From Xenorhabdus poinarii G6 (lineage in GTDB: Bacteria > Pseudomonadota > Gammaproteobacteria > Enterobacterales > Enterobacteriaceae), in the NCBI RefSeq assembly GCF_000968175.1, contig NZ_FO704551.1, forward strand, positions 1,550,001-1,614,000: a DNA stretch of 64,000 bases, given 5' to 3'. The translations under genes were made by a program, and so were the position numbers. The notes under the pieces are model-generated. The model was not told the origin of the DNA and made no database searches. It worked only from the letters and a program-made list of their open reading frames with translations. The stretch's first letter is position 1. The number at the start of each line of letters is the position of its first letter. Shown in pieces: positions 1 to 64,000 of this stretch.

Positions 1-77
1 TCTATCACGCCGGAGAGAAATGTGGTGAGTTTCCCATTCTGTTCCGATCAGTGATTAAAAGATATCCAATAAAAATA

Positions 78-887
78 TTAGGTGATATCTTGACGCCATG
101 CTTCAGCAGACAACGCTTCACCAAAATGGCTGGCTATCAATTTACGTGTAATCTCATGCAGTGGAGACGCCAGAACCTCAGCGGTATTGCCACGTTCAAC
201 AACTTCACCTTGATGCATGACCAGTATTTGATCACTGATATGTTTCATCATACCGAGGTGTTGTGTCACATAGATATATGAAATTCCGTGTGTTTCCTGT
301 AACTCGAGCATCAAATTGATTATCTGAGAGCGCATTGACATATCAAGAGAAGCCAATGCTTCGTCGGCAATAATGATTTGTGGCTGCAATATTAGGGCTC
401 GTGCCAAAGCCACCCGCTGTTTTTGTCCTGATGCGAGCATATGTGGATAATAATTAGCATGATCTGGCAGTAAACCCACTTGACGTAAGGTCTGGTTGAT
501 GCGTTTTTCTCGTTCAGAGGGAGACAAGGCCGTATTCAGGATCAGTGGCATATCCAGAATCTGACCAACCCGCTGACGAGGATTGAGTGAAGTACTGGAA
601 TCCTGAAAAATCATTCGGATGCGTTGGCTGCGATAACTGTAATCGCCGTAAGATAGTGGATGGCTGTTAATCAGGATCTCACCTGAAGTCGGTTCAATCA
701 CGCCTGACAACATTCTCGCTAATGTGGATTTACCGGAACCATTTGCCCCAATAATGGCCAGTGTTTTTTTCGGTTGCAGGGTGAAACTCACCGGTTTTAC
801 CGCGTCAAGCTGATGACGGCGAAATAGCCCGGTATGATAGCGAAATGTTTTGGTCAAATTTCTGACGACCAATAATGTGTCAACCAC
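78..887 (-). CDS. sapF: Peptide/polyamine ABC transporter ATP-binding protein SapF
   Basis: One of the two cytoplasmic ATPases that power the SapBC permease. The 269-residue protein has the usual length of the enterobacterial family. It shows a Walker A motif (GANGSGKST, about residue 47), an ABC signature of the form ASGQKQR, a Walker B with ADEAL, and a switch histidine in VTQH. It is the last gene of sapABCDF, and its start codon is directly next to the sapD stop, so translation is probably coupled. In enterobacteria Sap has been linked to resistance to antimicrobial peptides, to putrescine export and to Trk potassium uptake; which of these applies here cannot be read from sequence. The 77 bases beyond its stop hold no feature I can name. 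Confidence 0.95.
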   Translation of the reverse strand: MVDTLLVVRNLTKTFRYHTGLFRRHQLDAVKPVSFTLQPKKTLAIIGANGSGKSTLARMLSGVIEPTSGEILINSHPLSYGDYSYRSQRIRMIFQDSSTSLNPRQRVGQILDMPLILNTALSPSEREKRINQTLRQVGLLPDHANYYPHMLASGQKQRVALARALILQPQIIIADEALASLDMSMRSQIINLMLELQETHGISYIYVTQHLGMMKHISDQILVMHQGEVVERGNTAEVLASPLHEITRKLIASHFGEALSAEAWRQDIT

Positions 888-1880
888 TTACGATTCCTCA
901 ATATTCAACGGAAAATGGCAAGCGAATGCATGATTCTTGAGCACCCGCAACCGTGGCGTTTCGATACAGGTTTTTTGTGCGTAAGGGCAACGTGGCCCCA
1001 GGCGGCAACCTACCGGTAAATGTTCCAGTGAGGGAATAACGCCGGGCAGCGTATTTAGCCGACTTTTATGTGGCAGTGGGCTGCCAAAATCAGGAATTGC
1101 ACGTATCAAAGCCTGAGTATAGGGATGATGAGGTTTCACCAGCAACTCATCCGGTGTGGCATTTTCCACGGTTTGGCCGCAATACAGGACATTGATGCGT
1201 TTAGCCAGCTTACTCATCATTTGCAGGTCATGGCTGATTAGCAGAATAGTCATGTTGTTATTCTGATTCAGACTCGATAGCAAACGAAATATCTGAGCTT
1301 GCGTCGTCGGCTCCATTGCATTGGTGGGTTCATCGGCAATCAGCAGCCGTGGCTGGTTGGCCAGGGCAATGGCAATCATCACTTTTTGGCACTCACCTTC
1401 CGTTAATTCATCAGGATAACTGTGCATAATGTCATCGTGATCTTTAATGCCAACGCGGTGCAATAGCTCAATTGCCCGACGTTTTCGCCAATGGAATCGT
1501 TGCCACCAACGGCCTTTATAGGTCCATCCAGGAATAGATTGAATAATCTGTTTACCAATGTTTTCCGATGGGTCAAGACATGACTGTGGCTCCTGAAAGA
1601 TCATGGAAATATTGTGACCGATGACCTTACGGCGCTGACGTGGCGTCAGGCGTAATAAATCAATATCGTTAAAACGGAAACGATCCGCAGTGACGTTAAG
1701 ATTATCTTTTGTGACGCCACAAATCGCTTTGGCAATTAAACTCTTTCCCGATCCTGATTCGCCCGCCAAACCCAGGATTTCACCTTCTATCAGTGAAATA
1801 CTCATTCGGTCAACGGCCTTGACCGGGCCGGCTGCCGTCATAAATTCAATCGTCAGGTTTCGAATATCGATTAATGGCAT
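888..1880 (-). CDS. sapD: Peptide/polyamine ABC transporter ATP-binding protein SapD
   Basis: Second ATPase subunit of the Sap transporter, 330 residues, same length as E. coli SapD. It has Walker A GESGSGKS (about residue 40), a Q-loop in MIFQEPQ, Walker B LLIADEP and the switch motif LLISHD. The signature motif is the unusual ELTEGECQ instead of LSGGQ, which is also how E. coli SapD reads, so it is a family trait and not decay. The C-terminal [16 protein letters not shown] cysteine region is the one found in oligopeptide/dipeptide transporter ATPases. Its ATG overlaps the sapC stop by one base. E. coli SapD is known for conferring ATP dependence on Trk potassium uptake. Confidence 0.95.
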
Positions 1881-2767
1881 TACTCAACTCCTGCTTTAAT
1901 CGCGCGCTGTAGGCCGTCACCCAGTAAGTTGACTAGCAAGACACTCAACATAATTGCTATCCCGGGTAACATCACAATCCAGGGTGCTGAATAAAGTTGT
2001 TCCAATGAATTGGACATCATCGCGCCCCATTCGGGAGAGGGGAGTTGTGCACCAAGATTGAGAAACCCCAACGCTGCAATATCGAGAATAGCAATGGAGA
2101 GAGCACGGGTTAATTCGCTGACGATCGCTGCGGTGATATTGGGAAAAATGGCATAGCGCAAAATATGGTAGTTTGGTGCCCCGTCCAGGCGTGCTGCGAT
2201 CGTGTATTCTTTATCCAGTTCGTCATGCACAGCGCTATAAACAGTGCGTATGATCCTTGGCAGCAATGCCAGTGAAACCGCAATCATGGCATGATTCAGG
2301 CTGGCTCCAACGAAAGCAACGACAATCATAGCCAATAACAAGGAAGGGATCGCCAGTAAAGTATCAAAAATATGGTTGAGAACCGCTGATTTCAAACCAC
2401 GCGTGATGCCGGCAAAGCCACCGATGATTAACCCGATAATCGCTGCCGCCGCAGTGACAACCAACGCCCCGCCAAATGTGTAAGATGTGCCAATCAATAG
2501 ACGGCTGAAAATATCACGTCCGAGATCGTCAGTCCCAAGGAAATAGGAGACGTCGCCCAAATTCGACCATGAAGGTGGCATAAGCTGCTTATCAAATTGA
2601 TAATCAAGCGCATAGGGAGCAAGATATCTGCCCACTAAACTCAGCGTAATTAAAATTAATACCCCATAAAAACCCGTCATTGCCAATACATCGGCATAGA
2701 AAAATCGCCCGATCACTTTCAATGGTGATGGCATTTTTTTCTCACGGTAAACATTATCTAAAGGCAT
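1880..2767 (-). CDS. sapC: Peptide/polyamine ABC transporter permease SapC
   Basis: Inner-membrane permease subunit, 295 residues, of the DppC/OppC type. Several hydrophobic segments are visible (for example around residues 25-50, 95-120, 135-170 and 255-280). The cytoplasmic EAA-type loop that contacts the ATPases is recognisable as an [24 protein letters not shown] stretch. An earlier short N-terminal DDLGRD motif is typical of this branch. The start at MPLDNVY matches the E. coli N-terminus (MPYDSVY), so I prefer it to the internal Met 12. It overlaps sapB by 14 nt and sapD by 1 nt, which supports a tightly coupled operon. Confidence 0.94.
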
Positions 2768-3719
2768 ACCATTCCTTATGCTTCAGGGGATTCGCTATCG
2801 CCCCGATAATATCTGTCAGCATATTAATTGAAATAACCAGCATACCTATCACCAGCGTTCCGGCTGAGATTGCGGAATAATCTTGCTGGCGGATCGCATT
2901 AATCAGCCACGGCCCTAAACCTGGCCAATCAAAAACGTACTCCGTCACCATGGCTAACGTCAGCATGGTGGAAAACTGTAACCCTAATTTAGGAATGATA
3001 GGAGGTAAAGCATTATGTAATAGGTGACGGCGAATAATCGTGAGTCGGGATAAACCACGGGTTGCGGCGGATTTAATATAGTTTGCACTTAAGACTTCTT
3101 CAGCACTGTTGCGCATCAAGCGGATCACTTCTGTCGTCGGGGCAATCGCCAGCGTGATGACGGGCAGTATCATATGCAAAATAACGTTAATGATCATTTC
3201 ATTGCGATAAGGCCCATTTGACTGCCAGGCATCAATCAGGGCGAAACCGGTCGCCTGTTTCATGGGATAGAGCAGATAAAATTGCCCTGAAACAGGTAAC
3301 CAGTTCAGATTAAGAGAAAAAAGCAGCGTTAGCAGCAGAGCCAGCCAGAAAACCGGGATGGAGAAACCACATAGGGCAAATGTGCTGATAATGATATCTG
3401 CCTTCTTATTACGCCAAACAGCAGCAATAATGCCGAGAGGAATGCCAATTAATAACGCCATGGAAAAAGAGAGGATACAAAGCTCCATCGTCACCGGCAG
3501 GACAGCGTACAGTTGCTTAATGATCGGTTCTCCATTAATACTGGAAACACCCAAATCCCATTGGAACAAGCGAGAGAGATAACGCCCATATTCGCCTAAC
3601 AGTGAGATGACATTCAGGGAATGGTGAGAGGTGAAATGCGTAAGGCTGAAACTGATCAGCGAAAGAAAAAATAACGTCACCATCAGAAGCAATAAACGGC
3701 GCAGGATATAAATAATCAT
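2754..3719 (-). CDS. sapB: Peptide/polyamine ABC transporter permease SapB
   Basis: Inner-membrane permease partner of SapC, 321 residues, the same length as E. coli SapB. The N-terminal segment ([16 protein letters not shown]) is the first membrane helix. Further helices lie near residues 85-110, 115-140, 180-200 and 280-305. The EAA-type loop is seen as [20 protein letters not shown]. The start overlaps the sapA stop by four bases (ATGA), so SapB translation should depend on SapA. SapB and SapC together form the translocation channel that SapA feeds in the peptide-uptake model. Confidence 0.94.
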
Positions 3720-5470
3720 CTTCTTCCCTTGTTATGTTCATCAGGGACGATAGCAGGCGGTATACGGTAAACCTTGTCGAAGGCACCGGCGTCGAAGGGG
3801 CTGAATATCAACCCTTTAATGTCATTGCGAAAACTCTGTAAACGCATTGAATAGGCCAGTGGCAATATGGGTAATTGTTGAGCGAGGATCGCCTGAGCAA
3901 GCTGATAATTTTCCATGCGTGAGTCAATGGATTGATTGAGTAAGGCTTGATGAAGGGCATCATCAAAAATTGAATTACACCAATTGCTTAGATTCGTTTT
4001 AGCGGCAATCGCAGCACAGCTCAGCAGTGGCCGGAAAAAACTATCGGGATCATTGCTATCAGCAGACCAACCAGCCAGCGCCAGATCATAATCCTTATTC
4101 TTCAGCAAATTTCGCTGGAAACCACCTTCCACAGGGCGAATGGCGACTTCAATACCCACTTTTGCTAAATCTGCCTGAATAAACTCGGCCATTTTCAAAG
4201 GACGTGGATTATAAGCTTGTGAAGCCGTAGGAACCCATAATGTTAATGCCAGTTCACTTATCCCCAGTTGGCTTAACATATGGCGGGATTTTTTGGGGTT
4301 GTATTCGGTGATCTCAACACGTTTATCATGCGCCCATGAGATATGAGGCAAAATAGAACTCGCTGTTTCCGCCATGTCATTGTAGATGGATTTCATCAGA
4401 CGTTGGTTATTGATGGCATAAGCAATAGCCTGACGGACTGCTAACTTATCTAATGGGGGTTTACGGGTATTAAAGGCCAGATAGGCGATATTCATGCCTG
4501 GTAGTGATTCCTGGCTCAGATTGGGGTCATCATGTACGATTTTCAACTGGTGAGCGTCGGGATAAGCCAAAACATCGCATTCACCGGTTAATAATTTTGA
4601 GATCCTACCTGTTCCGCCAGTACCAATATCGATAACGACCTGTTCCAGATGGGGACGGCCTTCCCAGTATTTATCATGACGAACAAGGCGGATAAATTGC
4701 CCCATCTTATAATCTTTCAGTTTGAAAGGGCCTGTCCCGACAGGTTGCCAATCTATCTGCTGTTGTCGATGTATCTGCTGCAATTTTTGAGCATATTCTT
4801 CAGACAATATCGGTGCATGGCGTGTTGCCAGATGCCAGAGAAAAGAGGCATTAGGTGCATTCAGGCGGAATTCAACAGTATATTCATTGATTTTCCGAAT
4901 ATCTTTCACTGAATCGCCAAATTGTAAGCTATTAAAATAGGGGTAATTATCATGGACAGAATAGCTATCATGAACAGCATGATAATCATATGTTGTACGA
5001 AAGAGCCGACGGAAGCTGAAAACAACATCATCGGCATTCATCGTGCGGGTGGGCGTAAACCAATCGGTTGATTGGAAAGCCACATCATGGCGCAGGTAAA
5101 AACGATAGGTTGTTCCGTTATCCAGGATCGCCCATTTAGCCGCCAGTTCAGGCACCAAATGATAGGTCTGGGGATCAACGCCAAGCAGGCGATTATAAAT
5201 CTGTGCCGCTAGCGTATTTACCGTTAAACCACTGATTGCTCTTTGTGGATTAAATGTATCCACATTGCCATTAACACAGTAAATAAAACCACTCTGGTGT
5301 ATCGCGGCCGGAATATGAGACAAACTTGCCGATAGGTTGTCCAGCTTCGGTTCTGAAATCGTTTTAAGGGGTTCTGGTATGGGCTCCGCGCTAGCTTCTG
5401 GGATAGCATTCTGAGCTGCCAGAGCCGGAGCGGAAATCAACAATATAATCCAGTAAATCAAATAGCGCAT
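3716..5470 (-). CDS. sapA: Periplasmic solute-binding protein SapA
   Basis: Periplasmic substrate-binding protein of the Sap system, extracellular solute-binding family 5 (DppA/OppA fold), 584 residues. A Sec signal peptide is visible (hydrophobic run followed by APALA-A, cleavage near residue 19). The mature start contains SGFIYCVNG and later [11 protein letters not shown] and PVGTGPFKL, all hallmarks of SapA. It is about 37 residues longer than E. coli SapA; much of the excess is a low-complexity [15 protein letters not shown] linker just after the signal peptide. It heads the operon, and the gap in front of it also holds the ryhB RNA gene on the other strand. Confidence 0.94.
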
Positions 5471-5595
5471 ATAAAACGTCAGTCATAATAAAAGAGTTTG
5501 GGTATTGTAACTTAATTAACGCTTTTTGCTCAAAAACAACGGTTAGATCACGATAATGAGAAGGGTTCTCAATAAAATGCTTTACAAACGTAACT

Positions 5596-5614
5596 GATAA
5601 GTATTATCATTCTC
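5596..5614 (+). promoter_or_regulatory. Fur box over the ryhB promoter
   Basis: By eye this 19-mer matches 15 of 19 positions of the consensus GATAATGATAATCATTATC on this strand and 16 of 19 on the other. It overlaps a plausible -10 (TATTAT, 5602-5607) preceded by TTTACA at 5581-5586. Fur-iron bound here would block RyhB transcription, the arrangement known for ryhB in enterobacteria. The match count is hand-made. Confidence 0.75.
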
Positions 5615-5734
5615 ATCGTGCTTTCGGGGAGGCATCCTTGTAGGATCAACTATGCCATCTTGGAAAAGGCACGACATTGCTCACATTGCTTCCAGTATTT
5701 TTATAGCCGGCTCGGGTGCCGGCTACTTTTTTTT
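5615..5734 (+). ncRNA. ryhB: RyhB iron-stress small RNA
   Basis: The stretch 5669-5699 (CACGACATTGCTCACATTGC then TTCCAGTATT) reproduces the conserved core of E. coli RyhB, the part that base-pairs with mRNAs of iron-using proteins. It is followed by a perfect GC-rich hairpin (5704-5725, arms TAGCCGGC/GCCGGCTA) and eight T residues (5727-5734), an intrinsic terminator. A Fur box and promoter lie just upstream. In E. coli RyhB works with Hfq when iron is scarce and represses sdh, sodB and other mRNAs. The 5' end is estimated from the -10 position and may be off by several bases; the 5' half is not alignable by eye to E. coli, as is usual. It lies between sapA and pspF, both on the other strand. 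Confidence 0.92.
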
Positions 5735-5864
5735 ATCCTGTCTACTTACCCTGTCTATTCTGAATGAATGATCTTTGACTCACTGTGATTCGGGGCACTC
5801 TTTTGCACGTTTTGCCCATTGCAGATCGTAACCTATTGATGAATCCAGTCAGAAAATCTTTGGT

Positions 5865-6869
5865 TTAATCGTCATTATGGATGTTGAGATGGTGTTTTTT
5901 GATGAGTCCGCGTAATTGATGGTAAGTGAGGTGAAGTTTATCCGCCGCTCTTTTCTGATTGAATTGGCTTTCCGTCAACGCCTGGGCAATTAAATGCTTT
6001 TCGCTGTCATGTTGCCACTGCCTTAAATCAAGTGGTAATTCAGGAAGAGAACTCTCGGGTATTCCTTTATCCGTCGGTAAGGGGACAGATTGTTGTGATG
6101 ATAAAAAGGGATTGATAACAATCGTATTTAATTCATTTTCATTATTACCCTGTCGATAAATGGAACGTTCTATGACGTTCTTGAGTTCACGAACATTGCC
6201 GGGCCAGTGGTAGGCAAGTAACTGTTGTCTGGCTTCAGCAGTAAATCCGGGAAAAAAGGGCAAATTCAATTCACGGCACATTTGAATCGCAAAATGTTGT
6301 GCCAGTAACATAATATCTTGTTGTCGTTGGCGCAATGGCGGAATATTGACAACATCGAATGCGAGCCTGTCGAGTAAATCAGCTCTGAATTTTCCACCGG
6401 CAGCCATAGCAGGCAAATCTTCGTTGGTGGCACAGATCAAACGAACATCGACCTGTAATGGCTGGATACCACCGACACGCTCTAAATGACCATACTCAAT
6501 CACCCGCAGTAATTTCTCTTGGACTTGCATGGGAGCCGTGGCGAGCTCATCAAGAAACAGGGTTCCGCCATCAGCGCGCTCAAAGCGTCCTTGATGCTTT
6601 GCGTGGGCACCGGTGAACGCTCCGGCTTCATGACCAAAGAGTTCTGAATCAAGTAAATTTTCATTGAGTGTTGAACAATTCAGAGAAATAAACGGGTTCT
6701 GCCAACGTGGGGAAAGATAATGTAAACGATGGGCAATTAACTCTTTGCCTGTTCCGCGTTCGCCCAGAACTAAAACCGGTTTATTTAATTTTGCCACTGC
6801 GGAAACCTGTTCCAACATGTCGATAAAACAGTTTGCTTCACCTAATAGGTTGTCAATAAACTCAGGCAT
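5865..6869 (-). CDS. pspF: Phage-shock transcriptional activator PspF
   Basis: Sigma-54 enhancer-binding protein that switches on pspABC. It has an AAA+ domain with Walker A GERGTGKE, the sigma-54 contact loop GAFTGA (intact), Walker B GGTLFLDE and a C-terminal Fis-type helix-turn-helix (NQKRAADKLHLTYHQLRGL). As in E. coli it has no N-terminal sensor domain; in the known system PspA binds and inhibits it. I place the start at the ATG giving MPEFIDNLLGEAN (334 residues) because it aligns with the E. coli N-terminus and has GGTGA eight bases upstream; a GTG five codons earlier is the alternative. Divergent from pspA. Confidence 0.95.
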   Translation of the reverse strand: MPEFIDNLLGEANCFIDMLEQVSAVAKLNKPVLVLGERGTGKELIAHRLHYLSPRWQNPFISLNCSTLNENLLDSELFGHEAGAFTGAHAKHQGRFERADGGTLFLDELATAPMQVQEKLLRVIEYGHLERVGGIQPLQVDVRLICATNEDLPAMAAGGKFRADLLDRLAFDVVNIPPLRQRQQDIMLLAQHFAIQMCRELNLPFFPGFTAEARQQLLAYHWPGNVRELKNVIERSIYRQGNNENELNTIVINPFLSSQQSVPLPTDKGIPESSLPELPLDLRQWQHDSEKHLIAQALTESQFNQKRAADKLHLTYHQLRGLIKKHHLNIHNDD

Positions 6870-6978
6870 GATATTTTTCACCAAAAGTTGGTCAATTTAA
6901 CTAAAATAGCTTATTGCAGTAAAAAAGCAAAGAGAAAATTATTTGATTAATTTCAATGAGATAAGAAAAATATAAAAG

Positions 6979-6995
6979 TTGGCATGTATCTTGTA
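6979..6995 (+). promoter_or_regulatory. Sigma-54 promoter of pspABC
   Basis: TTGGCATG-N4-TTGTA has the -24 GG and -12 TG elements at the spacing of the sigma-54 consensus TGGCAC-N5-TTGC; only the -12 C is replaced by T. It is about 90 bp upstream of pspA and downstream of the divergent pspF, whose product activates from sigma-54 promoters. PspF enhancer sites would be expected at about 6880-6940; I could not define them. Confidence 0.8.
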
Positions 6996-7087
6996 ATTCA
7001 TTCAATGTCTTACTGTGTATCTTGTTATTTGTGTTAACAATAGACAGACATAACATACAAACATTCTAATGAAAGAGGTTGATCACT

Positions 7088-7759
7088 ATGGGTATTTTCT
7101 CGCGCTTTGCTGATATCGTGAATGCGAATATTTCTTCCCTGCTGGATAGAGCAGAAGATCCACAGAAAATGATCCGGCTGATGATTCAGGAAATGGAAGA
7201 CACGCTGGTGGAAATTCGGTCTACGTCTGCCCGAGCATTGGCCGAAAAAAAACAGCTTTTGCGCCGTATCAGCATGGGCGAAAACCAAATCGATAACTGG
7301 CAAGAAAAGGCCGAATTGGCATTGAGTAAGGATAAAGAAGATTTAGCGCGCGCGGCGTTGATTGAAAAACAAAAAGTCAGTAGCTTAGTTGAAACATTAA
7401 CACACGAATTGTCTATTCTGGATGAAACGCTGGAACGCATCAAAGGCGAAGTGACTGAGCTGGAAAAGAAATTGATAGAAGCACGCGCGAGACAACAGTC
7501 ATTGACGCTGCGCCACCAGGCTGCGGTATCTTCGCGCGAAGTCCGTCGTCATTTGGATAGTGGTAAAATCGATGAGGCGATGGCGCGTTTTGAACAGTTT
7601 GAACGCCGGATAGACCATATGGAAGCTGAGGCAGAGGTTGTTGGGCTGGGTAAACAGAAATCACTCGACCAGCAATTTGCGGAATTGAAAGCAGATGATG
7701 AAATCAGTGCGCAACTTGCGGCCTTGAAAGCTAAAATGACCATCAAAGATTCACAATGA
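7088..7759 (+). CDS. pspA: Phage shock protein A (membrane stress effector)
   Basis: PspA/IM30 family, 223 residues. The protein is nearly all helix and coiled coil (residues about 25-190), with the amphipathic N-terminal helix [19 protein letters not shown] that binds stressed inner membrane. In the known system PspA both inhibits PspF and, as an oligomer, preserves membrane integrity and proton motive force. I use the ATG at 7088 (RBS AAAGAGG), not the TTG three codons earlier. First gene of pspABC, controlled by the sigma-54 promoter above. Confidence 0.95.
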
Positions 7760-7791
7760 TAACTTATATCATGCATAACTAAGGAAAGAGA

Positions 7792-8019
7792 ATGGGCTAT
7801 ATATTTCTTGGTATCCCTCTGATCATTTTTGTGCTTTTTGTCTTACCCATCTGGTTGTGGCTGCATTACAGCAACCAGAATAACCGTCGTGGTCAGTTAG
7901 GGGACAATGAAATTCAGCGTTTGGAACAACTGACGGAAAACGCCAGGCGTATGCAAGAAAGGATCAAAACGCTAGAAGATATTCTTGATGCAGAGCATCC
8001 AAATTGGAGGCAATCATAA
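7792..8019 (+). CDS. pspB: Phage shock protein B
   Basis: Small inner-membrane protein of 75 residues (E. coli 74). An N-terminal membrane helix (residues about 3-24) is followed by a basic, helical cytoplasmic tail (QRLEQLTENARRMQERIKTLEDILD). With PspC it relays membrane stress by taking PspA away from PspF. RBS AAGGAAAG is present. Its TAA overlaps the pspC ATG by one base (TAATG), so the two are translationally coupled. Confidence 0.94.
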   Translation: MGYIFLGIPLIIFVLFVLPIWLWLHYSNQNNRRGQLGDNEIQRLEQLTENARRMQERIKTLEDILDAEHPNWRQS

Positions 8020-8381
8020 TGTCAACGCCATACCGGCAAAAACTTTACCGTCTGCCAGAACAGGGGATGGTCAAAGGGGTGTGTGCAGGGCTGGCAGATT
8101 ATTTGAACGTGCCTGTCCCACTGATTCGTATTATCACGGTGTTATCGCTATTCTTCGGGTTATTTGGCATAACGGTATTGGCCTATATTATCTTGACCTT
8201 TGTCATCGATCCTGCCCCTGCGGGCTATCTGACTCAGGAAAAGAGCCAAGCGCCATCCGCACGAAAAATGTTGGACGCAGTGGATGATCAATTGAAAGCA
8301 GGCGAAGTACGTTTGCGTCAAATGGAACGTTATATTACGTCTGAAACTTATCATGTGCGTAGCCGCTTCCGCCAGCTTTGA
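8019..8381 (+). CDS. pspC: Phage shock protein C
   Basis: PspC-domain membrane protein, 120 residues from the ATG at 8019 (E. coli 119). The start MSTPYRQKLYRLPEQG aligns with the family; an in-frame TTG five codons earlier would run inside pspB. The N-terminal PspC domain (YRLPEQGMVKGVCAGLADYL) precedes a membrane segment (about residues 38-65) and a C-terminal leucine-zipper-like tail (DAVDDQLKAGEVRLRQMERY). No pspD or pspE follows: after the stop there is about 180 bp of non-coding sequence and then ycjX, so this is the short pspABC form. Confidence 0.94.
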   Translation: MSTPYRQKLYRLPEQGMVKGVCAGLADYLNVPVPLIRIITVLSLFFGLFGITVLAYIILTFVIDPAPAGYLTQEKSQAPSARKMLDAVDDQLKAGEVRLRQMERYITSETYHVRSRFRQL

Positions 8382-8563
8382 GAGGTGGATACTCGACGAT
8401 GAACAAAAATACCGTGAATCATTGAATTTTGAATAATTATTGAGTCATAAATTTAGCCCATGGCAGTAAGGCCAAAATGAAAAATGTTATGCTCAACATA
8501 AAACTCAACTCATTCTGACCGGTCAGATGAAACAGATTCACGGTATTCCTATTTAGGAGAAAC

Positions 8564-9961
8564 ATGAAACGGTTGCAAAATGAACTGACGGCACTTGTTC
8601 ATCGCGGAATGGATCGCCATTTACGACTGGCGGTCACAGGATTAAGTCGCAGTGGAAAAACCGCATTTATTACTTCCCTGGTCAATCAACTTCTTCATGT
8701 ACATAGTGGCGCCAGATTACCTTTGTTTTCGGCTGTACGTGATGGTCGACTGCTTGGTGTGAAACGAGTACCACAGCGAGATTTTGGCATCCCCCGTTTT
8801 GCCTATGATGAAAATATCGCCGCATTCTATGACACACCACCGCACTGGCCGATACCCACTCGTGGTGTCAGTGAAATTCGCTTAGCTTTGCGCTATCGTT
8901 CCGACGATTCTCTGTTTCGTTACCTCAAGGAAACGTCCACCCTTTATTTAGAAATTGTCGACTATCCGGGGGAATGGCTATTGGATTTACCCATGCTGGA
9001 ACAAAATTATCTGGCGTGGTCGCGGCAGATGCAAGGATTGCTGAAAGGGGAAAGAGGGCATTGGGCTAAGCCGTGGTTAGCATTATGCGAACAATGTGAT
9101 CCATTGGCTCCGGCTGATGAGAATTTACTGGCCAAAATTGCACAGTCTTATACAGATTACCTGCATCATTGCAAACACCAGGGCTTGCATTTTATCCAAC
9201 CCGGCCGTTTTGTCCTGCCGGGAGATTTAGCTGGTGCGCCAGCGCTGCAATTTTTCCCGTGGCCGGATATCGACAACATCGGGGAATTGCAATTAGCCAA
9301 GGCAGGCAAACATACCAACATCGGGATGTTGCGTGAGCGTTTTGCTTATTACTGTGAGCATATTGTTAAAGGGTTTTATAAGACGCATTTTCTCCGTTTT
9401 GATCGGCAAATTGTTCTGGTGGATTGTTTACAACCTTTGAATAGTGGCCCGCAGGTTTTCAATGATATGCGACTCGCATTGACCCAACTTATGCAGAGTT
9501 TCCATTATGGTAAGCGCACGCTGTTTCGTCGTTTATTCTCGCCGTGCATTGATAAATTAATGTTTGCTGCCAGTAAAGCGGATCATATTACCGCCGATCA
9601 GCATGCCAATTTTGTTTCTCTGTTACAGCAATTGGTACAGGAAGCCTGGCAAAATGCAGCATTTGAAGGGATTAGCATGGATTGTGCCGGGCTGGCATCG
9701 GTTCAGGCAACAGAGAGCGGTATTGTGGTGCACGAGGGGGAAAAAATTCCGGCTATTAAAGGTCATCGCTTGTCAGATGATAAGTTATTGACATTTTTTC
9801 CGGGCGAGGTACCGCAACGTTTACCAAATCATGAATTTTGGCAAAAACAAGGGTTTAATTTTGAATCCTTCCGGCCAAGACAGATCAGCGCCGATACCGC
9901 ATTGCCCCATATTCGCATGGATAGCGTGATGGAATTTTTATTGGGAGATAAATTAGCATGA
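8564..9961 (+). CDS. ycjX: YcjX-like P-loop protein (DUF463)
   Basis: Putative nucleotide-binding protein of 465 residues. The P-loop is [17 protein letters not shown] (residues about 23-40), with a likely second nucleotide motif [11 protein letters not shown] (about 136). In E. coli ycjXF lies next to the psp operon and is induced with it; the biochemical role is not established. RBS AGGAGAA sits just before the ATG. It overlaps ycjF by four bases (ATGA). Confidence 0.9.
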
Positions 9962-10995
9962 CCGACCCCTTGAAACCGAGAATTGATTTTGACGATGGTG
10001 TACCAACATCATCAGCGCCGTCACTGAAATCAAAAAAAGAATTCACTGAGCAGGAAAGCGAATTCTACCCGATGATGCCAGAGCTGGAAGCTGAGGATCA
10101 GGAGGGAGAATTTGAAGGTGCCGTGAATGCCGCGCTGAAACCGAAACGCAGTTTTTGGCGGAAAATGGTTTCTAGTGCGGTACTGTTATTGGGGATCAGT
10201 GTCGTTGCCCAATGTGTTCAGTGGATATATCAGGCATGGCAGCAGCATGACTGGATTGCGCTGGGAATTGCCACCGCTGGGAGCCTGATGATTGTTGCCG
10301 GAATCGGCAGTGTGGTAGGAGAGTGGCGACATCTTTACCACTTACGGCAGCGTACAGAAGAGCGGGATACGGCAAAAAAGCTCTTGCAAAGCCATGGCAT
10401 TGGCAAAGGGCGCCAATTTTGTGAAAAGTTGGCAGAGCAGGCCGGAATTGGGCAACAACATCCGGCATTACAGCGTTGGCAGGCTGCGGTGCATGAAACC
10501 CATAATGATCGTGAAATAATCATGTTATACAGTCAATTAGTGCAGCCGATCCTGGATGCTCAGGCCAAGAAAGAGATCAGCCGCTCTGCGGCGGAATCGG
10601 CGCTGATGATTGCTGTCAGCCCATTGGCGATTGTGGACATGGCTTTTATTGCCTGGCGGAATATTCGGCTTATTAATCGAATTGCGGCGCTTTATGGGAT
10701 TCAGCTGGGTTATTTCAGTCGTATTCGTCTGTTTCGGTTAGTCTTGCTGAATATGGCCTTTGCTGGTGCATCGGAATTAGTCAGAGAAGTGGGGATGGAT
10801 TGGTTGTCACAAGACATTGCGGCTCGTCTTTCTGCCCGCGCCGCACAAGGGATTGGGGCGGGTTTGCTGACCGCCCGTTTGGGTATCAAAGCCATGGAAT
10901 TGTGCCGCCCTTTACCGTGGCTCGAGGGTGATAAACCCAAGCTAGGGGATTTCCGGCATCAGTTGCTGACTCGGTTTAAAAGTGCTTCCCTCTAG
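9958..10995 (+). CDS. ycjF: YcjF-like inner-membrane protein (DUF697)
   Basis: UPF0283/DUF697 membrane protein, 345 residues. An acidic soluble N-terminus (residues 1-60) is followed by two close membrane helices (about 66-90 and 98-120) and a further hydrophobic region in the C-terminal half ([19 protein letters not shown]). Its start lies inside the end of ycjX, and the pair is conserved in enterobacteria as the neighbours of psp. The function is unknown; a role in envelope stress is inferred only from the linkage. Confidence 0.9.
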
Positions 10996-11127
10996 TCACT
11001 TTTTATCGTTGATGATACGGATCTTACGAAAAAGTCTGTGATTCATTGATGTTCTTTTGGTTAGTTGGAATAAAGTGAAATGATCCCCCCTTGATGGCTG
11101 TTATATTGGGTTGACAGCTGACTTTTT

Positions 11128-11145
11128 TGTAAACTTTTGCTGACA
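11128..11145 (+). promoter_or_regulatory. Possible TyrR box upstream of tyrR
   Basis: TGTAAA-N6-CTGACA compared with the TyrR consensus TGTAAA-N6-TTTACA: the left half is perfect, the right half matches 4 of 6. It lies about 75 bp before tyrR, and E. coli TyrR represses its own gene. This is a weak, hand-made match. Confidence 0.35.
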
Positions 11146-11218
11146 AGGCTTCATCTATTGAGTCGTAACGGGTAACATTTCTGATCGTTAAGAGCATCGT
11201 GTCAATAAGGTCATCAAA

Positions 11219-12808
11219 ATGCGATTGGAAGTTACTTGTCAGGATCGAATCGGGTTAACCCGCGAATTACTTGATCTACTGGTTTTACGAAATATTGATC
11301 TGAAAGGAATTGAAATTTCTCCTGCATGTCGTATTTACCTTAATTTTACTCAAGTTGACTTTAATGTTTTTCGGGAATTAATGGCAGAAATCCGCCGTAT
11401 CAACGGTGTTATTGATGTCAGAACGGTTGCTTTCATGCCGTCAGAAAAAGAACATAAGGCGATGTGGACTTTATTGGAATCAGTGCCTGAACCCATTTTT
11501 TCAATTGACATGAAAGGTCATATTGAACTGGCTAATGCGGCTGCGTTGGCTTTATTTGAGGTCAGTAAAGAAAATATCAGCCAAAAAAATATTGGTCAAC
11601 TGATTGGCCATTACAACTTCCTTCGCTGGCTTGAAAGTGAGGATCATCAACAACACTCAACGCAACTCTCCATTAAAGGGCAAAATTACGAGATAGATAT
11701 TATTCCGATGCAGTTAACGGATGAAAATCAGGTAAGCAGATGTGTCGGCGCGGTTATTATGATGCGCTCTGAGGCATCTCGTTCAGAGAAATGTCGTAAT
11801 GCGCCACTTAAAAAAGCCATCGTGAATGATGATGCTTTCGAACAAATTATTGCTGTCAGTCCTAAAATGTGCCAGGTGGTAGAACAAGCACGTAAAATGG
11901 CGATGCTTGATGCACCTTTGCTGCTGATTGGTGAAACCGGCACCGGAAAAGATGAATTTGCCGAAGCTTGCCATTTGCGAAGTGCGAGAGGAAAACAACC
12001 CTTTCTGGGGTTAAATTGTGCATCCATGCCGGATGATGTTGTCGAAAGTGAACTCTTCGGTTATGCGGCAGGGGCTTACCCAAATGCACTGGCGGGCAAA
12101 AAAGGTTTTTTTGAACAAGCTAATGGCGGTACGGTTTTATTAGATGAAATCGGTGAAATGTCGCCACAAATGCAGATAAAATTACTTCGTTTCCTAAATG
12201 ATGGCATCTTTCGTCGCGTCGGTGAAGAGAACGAAGTCAAAGTGAATGTTCGGATTATCTGCGCAACGCAGAAAAACTTAATTGAGCTAGTGCAAAAAGG
12301 GACGTTTCGGGAAGATCTCTATTATCGGCTAAATGTTTTAACCATCACTCTGCCGCCTTTGCGGGAGCGTCAGGCAGATATCATGCCACTGACGGACTAT
12401 TTTGTCGCGCGTTTTGCGGCAGAACAAGGATTGGACAAACCAAAATTTTCTTCTGATTTAGCGCAATTTCTGAATGGTTATCATTGGCCTGGAAACGTCA
12501 GACAACTCAGAAATGCGATCTACCATGCCTTGACTCAACTTCAGAGTAACAAACTGAACCCGCAGGATATTCAGTTACCTGAGCCAGAAGCAGAAGTTGC
12601 ATTTAATGAAGATAGTCTGGTCGGGTCTTTGGATGAAATCAGCAAGCGCTTTGAGCGTTCTGTCTTAACACGCCTTTATCGCCATTACCCTAGTACGCGT
12701 AAGCTGGCCAAACGGTTGGGTGTTTCTCACACCGCCATCGCCAATAAATTACGTGAATATGGCCTGAGCGGTAAAAAACATCCGCTTGAACAGGAAGAGG
12801 ATGAATAA
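11219..12808 (+). CDS. tyrR: Transcriptional regulator TyrR (aromatic amino acid regulon)
   Basis: Regulator of aromatic amino acid synthesis and transport, 529 residues (E. coli 513). Domains in order: ACT domain (1-70), PAS domain (about 78-190), AAA+ domain with Walker A GETGTGKD (about 239) and Walker B GGTVLLDE, and a C-terminal Fis-like helix-turn-helix (TRKLAKRLGVSHTAIANKL). The sigma-54 loop GAFTGA is replaced by GAYPNA, as in E. coli TyrR, which acts with sigma-70 and mostly represses. In symbionts that make aromatic-derived metabolites TyrR is a plausible global switch; that is inference. Confidence 0.96.
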   Translation: MRLEVTCQDRIGLTRELLDLLVLRNIDLKGIEISPACRIYLNFTQVDFNVFRELMAEIRRINGVIDVRTVAFMPSEKEHKAMWTLLESVPEPIFSIDMKGHIELANAAALALFEVSKENISQKNIGQLIGHYNFLRWLESEDHQQHSTQLSIKGQNYEIDIIPMQLTDENQVSRCVGAVIMMRSEASRSEKCRNAPLKKAIVNDDAFEQIIAVSPKMCQVVEQARKMAMLDAPLLLIGETGTGKDEFAEACHLRSARGKQPFLGLNCASMPDDVVESELFGYAAGAYPNALAGKKGFFEQANGGTVLLDEIGEMSPQMQIKLLRFLNDGIFRRVGEENEVKVNVRIICATQKNLIELVQKGTFREDLYYRLNVLTITLPPLRERQADIMPLTDYFVARFAAEQGLDKPKFSSDLAQFLNGYHWPGNVRQLRNAIYHALTQLQSNKLNPQDIQLPEPEAEVAFNEDSLVGSLDEISKRFERSVLTRLYRHYPSTRKLAKRLGVSHTAIANKLREYGLSGKKHPLEQEEDE

Positions 12809-12820
12809 GGGGTAAGTTCA

Positions 12821-13102
12821 TCATTTAACACCCGGCCATGATTTTTTTCGTTGTTGAGTTATTAATGGATCAATATCGTAACCGATAAGGTTTGCCAATA
12901 TATATTCATCCATCAACCCGCTTAAATAGCCGTCTTTATTGCAGAATGAGGCTATAAATTGACCGTTATATTGCGGATTGTTTGATTTATACATAAAGGG
13001 TACACGATATTGATCTCTGCCTTTTTGATATCCATGACTACCCTGCAAATGAATGACAATAAATTTATTTTCTTGCTTATCTGACAAGGGTTTTTGCTCT
13101 AG
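12821..13102 (-). pseudogene. Fragment resembling the C-terminus of a phosphoethanolamine transferase
   Basis: The open frame (88 codons from a TTG at 13087, slightly longer upstream to a stop) contains KFIVIHLQGSHGYQKG, which resembles the sulfatase-fold motif IVLH-x-GSHG found near the C-terminus of lipid A or cell-envelope phosphoethanolamine transferases (EptA/CptA family). The rest, including the membrane domain and the catalytic threonine, is absent, and the frame has no ATG or good RBS. It is best read as a 3' remnant of a lost gene. The family assignment rests on one motif and is tentative; an unrelated small protein is possible. Confidence 0.45.
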
Positions 13103-13279
13103 GACGGAAAATTATATTGACTTTTGTGATGGTTAAAGGGGAATTTTGATTAAAAAAATCAGGCGATGGTGAAATTTAAATCAGAATGAGTTATTCCAAC
13201 ACCGCCATAAAATTAGTTTTTAAAAACAATATCTCGCTGTGTTAGAAACACAAGAATCATTTTATGAATAATAAAACAA

Positions 13280-13783
13280 TTACTTCAACACAGATAATGC
13301 ACTGTCATAGTCAGGTTCATTGGTAATTTCACCGACCAGTTGGCTATAAATGACTTGGTTACTTTCATCCAACACAATGACAGCACGTGCAGTCAGACCG
13401 CCTAGTGGGCCTTCATTGATTGCAACACCATAATCTTCATGGAATTTTTCGCCGCGAAGGGTTGAAAGGGTGACAACATTGGACAACCCTTCAGAACCAC
13501 AAAAACGAGATTGGGCAAAAGGTAAATCTGCTGAAATGCACAGCACGACCGTATTGTTTAATTCGCTGGCAAGTTGATTGAATGTACGGACAGAGGTGGC
13601 ACAAACACCGGTATCAATGCTTGGGAAGATGTTAAGTACTTTACGTTTACCCGCGTAGTGGCTTAATGAAACATCGGCAAGATCTTTCGCAACCAGCGTG
13701 AATTCTTTTGCTGTTTGACCTGCTTGTGGAAAAGCGCCATTAACGGTGATATCACTACCTTGAAACTTGACTGTTTGTGTCAT
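13280..13783 (-). CDS. tpx: Thiol peroxidase Tpx
   Basis: Atypical 2-Cys peroxiredoxin of 167 residues (E. coli 168) that reduces hydrogen and organic peroxides using thioredoxin. The peroxidatic cysteine is Cys61 in [12 protein letters not shown] and the resolving cysteine is Cys95 in RFCGSEG; both are intact. It is a single gene, convergent with tyrR and divergent from zntB. RBS AAGGATT precedes the ATG. Confidence 0.96.
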
Positions 13784-13988
13784 GATTTAATCCTTCTATA
13801 AAGTAAACTACGTCGCCAGTGTAAAGGAATTGTGCGATCTTGCCCACAAAAATAGAGACGAGATTGATGAAATGATTCTCCTAACCTTTAACTAACAATG
13901 TCTTATAATTTATTTTTAGGGTGATAATTAAACTCACAAGGCAAAAAAGTCAGCACAAAAATCCAGTGTGAATACATAAGGAGCAGAT

Positions 13989-14972
13989 GTGGAAACAATC
14001 TATGGCTCGGTATTTAAAGATTCAAATGCGCTCTATGCTTGTCAGTTAAATGGTCAGGGGGGAATAACGGCATTTGGGGAAGATTCACTCATTACCGCAG
14101 AACAACCTGTTTGGCAACATCTGGATTATAAAAATCCGGCCTGTCACCAATGGATTATGAATACCGCCTTGCTACCCCCTTCTGTAAAAGAGGGATTGGT
14201 GAGCGAAAGTATTCGGCCGAAAGTGCTGCGTACCGGGGAAGGAACCTTGATTACCCTGAGATCGGTGAACCGCAATGACGATGCACGTCCTGATCACCTT
14301 GTTTCGTTCCGTATCTATATTAATGACAAAATAATTATTTCCAGCCGGCATCGAAAAATTCATTCCATCGATCAAGTCCAGGAAGATTTACACAACGGCG
14401 TTGGCGCAAAAAGCACCGGGGATTGGTTGATTGAAATAGCCAGCGCCATTACTGATGAGGTCAATGATTTTATTGAAGCGCTACATGAAAATCTGATTGA
14501 GTTAGAAGATGATATTTTGGAACAAAAAGTGCCGGGTCGCGGAGAACTGGTATTGCTGCGTAAGCAACTGATCGTTCTGCGTCGGTATATGGCACCACAG
14601 AGGGATATTTTTATTCGTTTATCCAGCGAACGGCTACCCTGGATGAGGGATGAAGAGCGTCGTTTAATGCAGGAAATTGCGGATCGGTTGGGAAGGGGAA
14701 TGGATGATCTGGACAGTTGTATTGCCCGCACCGCGGTTCTTGCCGATGAAATCACGTCTATGATGGCGGACGCCATGAACCGACGGACTTACATGATGTC
14801 TCTGCTGGCGATGGTATTCTTGCCAACCACTTTTTTGACCGGGTTATTTGGGGTCAACCTGGGCGGTATACCGGGTAATAGCGATTCGTTTGGATTCGGC
14901 ATATTCACTTTTTTGTTGTCACTATTGATGATTATTTTCGCCTGGTGGTTAAGGCGAAGTAACTGGCTGTAG
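13989..14972 (+). CDS. zntB: Zinc transporter ZntB (CorA family)
   Basis: Inner-membrane Zn2+ transporter of the CorA/MIT family, 327 residues, identical in length to E. coli ZntB. A long soluble N-terminal domain is followed by two C-terminal helices (about 268-290 and 303-322) with the pore motif GVNLGGIPG, the ZntB form of the CorA GMN loop. The start is GTG, placed by the good AAGGAG six bases upstream; an overlapping ATG two bases earlier is out of frame. Confidence 0.94.
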   Translation: METIYGSVFKDSNALYACQLNGQGGITAFGEDSLITAEQPVWQHLDYKNPACHQWIMNTALLPPSVKEGLVSESIRPKVLRTGEGTLITLRSVNRNDDARPDHLVSFRIYINDKIIISSRHRKIHSIDQVQEDLHNGVGAKSTGDWLIEIASAITDEVNDFIEALHENLIELEDDILEQKVPGRGELVLLRKQLIVLRRYMAPQRDIFIRLSSERLPWMRDEERRLMQEIADRLGRGMDDLDSCIARTAVLADEITSMMADAMNRRTYMMSLLAMVFLPTTFLTGLFGVNLGGIPGNSDSFGFGIFTFLLSLLMIIFAWWLRRSNWL

Positions 14973-15046
14973 TGATCATGTCTGGCGGTTTAATGCCCTC
15001 ATGGTGCATCCATTATGCCTTTAATATCAACCAATTTGGGTTGCTA

Positions 15047-15073
15047 CTGACAGCCTGTAACACTGGCTGTCAG
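15047..15073. repeat. Perfect 9-bp inverted repeat between zntB and ttcA
   Basis: CTGACAGCC and GGCTGTCAG are separated by nine bases. The genes on either side converge here, so a shared terminator is plausible, but no T-tract follows on either strand. Confidence 0.4.
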
Positions 15074-15133
15074 CGCGGAACGTTGGAGAGCAATAATCTG
15101 CGTGATTAGTTGGGCTGAAGCGAATCAATTTCT

Positions 15134-16027
15134 TTAAATGTTGGTGACATCAATGAACATTGTTTCATGAATATTGGTTGACGACACAACGGCTTCGTTA
15201 AAAGCATACGCGTCTCTTTCACCCTCACGCGATAATGGCAAATTAACAAAATCGAACAGGGTCTTATCGGCTAATTGGCTTGGGCTGACATGTTGAATCG
15301 ATTTAAAAATACTCTCTACCCGGCCAGGGGTTTTCTTATCCCAATCGACTAACATCGCCTTGATCGCTTGCCGCTGTAGGTTTTCTTGAGAACCACATAA
15401 ATTGCAAGGAATGATTGGGAATTGTTTGTGCTCTGCATAGTCGATAAGATCGGTTTCCCGACAATAGGCCAGCGGCCTTATCACGACATTACGGCCATCG
15501 TCAGAGCGCAGTTTAGGGGGCATTGCTTTCATGCGTGCGCCATGAAACATATTCAGGAATAGCGTTTCAACGATGTCATCAAGATGATGGCCAAGTGCAA
15601 TTTTTGTGGCGCCGATTTTTTCTGCAAAAGAATAGAGCGTGCCGCGACGTAATCTTGAACACAATCCACAGGTCGTTTTACCTTCAGGGACTTTTTCTTT
15701 GACAACAGAGTAGGTGTCTTTATCGACGATATAGTATGGAATATCCAGGCTTTCAAAATATTGGGGTAAAATATGTTCAGGAAACCCGGGTTGTTTCTGA
15801 TCAAGATTGACGGCAACGATGCTGAATTTTATCGGTGCTGCTTTTTGCAGATTCAACAGGATATCTAACATCGCAAATGAATCCTTGCCACCACTGATAC
15901 ATGCCATTACAACATCATTATCTTCAATCATATTGTAATCAATAATCGCATTAGCAACGTTTCTCCGCAGGCGTTTCTGGAGTTTGTTGAATTCAAGTGT
16001 CTCTTTTCTCGTATCTTTTTGATTCAT
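15134..16027 (-). CDS. ttcA: tRNA 2-thiocytidine(32) synthetase TtcA
   Basis: Iron-sulfur tRNA-modifying enzyme that makes 2-thiocytidine at position 32. The PP-loop ATP-binding motif SGGKDS is near residue 46. Two CxxC pairs (CGLCSRLRR and CNLCGSQ) supply the cluster and sulfur-relay cysteines. The length, 297 residues, is slightly shorter than E. coli TtcA (311). It stands alone; its start faces the 3' end of the NRPS genes. Confidence 0.95.
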
Positions 16028-16202
16028 TGCGACTTCTCACATTGTCGATTGTATCGACGATAGATTTCCTGTTCGGATTTTTGGCAGGGGGAGGATTATA
16101 CGGATTTTTCCTTTTGTTTGAAACAGCGCTGTATGCCGATGAAACCGGCTATCGATTCAGGCTTCATCGGGCCTCATGGAGAACGTCCGTTTTTTGAGCT
16201 AT

Positions 16203-16227
16203 ATGAGGCCGGTATTTCCGGCCTCAT
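16203..16227. terminator. Perfect 10-bp stem downstream of the NRPS operon
   Basis: ATGAGGCCGG and CCGGCCTCAT flank a five-base loop about 36 bp beyond the stop of the second NRPS gene. The T-rich tail (ATTTCTTC) is on the plus strand; on the NRPS strand the run is poor, so termination there may be weak. Confidence 0.5.
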
Positions 16228-16262
16228 TTCTTCGTTGACGCAGAAAGATTATCCTGAATTGA

Positions 16263-19200
16263 TCACGTATTGATGATTGCTTTACTAATAATAGAAATCG
16301 CTTCAGTCATATTTTCGTGATAATAATCATCAACCACGTTAATCACTAAGGGTTTAACGGCCCATTGTGAAATATTATTATCCGGTATTTTGGCTATCAA
16401 TTGACTCATCGCCACGCCAACCTCGTCTTTAAAATAGGGACTCATTTGGCCGGCTTTAAATAAAGTGATGTTCGTATGTGTTAATTTTCCACTTAAGTGA
16501 CAACTGGCTATGCCAGACTCAAAGGGAATTGCGCCTAATACCGTATTGATATAACTCTCGCTTGCTCCCATATCCTGCAATCGTCTGGTGAGCTGACTAT
16601 ATTCATGTAATAGATCTAATTTATTTCTCAGTTCTATTATTTCATCATTATTAATAATGGTATCCAATAAGAATAACTGAATATTTTTCGCTCCGAGTTG
16701 TTCTAACTGGAAGGCAATCTCCATCGCGATTTGACCACCTAATGACCAGCCTAAGAGACGAATAGGTTTATCAATGGGGGTTTCGGACAGGATTAACGTG
16801 ATATAGATTTGAGTTATCTGGTATAGCGAGTCTATTCGGTTGTTCGTCCGGAAGTTGTAATTATCGATACCAATGCAGTTATACATACCTGCTAAGGCAT
16901 TGGCTAGCGGCTCATAAACTTCGCTACCGCTATTAGCTGCATGTATCATGAACAGCTTTTCTGTTGCCGTTGACTCTGGGGTCAGGAAATTGAGTAAACT
17001 GGATTTAACACTATCTACTTCCAGCCATTGGGATAACAAAGCAATCGATTTGCAGTTAAACAGCACATTTAAAGGAATGTCTATGCCTATTTCACTTTGC
17101 ATTGCGGTGGTCAGTTTAATCGCTGTCAGGGAGTTCCCCCCGATACGGAAGAAATTATCTTCAATACCTACCCGTTCCAATCCCAATACCGCTTGCCAAA
17201 TCGCGCAGAGCTGATTTTCCAGCGCATTGCGGGGCGCGGTATAATGACGCTGATTTTTCCATACCGGCTCAGGCAGGGCACGACGATCGACTTTGCCGTT
17301 CAGCGTCAGGGGAATGGACTCAATTTGGGTAAAGCGGGTGGGCACCATATAGTCCGGCAGGCGGGCAGATAAATGCTCAATCAGTATTTCCTCTGAGACG
17401 AATCCATCGGTCACCAGATAGGCAATCAGCACGTTATTGCCTTGATGCTCACGATTAATCACCACCGCCTGCTTGACCTGTGGGTGAGACGTGAGAGCGC
17501 TTTCGATTTCCCCCAGTTCAATGCGGTAACCGCGGATTTTGACCTGATAGTCGTTGCGGCCCAGATACTCCAGCGTGCCATCCGGTCGCCAGCGTACTAA
17601 ATCACCGGTTTTGTACAGGCGGGTGTAACCTTTGATCGTGTCTGCGGTCGTCGCAAATGGGTTTGCAATAAAACGCTCAGCCGTCAGTGCTGGCCGGTTT
17701 AAATAACCCCGAGCCAACCCGGCTCCGCCGATATACAATTCTCCCGGTGCGCCGATCGGGGACAGGTTGCCATATTTATCAATCACGTAGAGACGAACGT
17801 TACTGATGGCCCGGCCAATATTAGTGGGCATATCACCATCTTGATACTGTCTTTCGGTGGCACCCACGGTCACCTCTGTCGGGCCGTAAGCATTCAGGAC
17901 ATGACAGTGTTGACTGAAATAGGTCAGAACATCTAAGGACGGGGATTCTCCCGCCGTCACCAATACTTGCAGGGAAGAGAATTTTGTGCCAATTAATAAT
18001 TTCAGCAAGGCAGGCGGTAAAGCCGCGATTTCAATGCCTTCACGCTGAATGAGTGTTGCAACTGCCGGGGCATTACGTTCTGCTTCGCTGCAAACGTAAA
18101 GGGTCAGGCCATGCAATAAACTGGAAAATAGTTCGAAAACCGACCCATCAAACACATAAGCGGCAAACATTAAGGCTTTTTTTCGCTTGGCGAGATTAAA
18201 AATATTGGCTTGTGTGGCAACCATATGAGCCACACTATTATGTTCAATCATGACACCTTTAGGCTGGCCGGTAGTGCCAGAGGTATAGATGATATAGGCT
18301 AAATCGGTTGATTGATTGATTTGTGCCGGATTTTCTACTGGCTGGTCTGCGGTCATTATCGGGTCATCCGCCGCTATCAGGATCGGCGGTTTAACAAGTG
18401 ATCGAGCATATTCGGTCAGTGTCGCAACGTGTTGTTGTTGCGTGACCACATAAGCGGCGGCCGTATCTGTCAGAATAAACTGTACGCGCTCTGCGGGATA
18501 GGTTGGTGAAATGGGGACATAGGCTCCACCGGCTTTCAGGACGGCTAACAGACTGATCACCATCTCCAGACGACGATCAAGGTAGAGAGCGATTGGCGTA
18601 TCCACCTGAATGCCGGTCGGTGTCTGTTGCAGACAGCGCTGGCGGATAATCCCGGCTAACTGGTTTGCCCGTTGATTAAGCTGGTGATAGGTCAGTGTTT
18701 CCCCTTCAAAGACCAGCGCGACATGATCCGGGGTCTTTTCCACTTGGGCTTCAAACAGTTGTTGCAGGGTTTTATCCCGTGGGTAGGGAGCATCGGTCTG
18801 ATTCCAGGAATCAAGAAGGGTATGGCGTTCTCCTTCACTGAGCAACTGAATGGAGGAATGCGCTTGATGCGGGTGACAAGCCACGGCGTGCAGGATTCGT
18901 TCAAGCTGAGAAAGCAGACGTTGTGCCTGTTGAGCCGTCAGCCAGTCTTCACCGTAACTCAATTTGATGATGAAACGATCATCTTGTTCATAGGCCAGCA
19001 GTGACAGCGGATAATCTACTTTTTCGATAGCCCGGCGGAATGTCAGTGTATGCTCGATACCGTCTCCGTTTTCATGCACCACGGGAACCGGATAGTTTTC
19101 AAAAACCAGCAGGCTATGGAATAACCGCTCCCCGTCGGATTGCAGGCTGGAGAGTGAAATTGCACTGTGGCTGTTAAGTGCGGCGATATCCTGCTGTATC

Positions 19201-22200
19201 GCCTGCAACGTGCCCAGAATACTGTCGTGTTTGTTCCACTGTACTTGCAACGGCAGCGTATTGATATACAGGCCGACACTGGATTCAATGCCTTCCACCG
19301 GCACATCGCGGCCGGAAACGGTCGTGCCAACGAGGGTTTGCTCATCGCCGGTATAACTGTGCAGTAATTTATGCCAGGCAAATTGCAGTGCCACGTTCAG
19401 CGTGATGCCTTGCGTCCGGCAGGTGTTTTTAAGCTGTTGATAAGTTTCTCCCTGAACAGCGTGTTCCTGTTCGGCGGGATTTTCCACGGTTTTTATCTGG
19501 GTTAAATCAACGTGGGTGCTTAATAGTGGCGAAAGATCATTGGCGCCCTGGAATTGTTTTTTATATGTCGTCCAATAGGCGTCTGATTCAGCCTGGTGAT
19601 CCAGATGATATTGCAGGGTAGCCAGATAAGCCTGTTCTGCGATGATCTGCGGTTGTTGTCCTTGTACCAGCGCATTGTAATACTCATGTACCGCCTGCAA
19701 TAAAATCGGGCCACTCCAGCCGTCTGTAATGCAGTGATGTTGCGTGATCAACACGGTCATCCGTTGTTCATGGTGTTTGATAAGCGTAAAGCGGATTAAC
19801 CCGGGCTGGCTTAAATCAAACGGCACTGTCCGGTCATGCTGTTGGATCGCATTAATCGCATGCTCCTGCTCTTCTGGTGGTAACGAACCAATATCCTTGA
19901 TGGTGAAACTTTCTGCACCAAGACTGGCTTCTTTCGTCACAACTTGCAAAATCGCGTCTTCCCAGTTAAACGCTGTTCTGAGGATAGGGAAACGCTGCGA
20001 AGCCAGTGTCCAGGCTTGCTGATAGGCGGTAAGGTTGAGAGTGGTGTGATAATCCAACAAGAGCTGCGTACGATAGGCATCATCGTGTGGCTGCGCCAAA
20101 TGATGATAAATAAATCCTTGCTGCAAGCTGGTAGCCGGATACAACGCTTCAATGGAATACTTTTGCTGAAGACGACGCAAAAGGTTACCTGAAAGGCCAG
20201 CAATGGCATAATCACTCGGGGTTTTCAGCCCGCCAGCCTGAGCCTGTTGTTGGCCTGCGGTGATAACCGCATTGAGTGCTTGATCAAAGGCGGTGATAAA
20301 CACATGTGTTTGAGTTTGGGGCAAGCACGAATGAATGCTGAACTGCAACTGGCCAGCTTGAATCAAGCCATTAATATTGAGCAATAAATGATGACGGTGA
20401 TCCTCTACCTCATGATCGGCCATGACAGTGCCACAATCGTCGCTGGTCAGAGACCAGACTTGCGGGGTTTCTCCACTTAACTGGCCGAGATAGTTGAAAC
20501 TGATCGCGGGTAAATTTTCGCTTAGATAACCGGCCTGACGCAGCGCACCATAGCCAATACCTTTATTGGGTACAGCACGGAGCATCTCTTTGGTATCAAT
20601 AATCGTCTTAGCAATATCGTCCTGCATGGTCAGCCGAACAGGGTAGACAGTGGTAAACCAGCCAACGGTTTCTGAGACATCCAGTGTGTTGTCGATGTTT
20701 TCCCGTCCGTGGCCTTCGAGTGTGATGTGGTTAATGGCTTGTGAAAAAACCGCCTGTAATGCCAGTGTCAGCGCACTGAGCAATAAATCATTGATTTCCG
20801 TGTGATAACCGCCGTTGGCTTCACGTAGCAGAACGTCAGTCAATGTGGCAGACAGGCTCAGATGATGCTGACGGGGTTCACTTGTAACAGAATGCGCATG
20901 ATATTCTGCCATCACCTGCTGCCAATAGGAGATTTCCTGTTGATGGTGCTCTGCATACTGATAGACCGCATTCACCCACTGGCGATAGCTACTGGTCTTC
21001 GCTGGCAGCCGTTCAGCCTGTAACAATCTGCGCATATCTTCTGCGATAATCCGCCAGGAGACCACGTCAATAATCAGGTGATGAAAGGCGAAAAATAACC
21101 GGGCACTGCCATCATGATAGCCGGTCAGATGGGCAGCCTGCCATAAGGGGCCGGCGCAATAATCAAAGTGATTTTGCCATTGTGTCAGCTGTTGGTGTCG
21201 TGCTGCCTCATCGAGCTTGCTGATATCACAACACCGTAATGCGGGCAGCCAGGCCGGCATTTCTGCGGGATAACACTGACGATAACCCTGTGGTGTGTTG
21301 ATAAAATGCGCACGTAACATATCATGCCGTTCGATGAGTGTGATCAGCGCGTGTTCAATCGCGGAGGCAGGGATGTGGCCGGGGAGTTGCATCATAAAGG
21401 CCTGATTCCAATGGTGTGAATGCGGAAGATCCCAGTTGAAAAAATCCTGCTGGATAGGCAAAAGGGCAAATTCTCCGCTTAATAATCCCTGCTCTGCAAT
21501 CACGGTGACGGAGGATGACGTTTGGGTCAGCAAGTGAGCCAGACGGGCGACGGTCGGCGCGGTAAAAATCGATTGCACCTGGAGAGAAAAACCGGCCATC
21601 CGTAGCCTGGAAACCAATTTGATACTGACAATGGAATCCCCCCCAATACGAAAGAAATTATCGTTAATGCCAACCTGCGGCAGATCCAACACTTCCTGCC
21701 AAATGGTACACAATTGAGTTTCCAGTGCATTGCGGGGTGCAACATAATTGTTCTGCTGTCCCCATACCCGATCGGGCAGCGCCTGACGATCCAGTTTGCC
21801 GTTGAGTGTCAGCGGAATCGATCCCATGAACGTCACGCTGGCAGGCACCATATAGTCCGGCAGGCGGGCAGATAAATACTCAATCAGTGTCTCCTCTGAG
21901 ACGAATCCGTCTGTTACCAGATAAGCGGCCAGTATTTTATGTTCTTGATGCTCACGATCAATCACCACGGCCTGCTTGACCTGTGGATGGGAAGTGAGGG
22001 TATTTTCGATTTCCCCCGGTTCAATGCGGTAACCGCGGATTTTGATTTGAGCGTCGTTACGTCCCAGATATTCCAGCGTGCCATCCGGTCGCCAGCGCAC
22101 TAAATCGCCGGATCGGTACAGGCGGGTGTAACCTTTGATCTTATCGTCGGCGGTGGCAAAGGGATTCGGGACAAAACGTTCAGCCGTCAGTGCCGGCCGG

Positions 22201-24923
22201 TTTAAATACCCCCGTGCCAGCCCGGCACCGCCGATATACAGCTCTCCCGGTGCGCCGATCGGAGACAGATTGCCGTATTCATCAAGCACATAGAGACGGA
22301 CATTATTAATCGCCCGGCCAATATTGGTGGCGATATCGCCAGAGTGATAGCGATTCCCTGTTGCGCACACGGTCACTTCTGTTGGACCGTAAGCATTCAG
22401 GACATCACGGTGTTGGCTGAAATAGTCAAGAAAGTCGAGGGAGGGGGATTCTCCCGCGGTCACCAATAGTTGCAGGGAGGGGAAGTCAGCCCCAATTAAT
22501 AATTTCAGCATGGCAGGAGGTAAGGTTGCTATCTCTATGCCTTCTCGCTGAATAATCTGTTCAACTGCTGGAATATTGCGCTCTGTTTCGCGGCAAATAT
22601 ACAGCGTCAGGCCATGCAATAAGCTGGTAAATAATTCGGAAACCGAAGCATCAAAGACATAAGCGGCAAACATTAAGGCTTTTTTACGTTTGCTCACCTC
22701 AAACAGTTCAGCTTGGGCAGTGATCAGATGAACCGCATTTTTATGCTCGATCATGACGCCTTTGGGTTGCCCCGTGGTCCCCGAGGTATAAATGATATAG
22801 GCCAAATCTGTGGGCTGAGTGATGGGGGGCGGATTTTCCCTCCACGGGTCAGCGGTGGTTGTCAATTCATCTGCCGCTATCAGTATTGGTGCGCTAGCGA
22901 TGGCCTGAGCGTAGTCGGTCAGGACGCGAAGATGCCGTTGTTGGGTCACCACACAAGACGCCGCCGTATCCGACAAAATAAACTGTACCCGTTGCGCAGG
23001 ATATTCCGGTGAAATAGGCACATAGGCGCCACCGGCTTTCAGTACCGCCAGAATACTGATCACCATCTCCAGACTGCGGTCAAAGTAAAGGGCTATCGGC
23101 ATGCCGGCCTGAACGGAGGCATGATGGTGTTGCTGGTAACGTTCGCGGATCACGCCGGCTAACTGATTCGCTTGTGCGTTTAATTGTCGATAGGTCAGTG
23201 CTTCTGTCCCAAAGATCAGCGCCACCTCATCCGGGGTCTTTGTCACTTGGGCTTCAAACAATTGATGCAGGGTTTTATCCTGCGGATAGGGGGCATCGGT
23301 TTGATTCCAGGTATGCAGCAAAGTATGGCGTTCTTTTTCACTGAGAAGCTGAATGGATGAATGTGCTTGGTGTGGGTGACAGGCCACGGCGTGCAGAATT
23401 CGCTCAAGCTGATCAAGTAAGCGCTGTGCCTGTTGAGCTGTCAGCCAGTCCTCACCATAACTCAATTTGATGATTAAACGCTCATCTTGTTCATAGGCCA
23501 GCAGTGACAGCGGATAATCTACTTTTTCGACAGCCTGACGGAATGTCAGAGCCTGCTCGATACCGTCTCCGTTTTCACTTAGCACCGGAGCAGGGTAGTT
23601 TTCAAATACCAGCAGACTGTGGAAGAGTCGTTCCCCATCGGATTGCAGGCTGGCGAGTGAAACGGCGCTGTGGTTGTTCAATGCGACGATGGCGTGTTGT
23701 ATGTTGTGTAGGATTGTCGCGATACTGTCAGCCTTCGCCCATGACACAACCAGAGGCAAGGTGTTGATATATAATCCAACACTGGACTCAATCCCCTCAA
23801 TGGGCACGTCGCGTCCGGAGACGGTCGTGCCGACAATGGTCTGTTCATCGCCGGTGTAACTGTGCAGTAATTTATGCCAGGCAAATTGCAGCGCGACATT
23901 CAGGGTGACATTTTGCGTCTGGCAAGTACGCTTAAGCTGCTGATAAATTTCCCTCTGGACCGAGAGTTGTTGCTCGGCGGGTTTTTCCACGGTTTTTATC
24001 CGGGCTAAGTCAACGTGAGTGCTTAATAGCGCGAAAAGATCATTGGTATTCTGAAACTGTTTTTTACATGCTGCCCAATAGGCGTCTGATTCAGCCTGAT
24101 GATCCAAATGATATTGCAGAGTTGCCAGATAAGCTGGCTCCGCCACAACCGTCGGGACGTGTCCCTTGATGAGTTGGTTGTAATATTCATGGACCGTTTG
24201 CAATAAAATCGGGCCACTCCAGCCGTCAGCAATGCAGTGATGTTGAGTGATCAGCACCGTTATCCATTGTTCATGTTGTTTGATGACCGTAAAACGGATT
24301 AAACCGGGTTGGTGTAAGTCAAACGGCAGGTTTCGGTCATGTTGTTGGAATCCGGCAATGGCGCTGTCCCGCGCTTCTTCGGGTAACTGACTGATATCTT
24401 TAATGGTAAAATTCGCCGAACGAATACTGGCACCTGCGGTGACAATCTGCAAAATGTCGCCTTCCCAGTCAAATGCTGTTCTGAGAATGGGAAAACGCAG
24501 TGAAGCCAGCGCCCAGGCATGTTGATAGGCCGCGAGGTCGATATGGGTATAATAATCTAACAGCAGTTGCACACGATAGGCATCATCCTGTGGTTGGGTC
24601 AGATGATGATAAATAAAACCCTGTTGCAAACTGGTGGCAGGAAATATCACTTCGATATTGCTGTCCTTCTCGCCTTGACTGCCTGAGTTTCCGGGCGCGG
24701 CGATAACATCAGAATGATTTTCACCGAGGGCGAAATGGGCGAAATCTTCTTCGGAGAAGATATTGCTTTCATTTAAAAAAGTTAATAGGTTTTCTCTTTT
24801 TTCTTTCACCCGGTCAATCAGTTGAGTCGGGGGTGTTTCCCCGGCAAAGGCCAGCTTTAACTTATCTTGAGAAGCCCATACGGAGACATGATTTTTCTTG
24901 AGTTCTTTCAATAGCATCAACAT
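16263..24923 (-). CDS. Nonribosomal peptide synthetase, modules 4 and 5 with thioesterase
   Basis: Second, chain-terminating NRPS subunit, 2886 residues. Order: TubC-type N-terminal docking domain (1-55); C (HHCIADG near 229); A (YTSGTTGQPKG near 713); T (GGDS near 1095); E (HHLIIDVVSW near 1281); C (HHCITDG near 1731); A (near 2214); T (GGNS near 2595); thioesterase with GWSLGGQ (near 2726). Both C domains follow modules carrying E domains and have the D-acceptor look (SLQQGFIYHHL). Hand-read pocket residues: module 4 D-A-S-T-V-A-A-V-C-K, a published tyrosine-type code; module 5 D-G-F-A-V-A-A-V-G-K, which I cannot match; the small residues suggest a large aromatic such as Trp. The ATG lies 2 nt after the upstream NRPS stop, so translation is coupled. 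The final TE releases the peptide by hydrolysis or cyclisation; sequence alone does not decide. Confidence 0.95.
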   Translation of the reverse strand: MLMLLKELKKNHVSVWASQDKLKLAFAGETPPTQLIDRVKEKRENLLTFLNESNIFSEEDFAHFALGENHSDVIAAPGNSGSQGEKDSNIEVIFPATSLQQGFIYHHLTQPQDDAYRVQLLLDYYTHIDLAAYQHAWALASLRFPILRTAFDWEGDILQIVTAGASIRSANFTIKDISQLPEEARDSAIAGFQQHDRNLPFDLHQPGLIRFTVIKQHEQWITVLITQHHCIADGWSGPILLQTVHEYYNQLIKGHVPTVVAEPAYLATLQYHLDHQAESDAYWAACKKQFQNTNDLFALLSTHVDLARIKTVEKPAEQQLSVQREIYQQLKRTCQTQNVTLNVALQFAWHKLLHSYTGDEQTIVGTTVSGRDVPIEGIESSVGLYINTLPLVVSWAKADSIATILHNIQHAIVALNNHSAVSLASLQSDGERLFHSLLVFENYPAPVLSENGDGIEQALTFRQAVEKVDYPLSLLAYEQDERLIIKLSYGEDWLTAQQAQRLLDQLERILHAVACHPHQAHSSIQLLSEKERHTLLHTWNQTDAPYPQDKTLHQLFEAQVTKTPDEVALIFGTEALTYRQLNAQANQLAGVIRERYQQHHHASVQAGMPIALYFDRSLEMVISILAVLKAGGAYVPISPEYPAQRVQFILSDTAASCVVTQQRHLRVLTDYAQAIASAPILIAADELTTTADPWRENPPPITQPTDLAYIIYTSGTTGQPKGVMIEHKNAVHLITAQAELFEVSKRKKALMFAAYVFDASVSELFTSLLHGLTLYICRETERNIPAVEQIIQREGIEIATLPPAMLKLLIGADFPSLQLLVTAGESPSLDFLDYFSQHRDVLNAYGPTEVTVCATGNRYHSGDIATNIGRAINNVRLYVLDEYGNLSPIGAPGELYIGGAGLARGYLNRPALTAERFVPNPFATADDKIKGYTRLYRSGDLVRWRPDGTLEYLGRNDAQIKIRGYRIEPGEIENTLTSHPQVKQAVVIDREHQEHKILAAYLVTDGFVSEETLIEYLSARLPDYMVPASVTFMGSIPLTLNGKLDRQALPDRVWGQQNNYVAPRNALETQLCTIWQEVLDLPQVGINDNFFRIGGDSIVSIKLVSRLRMAGFSLQVQSIFTAPTVARLAHLLTQTSSSVTVIAEQGLLSGEFALLPIQQDFFNWDLPHSHHWNQAFMMQLPGHIPASAIEHALITLIERHDMLRAHFINTPQGYRQCYPAEMPAWLPALRCCDISKLDEAARHQQLTQWQNHFDYCAGPLWQAAHLTGYHDGSARLFFAFHHLIIDVVSWRIIAEDMRRLLQAERLPAKTSSYRQWVNAVYQYAEHHQQEISYWQQVMAEYHAHSVTSEPRQHHLSLSATLTDVLLREANGGYHTEINDLLLSALTLALQAVFSQAINHITLEGHGRENIDNTLDVSETVGWFTTVYPVRLTMQDDIAKTIIDTKEMLRAVPNKGIGYGALRQAGYLSENLPAISFNYLGQLSGETPQVWSLTSDDCGTVMADHEVEDHRHHLLLNINGLIQAGQLQFSIHSCLPQTQTHVFITAFDQALNAVITAGQQQAQAGGLKTPSDYAIAGLSGNLLRRLQQKYSIEALYPATSLQQGFIYHHLAQPHDDAYRTQLLLDYHTTLNLTAYQQAWTLASQRFPILRTAFNWEDAILQVVTKEASLGAESFTIKDIGSLPPEEQEHAINAIQQHDRTVPFDLSQPGLIRFTLIKHHEQRMTVLITQHHCITDGWSGPILLQAVHEYYNALVQGQQPQIIAEQAYLATLQYHLDHQAESDAYWTTYKKQFQGANDLSPLLSTHVDLTQIKTVENPAEQEHAVQGETYQQLKNTCRTQGITLNVALQFAWHKLLHSYTGDEQTLVGTTVSGRDVPVEGIESSVGLYINTLPLQVQWNKHDSILGTLQAIQQDIAALNSHSAISLSSLQSDGERLFHSLLVFENYPVPVVHENGDGIEHTLTFRRAIEKVDYPLSLLAYEQDDRFIIKLSYGEDWLTAQQAQRLLSQLERILHAVACHPHQAHSSIQLLSEGERHTLLDSWNQTDAPYPRDKTLQQLFEAQVEKTPDHVALVFEGETLTYHQLNQRANQLAGIIRQRCLQQTPTGIQVDTPIALYLDRRLEMVISLLAVLKAGGAYVPISPTYPAERVQFILTDTAAAYVVTQQQHVATLTEYARSLVKPPILIAADDPIMTADQPVENPAQINQSTDLAYIIYTSGTTGQPKGVMIEHNSVAHMVATQANIFNLAKRKKALMFAAYVFDGSVFELFSSLLHGLTLYVCSEAERNAPAVATLIQREGIEIAALPPALLKLLIGTKFSSLQVLVTAGESPSLDVLTYFSQHCHVLNAYGPTEVTVGATERQYQDGDMPTNIGRAISNVRLYVIDKYGNLSPIGAPGELYIGGAGLARGYLNRPALTAERFIANPFATTADTIKGYTRLYKTGDLVRWRPDGTLEYLGRNDYQVKIRGYRIELGEIESALTSHPQVKQAVVINREHQGNNVLIAYLVTDGFVSEEILIEHLSARLPDYMVPTRFTQIESIPLTLNGKVDRRALPEPVWKNQRHYTAPRNALENQLCAIWQAVLGLERVGIEDNFFRIGGNSLTAIKLTTAMQSEIGIDIPLNVLFNCKSIALLSQWLEVDSVKSSLLNFLTPESTATEKLFMIHAANSGSEVYEPLANALAGMYNCIGIDNYNFRTNNRIDSLYQITQIYITLILSETPIDKPIRLLGWSLGGQIAMEIAFQLEQLGAKNIQLFLLDTIINNDEIIELRNKLDLLHEYSQLTRRLQDMGASESYINTVLGAIPFESGIASCHLSGKLTHTNITLFKAGQMSPYFKDEVGVAMSQLIAKIPDNNISQWAVKPLVINVVDDYYHENMTEAISIISKAIINT

Positions 24924-24925
24924 AT

Positions 24926-27900
24926 TTACACATCCAAAATTGTTTTCTTTTCTGAGTGGAGGTGTGAATTTTCATTATTCACATGACCAAAACGCTGAGT
25001 GAGCTGGTTGAGCTGATCCATAGAAACGCCATTAATGCCGTAATCACTGGCGGTTTTTAGCCCGCCTGCTTGTGCCTGTTTGTACCCGGCTGTGATAACG
25101 CGATGGAGTGCCTGCTCAAATGCGGTGATAAATACGGTTGTCTGGCTTTGGGATAAACGGGAATCCACCTGGAATTGCAACCTGCCCCTTTGCACGGCAC
25201 CGTTGATAGCCAACAGTAAATGGTTGCCATTTTCACTGGCGATGACCGTTCCGGCTTCATCACTGGTCAGTGACCAGTCCTGGTGCTGAGTGCCGGCTAA
25301 TTGGCCGAGGTAGTTGAAGCTGATGGTCGGCAAATCGTCGGACAGATATCCCGCCTGATGCAACGCACCGTAACCAATCCCCTTGTTCGGTATAGCACGC
25401 AGCATCTCTTTGGTGTGAATAATGGTTTCTGCAATATCGGCCTGCATGGCCAGCCGGACCGGGTATAAGGTGGTAAACCAGCCGACGGTTTCTGAGATAT
25501 CCAGCGTATTGTCGATGTTTTCCCGACCGTGGCCCTCAAGGGTGATGTGGTGAATGGATTGTGAGAAGACGGCCTGTAATGCCAGCGTGAGCGCACTGAG
25601 CAGTAAGTCATTAATTTCCGTGTGATAACCGGTATTCGCTTCATGCAGAAGTGTATCGGTCAATTCAGCGGAAATACTCAGACTATGCTGGCTGGTTTCA
25701 CCTGAAGCAGCAGGAGCCTGATAGCCTGCCATGACTTTTTGCCAGTAGGTCACCTCGTTTTGATGCTGTTGAGCATAGTGATGAACAGCGTTGACCCACT
25801 GCCGATAACTACTGGTCTTCGCGGGTAATGTCTTGTTCTGTAATAACAAACGCATATCTTCAGCAATGATCCGCCAGGAGACGGCATCAATAATCAGATG
25901 GTGGAAGGCAAAGAACAACCGGGCACTGCCATCGCGGTATCCGGTCAGATGTCCCGCTTGCCATAATGGGCCATGACAGTAATCAAACCCACTTTGCCAT
26001 TGGGTAAGTTGCTGATGTAACGCTGTCTTTGAGAACGCACGGACATCACCGTGTTGCAATACCGGTATCCCGGAGGGCATTTCTGTGGAATAGCATTGGC
26101 GATAGCCGTTTTCAGTCCAGACAAAATGGGTACGTAACATATCATGCCGCTCGCTCAGCGTTATCAGTGCCTGCGTGATATCCGCGTGTCTGATATGACC
26201 GGGGATCTGCATCATAAGGGCCTGATTCCAATGGTGAGGATGCGAGAGATCCCAGTTGAAGAAATGCTGTTGGACAGGCAAGAGAGCAAATTCTCCGTGG
26301 AGTAACCCCTGTTCTGCAATCATGGTGACCGAAGAGGCCATTTGGGTCAGCAGCTGTGCCAGCCGTGCCACTGTCGGCGCTTCAAAAATGGATTTGATCT
26401 GGAGAGAAAAGCCCGCCTGTCGCAATCTGGAGACGAGTTGGATGCTGACAATGGAGTCCCCCCCGATACGGAAGAAGTTATCGTCAATGCCAACCTGCTC
26501 TAAACCCAATACGGCCTGCCAAATGGCACACAGTTGAGTTTCCAGTGCATTGCGAGGTGCGACATAATGGTTTCGCTTATTCCATTCCGGTACTGGCAGG
26601 GCACGGTGATCCACTTTGCCGTTTAGCGTCAGCGGAATGGCTTCTATGAAGGTCATGCTGGCGGGTACCATATAGTCCGGCAGACGGGATGATAAGTGTT
26701 CTATCAGTGTTTCCTCAGATATTGATCCCTCAGCCACCAGATACGCAGCCAGCACGCGATTGCCTTTATGTTCCCGGCCAATGACCACCGCGTGTTTTAC
26801 TTGAGGATGTGTGGTCAGGACACTTTCGATCTCTCCCGGTTCGATGCGGTAACCCCGGATTTTGATCTGAAAATCATTGCGTCCCAGATATTCCAGCGTG
26901 CCATCCAGTCGCCAGCGTACTAAATCGCCGGTTTTGTACAGGCGAGTATAACCGTTGGCTTTATCTTCAGCCGTCGCAAAGGGGTTCGGGACAAAACGTT
27001 CCGCCGTCAGTTCCGGCCGGTTTAAATACCCCCGTGCCAGCCCGGCACCGCCGATATACAACTCACCCGGTGCGCCGACCGGAGACAGATTGCCGTATTC
27101 GTCAAGCACATAGAGACGGACGTTATTAATCGCCCGGCCAATATTGGTGGCGAGGTCGCCGTGTTGGTAACGTTTGCCGGTCGCGCACACGGTCACTTCT
27201 GTCGGGCCGTAAGCATTCAGAACATCCGAGTGCTGGCTGAAATAGTCAAGCACCTCTAAAGAAGGCGACTCTCCTGCAGTCACCAGAAGTTGCAGCGAGG
27301 GGAGTTCAGCGCCAATCAATAATTTCAGCAAGGCCGGCGGTAATGTGGCGATTTCAATGCCGGCTTGTTGGATAAGCGTTTCAATGGCCAGCGCATTGCG
27401 TTCTGCTTCACTGCAAATGTACAGCGTCAGGCCATGCAATAAACTGGTAAAGAGTTCGGAAACCGAAGCATCAAAGACATAAGCGGCAAACATTAAGGCT
27501 TTTTGGCGTTTGGTTACCTCAAACAGTTCAGCTTGGGCGGTGATCAGATGAATCGCATTTTTATGCTCGATCATGACGCCTTTAGGCTGGCCGGTGGTCC
27601 CCGAGGTATAAATGATATAGGCCAGATCAGTCGGGTGATTGACAGAAGGCGGATTTTCCTCCCACGGGGCGGCGGTGGTTGTCAATGCATCCGTCGCGAT
27701 CAGTATTGGTGTGCTAGCGAGTGACTGAGCGTAGTCAGTCAAAACACTAAGATGCCGTTGTTGGGTCACCACACAAGGCGTCGCCGTATCCGACAAAATA
27801 AACTGTACCCGTTGCGCGGGATATTCCGGTGAAACAGGCACATAAGCGCCGCCGGCTTTCAGCACCGCCAGAATGCCGATCACCATGTCCAGACTGCGGT

Positions 27901-30900
27901 CAAGGTAAAGGGCTATCGGGGTATCAGCCAGCATGGAAAGCGGACTTTGTTGCTGGCAGCGGTCGCGGATAATATTGGCTAACTGGTTCGCCCGTTGGTT
28001 AAGCTGGCGATAGGTCAGCGTTGCCCCTTCGTATACCAGCGCAATGTTATCCGGGGTTTTGTCCACTTGGGCTTCAAACAGTTGTTGCAGGGTTTTATCC
28101 TGTGGATAAGAGGCATCGGTCTGATTCCAGGTGTGCAACAGGGTATGACGTTCTTGTGCCGACAGGGTATCCAGCCCGGCCAGCGGTTGTTTTTGATCCG
28201 CCACGAATGCGGTCAATACCTGTTGATAGTGATCTTCCAGTCGCAGGATGGTGGTTTCGTCAAACAAACTGATGGCGTAATTCAAACAGCCAGTAATGTG
28301 GGTTTGTTCATCCGACAATAACAGACTCAGATCAAATTTAGCGGGAGTATAGAGCGACTCATTCAGTGCAACCGGCCGAAATGGCAGATAGCCTTGCTCT
28401 CGTCGGCGCTCACCAAAACGTTGTAAGCTGAATGTGACCTGAAAAATGGGGTGGCGAGAGGTATCGCGTTCAATTTCCAGCGCGTCAACTAACTGTTCAA
28501 ACGGCATGTCCTGATGGGATTTGGCGTCGGCGATTAATTGATGAGTTTGTTTAATCAGGCTCTCAACGCTGTCTGTTTGTTCAAGTTGCGCCCGCAAGAC
28601 CAGTGAATTAACAAACATACCAATCAGTGATTGAGTTTGAGCATGGTGGCGGTTGTCGGTAGGCGTACCCAGAATGATATCGTGTTGTCCTGATAATTTT
28701 GCCAACGTGACATAAAAGCCACTGAGCAGCACGGTGAACAGGGTGGTTTCCTGTGTTTTTGCCAGCGCCCTTAATTGGCCTGATAGTGCGGTGTCCAGCG
28801 TAAAATTGAAATCCCGTCCCTGATAACTCACCTGTGCAGGTCTGGAATAATCGGTGGGTAAAGCCAGTGGTTCGTAGTTGGCTAAGGTTTGTCGCCAGTA
28901 GGCAAGCTGGCGTTCACGCACCTCACCTTGTAAATATGCCCGCTGCCACGCGGCGTAGTCGCCATAAGTAATCTCTAAAGGCGGCAGTTGGCTGTCACGG
29001 CCTTCTGACAGGGAATGATAAATTTCGGCCAGCTCGTCCATAAAAATATCAATGGACCAGCCATCCATGGCGATATGGTGCCACAAGATGAATAAGTAAT
29101 GTTGATCAGCAATCTGGTAGTGGTGCAGGCGCAACCCCGGTTCAGTGGCCAGATTAAACGGCGTGGCAATCTCCGCACGAATGGCGTGCATCAACGCATC
29201 AGCATCGTCATGGGATAAGGTGCTTGATTCGATGACCAGATCCCTGTTCAGCAACTGTTGATAGCGTTGTCCGTCCCCATCATCAGGGTACAGCATTTTC
29301 ATCACCGGGTGACGTTCAACCAATCGGTTAATGGCCGTTTCTAACCAGGGCAGGCAAGCACCGTTATCCAGTTGCAGCAGATAAGGGATATGATAAACAT
29401 CAGAACCTTGTTCAAATTGCTCGATAAATAACATTCGTTCCTGAGCAAACGAGAGAGGATAGCGATCCCGATCGTGGTGAGGGATATTTGTACCGGTTTG
29501 TGGTTCCAGATGGCGTACCAGGGCGGCAATCGTTCTCAGTTTAAACAATTGCGTTAAAGAAACCTCGATGGCTAAGTCCCGGCGGATCGCGGCCGTCAAT
29601 TTAATCGCTGTCACGGAGTCCCCCCCGATGCGGAAGAAATTATCTTCAATGCCAACCTGTTCCAGTCCTAATACCGCCTGCCAAATCGCGCATAGTTGGG
29701 TTTCCAGCGTATTGCGGGGCGCGACATAACGACGCTGATTTCCCCATACCGGCTCCGGCAGGGCGCGGCGATCGACTTTGCCATTCAGGGTCAGGGGGAC
29801 GGACGCAATGCGGGTAAAACTGGCGGGTATCATATAGTCCGGCAAACGGGCAGATAAATGCGCAATCAGGGTGTCATCGGACAGGGTATCTGCTGTCACC
29901 AGATAAGCGACCAGCCGGTTATTTCCTTGATGCAGATGATTAATCACCACGGCTTGTTTCACCTGTGGATGAGAAATAAGGACTTTTTCGATTTCCCCCG
30001 GTTCAATGCGGTAACCACGGATTTTAACCTGAAAGTCGTTGCGTCCGAGATACTCCAGTTCACCGTTCGGTAACCAGCGAACCAAGTCACCGGTTTTATA
30101 CAAGCGGGTGTAACCTTTCGCCTGATCTTCTGTCGTCGCAAAAGGGTTTGGAACAAAACGCTCGGCGGTCAGATCAGGTCGGTTTAAATACCCCCGCGCC
30201 AGTCCGGCACCGCCAATATACAGCTCTCCCGGCACACCGACCGGCGACAAGTTACCGTCACCGTCAAGCACATAAAGACGGGCATTATGAATCGCCCGGC
30301 CGATATTCGTGGCAATATCGCCATGTTGATAGCGTTTCTCGGTAGCACACACCGTGACTTCAGTCGGGCCATAAGAATTCAGGACTTCGCTGTGACGGCT
30401 GAAATAGTCAATAAAATCAGCGGAGGGGGCTTCTCCCGCTGTGACTAATAATTGCAGAGAGGGGAGCGCGGTACCCATTAAGAGCTTCAGTATGGCAGGC
30501 GGTAAAGCGGCGATTTCAATGCCTTCGCGCTGAATCAGTTTGGCAATTGCTGGTGCGTTGCGTTCTGCTTCACTGCAAATGTACAGCGTCAGACCATGCA
30601 ATAAACTGGAAAATAATTCGAAAACCGATCCATCAAAAACATAAGGGGCAAACATTAACGCTTTTTTTCGCCTGGCGGCATGAAAAATGTTTGCTTGCGC
30701 GCTTACCATATGTGCCACATTTTGATGCTCAATCATCACCCCTTTGGGCTGGCCGGTGGTGCCAGAGGTATAGATGATATAGGCCAGATCAGTCGGTTGA
30801 TTTATCGGTGGCGGATTTTCTCCGGGCTGATTAGGGGGGATGATGGGATCATCTGCTGCGATCAGGGTCGGAGCACCTGCAAGTGCCTGGATCGTGGTCA

Positions 30901-33900
30901 TCAATGTCGGGAAGTGTCGTTGCTGAGTCACAATACAAGCGGTGGCGGTATCTGCCAGAATAAACTGTATGCGCTCTGCGGGATAGGCTGGTGAAATAGG
31001 TACATACGCCCCACCCGTTTTCAATACGGCCAGGATACTGATCACCATGTCCAGACTGCGATCAAGGTAGAGGGCGATGGGAGTGCCCGCTTGCATCGCA
31101 GCCGTGCTATTTTGCTGATAATATTCGCGGATTACCCCCGCGAGTTGATTCGCCCGCGCGTTTAACTGTCGGTAGGTCAGCGTTTCGTCCTCAAACACCA
31201 CCGCCACATTCTCTGGCGTCTTTTCCACTTGGGCTTCAAACAGTTGTTGCAGTGTTTTATCCTGTGGATAGGGAGCATCGGTCTGATTCCAGGTATGTAA
31301 TAGCGTATGGCGCTCTTCGTCACTGAGTAAGCGGATGGCGGTATGCGGTTGCTGTGGATGGTAAGCGACGGTATGCAGAATGCGCTCAAGCTGAGAAAGC
31401 AAACGCTGTGCCTGTTGAGCCGTCAGCCAGTCTTCACCATAACCTAATTTCATGGTGAAACTATTATCCTGTTCATACCCCATCAGCGACAGCGGATAAT
31501 CCAATTTTTCAACGACCTGACGAAGCGTCAGAGCGTGTTCTATGCTTTCTTTGTTTTGACTGATTGCGGGAACGGGGTAATTCTCAAAACCAAGCAGGCT
31601 ATGGAATAAACGTTCTCCGTCGGATTGCAGGCTGGCGAGTGAAACCGCACTGTGGCTGTTGAGAGCCGCGATATCCTTCTGGATGTCTTGTAAAATGGCA
31701 AGAATACTGTTTGCCGTGTTCCACTGTACGGTTAACGGCAGCGTGTTGATATACAGGCCGACACTGGATTCAATGCCTTCTACGGGGACATCGCGGCCGG
31801 ATACCGTGGTGCCGACAATGGTCTGCTCATCGCCGGTGTAGTTATGCAGCAATTTATGCCAGGCGAATTGCAGTGCCACATTCAGGGTAATGCCTTGTGT
31901 CTGGCAGGTATGTTTGAGTTGCTGATAAACCTCCGCCGGTAACGTCAGCCGCTGCCCAGCGGGTTTTTCAATGGTTTTTATCTGTGTTAAATCAATAGGG
32001 TGGCTTAGCAAAGTGGACAGATCGTTTGTGCCCTGAAAGCCTTTTTTGCGTTCGGCCCAATAAGCCTCTGATTCAGCCTGATGATCCAAATGGTATTGCT
32101 GTGTGGCCAGATACGCTTGTTCCACCACAATCTGTGGTTCGCTTCCCTTGATCAGTTGGTCGTAATATTCATGCACCGTCTGCAATAAAATTGGGCCACT
32201 CCAGCCGTCAGCAATGCAGTGATGTTGGGTGATCAAGACTGTCAGCTGTTGTTCATGTTGTTTGAAGACCGTCAAGCGGATTAAACCGGGCTGGTTTAAA
32301 TCAAATGGCTGGTTTCGGTCATTTTGCAGGTATTCGGCAATCGCGTTGTTCCGCTCTGCTTCGCCGAGTTGACGGATATCGTGGATCGTAACATTTTCCG
32401 GCCCAATACAGCTGTCAGCGGTGATAACCTGTAAAACATCGCCTTCCCAGTCAAATGCCGTTCTGAGGATAGGGAAACGCTGTGACGCCAGCTTCCAGGC
32501 GCACTGATAGGCCGCAAGATCGACATGGGTGTGATAATCCAACAGGAGCTGCCCACGGTAGGCATTATCCTGTGGCTGCGTTAGATGATGATAAATAAAT
32601 CCCTGTTGCAAGCTGGTAGCCGGATACAGATTTTCCACCTGATAGCGCTGCTGAAAACGGTGTAAACGTTCCATGGAAATGGCTTTAAACGCATAATCAC
32701 TTGGGGTTTTTATCCCGCCTGATTGCGCTTGTTGCTGACCGATAGCGATGACCCTGGTGAGTGCTTGTTCAAAAGCAGTAATAAATGTTTGTGTCTGTGT
32801 GGATGATAAACGGGAATGAACGCGGAATTGCAGCTGTTCTGACAGTACTTCCCCGTTGATATTCAGCAGAAAGTGACGATGATGCTCATCGGTGATCACC
32901 GTACCATCGGGCAGTGAGCCATCCAGCGAAAAGGGGAATTCAGCCTGATCACTCAGTGGTTCGAGATTACGTTGTTCGAGATTGAGGGGATCAACATAGT
33001 TAAACCTGATGGGGGGTAAATTGCCCGTCAGGTATCCGGCCTGATGTAACGCGCCATAACCGATCCCCTGATGGGGTACAGCACGCAGCATTTCTTTGGT
33101 GTGAATAATGGTTTCCGCAATATCGTTCTGCATGGTCAGACAAACCGGGTAGATAGTCGTAAACTGACCCACGGTTTCGGCGATATCCAGTGTATTGTCG
33201 ATGGCTTCCCGCCCGTGCCCCTCAAGGGTAACGGTGTTGACAGCTCGGCAGAAGGTTGTCTGCAACGCCAGAGTGAGCGCACTGAGCAGTAATTCGTTAA
33301 TGTTGGTGTGATAACCTAAATGGGCTTCCCGCCGTAAAATGTCGGTCAACTCAGCAGATAAGTGCAGTGAATGCACCGTCATTTCTTCTACTGCCGGATC
33401 AGTTCCCTGTTCAGTGATGATCTTCTGCCAGTAGGGAACTTCGTCTTGATGCTGTCGCGCATAGCGATGGACGGCCGCGACCCACTGCCGGTAACTACTG
33501 GTTTTTGCCGGTAAGGTTTCACCCCGCAACAACTTACGCATATCGTTGGCAATAATGCGCTGAGAGGTGGCATCAATAATCAGGTGATGAAAGGCGAAAA
33601 ATAACCGGGGACGGCCATCAGCGTATCCGGTCAGTTGAGTAACTTGCCATAGCGGGCCGTGCCGGTAATCACCCTCCCTTTGCCATAAGGTCAGCCGCGC
33701 ATGTTGTTCGGCTTTATCTATCTTGCGGATATCACAATGCCGTAATGTGGGGAATCCGGCGGGCATTTCTGCGGAATAGCATTGACGATAACCCTGTTCG
33801 GTGTCGGTAAAATGGGCACGTAACATATCATGTCGTTCACTCAGTGTTATCAATGCCCGCGTAATATCCGTGTGTTGGATATTATCCGGAAGCCGCATGA

Positions 33901-36900
33901 TCAATGTCTGATCCCGAGGGTGAGAATGTGGTCGATTCCCATTGAAGAAAGCCTGTTGGACAGGCAATAAACCAAATTCTCCGCTTAATAACCCTTGCTC
34001 TGCAACACCGGCTACCGCAGATGAATTTTGAGACAGTAACTGCGCCAGCTGCGCCACCGTCGGCGCCTCAAAAATCGATTTGACTTGAAGGGAAAAACCG
34101 TTCTGCCGGAGTCTGGAAACCAGACGGATGCTGATAATCGAATCTCCCCCCATCCGGAAAAAATTATCCTCAATCCCAATCTGTTCGATTCCCAGAATAT
34201 CCTGCCAGAGTGTACATAGCCGGATTTCTAATTCAGTGCGAGGGGCAATATAACGATTCTGGTCTTCCCACACCGGTGCTGGTAAAGCATGGCTGTCGAG
34301 CTTGCCATTGACGGTCAGGGGAATGGCCTCAATACGGGTAAAGCTGGCCGGTATCATATATTCCGGCAGGTGGGCAGAGAGATGTTCTATCAACATATCA
34401 TTGGGCAGAGTTTCATCCGTCACCAGATAAGCCGCCAGGGCTTTATGACCGGCTTGCTCCCGATCAATGACCACCGCGTGTTTCACCTGAGGATGGGCAG
34501 ACAGCGCCGTTTCAATTTCCCCTAATTCAATACGGTAACCGCGGATTTTGACCTGAAAATCATTGCGGCCGAGGTATTCCAGATTACCGTCCGGTAACCA
34601 GCGTACCTGATCACCGGTTTTATACAGACGAGTGTAGCCCTGGATCTGATCTTCGTCGGTGACAAACGGGTTTTCCACAAAACGTTCGGCAGTGAGCGCC
34701 GGTCGACCCCAATATCCTCGTGCCAGCCCCGCGCCGCCGATATACAACTCTCCGGGAGCACCGATAGGGGACAACCTGCCATCACGGTTAAGGACATACA
34801 TCCGGGTATTATGGTGTGGTTTACCAATGGGAATATTGCCATTGAGTTCATCCGTGACTTCGAAATGCGTGACATCATTCGTGGTTTCTGTCGGGCCATA
34901 AAGATTAATGAGTCTACTTGCATGGCTGTTGATGGCTCTGAACGCATTGACATGGGACATTGTTAACGCTTCGCCGCCACACAGCACATAACGGATAGTC
35001 GCCGGTAACTGCTGGCCTACATCCCGTATGGTTTGGCAAAACGCCCCTAACATGGACGGGACAAACTGCACCACCGTCACGCCGGTTTTTTGGATCAATT
35101 GATACAACTCTTCTGGCTGTTTATGCATATCCGGTGATGCCATCACAATCGTGGCACCAACCCCATTAGCGGCGAGCAGCTCCCAGACTGAGGCATCAAA
35201 GGTATAAGGAATTTGTTGCAGCACGTTATCCGATGCATGTAATGGGTATTGGGATTGCATCCAACACAGGTGATTCATAACGTTTTGATGGGTCAACGCA
35301 ACCCCTTTGGGTTGTCCGGTCGTCCCGGAGGTGTAGATAATGTAGGCCAGATCGGTACTTTGATTGATCGGCAGTAGATTCTCCACCGGCTGGTCTTGGG
35401 TGATTGCGTCGTCATCGGTGGCTATCAGCACAGGCGGAACAGCGAAGGTGCGAATACTTTTTTTCAGTGTGATCAGGTGGTTTTGTTGCGTCAGCACACA
35501 TGGGCTTCCGGTATCTTCCAGAATAAACTGAACCCGCTCCGGGGGATATTCAGGCGAGATAGGGACATAGGCACCGCCGGCTTTAAGGACGGCTAAGAGA
35601 CTGACGACCATTTCCAGACTACGATCAAGGTAAAGCGCGATAGGGGTATCTGCCCGCATGGGGGTATTGCGTTGTTGCTGGTAGCACTGGCGTATCACAC
35701 TTGCGAGCTGGTTTGCTTGTTCGTTAAGCTGGCGGTAGGTCAGTGTGTTATCTTCGAATATCAGGGCGACATTATCTGGAGTCGCTGCTGCCTGGCGTTC
35801 AATCTGTTGCTGTAAGAGGTCATGTTGCGGGTAGGGGACGTCGGTCTGATTCCAGTGATGCAGTGTGTGACGCTCTTCTTCTAATAAGATCGGTAATTCA
35901 CTGACGGACAGAGAAGGCGTATTAAGCAAAGCAGTCAATAAGTGCTGCAATCGCTTAAGTATTTTTTTTATATCTTGCTCGCTAAAATAGGCCTGCAAAT
36001 AATCTATCGTTATTGTCAGCTCTTGATAATAGCCAAAATCTTGCAATCGAAAAACAATCGGGTCTGTATTAAATTTTCCATCAACAATATGATGCTGTGC
36101 CTGATCGATTTCAGCCGCTGATGCTGAAAGCCTTTCATAGAAGATAAAGATATTGGGTAAAGCAATGCCATGATGATTGGCCAGGCGCGTCAAGTGAGAA
36201 TGAGGAAATTGGCTATGGGAATAGCTCTTTTTGAGGGCTAATTCCATTTTCTTAATCTGTTCTATCACGCTGACGGAATCTAAAATGTGGCAATGTATGG
36301 GATAGATATTGGATTGCATCCCGATCACATATTTCTCTGATCGGGTTTTTCTGCCATGCGTAATGGTATTAAAGGTTAATGCTTGTTGTCCGGTCAGCGC
36401 TGACATCATGATGATGACAAGACTTGAAAAGACAGTGAGAATATTGGTTTTATTTTCTTTGCAAAAATCAGTCAATTCTTTTTTCATTGAAAAGGGCAAT
36501 GTCAACGTATCATGACCCGAACCGTTATTTTGATAATAAGGGGTTAGTTGATGTATATCTTTTTGGGTTAAAAAATCATACCAGTAATTTTTGTCTTTTT
36601 CATAACCGGCGGAACTCAGATATTCTTTTGCTTTTTCTATGCTATCTAAATATTGCGGAATTTCTGTTAACCAGTCGGTTGATGCGTCATTTTTCAGGCA
36701 TGAATATAACTGATGGACATATTCATGGAATCGGAATAAACCAACACCATCCATGATAATATGATGGAATTTAGTGAAAAAATAATATTTTTCGCGGGTA
36801 ACACGAATCAATGAAGCTTGATATAAAATCGGATTGGGAAGATTTATCGGTTGAGCTATCTGTTGTTGCATCCAGATATTTGCTTTTTTCTCAGGATCAG

Positions 36901-37198
36901 GCTGCTCGGTAAAGTCATGCAATATGATGGGTTCAGGGGCATGTTGTTGCTGAATAGATTGAACAGCTTCATTATCCGAATTTATGGATATGCATAACCT
37001 TAGCATATCAACGTGTTGATACAGTAATTGCCATGTTTGTTGCAAAATGGCCATATCAACCTTACCTTCCATCAGGGTATACCAGCCCAGGTTGTGTATC
37101 GGCGTATTTTCATGGAGGGTTTGCTCGTAAAATACATCTTCTTGAGCAGGGTGAAGGTCATACAAGTTCGAATTCAACGAACCCTCAGATTTTTTCAT
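24926..37198 (-). CDS. Nonribosomal peptide synthetase, modules 1 to 3
   Basis: First NRPS subunit, 4090 residues. Order: C (HHIIMDG near 145), A (near 619), T (GGDS near 1019), E (near 1203), C (near 1659), A (near 2139), T (near 2523), C (WHHIAMDGWS near 2706), A (near 3196), T (near 3578), E (HHLIIDAVSW near 3769), then a tail ending EKKTILDV. The first C domain has no upstream module and differs from the others, as expected for a starter C domain that N-acylates residue 1. The module 3 C domain is the L-acceptor type, agreeing with the absence of E in module 2. Hand-read pockets: module 1 D-A-W-Q-L-G-L-N-D-K (closest I recall is a Gln-type code); module 2 D-G-F-A-V-A-S-V-C-K (aromatic, unassigned); module 3 D-A-S-T-V-A-A-V-C-K (Tyr-type). 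The E domain of module 1 has altered core motifs (see findings). No MbtH-like gene, PPTase or intact exporter lies nearby. Confidence 0.95.
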   Translation of the reverse strand: MKKSEGSLNSNLYDLHPAQEDVFYEQTLHENTPIHNLGWYTLMEGKVDMAILQQTWQLLYQHVDMLRLCISINSDNEAVQSIQQQHAPEPIILHDFTEQPDPEKKANIWMQQQIAQPINLPNPILYQASLIRVTREKYYFFTKFHHIIMDGVGLFRFHEYVHQLYSCLKNDASTDWLTEIPQYLDSIEKAKEYLSSAGYEKDKNYWYDFLTQKDIHQLTPYYQNNGSGHDTLTLPFSMKKELTDFCKENKTNILTVFSSLVIIMMSALTGQQALTFNTITHGRKTRSEKYVIGMQSNIYPIHCHILDSVSVIEQIKKMELALKKSYSHSQFPHSHLTRLANHHGIALPNIFIFYERLSASAAEIDQAQHHIVDGKFNTDPIVFRLQDFGYYQELTITIDYLQAYFSEQDIKKILKRLQHLLTALLNTPSLSVSELPILLEEERHTLHHWNQTDVPYPQHDLLQQQIERQAAATPDNVALIFEDNTLTYRQLNEQANQLASVIRQCYQQQRNTPMRADTPIALYLDRSLEMVVSLLAVLKAGGAYVPISPEYPPERVQFILEDTGSPCVLTQQNHLITLKKSIRTFAVPPVLIATDDDAITQDQPVENLLPINQSTDLAYIIYTSGTTGQPKGVALTHQNVMNHLCWMQSQYPLHASDNVLQQIPYTFDASVWELLAANGVGATIVMASPDMHKQPEELYQLIQKTGVTVVQFVPSMLGAFCQTIRDVGQQLPATIRYVLCGGEALTMSHVNAFRAINSHASRLINLYGPTETTNDVTHFEVTDELNGNIPIGKPHHNTRMYVLNRDGRLSPIGAPGELYIGGAGLARGYWGRPALTAERFVENPFVTDEDQIQGYTRLYKTGDQVRWLPDGNLEYLGRNDFQVKIRGYRIELGEIETALSAHPQVKHAVVIDREQAGHKALAAYLVTDETLPNDMLIEHLSAHLPEYMIPASFTRIEAIPLTVNGKLDSHALPAPVWEDQNRYIAPRTELEIRLCTLWQDILGIEQIGIEDNFFRMGGDSIISIRLVSRLRQNGFSLQVKSIFEAPTVAQLAQLLSQNSSAVAGVAEQGLLSGEFGLLPVQQAFFNGNRPHSHPRDQTLIMRLPDNIQHTDITRALITLSERHDMLRAHFTDTEQGYRQCYSAEMPAGFPTLRHCDIRKIDKAEQHARLTLWQREGDYRHGPLWQVTQLTGYADGRPRLFFAFHHLIIDATSQRIIANDMRKLLRGETLPAKTSSYRQWVAAVHRYARQHQDEVPYWQKIITEQGTDPAVEEMTVHSLHLSAELTDILRREAHLGYHTNINELLLSALTLALQTTFCRAVNTVTLEGHGREAIDNTLDIAETVGQFTTIYPVCLTMQNDIAETIIHTKEMLRAVPHQGIGYGALHQAGYLTGNLPPIRFNYVDPLNLEQRNLEPLSDQAEFPFSLDGSLPDGTVITDEHHRHFLLNINGEVLSEQLQFRVHSRLSSTQTQTFITAFEQALTRVIAIGQQQAQSGGIKTPSDYAFKAISMERLHRFQQRYQVENLYPATSLQQGFIYHHLTQPQDNAYRGQLLLDYHTHVDLAAYQCAWKLASQRFPILRTAFDWEGDVLQVITADSCIGPENVTIHDIRQLGEAERNNAIAEYLQNDRNQPFDLNQPGLIRLTVFKQHEQQLTVLITQHHCIADGWSGPILLQTVHEYYDQLIKGSEPQIVVEQAYLATQQYHLDHQAESEAYWAERKKGFQGTNDLSTLLSHPIDLTQIKTIEKPAGQRLTLPAEVYQQLKHTCQTQGITLNVALQFAWHKLLHNYTGDEQTIVGTTVSGRDVPVEGIESSVGLYINTLPLTVQWNTANSILAILQDIQKDIAALNSHSAVSLASLQSDGERLFHSLLGFENYPVPAISQNKESIEHALTLRQVVEKLDYPLSLMGYEQDNSFTMKLGYGEDWLTAQQAQRLLSQLERILHTVAYHPQQPHTAIRLLSDEERHTLLHTWNQTDAPYPQDKTLQQLFEAQVEKTPENVAVVFEDETLTYRQLNARANQLAGVIREYYQQNSTAAMQAGTPIALYLDRSLDMVISILAVLKTGGAYVPISPAYPAERIQFILADTATACIVTQQRHFPTLMTTIQALAGAPTLIAADDPIIPPNQPGENPPPINQPTDLAYIIYTSGTTGQPKGVMIEHQNVAHMVSAQANIFHAARRKKALMFAPYVFDGSVFELFSSLLHGLTLYICSEAERNAPAIAKLIQREGIEIAALPPAILKLLMGTALPSLQLLVTAGEAPSADFIDYFSRHSEVLNSYGPTEVTVCATEKRYQHGDIATNIGRAIHNARLYVLDGDGNLSPVGVPGELYIGGAGLARGYLNRPDLTAERFVPNPFATTEDQAKGYTRLYKTGDLVRWLPNGELEYLGRNDFQVKIRGYRIEPGEIEKVLISHPQVKQAVVINHLHQGNNRLVAYLVTADTLSDDTLIAHLSARLPDYMIPASFTRIASVPLTLNGKVDRRALPEPVWGNQRRYVAPRNTLETQLCAIWQAVLGLEQVGIEDNFFRIGGDSVTAIKLTAAIRRDLAIEVSLTQLFKLRTIAALVRHLEPQTGTNIPHHDRDRYPLSFAQERMLFIEQFEQGSDVYHIPYLLQLDNGACLPWLETAINRLVERHPVMKMLYPDDGDGQRYQQLLNRDLVIESSTLSHDDADALMHAIRAEIATPFNLATEPGLRLHHYQIADQHYLFILWHHIAMDGWSIDIFMDELAEIYHSLSEGRDSQLPPLEITYGDYAAWQRAYLQGEVRERQLAYWRQTLANYEPLALPTDYSRPAQVSYQGRDFNFTLDTALSGQLRALAKTQETTLFTVLLSGFYVTLAKLSGQHDIILGTPTDNRHHAQTQSLIGMFVNSLVLRAQLEQTDSVESLIKQTHQLIADAKSHQDMPFEQLVDALEIERDTSRHPIFQVTFSLQRFGERRREQGYLPFRPVALNESLYTPAKFDLSLLLSDEQTHITGCLNYAISLFDETTILRLEDHYQQVLTAFVADQKQPLAGLDTLSAQERHTLLHTWNQTDASYPQDKTLQQLFEAQVDKTPDNIALVYEGATLTYRQLNQRANQLANIIRDRCQQQSPLSMLADTPIALYLDRSLDMVIGILAVLKAGGAYVPVSPEYPAQRVQFILSDTATPCVVTQQRHLSVLTDYAQSLASTPILIATDALTTTAAPWEENPPSVNHPTDLAYIIYTSGTTGQPKGVMIEHKNAIHLITAQAELFEVTKRQKALMFAAYVFDASVSELFTSLLHGLTLYICSEAERNALAIETLIQQAGIEIATLPPALLKLLIGAELPSLQLLVTAGESPSLEVLDYFSQHSDVLNAYGPTEVTVCATGKRYQHGDLATNIGRAINNVRLYVLDEYGNLSPVGAPGELYIGGAGLARGYLNRPELTAERFVPNPFATAEDKANGYTRLYKTGDLVRWRLDGTLEYLGRNDFQIKIRGYRIEPGEIESVLTTHPQVKHAVVIGREHKGNRVLAAYLVAEGSISEETLIEHLSSRLPDYMVPASMTFIEAIPLTLNGKVDHRALPVPEWNKRNHYVAPRNALETQLCAIWQAVLGLEQVGIDDNFFRIGGDSIVSIQLVSRLRQAGFSLQIKSIFEAPTVARLAQLLTQMASSVTMIAEQGLLHGEFALLPVQQHFFNWDLSHPHHWNQALMMQIPGHIRHADITQALITLSERHDMLRTHFVWTENGYRQCYSTEMPSGIPVLQHGDVRAFSKTALHQQLTQWQSGFDYCHGPLWQAGHLTGYRDGSARLFFAFHHLIIDAVSWRIIAEDMRLLLQNKTLPAKTSSYRQWVNAVHHYAQQHQNEVTYWQKVMAGYQAPAASGETSQHSLSISAELTDTLLHEANTGYHTEINDLLLSALTLALQAVFSQSIHHITLEGHGRENIDNTLDISETVGWFTTLYPVRLAMQADIAETIIHTKEMLRAIPNKGIGYGALHQAGYLSDDLPTISFNYLGQLAGTQHQDWSLTSDEAGTVIASENGNHLLLAINGAVQRGRLQFQVDSRLSQSQTTVFITAFEQALHRVITAGYKQAQAGGLKTASDYGINGVSMDQLNQLTQRFGHVNNENSHLHSEKKTILDV

Positions 37199-37908
37199 AA
37201 TCAGTTATACGAATGCATTCCGTTTACAAGTTATTTGTGATCTCGCAACCTTTCAGCATTCTTCCTCATGCAAAAAAGTTAATATTTATTGGCTAATCGT
37301 TTAAATCTCTATTTCTTGATATATTTAAGTATACATCTCTGCTGCCTGCCTTATTTCACTTAATTTATTTTTGATTGAATGGTCATTGTTTATTATTCGT
37401 TATTCTCTCAGTAATGTTCTGTCATTATATTTATCTGATGACGGCACTTTACATTGAAATAGTGATTGTCATTTGAACTTAAGTCTATATTATTTTTTGT
37501 TTAATATGGTTGTGTTTTTATTTATTATGAGTGAAGCCCGGTATGGTTCAAAAGGGTTATTGTCATCTTTGATGAATTAAATTCATATTCCTCTGTTTTT
37601 ATTGATATAAATTGTTTTTTTATTGTCTTTATATTGAAACAAATAATTCCATTTAATGACTTTCCCAATCAGTGACTCATGATTTTTAATGTTTTTTTAT
37701 CAGTCGCAATAGGTATTTTAATGGACATTTTAAAGGGGGGGAGTTGATTGTTATTTGTTTTAATTAAATAAGGTTGGATGGTTAGCGGTGGGGATGATTT
37801 TTGACGTGAATATTGCGTTTTTATCAAATAGCGGTTAATTTTTTCAGGCGACGATAATATGATTTAGGCAAAACAGAGCGTAATCCGATAGTCAAACAGG
37901 AGAAAGAG
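37199..37908. other. AT-rich gap upstream of the NRPS operon
   Basis: About 710 bp without a credible gene; runs of A and T dominate. It must contain the promoter of the NRPS genes (minus strand) and of the lipoprotein (plus strand). I could not pick a convincing promoter or operator. Such AT-rich leaders are often silenced by H-NS or controlled by LysR- or Lrp-type regulators; that is inference. Confidence 0.6.
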
Positions 37909-38199
37909 ATGCTGTCAAAGCAGGGTATTGTCCTCGGCAGTCTATTACTGATAGGGTGTTTATTGGCAGGTTGCAGTGGGCGACAGGCAGATATCCTATC
38001 AACCCGTGGCAAGCATTATCAATATTCTGAGTTGGGTCGCCCCTTAAGTCAGGATGCCAGTAAAAATTGCGCTGAAGCGGGAGGCATTCCGGCATTAACT
38101 AAGCAATTAAATGGGCATCAAGTGCCTGTTTGCCAATTGGCGAATGGACGTCGCTGTAACGAACAGGCGTTATTGGATGGGGGATGTTCATCCATCTGA
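37909..38199 (+). CDS. Small DUF333-type lipoprotein
   Basis: A 96-residue protein with a lipoprotein signal peptide (positively charged start, hydrophobic core, lipobox LLAGC with the lipidated Cys at residue 22). The mature part has conserved cysteines and the pattern NCAEAGG-x-PAL...GHQVPVCQLANGRRCNEQALLDGGC, typical of the DUF333 family (for example the E. coli YoaF type: C-x4-GG...CxLPdG..C-eWAl..G-C). The function of the family is unknown. RBS AGGAGAAAGAG is strong. It is not part of the NRPS operon (opposite strand). Confidence 0.8.
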   Translation: MLSKQGIVLGSLLLIGCLLAGCSGRQADILSTRGKHYQYSELGRPLSQDASKNCAEAGGIPALTKQLNGHQVPVCQLANGRRCNEQALLDGGCSSI

Positions 38200-38228
38200 G
38201 CTTTCCATGACAGCGACAGGTTTTTTCT

Positions 38229-38654
38229 TCATTCCGTAAATTGCCGGTAAGCACAATGGGCGCCCCGTGTGGGTGGCACCTTATGATGAATGGGATGACC
38301 ACCCAGGCGAATTTCGCCTTTATCCAGTTGATAGAAAGAGAGTAATAAATACGCCAGCGTCGATTTACCACTGCCGCTAGAGCCAACAATGGCAGTCATA
38401 CTGCCTTGGGGCGCATAAAATGAGACGTTTTGGATTGCCGGCTGGTGGGTGCCTGGATAGCTAAATGAGATGTTATTAACATGAATATCATGTTTAACCG
38501 GCGCGGTTAGTGAACCGGAAACTTGCGTTGCAATTTCTTCAATTTCTGCAATATGTTTTTCGCCCACCTGTGTCAGTACCGTCACATTGAGCAGAGGAAT
38601 GATCCCGCTCAGGAGGGTAATGGTGGCAAACAGGAGCAGAATTGTGATGAGCAT
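38229..38654 (-). pseudogene. Fragment of a siderophore-type ABC exporter (YbtP/YbtQ-like)
   Basis: 141 codons covering the last membrane helix and the start of the nucleotide-binding domain of a fused ABC exporter. A linker (HIAEIEEIA), an A-loop-type stretch (ISFSYPGTHQPAIQNVSF) and Walker A GSSGSGKST (about residue 92) are present. Reading then breaks off shortly after the Walker A helix (LDKGEIRLGGHPI), so the Q-loop, signature, Walker B and the whole membrane domain are missing. It is a gene remnant. The link to the YbtP/YbtQ group is inferred from the sequence style and the divergent AraC gene. Confidence 0.7.
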
Positions 38655-38803
38655 TTTATTTTCATAGAGAGCCGTTATACCCTTTCAAATGATGTTTTAC
38701 GAAAATTCAGTGTGGTAAAACACAAAACAGATTGGGGAGACTAGTGGGAATCGAAAATGAGGGCTAGCGTGATAGGGACAAAAGTCGCGCGATACGTACT
38801 ATT

Positions 38804-38822
38804 GATAATGATTATCACTAAT
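38804..38822 (+). promoter_or_regulatory. Fur-box-like site in front of the AraC gene
   Basis: GATAATGATTATCACTAAT matches 15 of 19 positions of GATAATGATAATCATTATC by eye; the match continues as a further TGATA at 38822-38826. It sits between the divergent ABC exporter remnant and the AraC-type regulator, the arrangement of iron-regulated siderophore loci. Confidence 0.65.
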
Positions 38823-38957
38823 GATAAATTGCGTGATATTTTCATTATGTACATATATAAAGTTAATCAATAATGACTTTAATACACATAATGTGCGGTT
38901 TTATTGTGGAAATAGCGGTTGAAACGGAAGCGATGCTAATTTTACAGGGGATATGAG

Positions 38958-39942
38958 ATGAAGACGATTTATAGCGAGAAATTGGGCGTTTTTACTGCTG
39001 GTCATTGCGATAATAAACCTTCACAGAGGGGAGAAAATCATATCAATCCTGCGTTACTCACTGAGGAATTATCTGACGGCATTCACATCAATCGTATTCA
39101 TCTGGAGCTGAATAAAGACTTTACCGAATATTGTGAAGGGCCGCCAACGGTATCCATTGCTTTTGTGCTCAGCGGAAAAGGAAAAATGGCCATTCATTGA
39201 GAACGGTGATGATTTAGAGATTAATCCGGGAACAATGATTTTTTTCTATTCGCCTAAGATGACGCGTGGTATGAACTTTTTTGGTTGTGGCACATGGCAT
39301 ATTCTTGATATCCGTTTTTCCCTGAATGAAATTGAAGCACAGGCGTTGCCCTCTTTTACCCCATTAACCACGGGTTTTGAAAAAAATGCCAGTTATAGTG
39401 ATGTTTTAATGATGGCGTGTCCTATCTTTCCTCCCTTTATGCAGATAGTCAATCAAATAGAAGAGTGTCAATTAAATGGCAGCGTCAGAAAAGTTTACTT
39501 AAAGGCCAAAGCGTTAGAGATTCTCGCGTGTGTCACCGCGCAAATTTATGATTATCAATATAATCAGATCAACAGCTTGCAACGTCGCGCTGTCTACAAC
39601 GCAATAAAGATCATTAATAGCGATTATCATTATCCCTGGACGATAAAAGCGTTAGCAAAAGCGGTCGGTTTGAATGAGCGGAAATTAAAAGAAGGATTCC
39701 GCGCCGTTGTTTTTCGTACGTTCCATCAATATCTGGAAAATGTGCGTATGACGACAGCAGAAGATTTATTGAAAAAGGGGATGAGTATTATTGAGGTTGC
39801 TGCCGCGGTGGGGTATTCCAGCCCAAGTCATTTTTCTAAACGATTCCGGCAACATTATTTGATCAACCCGAAAGCATGGCAGGTAAAATATGCCGTGAAT
39901 CACACGTTAAGGGCGGAGCATATTATAGAGAAAAGCTCGTAA
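38958..39942 (+). pseudogene. AraC-family regulator, interrupted by a frameshift (YbtA/PchR-like)
   Basis: Two overlapping frames make one protein. The first (38958-39200, 80 codons) carries the N-terminal sensing part up to LSGKGKMAIH. The second, readable from about 39196, continues ENGDDLEINPGTMIFFYSP and ends with a complete double helix-turn-helix (TIKALAKAVGLNERKLKEGF and SIIEVAAAVGYSSPSHFSKRF). The shift is +1 and lies near 39180-39200, at or next to the A-run in GGAAAAGGAAAAATGG. With one base removed the product would be about 327 residues, the usual size. Siderophore-sensing AraC proteins such as YbtA have this C-terminal form. Either a pseudogene or a sequencing error in the A-run. 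Confidence 0.8.
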
Positions 39943-40032
39943 ACGGTATGCCTGAATACCTTGCTGCACAGCCTGTCTCTTGATTTCTGCTATGTGACAA
40001 AGAGACGGCTGTACCGCAGGGGAGTTTCATCT

Positions 40033-40572
40033 TTAATATTTATTTTTGTATCCGTATAAACTGTTTTGCACTCGAACAAACTGACTTATCAGCACGAATA
40101 TGCCCACGATGAAATAAGCGGCAAAAATGCCAAGCAGCCATTGCGGCATATCCAGCGTTAAAAATGCCCATTGTTTTATCGAACAATCGCCATAGGCCTG
40201 GAACACGGAAGGCAGCCAGTCATTCAAGGGGAGCCAGGATGGAAATTGGACAAAAAACTCACACGTATTAAACGGAGAAGGGTATAACTGCATCATGGTG
40301 TGATCCCAGGCCAGCCGCAATCCTTGCCAGGCACTGTAAATCCACACCAGAATCGCCAGCCAGCGTAACGGCGTTTTAGGTGCGATTGCCCCTAACAATG
40401 CCGCCCCCAAAATACCCAATAATGCGACCCGTTCGTAAATACACATCACGCAAGGCTGTAGCTGCATCACATACTGAAAATAGAGTGCTGTTGCTTCCAG
40501 AAGCAGAACGGTCAAGGCCATGAGTAACCAGGAAGCGCTTCCTTGAGCGCGTTGTTTTAAAAATTGAAACAT
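40033..40572 (-). CDS. dsbB: Disulfide bond formation protein DsbB
   Basis: Inner-membrane quinone reductase that reoxidises DsbA, 179 residues. Four membrane helices (about 14-32, 46-63, 70-88, 144-163). The redox pairs are Cys41-Cys44 (CVMC) and Cys104-Cys130, all present at the same numbers as in E. coli. It lies downstream of nhaB on the same strand, as in E. coli, but with its own start region and a terminator-like hairpin between the two. Confidence 0.96.
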
Positions 40573-40681
40573 TTTTCCCCACCTTTTTTATCTAGCTAAT
40601 TGACATATTGTGCCGTTTCATGAGCGATAAAAACATAAACTTATTATCAATCAATCTATTTTTTTCAGAAAGGTCATGAAT

Positions 40682-40719
40682 AAAAAAGCCGGAAAGTGTG
40701 GTGTGACACACTCTCCGGC
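40682..40719 (-). terminator. Intrinsic terminator after nhaB
   Basis: Arms 40688-40700 and 40707-40719 pair at 12 of 13 positions with a six-base loop; on the minus strand the stem is followed by TTTTTT. It ends nhaB transcription before dsbB. Confidence 0.85.
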
Positions 40720-40750
40720 AGGATACAACGATAAACTCAGTGAATGATGA

Positions 40751-42292
40751 TTATGGGATGATTAAACCGAGTTTAACAAGATATTCAGTCGCCGGCACCA
40801 ACCAGAACTCGACACATAATAGACCGACCAGTGTCATCACAATCGTATAAGGTAGTGCCATCATGACCATCCTGCCATAAGAGAGGCGGATCAGCGGGGA
40901 TAGGGCAGAAGTCAGCAGGAATAGGAACGCGGCCTGCCCATTTGGGGTTGCTACGGAGGGTAAATTCGTTCCTGTGTTGATGGCAACGGCTAAATACTCA
41001 TACTGTTGTTGTGAGATCAGGCCAGTTTTCAACGCCATCAGCGCTTCATTAATGTAGACCGTGCCGACGAAGACGTTATCAGAAACAGCTGAGAGCAACC
41101 CATTAAACAGATAAAATAAGGAAAGCTGTGATGCGGGTGACGATTGTAAAACAAATTGGATAAATGGCGTAAAGAGTTGTTGGTCAACAATCACCGCCAC
41201 CACAGAGAAAAACACGGTTAACAACGCGGTAAATGGCAAGGCTTCTTCAAATGCTTTACCCAATGCATGTTCTTCGGTTACACCACAGAATGCGGTCGTT
41301 AAAATAATGACTGACAGACCAATCAAACCAACTTCGGCAAAGTGAAAAGCCAGTGCCACGATCAACCAGATGCCGATCAATGCCTGCACGACAAGTTGGG
41401 CTTTTTCTTGGCGGGTACGTTTCTGATTGGCTTTCTGGTCATAATTTTCCAAGACCAAGCGAACACGTTCAGGCAATTCAGCACCATAACCGAACAGTTT
41501 AAAGTGTTCCACTGACAAACAGACCAGCAAGCCACAAATAAAGACAGGAACGGTGACCGGGGACATATGGATGAAGAAATGGAGAAAATCCCAGCCAACG
41601 TGTTTGGCGATGATCAGGTTTTGTGGCTCGCCTACCATCGTCATGACACCGCCGAGTGCCGTACCGACTCCCGCATGCATGATCAGGCTACGCAGAAACG
41701 CCCGGAACTGTTCTAACGTCTGTTTCTTATCTTCGCTGTCAATGAATTTATCATCACTCAATTCAGCGTTGTTGTTTTGAGAAAGAAACTGGTGATAAAT
41801 GGCGTAAAATCCCACGGATACACTAATGACAACCGCAATGACCGTCAGGGCATCAAGGAAAGCAGATAAAAAAGCACTTGCCAGACAAAATGCCAATGCC
41901 AGCATTTTTTTTGATCGGATACTTAACAGCAACTTCGTAAAAACAAACAGCAATAATTGCTTCATGAAGTAAATGCCCGCCACCATGAAAATCAGTAATA
42001 AAATGACTTCCAGATTATTGAGAATTTCGTGCCCGATTTGTTTTGGTGACGTCATACCGATGATGACCGCTTCAATGGCAAGCAATCCTCCGGGTTGCAG
42101 AGGATAGCATTTTAATGCCATCGCTAAAGTGAAGATAAATTCAACAACGAGCATCCAGCCCGCGACAAAGGGACTGACAAAGAAATAAACCAGTGGATTG
42201 ATAATAAGAAAAACCATGATGGCCAGTTTGTACCAATCCGGCGAATTGCCGAGAAAGTTTTTCACCACTGCACGTCGGATACTGATTTCCAT
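40751..42292 (-). CDS. nhaB: Na+/H+ antiporter NhaB
   Basis: Sodium-proton antiporter, 513 residues, the same length as E. coli NhaB. About twelve hydrophobic segments run through the protein. Recognisable stretches include [15 protein letters not shown] and [22 protein letters not shown]. It extrudes Na+ in exchange for protons across the inner membrane. Divergent from fadR with 239 bp between starts; in E. coli nhaB was reported to be influenced by FadR, and this shared region could serve both. Confidence 0.96.
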
Positions 42293-42531
42293 TATGAATA
42301 ATATTCCTCTTTATGGATACGTGGAACAAAGGGAAAGGGTCTTATAGTATGCCGAAAACGATAGCAATTTAAGGGGGTTAACACACAATTAATCGATGAA
42401 TAATTGCATTTTTTATGAGCGCTTTCACTCTTTCGGGGTTTATTTACCAGGTAACTATGTCGGGCTAACACATTCTGGTATGATCGGCAGCTATTATTAG
42501 CCAAGAAAACAGCGTTGGAATAATTAAAATT

Positions 42532-43254
42532 ATGGTCATTAAGGCTCAAAGTCCTGCGAGTTTTGCGGAAGAGTATCTCATTGAAAGTATTTGGAATAAT
42601 CGTTTTCCACCCGGTTCTATACTCCCCGCAGAGCGTGAATTGTCTGAATTAATTGGGGTTACCCGCACGACTTTGCGTGAAGTATTGCAGCGCCTTGCCC
42701 GTGATGGTTGGTTAACTATTCAGCATGGAAAACCCACCAAAGTGAATAATTTCTGGGAAACCTCCGGGCTGAATATTTTGGAAACGTTGGCGCGTCTTGA
42801 TCATGATCGTGTTCCTCAGTTGATTGATAACCTATTGGCTGTGCGGACAAATATCGCTGCCATCTTTATCCGTACCGCTTTCAGGCACAATCCTGAAAAG
42901 TCACTGGAAATTTTGGCGGAAAAAGAAAATGTGAAAGATACGGCAGAGTCTTTCAGTGCTGTGGATTATGATATTTTCCGGGGTCTGGCTTTTGCATCAG
43001 GAAATCCCATCTATGGTCTGATTATTAATGGACTGAAAGGCTTATATACACGTGTTGGCCGTTATTATTTCTCCAGTCCGGAAGCGCGTGAGCTGGCGTT
43101 AAATTTCTACCAACAGTTAAGTTTACTGTGCCGGGAAAAATCCTATGACAAGATCATGGATTGTGTGCGGAGTTATGGTAAGGAAAGTGGTATTATTTGG
43201 CATGGCATGCAGAGCCTGATGCTCGATGAATTAGCTGAAGGTTCAATGAATTAG
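42532..43254 (+). CDS. fadR: Fatty acid metabolism regulator FadR
   Basis: GntR-family regulator, 240 residues (E. coli 239). An N-terminal winged helix ([20 protein letters not shown], about residues 34-53) precedes an all-helical acyl-CoA-binding domain (about 80-235). In enterobacteria it represses beta-oxidation genes and activates fabA/fabB; long-chain acyl-CoA releases it from DNA. It starts an isolated transcript divergent from nhaB. Confidence 0.96.
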
Positions 43255-43921
43255 CAGTCTCACGTCTTGGTTGGTTAACCCCTTCGATTTTTGATTGCCC
43301 CCACGATTGGCCGCGTTTATTTACCCCAGTGATGTGGGTATAGATTTACGCGTTCATATCATGTCTGATGATATGATGCGGGATTATCCATATCGTTGGG
43401 GTATTGTTCTTAATCCCGCTTATACAATGCCGACTACGTACGCCTTCATACAGAAAGGCCGTCTTAAATACCCTGAACACCTTATTACCCGTTTCGGCAT
43501 GCAGGCGAGGGTATCAATAATTCACAGAAAATCATCACCTCACTGTGTAATTCCATTTTTTAAATTTTTATGCTGTTTAATTCAGAATTAAACAATATAA
43601 TATTCTATATATCTTATTTTATTTAGAATAAACAAAAATACATTTTGTAAATGCAATGTTGCTTTTTTCCGGCGAAATCACTTTGCCAGGGATAAATTAA
43701 AGGGGATAAACAGCATTTTTGTCTTTTTTATCTCATTGAATTTTATATTTTTGTGCCGTTTTTGTTTGTTTTTCAACGCATCAGACTTGTCGAGTGATGT
43801 AATTAAAATGTGATTTAAATCCTAAAGGATAATAAATTTTGCTACAGCCTATTATTCTGTATTGGCTTTTTATCATTAGCATATTATGCTTGCCAATATG
43901 ACTTACCAATAGGGGGGTAGA
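43255..43921. other. Non-coding gap between fadR and dadA
   Basis: 667 bp. In E. coli the SpoVR-family gene ycgB lies here, facing fadR; I translated part of the minus strand (about 43260-43540) and saw nothing like it. An open plus-strand frame (43295-43591, TTG start, no RBS) gives a 98-residue sequence without a family I recognise and is probably not a gene. The part from 43590 is AT-rich and should carry the dadAX promoter, which in E. coli is controlled by Lrp and CRP; I could not define sites. Confidence 0.55.
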
Positions 43922-45223
43922 ATGAAGGTTCTTATTTTAGGCAGTGGTGTTATTGGTGTCACCAGCGCATGGTATCTTGCACAAGCAGGCCATGAAGTTA
44001 TCGTGATTGATCGCCAAAATAGTGCAGCGGAAGAAACCAGTGCTGGTAATGCCGGTCAAATATCGCCTGGGTATGCGACGCCCTGGGGGGCACCGGGTAT
44101 CCCACTGAAAGCAATCAAGTGGATATTTCAACGTCATGCGCCTTTGGCTGTGCGCCCTGATGGTTCCTTGTTTCAAGTACGCTGGATGTGGCAGATGCTG
44201 CGTAATTGCGATGCAAGCCATTACGCGATGAATAAAAGCAGAATGGTACGTCTGGCAGAATATAGTCGGGATTGTATTAAACAATTAAGGACGGAGACAG
44301 GAATTCACTATGAAGGTCGTCAGGGGGGAACACTGCAATTATTTAGAACGATGAAGCAATTTGAGAATGCCGCCAATGATATTGAGGTGTTAAAACAAGA
44401 AGGCGTTCCTTATCAGTTATTGACTACCGAACAATTAGCGACAGTCGAACCTGCACTGGCTCACTCGTCTCATAAATTGACCGGTGGATTGCAATTGCCG
44501 AATGATGAAACCGGTGATTGTCAGATTTTCACCAAGGCATTGGCCAAAATGGCCGAAAAAGCGGGTGTCACGTTCATCTTCAATAAACAAGTTAAACAGA
44601 TTTTGACCGACGGGTGTAAAGTCACGGGTATCCAATGTGATGATGGGATCATGACAGCGGATCACTATGTGGTCGCTATGGGGGCTTACTCCACCGAGAT
44701 ATTAAAAGAGTTGGTTAAAATCCCGGTATATCCGATGAAAGGTTATTCATTAACCATGCCGATTATGGATGAGTCAAAAGCTCCCATCTCAACTATTCTG
44801 GATGAAACTTATAAAATTGCGATAACCCGGTTTGATAATCGGATTCGTGTGGGTGGAATGGCAGAAGTGGTCGGATTTAATTTAAATATCCCACAGAATC
44901 GTTGTGAAACGTTAAAAATGGTTGTACAGGATCTCTACCACAATGGGGGCAATATTGCAGAGGCATCATTCTGGACGGGTTTGCGTCCGATGACCCCTGA
45001 TGGCACGCCGATTGTGGGGCCAACTAAATATACGAATCTTTATTTAAATACCGGACATGGCACATTAGGTTGGACGATGGCCTGTGGTTCAGGGAAATTA
45101 CTGGCTGATTTAATTTCTGGCAAAAAGCCCGATATTGCGGCAGATGATCTCTCTGTATCCCGATATATCAATGGATTCAATATAAAAGTGAGTCCAATAA
45201 AGTCCCGCCTACATACAGCATAA
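43922..45223 (+). CDS. dadA: D-amino acid dehydrogenase, small (FAD) subunit DadA
   Basis: FAD-dependent, membrane-associated enzyme that oxidises D-alanine and other D-amino acids to keto acids and passes electrons to the respiratory chain. 433 residues (E. coli 432). The N-terminal dinucleotide-binding motif is [18 protein letters not shown] (about 6-23), followed by [15 protein letters not shown]. The C-terminal FAD-closing part is [14 protein letters not shown]...[22 protein letters not shown] is close to the ATG. It forms an operon with dadX, 21 nt downstream. Confidence 0.96.
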
Positions 45224-45244
45224 ATGAAATAAGAAGGAGCTGTT

Positions 45245-46312
45245 ATGCCACGTCCTATTTTAGCAACGATCCACCTTGATGCATTCCGCCATAATTTGTC
45301 GATTATTCGCCAGAGAGTGAATAACAGTAAAATTTGGTCGGTCGTAAAAGCGAATGCATATGGTCATGGATTAAGCAGAATATGGCAATCACTCATGCAA
45401 ACAGATGGATTTGCATTGCTTGACATGAATGAAGCGATTGATTTAAGGGAGCAGGGCTGGCAAGGGCCAATCTTGTTATTGGAAGGTTTTTTCAAACCAG
45501 CGGATTTGCAAATTATCAATCAATACCGCCTGACAACCGCAGTACATAGTCATTGGCAGATCGATGAAATAGAAAAAGCCAAATTGGATAACGCCATTGA
45601 TATTTATTTGAAACTTAATAGTGGCATGAATCGCTTAGGTTTTACGCCAGAAGAGTATCCGCAGATAATTTCAAGCGTGAGGAGAATTAACAATATCAAT
45701 TCAGTGACTTTAATGACGCATTTTGCCAACGCGGATAATGACGTGGGGGTTGATGGCCAATTTGCCGTTGTTGAACGTCTGCAAATGAATTCACTGCCGC
45801 ATTGTCTGGCGAGTTCTGGTGCGATTTTATGGCATCCGAAAACACACGGGGATTGGGTTCGGCCGGGTATTATTCTTTATGGTGCCTCTCCGAGCGGGAG
45901 ATGGTGTGATATTGCCAATATCGGGCTGAAACCCGCCATGACATTACAGAGTGAAATCATTGCCGTGCATGAACTGCCTGAGGGGGAAAAAATTGGTTAT
46001 GGCGGTTGTTATACCACCCCGAAACCCATGCGTGTAGGCACCGTCGCCTGCGGTTATGCCGATGGATATCCACGGCATGCGCCAACGGGAACACCTGTCA
46101 TGGTTGATGGTATTAGAACCCAATTGTTGGGGGCGATATCAATGGATATGATGACGGTTGATTTAACGTTATGCCCTCAGGCTCGTATCGGTAGTGTTGT
46201 TGAATTGTGGGGAGAAAATCTGCCCGTCGATGAAGTTGCAGAGTCCGCCGGCACTATTGGTTATGAACTTTTATGCGCTTTAGCCAAGCGTGTTCCTGTC
46301 ACCGTGGTTTAA
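45245..46312 (+). CDS. dadX: Catabolic alanine racemase DadX
   Basis: PLP-dependent racemase converting L- to D-alanine so that DadA can degrade it; it also feeds D-alanine to the cell wall. 355 residues (E. coli 356). The PLP lysine is Lys35 in VVKANAYGHG, and the catalytic tyrosine lies in KIGYGGCY (about 254). The AISMDMMTVDL motif near 298 is typical. Second gene of dadAX. Confidence 0.95.
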   Translation: MPRPILATIHLDAFRHNLSIIRQRVNNSKIWSVVKANAYGHGLSRIWQSLMQTDGFALLDMNEAIDLREQGWQGPILLLEGFFKPADLQIINQYRLTTAVHSHWQIDEIEKAKLDNAIDIYLKLNSGMNRLGFTPEEYPQIISSVRRINNINSVTLMTHFANADNDVGVDGQFAVVERLQMNSLPHCLASSGAILWHPKTHGDWVRPGIILYGASPSGRWCDIANIGLKPAMTLQSEIIAVHELPEGEKIGYGGCYTTPKPMRVGTVACGYADGYPRHAPTGTPVMVDGIRTQLLGAISMDMMTVDLTLCPQARIGSVVELWGENLPVDEVAESAGTIGYELLCALAKRVPVTVV

Positions 46313-46429
46313 TGTCTCCTGTATTTACCCTTTTCGGTATTGAAACAATGGTCAGGCATTTCATTCTTAGTGTTGGAATAAATGCCTGTTTCAGTCTATC
46401 TAACGACAAAATCGCGTCTGGATCGGTTG

Positions 46430-47338
46430 TTATTTTTTCTCGTTGCTGCCATTAAACTGACTGTTGTCTAAGAATTTACGACAGCGAATAACAATAGAAA
46501 GTCTGTCAGGATGACCATTCTTAGGTTTTAATGGATTGTTGATACGGGCTGTTTCAATACAAGCCATATTTTTGTAACCCTCTTTGCTCATGTCTTCCAT
46601 GCTACTGGAAAGGGCCGCGCCAGGATTCCAACAAACAATATCGCTATGGTGAGCGTGGTGTATTTCAACTGTCCGTTTCCAGACAGGATCTCTGAGCAGG
46701 CTAAAATCGTCTGGTTCGGTATAAATACGGTCGGTTCTTCCGTGGAAGGCCAGATCTTCATGGGTATATTGTTCTCTATCAGAGAGGGTATCAATAAAGT
46801 GAGAACCTAGCCCACTGACCTGAACTCGATTGATGTCACTGATATTGAAATAAGAATGAAGAGCACAGGTGGCCTGGTATTCACCGTGAGCTTCCAGCTC
46901 TATTTCGCAAGTTTCGCCTAATTTAAAGCGTGCGATCAGCGTGAATTCATGTGGCCATAACTGATGGGTATAGGTGTTATCTTGCAATGTGAATGTCAAT
47001 ATAACGCCATTTTCATTCTCAGTATGGGCTTTAAATTCCCAGGGTAATATCCGTGCAAATCCGTGGCTGGGGGTTGCAGACGAACCAAACCAGGGCCAAC
47101 AGATAGGAATACCACCACGAATAGCTGTACCAGCACGAAAGTGGGTGTTATCGCTGACCCATAATACAGGCTTTTCGTTGTTAGGCTGCCATGTCATCAA
47201 ATGGGCGCCTTGAAGACTGATCACGCCACGGGCTTTAGGATGGGAAACAACAATTAATGGAAAATCACCGATGTTTCGTTGGCTGATATAAGGAGAAATC
47301 TGCTCTACAACGGGTAATGAGAAAATTTTGTCAAGCAT
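46430..47338 (-). CDS. yeaD: Glucose-6-phosphate 1-epimerase (YeaD)
   Basis: Aldose-1-epimerase-fold enzyme interconverting alpha- and beta-glucose 6-phosphate, 302 residues. Family landmarks are GAHLMTWQP, GIPICWPWFG, HGFAR, the SYFNISDI stretch with the catalytic region, FHGRTDRIY, and the WNPGAA segment. It lies downstream of gapA on the same strand, as in E. coli, separated by 266 bp that include the gapA terminator. Confidence 0.93.
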   Translation of the reverse strand: MLDKIFSLPVVEQISPYISQRNIGDFPLIVVSHPKARGVISLQGAHLMTWQPNNEKPVLWVSDNTHFRAGTAIRGGIPICWPWFGSSATPSHGFARILPWEFKAHTENENGVILTFTLQDNTYTHQLWPHEFTLIARFKLGETCEIELEAHGEYQATCALHSYFNISDINRVQVSGLGSHFIDTLSDREQYTHEDLAFHGRTDRIYTEPDDFSLLRDPVWKRTVEIHHAHHSDIVCWNPGAALSSSMEDMSKEGYKNMACIETARINNPLKPKNGHPDRLSIVIRCRKFLDNSQFNGSNEKK

Positions 47339-47556
47339 TTGTCATGACCTTATGTAAACTCAATTTGGTAGTTGAATCCAGGAAAAAGAATAGCTCAATA
47401 TGTTGGGGAGATAAACAGGGTTATTTTGTCTACGACAACAGGCATTTCAAATTTATTTTCGATGTGTTCCACACTGAAATTAAAATTTCTTTATTTTTAT
47501 TGAGGAAAAAATGATAGTAGTGGTTACAAAACCATGAAAGCAGTCGTGTCACCTGA

Positions 47557-47580
47557 AAAGCCACCTGTTTACAGGTGGCT
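47557..47580 (-). terminator. Intrinsic terminator after gapA
   Basis: AGCCACCTG and CAGGTGGCT form a perfect 9-bp stem with a four-base loop, followed on the minus strand by TTTTC. It lies 25 bp beyond the gapA stop. Confidence 0.85.
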
Positions 47581-47604
47581 TTGTGAACACGGATAAAAAC
47601 GCAA

Positions 47605-48762
<1,158 letters not shown>

Positions 48763-48933
48763 TTATCGGGGTATAGGGCAATATTTAAAGTTACCATCGG
48801 TTAGATATGTGAGAACTATCACAATTAGTAAAGTAAATTGCTATGTTGAATGGGGTAGAATGCGTTTTGACATGTTGTTGTTGATTTTTTGTTGGTTTTT
48901 TATTGAAAATATTGGCCTTAAAAGGTGGTCATT

Positions 48934-49347
48934 ATGACTAAAAGTCAAAATATTTCCCTTTCCATAGAACAGCTTAGTGAGTTTCAGCGTTATGTGACAC
49001 AAGAAGCCGGCACTGAGCCGCCATTTTCAGGAAAACTACTGCATAATAAAAGAAGTGGTATTTATCATTGTTTGTGTTGCCGCCAGCCACTCTTTTTGTC
49101 TGATACAAAATTTGACTCAGGATGTGGATGGCCAAGTTTTTACCAATCGATTAATGAAGACTCCATTACATATATTGATGATTACTCTCATAATATGCAC
49201 CGAATAGAGGTGCGCTGTCGCCACTGTCAGGCACATTTGGGGCATGTTTTTCCCGATGGCCCTAAACCGACAGGAGAACGTTTTTGTATTAATTCAGTAG
49301 CACTGCGTTTTGTGGATAAAGAAACGGGTGAAGAAACAACGGGTTAA
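48934..49347 (+). CDS. msrB: Methionine-R-sulfoxide reductase B
   Basis: Repairs oxidised methionine (R form), 137 residues from the ATG at 48934 (a GTG three codons upstream is less likely; AAGGTGG is the RBS). Two CxxC zinc pairs (CLCC and CRHC) and the catalytic cysteine in RFCINS are intact, as is the GCGWPSF motif. Divergent from gapA, 333 bp apart, as in E. coli. The gap holds the gapA and msrB promoters and no other gene. Confidence 0.95.
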
Positions 49348-49521
49348 CAGAATATCTGAATAGGCCGAATTGAAATGCTGGATTGATAAGCTGAGTTAAA
49401 ACGATTCAGCTTGTTTTAAGTGACTTTTAAGCCCCCATGATAGTCGTATTGGCCAGTAGCCTGCGAATAAACATGCCATGTATATTGTTAAATTGTGCAT
49501 ATAGCCATTAAGGAAATATCG

Positions 49522-49803
49522 ATGAAGCTGGAGAATTTACTTTCTGCCATGACGCCCGAAATTTATCAACGGCTCGTTCAGGCTGTTGAACTCGGGAAGT
49601 GGCAGGATGGTGTCCCACTCACACCAGAACAAAGAGAATACAGTTTACAGGCGGTGATGCTTTGGCAGGCAAAGCATAACCATGATCCTGAACATATGAC
49701 AATTGGTACCGATGGCCAAATTACGGTAAAAAGCAAACAGGAGTTAAGGGCTGTATTTCAGTCCGACATGGTGGCGAAATTGAAACCCCAGTCGGAAGAC
49801 TGA
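49522..49803 (+). CDS. yeaC: YeaC-like protein (DUF1315)
   Basis: Conserved enterobacterial protein of unknown function, 93 residues from the ATG at 49522 (RBS AAGGAAA; the frame is open nine codons earlier without RBS). Recognisable by MKLENLLSAMTPEIYQRLVQAVELGKWQDG and QAVMLWQAKH-like segments. It follows msrB, as in E. coli. No membrane segment or known catalytic motif. Confidence 0.88.
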   Translation: MKLENLLSAMTPEIYQRLVQAVELGKWQDGVPLTPEQREYSLQAVMLWQAKHNHDPEHMTIGTDGQITVKSKQELRAVFQSDMVAKLKPQSED

Positions 49804-49859
49804 AAAAAAATCAATTGACCACCTCGTCCTTACTCACATGACGAGAAAGAGGACGAGGT
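49804..49859 (-). terminator. Terminator-like hairpin at the end of pirB
   Basis: ACCTCGTCCT (49821-49830) and AGGACGAGGT (49850-49859) pair perfectly around a 19-base loop. On the minus strand eight T residues follow ten bases later (49803-49810). It separates the convergent pirB and yeaC. The loop size and the gap to the T-run make it less than ideal. Confidence 0.55.
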
Positions 49860-49888
49860 TATGTGTTCGTCGTAAGGCAGCCTCTCTC

Positions 49889-51133
49889 TTATTGTTTATC
49901 AACAATCATGTGATATGAAACGGCAATACCGGCGGCTTGACCAGCAAGGGATGGTTCATCACTGGCTAAGTACAATCCTGAGATATAATGACCATCGGCG
50001 GCATATTTTCTGTAGCGACTGGCATAGCGTTGACCAAGCCGCATTTGGCGACCGTCACTCAATGTAAAGAATGCCTCATCAACGGCCCCATTTCCCCACA
50101 CTTCTATGCTGGTTATAACACTTTCATTGAGTTCAATAAAGGTTGTTTCTGAAGTCACAGTACCAAGAGTATAAGATGCGTTGTTTTCAAATGTGATTTT
50201 AATTCCACCGACTCGGGGGGCATTGCCGATCCTTGTGACATAACCCTCCAATGATTTTATTTTATTATATTGACCATTGACGAAAGAAGGTTTGAACGGT
50301 TCTTGCATTTGGTCATCTTCTGTAAGTGCCTGAATTCTCATTTTGTTTGTAGGACGATCGAAAACATTCGAATAGCTGATCGTTGTAGGGTAGAAGCCTT
50401 TATCAAGGCTATTGTTTTGTATATGCGCAATAACTTCAAGACATTCACAACCATGTAATAAACAATATCCTCTGACAGACAATAAATTATTGGTGATACT
50501 CTCTGCGGTTGACGTATTGATTGCATTATCATATTCACGATTATACGTATTATGGATATACTCATGTGACTTAGTATATAATTTATCGATAAGTTCTTTT
50601 AATTCGCCGACTTCAATATCGGTTAAACCGATATCTTCTTTCTTTTCGATGCCCATTTTCCAATAAGGCGCTTGTAACATAATGGTATTCGTGTACATGG
50701 GAAGAATTTGATAATTTGTTCTATCATCGAAAGATTTGAATTTTTCATCAATACTGACCAAAAACCTTGCCAGAAACATATAAGCATCATGGCTTTCCTG
50801 GCTGCCAGGAGAACTCTCTAGCATATGTTGCACATGTTCCATTTTTCCTTTAATTTCTTGTATATCTCCATTTAATATACCTTTAATGGTTTTTAAATTC
50901 GCTTCTTCTATCATCTGTTCGATTTTTTGGAGGATTTGATCCCAGGTATTGTCTGTCTGTTGAGGCCAGAACAGTCCTAATAAAAAAGAGATTGCAGAGC
51001 CTGGTCCGGGAATAAATCCTATGCCACCGATAATGGCATCTTTTATGATTGATGACATATCCCATTCATAATTGGGTGTCGAAATTGAATAAGGTGCTGT
51101 TGATAACTGATCATTCATTGGACTATTATTCAT
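49889..51133 (-). CDS. pirB: Insecticidal toxin subunit PirB
   Basis: Large subunit of a PirAB binary toxin, 414 residues. The N-terminal half (about 25-230) is alpha-helical with a hydrophobic hairpin (GIGFIPGPGSAISFLLGLFW) and resembles the pore-forming domain I of Cry toxins. The C-terminal half is beta-rich (SITSIEVWGNGAVDEAFFTLSDGR-like segment, ending GLYLASDEPSLAGQAAGIAVSYHM) and corresponds to Cry domain II in the known Vibrio PirB structure. No signal peptide is visible, as in other PirB proteins. It follows pirA by 162 bp on the same strand. In Photorhabdus and Vibrio both subunits are needed for toxicity. The assignment is from remembered family features. Confidence 0.88.
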   Translation of the reverse strand: MNNSPMNDQLSTAPYSISTPNYEWDMSSIIKDAIIGGIGFIPGPGSAISFLLGLFWPQQTDNTWDQILQKIEQMIEEANLKTIKGILNGDIQEIKGKMEHVQHMLESSPGSQESHDAYMFLARFLVSIDEKFKSFDDRTNYQILPMYTNTIMLQAPYWKMGIEKKEDIGLTDIEVGELKELIDKLYTKSHEYIHNTYNREYDNAINTSTAESITNNLLSVRGYCLLHGCECLEVIAHIQNNSLDKGFYPTTISYSNVFDRPTNKMRIQALTEDDQMQEPFKPSFVNGQYNKIKSLEGYVTRIGNAPRVGGIKITFENNASYTLGTVTSETTFIELNESVITSIEVWGNGAVDEAFFTLSDGRQMRLGQRYASRYRKYAADGHYISGLYLASDEPSLAGQAAGIAVSYHMIVDKQ

Positions 51134-51295
51134 GATTTTTTGTACCTTAAAGGTGTTATTTAACTATTTAGTGATAATTATTGCCCCACAATATTCGTTT
51201 ATTCACCCCTGCGTTTCAGGGATGAATAAGGCTGTCTTGTGTTTGTGCGAGGCAAGTTGACGTCTAATGGATATAGAAATAATACAGTTATATCA

Positions 51296-51703
51296 TTACA
51301 TGTTATATCCAGTCACAAAAGCCCGCTTATCTGTATCATTATAAATGACTACCTTACTGTAATATACGGAATTACTCGGTGATTTTAATATGCCATCCTC
51401 TCCTGCTTTGACCGTGATAGATGAATACTCGAACCATTCCGATGTAAACGAATGCGACCAGTAAAACACAGCTTTAATTGATGAAGCAGGGCCTGAGTTA
51501 GCGACATAATAATTAGGACGTGTTTCAGGAATAATGGGGGTATCCGTTCTGTCTGCTTGAATAGATGAGTGCGGCTCTATTGTCAGATCCCTATAATTCG
51601 TGACTGAGAGGGGTTCTGCATCAAGGGGTTTTTGGATATCCGTTACTGAACTGATATTGTTATTAATTGTTACACTACCACCACTGATATTGATTGTGAT
51701 CAT
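51296..51703 (-). CDS. pirA: Insecticidal toxin subunit PirA
   Basis: Small subunit of the PirAB pair, 135 residues, the usual size. The sequence is beta-rich with no signal peptide; the C-terminal part (SSIKAVFYWSHSFTSEWF ... YYSKVVIYNDTDKRAFVTGYNM) is what identifies PirA. In the Vibrio structure PirA resembles Cry domain III. The RBS AGGAGAG is strong. It is the first gene of the pair and is preceded by about 270 bp of very AT-rich DNA with a large dyad (51916-51974). Confidence 0.88.
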   Translation of the reverse strand: MITINISGGSVTINNNISSVTDIQKPLDAEPLSVTNYRDLTIEPHSSIQADRTDTPIIPETRPNYYVANSGPASSIKAVFYWSHSFTSEWFEYSSITVKAGEDGILKSPSNSVYYSKVVIYNDTDKRAFVTGYNM

Positions 51704-51915
51704 ATAAACTCTCCTGTTTAATTTAACACATGGTTTTAATTAAAGTTTTTAAGGTATTTCATTTTTAAATAAAATCTATTTTGTTATTGTGTTTTATTTA
51801 TTGGTGAATGAGTTGGTGTCTTATAATAATCAGGTTATCAAGATGGTGTAAAATATAAAAAATGGTTGTTTGGGTTAATATTTGTTGCTTTTAATAAATA
51901 ATATTTGAAGTGAAA

Positions 51916-51974
51916 TAGATATTATTTTTTTAAAATACGCTACGTATAGCGTATATTATTTAAAATAATATCTA
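51916..51974. repeat. Large nested inverted repeat between pncA and pirA
   Basis: Outer arms TAGATATTATTTT (51916-51928) and AAAATAATATCTA (51962-51974) are a perfect 13-bp pair. Inside them ATACGCTA (51935-51942) and TAGCGTAT (51947-51954) form a second perfect hairpin with a four-base loop. Such a structure could insulate pirA from pncA read-through, bind a dimeric regulator or extrude as a cruciform. Confidence 0.75.
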
Positions 51975-52044
51975 TTTTTCTTTTTTCAAAGAATTTCTCT
52001 GTTGATGATACGCATCCATCCCGATCATATCATCAGTCCGTTGA

Positions 52045-52071
52045 GGCGACTCAGGTGTAGTCTGAGTCACC
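52045..52071 (-). terminator. Hairpin after pncA
   Basis: GGCGACTCAG and CTGAGTCACC pair at 9 of 10 positions with a seven-base loop, 40 bp beyond the pncA stop. No T-tract follows, so terminator function is uncertain. Confidence 0.45.
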
Positions 52072-52110
52072 TTGATCTTTAGCTCGGAAAGGCAGTCAGG
52101 TTTACTTATG

Positions 52111-52749
52111 TCACAAAATCGCGGTAACCCCGCTTTGGGTGACCAGGTTGGCGCCTTTCGCCGCCATGTCCTCAAATGCGTGTTGGCTGTCATTCGCCAG
52201 AATGTTGACACCTCGGCAGCCATCGGTAATGACATACGTCTCATAGCCGAGTGCCAGGGCATCAAGCACCGTAAATTTTACGCAATAATCAGTGGCGATA
52301 CCCATCACAAACAGTCGCTGTATGTGCTGTTTGCTTAGCCATTCATGCAGGTAGGTTTTGCTCTTATGGTCATTGTCGAAAAATGCACTGTAGCTATCTA
52401 TTTGGGGATTTTCACCTTTGCGGAAAATGGCCTGAATAGCCGATTGATTTAATGCAGAGTGAAACTCTGCACCAAACTGCCCCTGTACACAATGGTTCGG
52501 CCACCATCTTTGGGGAAGACCATTAAGCTCTCCCAATTCGCCAATTTTTTGTCCGGCGTTGGCGGCAAAACTCATGTGATTCGCAGGATGCCAATCCTGG
52601 CTTGCGATGACAGTGATATGCCTTTCCTGACAGAACGCAATCATGTTATTGGCGACCTCAATGACTGCATCACTTTCTTTCACCGCCAGCGTGCCCCCGG
52701 TACAAAAGTCATTTTGTAGATCGACAAGTAATAATGCTGTTTTCATCAT
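52111..52749 (-). CDS. pncA: Nicotinamidase PncA
   Basis: Converts nicotinamide to nicotinate in NAD salvage; 212 residues, isochorismatase-like fold. The catalytic aspartate is in LLVDLQNDF (about residue 10), metal ligands in SQDWHPANH, and the catalytic cysteine in GIATDYCVKFT (about 157). It lies 21 bp after ansA on the same strand, so the two are probably co-transcribed, as in other enterobacteria. Confidence 0.95.
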   Translation of the reverse strand: MMKTALLLVDLQNDFCTGGTLAVKESDAVIEVANNMIAFCQERHITVIASQDWHPANHMSFAANAGQKIGELGELNGLPQRWWPNHCVQGQFGAEFHSALNQSAIQAIFRKGENPQIDSYSAFFDNDHKSKTYLHEWLSKQHIQRLFVMGIATDYCVKFTVLDALALGYETYVITDGCRGVNILANDSQHAFEDMAAKGANLVTQSGVTAIL

Positions 52750-52770
52750 TTTTCCCGATTGACCTGTTTA

Positions 52771-53790
52771 TTATTCATCGGCATAACTCAATTCTCCACG
52801 CAGATTTTGTTGCATCAAGTGGCGAATTTCCTCAGTTGTATAAGATTGGCTCAATAAATAGTGCAATTTTGTTAAAGTCGCTTCGAAAGTCATGTCATAC
52901 CCGCTAATAACCCCCGATGCGGCCAGAGAATGACCGGTAGCATAGCCTTCCATATTAACCCGGCCAGAAATACATTGTGTCAGATTGACCACAATAATGC
53001 CGCGCTCGGTGGCTTCCTGTAATGTTTTCAGTAAGTCGGTACGTTGAGGGGCATTGCCAACACCGTATGAGCGCAAAATCAATGCCTTGACCGGTTGCAT
53101 CAGAATATTTTCTACCACCTGACTGGATAAGCCAGGATAAATCGTCACAACACCAATCGGTTGTGATGTGATCGGATTCACGACAAACTCGCCGTGACTG
53201 ACAGGGATGGGATTTGTTTTGAAGGTGCGAATATTAATCCCGGCTTCCATCAACGGAGCGCAGTTAGGGGATGAGAAGGCATCAAAACCATCAGCATGGG
53301 CTTTGATGGTTCTATTTCCCCGAAATAACTTATTGTTGAAGAAGAGGCTGACTTCGTTGATAGGGTAGTTTGCTGCAAGATATAGCGCATTAAGCAGGTT
53401 AGTTTGCCCATCGGAGCGCAGTGCTTCCAGCGGAATTTGTGACCCTGTCACAATAATCGGTTTGTTGAGGTTTTCGAATAGGAAAGAAAGAGCAGAAGCG
53501 GTGAACGCCATGGTATCCGTACCGTGCAGAATGACAAAGCCATCATAGTCATGGTAATTCTGGTAGATATCCTTTGCGATAATACGCCAGTCGTCAGGAC
53601 TTATATCAGAGGAGTCAATCAGCGGGTGATGCTCGCGGATAGTGAATGTTGGCATTTCTGGACGGTGAAATTCGGGCATTTTGGTGAGTTGTTGCTGTAA
53701 GTGACCAGAAACGGGAATGTATCCTTGAGAGGAATGTTGCATTCCAATCGTACCGCCAGTGTAAACAACATAGATGGATTTCTTCTGCAT
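52771..53790 (-). CDS. ansA: Cytoplasmic L-asparaginase I AnsA
   Basis: Hydrolyses asparagine to aspartate and ammonia in the cytoplasm; 339 residues (E. coli 338). Catalytic threonine motifs YTGGTIGM (about 10-17) and LHGTDTMAFTASAL (about 87-100) are intact. No signal peptide, which separates it from the periplasmic AnsB. Followed closely by pncA; separated from sppA by a strong terminator. Confidence 0.95.
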   Translation of the reverse strand: MQKKSIYVVYTGGTIGMQHSSQGYIPVSGHLQQQLTKMPEFHRPEMPTFTIREHHPLIDSSDISPDDWRIIAKDIYQNYHDYDGFVILHGTDTMAFTASALSFLFENLNKPIIVTGSQIPLEALRSDGQTNLLNALYLAANYPINEVSLFFNNKLFRGNRTIKAHADGFDAFSSPNCAPLMEAGINIRTFKTNPIPVSHGEFVVNPITSQPIGVVTIYPGLSSQVVENILMQPVKALILRSYGVGNAPQRTDLLKTLQEATERGIIVVNLTQCISGRVNMEGYATGHSLAASGVISGYDMTFEATLTKLHYLLSQSYTTEEIRHLMQQNLRGELSYADE

Positions 53791-53841
53791 GATAACATCT
53801 CAATAAAAACAATTAACCGGATTATAGGGAGTATCAGGAAT

Positions 53842-53871
53842 AAAAAAAGCCTGATGGTGAAATCAGGCTTT
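53842..53871 (-). terminator. Intrinsic terminator after sppA
   Basis: AAAGCCTGAT and ATCAGGCTTT form a perfect 10-bp stem with a six-base loop, followed on the minus strand by a run of seven T (counting those in the stem foot). A textbook terminator between sppA and ansA. Confidence 0.9.
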
Positions 53872-53900
53872 AAATTTGTCAGCGACTAAATGGGGCGTTT

Positions 53901-55781
53901 CTAGCGGACATCAACACAATCCAGACAGAAAGTATAGATATTCCGTGGATCATTCATATTGTTATAAAATGAGGCCTGCTTTTTCACATCTTGAACAGCT
54001 TCGGCAAATGGAGCCGGTAACATGGACTGCAAGGTGTTTGGTAACAGAGCCTGCGCGGATGAACCTATTCCGAACAAAAATTTCTCAGAAAATGAAGGCT
54101 TCGTTTGTATCCAGTCTAGCGATACGTTTTTGATCCCGGCTAATTCAGCTGCTTTTTTAACGGCATCATCAAAATCACCCAATTGATCAACTAAACCCCA
54201 TTTTTTAGCGTCAATACCGCTCCAAACGCGCCCCTGAGCAATGTTATTGATTTCCTCAGTTGATTTATGGCGAGATTTTGCAACTAACTCGATAAACTTA
54301 CTGTAACTATTTTCGGTCGCTAGCTGTATTAAATCGGCAGCAGTCTGGTTGAGACCTTTCGTGGCAGAAACATCAGCGAGTGGGCTGGTTGCAATTCCGT
54401 CGGTATACACACCAATGTCGTTGAGGGTCTTTTCAAAGGTTTGGATGATACCAAAAACACCAATAGAACCGGTTAATGTACTTGGAGACGCAATAATATA
54501 GTTAGCAGGCGTCGATATCCAGTAACCGCCTGAGGCCGTTACTCCCCCCATTGAAACGACGATGGGTTTTGCATTGCCTGTCTTATCATACTTGATTGCG
54601 TCCAATTCATTGCGAATAATTTCAGATGCACCGATGCCACCACCAGGGCTATTGACGCGTAATATAATAGCTTTTATGTGGGGGTTATGATGTGCTTCAC
54701 GTAGTTGTTTAACAATAATATCACTTCCAGCCGTACCGAAGAATGATTGTTTACCTTCGACGATGGCGCCTTCTGCAACAATAACAGCAATATTCCCTGT
54801 ATTATCGGTTGTGTTTTGAATAGGATGTTGGGCTATATAGTCATAAATGCTGATGTAATTGAAATGCTCTCTTCCTTTATCCCAACCAAATTCCTTGCGC
54901 ATTTTATTTTCAACAACATTACGTGGCTCAATATAGTCCACCAGTTTGTTTTTATAGGCATACAGTGTGGCATCTCCGCCAACCTGACGGAATTTCTCGA
55001 TTAAGTTATCCCCGGGAAAAACTTGTTCGACAGGAATATGTCTGTTAGCCGCAATAGTATTTAAATAATTATTCCAAAGCTCGTTAATCCAGAGGCTGTC
55101 TGCTTCACGCGCTTCTTTGGACATATTGTCACGTAAGATGGGTTCAACTGCTGATTTATACGTTCCCACACGGAAAACATGAGTGGATACTTTCAACTTA
55201 TCTAACAGCGACTTGTAGTATATATGATTGCTTGATAAACCATGAATATCAACAACACCTAATGGATATAAGTATATTTTATCGGCATAGCTGGCTAAGT
55301 AATATTGTTCTTGACTATAAGAATCACCAATCGCAAAAACAGGTTTACCGGATGCTTTAAATTCATTGATGGCCTTACCAATATATTGCATGGAAGCTTG
55401 ATCTGAGCCGAGAAATCTATCCAGCTTTAATACGATCCCTTTAATTTTATGGTCGTTTTTTGCGTGGCGTATACTGTTCACAATGTCGAACAAGGAAGCA
55501 TCTTTATGATTGCCACTGGATGGGTTCATCAGACTCTGACCGAATTGTGCGAATGGATCGCGGGTACTGTTCTGGTCAGACACATAACCGGACAAGTCGA
55601 TGTATAACGCACCCTGATAGTGACTGTCGGTTTTGGTATGTTGATGATAAGCGACGACGCCAGCAACAACAATAATAATAAGCACAATAAAAATGAGGTT
55701 GGAAATAAATTGACGAATAAAATTTAAGAACGCCCAACTCCACTTAAATAGGGTTGTGATGAAGTTCCATAAAGTACGCAT
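53901..55781 (-). CDS. sppA: Protease IV (signal peptide peptidase SppA)
   Basis: Inner-membrane serine protease that degrades cleaved signal peptides; 626 residues (E. coli 618). One N-terminal membrane anchor (about 24-46) and a periplasmic tandem of ClpP-like domains. The catalytic lysine lies in VGTYKSAVEP (first domain) and the serine in GGVTASGGYW (second domain), as in E. coli. It stands between ansA and the divergent ydjA, the E. coli order. Confidence 0.95.
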   Translation of the reverse strand: MRTLWNFITTLFKWSWAFLNFIRQFISNLIFIVLIIIVVAGVVAYHQHTKTDSHYQGALYIDLSGYVSDQNSTRDPFAQFGQSLMNPSSGNHKDASLFDIVNSIRHAKNDHKIKGIVLKLDRFLGSDQASMQYIGKAINEFKASGKPVFAIGDSYSQEQYYLASYADKIYLYPLGVVDIHGLSSNHIYYKSLLDKLKVSTHVFRVGTYKSAVEPILRDNMSKEAREADSLWINELWNNYLNTIAANRHIPVEQVFPGDNLIEKFRQVGGDATLYAYKNKLVDYIEPRNVVENKMRKEFGWDKGREHFNYISIYDYIAQHPIQNTTDNTGNIAVIVAEGAIVEGKQSFFGTAGSDIIVKQLREAHHNPHIKAIILRVNSPGGGIGASEIIRNELDAIKYDKTGNAKPIVVSMGGVTASGGYWISTPANYIIASPSTLTGSIGVFGIIQTFEKTLNDIGVYTDGIATSPLADVSATKGLNQTAADLIQLATENSYSKFIELVAKSRHKSTEEINNIAQGRVWSGIDAKKWGLVDQLGDFDDAVKKAAELAGIKNVSLDWIQTKPSFSEKFLFGIGSSAQALLPNTLQSMLPAPFAEAVQDVKKQASFYNNMNDPRNIYTFCLDCVDVR

Positions 55782-55948
55782 ATCGTCTCCAATTATGGTA
55801 TCAAATGGGGTTATCCTAATCAGCTTGTTTGGAAATGTCAGCTGGAAATTGTGTACGTGGTTGAAAAAACAGTTTATGTACTTTCAATCGTTCGTGAATA
55901 CACGGAGAATGTCAGTTGATGACAGATTATCTTATCTAGGAGAAAAGA

Positions 55949-56500
55949 ATGAATGCTTTGGAACTTTTGTTGAATCGTCGTTCAGTTTCACGTTTAACAA
56001 CCCCTGCACCCGAAGGAAAGGAATTACAGCATATTTTGGCTGCAGGCATGAGGGCGCCTGACCATGGTGCATTGCGTCCGTGGCATTTTGTCGTCATGCA
56101 GGGAAAAGGCATTGATAAATTCAGCCAGCTGCTTGCAAAAGCCGCTGTTGAAGGAGGATTAGGAAAAGACGTTGAAGAAAAAGCAAAAAGTGCTCCTTAT
56201 CGGGCGCCTATGATTATTACGGTTATTGCGAAGGTTGTTGAACATGTGAAAGTTCCGGCATGGGAGCAAATCGTTGCGGCGGGCTGTGCCGTTCAAGCCA
56301 TGCAAATGGCAGCAGTCGCGCAGGGTTTTGGGGGGATATGGCGTTCCGGTGCATGGACAGAAGATCCGATTGTCAGAGCCGGTTTGGGATGTGGGGAAAA
56401 TGATAAAATTGTTGGATTCCTCTACCTGGGAACACCGGAACTCAAGATGCTAGCAAAAGTGACGACACCCGATTTGGCAAATTTTGTCAGTTACTTCTAA
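55949..56500 (+). CDS. ydjA: YdjA-like nitroreductase
   Basis: FMN-dependent NAD(P)H oxidoreductase of the minimal nitroreductase family, 183 residues, the same length as E. coli YdjA. Family marks are the RRSVSR FMN-binding start and [13 protein letters not shown], and the C-terminal [15 protein letters not shown]. The physiological substrate is unknown. RBS AGGAG. It precedes the selD remnant by 12 bp; in E. coli ydjA, selD and topB are neighbours in this order. Confidence 0.93.
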
Positions 56501-56512
56501 CAGGAGCGACTA

Positions 56513-56740
56513 ATGTCAACTAAAATCCGTTTGACTCAATACAGTCATGGTGCTGGGTGTGGCTGCAAAATAGTGCCGAGACTGACAAATGTTGATTCGG
56601 GTGGTTTATTGCTGGCCGTTTTGCCAGATGCCGTGGCAGCGGTAAAAGCCGTTGCACGTAGCCACAATATTGATCTTATTGCTATTGGTGAACTGACTGA
56701 GCCATGCTCAGACAGGGCATTAATTGAAGTTTTTGAATAA
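56513..56740 (+). pseudogene. selD: Selenophosphate synthetase SelD with a large internal deletion
   Basis: The 75-residue frame joins the first two dozen residues of SelD ([16 protein letters not shown], including the catalytic Cys/Lys motif) to its last fifty ([12 protein letters not shown] ... [17 protein letters not shown]). The whole central ATP-binding region, some 270 residues of the usual 345 or so, is gone. The deletion is in frame and the RBS (CAGGAG) and stop are intact, so a short peptide may still be made, but it cannot be an active synthetase. Unless another selD exists, selenocysteine and selenouridine synthesis are lost. The ends are followed 4 bp later by topB. Confidence 0.92.
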
Positions 56741-56744
56741 TTCC

Positions 56745-58691
56745 ATGCGTCTTTTTATTGCAGAAAAGCCTAGCCTGGCGAGAGCCATCGCGGATGTTTT
56801 ACCAAAACCCCATCGACGCGGGGATGGGTTTATCGAATGTGGTAACCACCAGTTCGTGACCTGGTGTGTCGGCCATCTATTGGAGCAATCTGAACCCGAT
56901 GCCTATGATAGTCGTTATGCTCGTTGGGTATTGGCTGATTTACCGATCATGCCTGAAAAATGGCAGTTAAAGCCACGGGCGGCTGTGGCTAAACAACTCA
57001 ATACGATTAAATCCCTGTTGGAAAAGGCAAATGAAATCGTCCATGCGGGTGACCCTGATCGTGAAGGGCAGCTTTTGGTGGATGAAGTTCTGGATTTTCT
57101 CGATCTGGAGATTGAGAAAAAACAAAATGTCCAACGTTGCCTGATTAACGACCTGAATCCTCAGGCGGTCACAAAGGCCATTGGGCGGCTGCGAAGCAAC
57201 CGGGAGTTTATTCCTTTGTGTGTTTCTGCACTTGCCAGAGCCAGGGCAGACTGGCTTTATGGCATTAATATGACCCGTGCTTATACCTTATTAGGTAAAA
57301 ATGCAGGTTATCAGGGGGTACTATCAGTTGGAAGAGTTCAGACACCTGTGTTAGGCCTGGTTGTACGTCGTGATGAAGAGATAGAACATTTCGTGCCGAA
57401 AGACTTCTTTGAAGTGAAAGCACATATTGTGACGCCAAATGAAGAGCGGTTTACGGCCTTATGGCAACCGAGTGAATCTTGTATTGATTTTCAGGACGAA
57501 GAGGGGCGAATTATCCATCGGCCGTTGGCTGAGCATGTCGTAGCGCGCATTACGGGGCAACCCGCCTATGTTGCTGCTTATCAAGACAAGCGTGAATCAG
57601 AAACCGCGCCATTACCGTTTTCTCTTTCATCTTTGCAGATTGAAGCGGCCAAGCGTTTTGGCTTGAGTGCCCAGGAGGTGCTTGATCTTTGTCAGCGGCT
57701 TTATGAAACCCATAAGTTGATCACTTATCCACGTTCAGACAGCCGTTATTTGCCAGAAGAACATTTTGTGGGTCGTCATGCGGTATTGAATGCCATCTCG
57801 GTTCATGCCGCCTATTTACTCCCGCAGGATGCCTTGGATGTGGAGATAAGGAACCGCTGCTGGGATGATAAGAAGGTTGATGCTCACCATGCGATTGTGC
57901 CTACCGCTCGCAGTAGCCAAGTGAATTTAACAGAAAATGAAAACCATATTTATGGTTTGATTGCCCGACAGTACCTGATGCAGTTTTTCCCTGATGCCGT
58001 ATTCCGAAAGTGTACGATTGAGCTTGATATTGCGGGGGGGAAATTTATCGCGAAGGCGCGTTTTCTGGCTGAAGCGGGTTGGCGAACTTTGCTTGGCAAT
58101 AAGGAACGGGATGAGGAGAATGAAGGTACGCCATTACCTATTGTTGAGAAAGGCGATGAATTGTTGTGTGAGAAAGGAGAAGTGGTGGAGAAGCAGACTC
58201 AACCACCAAGGCCTTTTACTGATGCAACATTATTGTCTGCAATGACGGGAATCGCCCGATTTGTACAGGATAAGGCATTGAAAAAAGTACTCCGGGCAAC
58301 CGATGGATTGGGAACAGAGGCGACCAGAGCGGGGATAATTGAACTGCTATTCAAACGAGAGTTCCTGTACAAGAAAGGGCGTCATATTCATGCTACTCCG
58401 GCTGGCAGGGCTTTGATTCATGTATTACCGGAGATGGCAGTATTACCAGATATGACGGCTCATTGGGAGTCTCGCCTGACACAAATCAGCGAAAAGAAAT
58501 TCCGTTATCAGGATTTTATGCTGCCGTTACAGGAAACATTGCAACAATTAATCTGGCAGGCAAAACAGTACCGTAACCTGACCGCCTTTAGGAATTTGCC
58601 CCCGGTGTCTGCGAGTCCGAAGAAAGGCAAAGAAAAACAGATTAAACCCGGTAAAAATAGAGGAAAGAAAAAGCAAACCGATCAAGCTTAG
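56745..58691 (+). CDS. topB: DNA topoisomerase III
   Basis: Type IA topoisomerase that decatenates DNA and resolves replication intermediates; 648 residues (E. coli 653). TOPRIM domain at the start ([21 protein letters not shown], later [12 protein letters not shown] with the acidic metal ligands). Active-site tyrosine in [13 protein letters not shown] (about 327). The C-terminus is a basic tail rich in Lys ([20 protein letters not shown]). The start is at MRLFIAEKP; the frame is open seven codons upstream inside the selD remnant. Confidence 0.96.
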
Positions 58692-58702
58692 TCCAGAATA
58701 AT

Positions 58703-58733
58703 AACGCAGCATCATCACAGAGGATGCTGCGTT
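58703..58733. terminator. Bidirectional terminator-like stem between topB and xthA
   Basis: AACGCAGCATC and GATGCTGCGTT form a perfect 11-bp stem with a nine-base loop between two convergent genes. T-tracts on both sides are weak. Confidence 0.65.
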
Positions 58734-58746
58734 CCATTGTTGCGGC

Positions 58747-59553
58747 TCAGAGTTTGAATTCTGACCAAACAGGGGCGTGATCGGACGGTTTTTCCATGCT
58801 GCGAATCGCATAGTCAATACCGGAAGAGAGACATCTTTCTGCCAACGAATGGCTGGCAAGCAGCAAATCGATACGCAGCCCACGATTATCATCAAAGCCT
58901 TTTGAACGATAGTCAAACCAGGAAAACTGGTCACGGGCTTCAGGGTGTTGTGCCCGGAATGTATCAATAAATCCCCAAGTTTTCAGGCGATCCATCCATG
59001 CTCTCTCTTCGGGTAAGAAAGAACATTTCCCCGTCTTCAACCAGCGTTTCTGGTTATTTTCTCCGATACCAATATCAAGATCCGTTGGGCTGATGTTCAT
59101 GTCTCCCATAATCAAGATATGGGATTTGGGAGAATGGTGAGTGTTTAAGTAGGTATGCAGATCCTGATAAAATTTTTCTTTTGCCGGAAATTTGATCGGA
59201 TGATCACGGCTCTCACCTTGTGGAAAATAGCCATTGATGACGGTTAATAAACCAAGGGGCGTCTCGATATCGGCCATAATGATGCGACGTTGTGCATCAT
59301 CGGCATCAGTCGGAAAACCTTTACGGATTTCTTTTGGTTGTTGACGAGTTAACAAGGCGACACCGTAATGTGATTTTTGACCATGAAAGAAAACGTGATA
59401 ACCCAGTTTACCCACGTCTTCCAGGGGAAACATATCATCGTGGACTTTTATTTCTTGTAATCCGATAACGTCGGGTTGGTGCTGTTCAACAATGGCAGCG
59501 AGTTGATGGGGACGTGCTCTTAGTCCATTTATATTGAATGATATAAATTTCAT
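58747..59553 (-). CDS. xthA: Exonuclease III
   Basis: AP endonuclease and 3'-5' exonuclease of base-excision repair, 268 residues, the same length as E. coli. Catalytic features of the family are present: N in [12 protein letters not shown] in LQEIKVHDD, the [11 protein letters not shown] motif, and the C-terminal [10 protein letters not shown]. Convergent with topB. Confidence 0.96.
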
Positions 59554-60205
59554 ATCGTTTTAATCACCTATTTAATCTGACTATTTTTAATGTTAACAGA
59601 TATAAATAAAGATGTAACTGTTTATTAAGTAATAAATTTAGCCTAATTATCTTGATAACACGCCATTTTACTCCTATATGTAATACGATATTGAATATAA
59701 TACTTTCGTTACCCTAAATTTACAGTGCCGAATCGTTTTAAAAATAATAAAAAATGCAACATGAATAATGTGGTAAATTAATTGATGTATAATAACCCAT
59801 TAATTATTTGAAGTTATATTAAGCATTTGTTATTATAAGTTTCAGTAAAGATTTTTATCCTGAAAATTTATTTTATGTCATGTGTTACAAAAATTAATTA
59901 ATGAAAAAGTAGAAGAGTTAATCAATCTCTGATAGAAATTTGAATGTGTAAGTCATGGTTATATTTATTAGTGGCTTACAATCACGGTGGAATATTCATC
60001 ATGATATAGGTGAATTATATCGTTCATCTAAACCGCATTATTGCATCAGGGACTGACATTTTATATAAATGTCATTTGAAAAATAGCTGTTTTTATTGTA
60101 CAAAATTATACCTTCATAATATCAAGTTTGATTTAGCGGTTACCTGATGAGAAGGCCATTTCAAGGAAATTATTTTAGCCACAAGTTATATAGGAACGGT
60201 GAATT
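59554..60205. other. AT-rich non-coding gap upstream of the LysR gene
   Basis: 652 bp without a credible gene. It holds the xthA promoter and the LysR promoter. The only structure I can point to is a dyad, TGTAAGTCA (59947-59955) and TGGCTTACA (59972-59980), pairing at 8 of 9 positions. An imported or decayed segment is plausible. Confidence 0.55.
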
Positions 60206-61069
60206 ATGTTTTTTTCTCGTAAATTAGAAGCATTCATGGCGGTGGTGGAAATGGGTTCTTTAAGCAAGGCGGCAAGAGTGATGAACCGTACGACTCCCCC
60301 AGTCGCTAAATCAATTAAAGACTTCGAAGCGACGTTAGGAAAGCGCTTATTTAAAAGGGAGAAGTTTGGTATGATTCTGACCAAAGACGGAGTGGAGTTA
60401 TATAATGACTTGAAAGAACTTTATTTGAAAGAGAAAGAAATTACAAAGAAACACATTAGCGGGAGTATTTGTAATGTTGTGAATATATACCATGATTGGG
60501 GTAAGAAAAAACATCTGATTTCACTTTATAAAGCGGCGGATAGAAATAATGCTCAAGTTAATATATTACGCTTCTGTTATGATAACATTGATGAAATAGT
60601 TGATTATGAGGGTAATACAATAATCTTAAGCTCAGAAAAAATACTGAGTGATCGATTCAGTCTTGTACGAAAAATTGATGGGCCAAATTTGGGGATCTGC
60701 TGTCGTAAAGAGTTATTAGATGAAGTCAATGGGGATTTTACTCAATTGCTGAAAAAGAGAACATGGTTATGTGACCCAGTACTCTATAAAGGTAATTTGG
60801 TAAAGGGTTTGGAAGAGGAAATGATAAAAAGTGGAGAAAAAGTGAATATTCGGCAGATGGATAATATAGAATGCTGCCTCAATTTTATTCAGTCAACGGA
60901 TTATGTTTGTATCACAGATTCCCACTCCGGTGCATTGGAAGGGGGAGACAGCTTAGGTTTCATTCCAATATCACGGCCTGATGCCGTTAATCAGTGTTAT
61001 GTCTACAAATCAAAATCGCATTCAAGTGTATTAAATCGTTTCATCGACTCTGTTAGTGATATGGAGTAG
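60206..61069 (+). CDS. LysR-family transcriptional regulator of unknown target
   Basis: 287 residues. An N-terminal winged helix-turn-helix typical of LysR proteins (FMAVVEMGSLSKAARVMNRTTPPVAKSI, then ATLGKRLFKR and TKDGVELYND) is clear. The effector domain (about 90-285) is divergent; I do not recognise a subfamily. Codon use and base composition are AT-rich, unlike the neighbouring core genes, and both flanks are long non-coding stretches, which suggests acquisition. There is no divergent partner gene to hint at its target. In Xenorhabdus LysR proteins such as LrhA and HexA govern secondary metabolites and virulence; this one is not clearly either of them. Confidence 0.85.
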   Translation: MFFSRKLEAFMAVVEMGSLSKAARVMNRTTPPVAKSIKDFEATLGKRLFKREKFGMILTKDGVELYNDLKELYLKEKEITKKHISGSICNVVNIYHDWGKKKHLISLYKAADRNNAQVNILRFCYDNIDEIVDYEGNTIILSSEKILSDRFSLVRKIDGPNLGICCRKELLDEVNGDFTQLLKKRTWLCDPVLYKGNLVKGLEEEMIKSGEKVNIRQMDNIECCLNFIQSTDYVCITDSHSGALEGGDSLGFIPISRPDAVNQCYVYKSKSHSSVLNRFIDSVSDME

Positions 61070-61077
61070 ATTGCATA

Positions 61078-61111
61078 AGCGGAGCGAGCAATCAGACTTT
61101 CCTGCTCCGCT
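61078..61111 (+). terminator. Possible terminator after the LysR gene
   Basis: AGCGGAGC and GCTCCGCT pair perfectly with an 18-base loop starting 8 bp beyond the stop. No T-run follows, so this is only a candidate. From here to the tRNA gene (about 215 bp) I see nothing else. Confidence 0.4.
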
Positions 61112-61327
61112 ATTGGTACTTGTCAGCGCTTAGAATAGATCCTGACATCTTATCCTGATGATTGATTCTGCTTATTTTACCCTGATCTAACTGGGATGCT
61201 GGCAGAGTAGATTAACGTCTTCTAACTCGATAATTTTGCGATTGTTTTTGTTTTCACTTGTTGATTAGCAAATATTGCTATGATTGTGTGAACTGTGGAT
61301 GACATTCAAGAGAGTATGAATCTTTCA

Positions 61328-61412
<85 letters not shown>

Positions 61413-61451
61413 AGATTTTTGAATTGTGTGCTGTCGTTAGCAGCGGACGGC

Positions 61452-61479
61452 ATAATATCAAATAAACCGCCGCTGTAAA
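61452..61479 (-). promoter_or_regulatory. Promoter of the tRNA-Tyr gene
   Basis: On the minus strand TTTACA (61479-61474) and TATTAT (61457-61452) are separated by 16 bp. The following GCCGTCCGC is a GC-rich discriminator, typical of stringently controlled stable-RNA promoters. Confidence 0.7.
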
Positions 61480-61629
61480 GCAGATAATTGAAAATAACGT
61501 ATTGAACGACTGTTTTTTGATCTTAACGATCAAGATGCAACCTATTGGACGCTGCTGTCGAGGGAAAGCACCTTTTATGGCAGCGTGTATTTTTCCCTCT
61601 CATGTCATGGCACGTTATTTCAATGCATA

Positions 61630-62478
61630 TCAAAGAATGACGGTACGATTACCATAGACAAAGACCCGCTGAGAAAACACCCAGTGTAATGCCTGGCTCA
61701 ACACATTCTTCTCAACATCTCGTCCTGCACGCATCATCTCTTCTGCCGTATAGGTATGATCCACATTGATGACATCTTGAGTGATGATAGGCCCTTCATC
61801 CAAATTATCATTTACATAATGAGCGGTCGCGCCAATAATTTTTACACCACGCTCATAAGCCTGATGGTAGGGACGAGCACCGATGAAGGCGGGTAAGAAT
61901 GAGTGATGGATATTGATGATTTGGTTCGGATAATGCTGAACAAACGCGGGTGTTAAAACTCGCATATATTTAGCCAATACAACATAGTCGGGCTGATATT
62001 GATCAATCTGAGTCATCAAGGCTTCATCATGTTGCTCGCGAGTTAACCCCTCATGACTGATGTAATGGAATGGGATACCAAACTGTTCAACTAACTGTTG
62101 CAGAATAGTATGGTTGCCGATGACAGCCGCAATTTCAACATCCAGCCCGCCGTAGGCACTTTTTACTAAAATATCACCAATACAATGCGCTTCTTTTGTC
62201 ACCATAACAACGATACGACGTCGACCTGCTGTATTTAATTCACGATTTGAACCCGCCGGTAAAGCATCGTCCAGATCCGCCAGAAGGGTTTCATCATTAA
62301 AAATACCTTCCAGTTCGGTACGCATAAAAAATCGTCCGGTAAGATGATCAACGAACTCATTATTTTGCACGATATTTAATTGATGCTTGTAACAAATATT
62401 GGTGATTTTTGCGATTAACCCTTTTGAATCAGGACAGATTGTACGCAAGATTTTTTTTTGTATGTTTGCGTTTTGCAT
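61630..62478 (-). CDS. purU: Formyltetrahydrofolate deformylase PurU
   Basis: Hydrolyses 10-formyl-THF to formate and THF, which supplies formate for PurT and balances one-carbon pools. 282 residues from the ATG at 62478 (E. coli 280); a TTG six codons upstream is possible but lacks an RBS. An N-terminal ACT domain (LRTICPDSKGLIAKITNICYKH) precedes a formyltransferase-like domain with HHSFLPAFIGA and the catalytic aspartate region DEGPIITQDV. It neighbours tRNA-Tyr and ychJ as in E. coli. Confidence 0.95.
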   Translation of the reverse strand: MQNANIQKKILRTICPDSKGLIAKITNICYKHQLNIVQNNEFVDHLTGRFFMRTELEGIFNDETLLADLDDALPAGSNRELNTAGRRRIVVMVTKEAHCIGDILVKSAYGGLDVEIAAVIGNHTILQQLVEQFGIPFHYISHEGLTREQHDEALMTQIDQYQPDYVVLAKYMRVLTPAFVQHYPNQIINIHHSFLPAFIGARPYHQAYERGVKIIGATAHYVNDNLDEGPIITQDVINVDHTYTAEEMMRAGRDVEKNVLSQALHWVFSQRVFVYGNRTVIL

Positions 62479-62544
62479 GGACAACGAAATCCTCAACTAT
62501 TTTTCATTGTGTGTGAGTTGTGATGTTTGAAATCAGACAGTCAT

Positions 62545-63006
62545 TCAATCGCAGCACTTCTTGTATTTTTTGCCTGAACCACATGGGCAAGGGCTATTTC
62601 GGCCGACCTGGGGACGAGTGCCATCAATATAAAACCAGCGTTGGTTGATGTGCAAAAAACGTGAGCGCTCATGAATTAATTGCTTATCTTGCTTTCCTGG
62701 TTCAATAAAGCAAGCGGAAAATTCAACATAGGCTTCGTGATGATGTTTCTCTTGATCCGTTTCCAGCACGTTTAATCCTAGCCATTGTACGCCAGCAAAA
62801 CTTTGTTCTATTTCCGCCCGCCAGTTTTCAGCCTGACAATCTGGGTGCCAGGTAGCGATAAGGTAATCTGTATTTTGTGTAACATAAGCACTATATCTGG
62901 AACGCATCAAGGATTCAGCATCTGGGGCAGGACGATGGTTTTCGAGATAGGGGCGACAGCAAAGAGCGAAAGATGAGCCACTGCCGCAGGGACACATTAT
63001 TGTCAA
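62545..63006 (-). CDS. ychJ: YchJ-like SEC-C motif protein (UPF0225)
   Basis: 153 residues (E. coli 152). Two SEC-C metal-binding motifs, one at each end: [13 protein letters not shown] near residue 5 and [13 protein letters not shown] at the C-terminus. Between them is an NTF2-like fold ([24 protein letters not shown]). The function is unknown. It is next to purU, the conserved order. Confidence 0.93.
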
Positions 63007-63216
63007 AATAACTCCAATTTTTTAAAGTGATTGCTGCTAATCTCAGCAATATAGCAACGAGATATGGGAATATAATAAGAGTATAAGTAGTCCAGATCTA
63101 TTCGGCTATCACTGATTAATAATACGTAAACGAAGCTTCATTTTATGGCAATTCCGGATAGCGAATCATTGAAGTGTGATTCAATACCAGTGCACTGTAT
63201 ATCTGGTTGAATTAAC

Positions 63217-63225
63217 TGGTATACT
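63217..63225 (+). promoter_or_regulatory. Extended -10 promoter of galU
   Basis: TGGTATACT carries the TGn extension and a near-consensus -10 about 120 bp before galU. No good -35 is visible at 17 bp, as is common for extended -10 promoters. The rest of the 341-bp gap between ychJ and galU shows no gene. Confidence 0.5.
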
Positions 63226-63347
63226 CGGGCGCGTTATTTTTACAAGTGCGATTTTCTTCATATAGACGATTTTTTCTGAAAGTTAATGCGATTGTTTAAG
63301 CTGTAAAGGAATTTTTTCAGTGAAAACAATCGGTAGGAGACGATGTA

Positions 63348-64000
63348 ATGTCAGTAATCAATAAAAAGGTAAAAAAAGCGGTTATACCGGTTGCCGGTTT
63401 AGGAACCCGGATGTTGCCTGCAACTAAAGCCATTCCGAAAGAAATGCTACCTCTGGTGGATAAGCCGTTGATTCAATATGTCGTCAACGAATGTATTAAG
63501 GCTGGTATTAATGAAATTATTCTGGTTACACATTCATCTAAAAACTCAATAGAAAACCATTTTGATACCAGCTTTGAGTTGGAAGCGATCCTTGAGCAAA
63601 GGGTTAAGCGCCAGTTATTGGAGGAAGTACAGTCTATCTGTCCAAATCATGTGACCATCATGCAAACCCGTCAAGGTATTGCAAAAGGATTGGGACATGC
63701 GGTGTTATGCGCTAAACCACTTATTGGCGATGAGCCATTTGCTGTGATTCTGCCTGATGTCATTTTGGATGAGTACAGCGCTGATTTATCAACATATAAT
63801 TTGAGTGAAATGTTGTCACGGTTTAACCGCAATGGGACAAGCCAGCTCCTGGTTGAACCCGTTCCCGTGGAACAGGTTTCGGATTATGGCATTGTTGATT
63901 GCCTGGGTGAACATTTACAGCCCGGTGATAGTAAGCCGATTGTCCGTGTTGTTGAAAAACCAAAACCAGAAGAAGCACCATCGAACCTTTCTATTGTTGG
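63348..64000 (+). CDS. galU: UTP-glucose-1-phosphate uridylyltransferase GalU (3' end outside the window)
   Basis: First 217 codons of GalU, which makes UDP-glucose for LPS, capsule, trehalose and osmoregulated glucans. The nucleotide-binding start [23 protein letters not shown] and the LPDVILDE metal-binding region are visible. ATG at 63348, preceded by GGAGA. The frame is open to the last base, so the gene runs beyond the window. Confidence 0.96.

Follow-up and report, generated by a model that had tools for sequence, protein, structure and literature searches.

An eroded first epimerisation domain before a D-type condensation domain in a five-module peptide synthetase line of Xenorhabdus poinarii

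Background

Is the first residue of a peptide still flipped to the D configuration when the epimerisation (E) domain responsible for it has lost many otherwise invariant residues, and the condensation (C) domain behind it still looks by sequence as if it takes a D donor? The question is raised by a non-ribosomal peptide synthetase (NRPS) line of Xenorhabdus poinarii G6, a bacterium whose habitat is insect-killing worms. The line lies in a stretch of 64,000 nucleotides, hereafter the window, which is part of the complete G6 genome of 3,659,523 bases.

Genome mining usually counts an E domain as working once it has been called, a routine assumption to which the case in the window is a corrective. 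What makes a C domain demand a D donor is, to our knowledge, not settled; in the excerpts consulted, Rausch et al. 2007 could not identify the responsible residues from the old glycopeptide cases (PMC1894796). An eroded E domain standing before a C domain of ordinary sequence in one lineage, with intact sister species, makes the question of this D gate addressable with closely related proteins: if the first E domain (E1) is dead and the second C domain (C2) accepts L, the chirality-setting residues would be directly mappable by comparing close C2 domains.

Architecture of the synthetase line

The line consists of two genes on the reverse strand, as are all of its features below (coordinates are window positions). 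The first (24926..37198) encodes 4090 amino acids in the order C1-A1-T1-E1-C2-A2-T2-C3-A3-T3-E3, and the second (16263..24923) encodes 2886 amino acids in the order dock-C4-A4-T4-E4-C5-A5-T5-TE; the gap between the two frames is 2 bases, and both are open with no internal stops. Pfam matches comprise five Condensation-family stretches, three adenylation (A) and three T domains in the first protein, and three Condensation-family stretches, two A domains, two T domains and one thioesterase (TE) in the second, while motif placement resolves them as C-A-T-E, C-A-T, C-A-T-E followed by dock-C-A-T-E, C-A-T-TE. Repeating C, A and T modules with their core motifs are thus present, as in modular type I NRPSs. 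The T domains are T1 (34040..34231, FFRMGGDS), T2 (29504..29701), T3 (26354..26536), T4 (21534..21716) and T5 (17022..17213). The release domain, TE (16266..16958), matches Thioesterase PF00975 with an E-value of 2e-17 and carries the motif GWSLGG. Chance is no concern for the five-module architecture at the scores obtained, and open reading frames, Pfam and motifs agree with the two adjacent genes, five modules and domain order of an initial annotation of this DNA.

Condensation subtypes and docking

The subtypes of the C domains were assigned in two ways: from a tree built on 20 proteins, whose 60 C domains include the five of the window, and from 73 diagnostic columns that, with the window left aside, reach 95% class separation between C domains in D context (21) and in L context (24). 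C2 (31352..32644), C4 (23370..24662) and C5 (18813..20147) fall in a 24-member clade made up solely of C domains that follow an E domain or a docking joint (support 0.71), and C3 (28136..29470) falls in a 25-member clade all of whose members lie downstream of a T domain (support 0.999). The diagnostic columns give the same picture: the counts of D-type and L-type residues are 72 and 0 in C2, 71 and 0 in C4, 72 and 0 in C5, and 1 and 69 in C3, the remainder being neither. C subtype and E domain therefore agree at each joint, as had been claimed. A switch of C2 to the L type was sought, and nothing of it is visible in the tree or in the columns (72 of 73 are D); nine changes are private to C2 and form no readable pattern. 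The clade that holds C1 (35879..37186) has 11 members, all N-terminal C domains (support 1.0), and lies apart from the L-donor and D-donor clades, which bears out the starter-type look of C1; the tree references include no starter C of proven function, and starter-like here refers to the clade.

At the joint between the subunits, residues 1-52 of the second protein (24768..24923) match the TubC_N docking family with an E-value of 1e-4 and 22.8 bits, under the Pfam cut-off of 26, and the first protein ends in EKKTILDV (24929..24952), a candidate docking motif on comparison of tails. The KTILDV tail ends 12 of the 13 first subunits compared, the window's included, and together with the sub-threshold match it upholds the docking joint proposed before C4. 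The motif is identical in those 12 subunits, which span lines beginning with a Gln-like and with a Thr-like residue, and because it is common to both line types the docking pairs look interchangeable.

Adenylation pockets and the predicted peptide

Pocket residues were taken by motif position, each of the five A domains has the A10 Lys, and all of the assignments are predictions from the codes. A3 (26597..28093) and A4 (21777..23273) share the identical pocket DASTVAAVC(K), which is Tyr-like and differs from the Phe code of GrsA mainly in Ser at 239. The change W239S in PheA leads to a roughly threefold preference for Tyr over Phe (PMC11355689, excerpt). The pocket of A1 (34244..35821), DAWQLGLND(K), agrees at 8 of 10 positions (A10 Lys counted) with the Gln codes DAWQFGLIDK and DAWQTGLIDK (tabulated in PMC2866473, excerpt) and has an unusual Asn at position 330; it is thus Gln-like and not aromatic, a correction to the initial annotation. 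A2 (29714..31291) reads DGFAVASVC(K) and is Trp-like, and A5 (17265..18755) reads DGFAVAAVG(K), which is Trp-like but altered, since only 7 of 10 positions agree with the Trp code DGWAVASVCK (PMC9113097, excerpt). The aromatic call consequently holds for modules 2-5, with Tyr-type pockets in a row in modules 3 and 4, and the chain predicted from the five codes is acyl-Gln-Trp-Tyr-Tyr-Trp. In the open-access main texts searched, the four pocket codes looked up have no exact occurrence, and close codes occur in two papers.

The second pocket varies among relatives. It is of Tyr type in six of the nine other loci read and of other types in X. khoisanae and X. mauleonii, and the Trp-like code of the window recurs in the genome G010 and in X. 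griffiniae (protein P0009), so that a Trp-like module 2 is not private to strain G6. Around its A3-A4 core motifs, the window's A2 is locally nearer to its own A5 (84-87% identity) than to orthologous A2 domains (75-83%), in three 150-base windows starting at nucleotides 480-600 of the A2 alignment. This is a weak sign of a local specificity swap within the line, from A5 to A2; a replacement of the whole of A2 by A5 was rejected, as A5 is closer in those three windows only.

Relatives and chromosomal site

Searching named genomes with C1 returned 25 loci, of which 23 are in Xenorhabdus or Photorhabdus, and C1 is present at at least 72% identity in 12 of the 30 genus genomes searched, X. poinarii included. 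Identity to orthologues is 78% across the first 1000 residues of subunit 1 and 75-76% across subunit 2 in its entirety. Four of the 11 loci read share one arrangement, with five modules in the same order in two genes and a TE: the window, X. yunnanensis (P0007+P0124), X. vietnamensis (P0008+P0125) and X. anantnagensis (L048+L050). These three orthologues resemble the window in domain order, in a Gln-like A1, in pockets of Tyr type in modules 3 and 4 and of Trp type in module 5 and in the chromosomal site, and X. yunnanensis and X. vietnamensis also in the KTILDV tail; they differ from it in a Tyr-coded module 2, an intact E1 and an A5 reading DGFAVASVC. Other relatives depart further: the second gene is longer in X. 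griffiniae, BG5 and G008 (frames of 3908-3909 residues, three modules in BG5), X. mauleonii has a three-module form, X. khoisanae has a different pocket set and ends at a contig edge, G010 has a shortened line in two frames, and the X. thuongxuanensis locus reaches the contig end. In G008 (loci L042 and L043), a frame change inside A2 splits the first subunit, and the second subunit has 3908 residues.

The site is marked downstream by ttcA (15134..16027, reverse strand, from a scan of neighbouring genes). The line stands directly before ttcA-zntB-tpx in X. yunnanensis, X. vietnamensis, X. anantnagensis and G010, that is, in four of the five relatives in which the downstream side is available; the downstream side of X. 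mauleonii has no match to ttcA-zntB-tpx. A relic of the line in Xenorhabdus sp. IM139775 is flanked by the same ttcA-side neighbours: before ttcA, positions 10001-14524 of this locus (L002) hold a C1-A1 relic and pieces of E, C and TE in different frames. Upstream, a small lipoprotein gene lies beside the start of the line in eight of eight relatives with that side available (which in X. khoisanae and X. mauleonii comprises under 700 bases). Given the shared site and neighbours, the line seems to have been in the genus for a long time and not to have arrived recently. Near its start in X. vietnamensis, X. griffiniae, BG5, X. thuongxuanensis, G008 and G010 there is also an open reading frame of 110-131 residues that looks by eye like a small multidrug-resistance-type transporter; none of the open reading frames at the corresponding place in the window is of this kind.

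No description of a product of the line or its orthologues was found in the literature searched, which lay outside subscription papers, MIBiG and BiG-FAM and included excerpts of PMC11566119, PMC11547657, PMC9177418 and PMC12383660. G6 is reported to carry 10 NRPS/PKS loci with 21 modules, and the excerpts consulted of that report assign no product to the locus in the window (PMC4079199). Nor did the searches turn up a synthetase of known product that matches closely over the full length. The earlier remark that the line could not be matched to a familiar Xenorhabdus or Photorhabdus peptide stands as far as a described product goes; the synthetase itself is not isolated, having orthologues at 75-78% identity.

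Among neighbouring types, the lipocitide and bovienimide synthetase of Xenorhabdus (lpcS) makes N-acylated NRPS lipopeptides, as predicted for the window, but its product is a tripeptide (D-Leu/L-Ala/D-Cit), whereas the window's line has five modules (PMC9177418, excerpt). A further type comprises lines of Xenorhabdus and Photorhabdus with a Thr-like first pocket (DFW..GMVH; L006-L016, L019, L021), whose starter C domains are 58-65% identical to the window's; those examined have the same kind of tail and docking domain, and the second subunit of one, from P. luminescens, is 73% identical to the window's over its full length. These lines have a Thr-like first residue and a module 1 without E, whereas the window combines a Gln-like A1 with E1 and so lies outside the group. 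The Thr hydroxyl of such lines would be usable for ring closure.

Erosion of the first epimerisation domain

The comparison set for E1 (32735..34039) comprised 38 E domains, of which 17, including E3 and E4 of the window, come from six loci and 21 from 20 proteins hand-picked out of 216. E1 differs at 22 of the 145 columns that are invariant in these 38; the next worst domains differ at 4, and E3 (25049..26353) and E4 (20229..21533) at none (0 of 123 invariant columns changed in each). Among the residues altered are two Trp that have become Gln, one in HHxxxDxxSW (a motif reading HHLIID[AV]VSW in E1 of 10 other loci) and one in VGWFT, as well as the Asn of WNQ and the Gly of FNYLG, both now Asp. 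The ancestral residues at these four positions also occur in the aligned domains of tyrocidine synthase and PvdL, and the positions are 98-100% conserved in a distant set of 112 E domains, hand-sorted as outside Xenorhabdus and Photorhabdus from 154 pattern matches. At the 64 columns at least 90% conserved in the distant set, E1 departs at seven and E3 and E4 at none; the 112 domains themselves have a median of 1 departure and a maximum of 9, and 10 of them have at least 5. E1 has kept the HHxxxD and EGHGRE motifs, and with HH, EGHGRE and FNY it retains the residues usually regarded as catalytic in E domains, so that it may still be active; what it has lost are other conserved residues, in WNQ, SW, VGWFT and FNYLG.

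E1 is 63-66% identical to its counterparts in X. yunnanensis, X. vietnamensis, X. griffiniae and X. mauleonii, against 73-83% for the 13 other domains in comparison with X. yunnanensis and X. vietnamensis. In small sets of 4-6 sequences the window heads the list of departures for other domains too (C1 29 of 286, C3 29 of 296, A1 31 of 401, TE 47 of 220), because it is the most diverged member; in larger sets the most departures are found in C2 (9 of 206) and A4 (11 of 237). The matched control for E1 is therefore given by the sister E domains, with 0 departures, and by a test of rates. Compensating frameshifts were rejected as a source of the changes, as four alternative frames of two altered stretches all contain stops. 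Structure models of E1 and E3, with mean pLDDT of 39 and 42, were both too poor to use.

The rate test covered 13 domains, TE being left out because one reference locus lacks it (its plain dN is an ordinary 0.13-0.14), and represented X. poinarii by the single strain G6. With X. yunnanensis and X. griffiniae as partners, the branch dN of E1 is 0.170 (bootstrap 0.143-0.201) against 0.068-0.102 in the 12 other domains, an amino-acid-changing rate 1.7 times that of the next fastest domain and about twice the mean of the 12, these rates being rough since dS is near 1 and hence near-saturated. Other partners (three choices of comparison species, and G008) gave 0.170-0.176 for E1 against at most 0.105. 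The excess is confined to the X. poinarii lineage, as E1 is not the fastest domain in three other lineages tested. The omega of E1 is 0.28, against 0.09-0.19 in the 12 other domains; as this is far below 1, a loss of E1 would be recent or partial, or would never have happened.

Discussion

We consider it probable, though by no means certain, that the line is a five-module NRPS for an N-acylated Gln-Trp-Tyr-Tyr-Trp in which E1 has lost otherwise invariant residues, leaving residue 1 likely wholly or partly L before a C2 of D-donor sequence. From the architecture, the C subtypes, the orthologues with their shared site and the lineage-specific excess in E1, all read directly, we infer the following mode of working. 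C1 would transfer an acyl group to the aminoacyl-T of module 1; in the ancestor, E1 would have converted residue 1 to the D form used by C2, a step that is likely impaired in the X. poinarii lineage; residues 3 and 4 would be epimerised by E3 and E4; the subunits would meet via the KTILDV tail and the TubC-like domain; and TE would release a linear or cyclic product. The configuration D-L-D-D-L, proposed earlier on the proviso that all E domains work, is consistent with the unchanged invariant columns of E3 and E4 and is put in doubt at residue 1 by the changed ones of E1, which likely works poorly or not at all. With E1 eroded and C2 of D-donor type, residue 1 is likely L or partly D and faces a D-type gate, and three outcomes may follow: an L residue is accepted at the gate, the remaining activity of E1 is enough, or the line comes to a halt.

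The last of these, in which the failure of E1 stalls C2, no product is made and a dying line in a reduced genome has other domains that have not yet decayed, seems quite unlikely to us. It would sit well with the reduced G6 genome (21 NRPS/PKS modules, against 56-79 in three others; PMC4079199, excerpt), with the relic in L002, the frame-changed first subunit in G008 and the shortened line in G010, and with the missing sign of a switch in C2, but domains freed simultaneously should share the excess, and only E1 of the 13 tested is raised. Since the other 12 are without excess, selection probably still maintains the line, which is probably useful with E1 less so. A maintained line probably fits best with a C2 that tolerates an L donor or with residual E1 activity that suffices. 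An E1 that works fully, with odd residues that are neutral or have co-evolved with T1 and C2, in a line making D-L-D-D-L, is rather unlikely: the retained HH, EGHGRE and FNY, the open frame, an omega well under 1 and a C2 that remains D-donor type all speak for it, whereas 22 otherwise invariant residues altered in one domain of one lineage, next to unaltered sisters, and changes at seven columns conserved far beyond the genus speak against it.

The first module could also be read differently. In xenocoumacin and colibactin synthesis, a D-specific peptidase clips off an N-acyl-D-residue, and a prodrug-type line of this kind would share the starter C-A-T-E layout. It is very improbable here, and was set aside: the Gln-like pocket of A1 departs from the Asp/Asn type (DLTKVGHVGK), and a D-specific peptidase gene was not seen among the neighbouring genes scanned, a subset of the window's genes. 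In the genome PF00144 occurs in two places, a frame of 410 residues and a gene of the beta-lactamase family (PF13354) that neighbours an RNB exonuclease gene. Returning to an impaired E1, the stronger version, in which E1 is dead, C2 is starting to take an L donor and X. poinarii makes L-L-D-D-L where its sister species make D-L-D-D-L, can be advanced only tentatively.

By analogy, the glycopeptide synthetases offer a parallel for a suspect E domain paired with a D-type C domain, of which the E1 case would be a further variant. In the synthetases for A47934 (sta) and complestatin (com), E domains considered inactive stand before C domains of DCL ancestry that act as LCL, and Rausch et al. 2007 found glycopeptide C domains of this kind, with upstream E domains considered inactive or missing, unchanged at the subtype positions tested (PMC1894796, excerpt). 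Because they are unchanged there, the unchanged-looking C2 of the window, D-donor by phylogeny, is compatible with a switch. The glycopeptide products are known and the change is old, whereas E1 is eroded in one lineage only.

Additional features of the window

Beyond the line, positions 38229-38684 (reverse strand) hold a fragment of an ABC exporter, with the end of the membrane part and the Walker A region, adjoining an AraC-type regulator gene at 39133-39942 (forward strand); by eye, a Fur-box-like palindrome lies between the two, and the region 38229-39942 looks like a decayed iron-regulated locus. In an A+T-rich stretch, positions 49889-51133 and 51296-51703 (reverse strand) encode a 414-amino-acid protein with a delta-endotoxin N-terminal match (E-value 3e-5) beside a reading frame of 135 amino acids, a pair that would be compatible with the PirAB pair listed for G6 (PMC4079199, excerpt).
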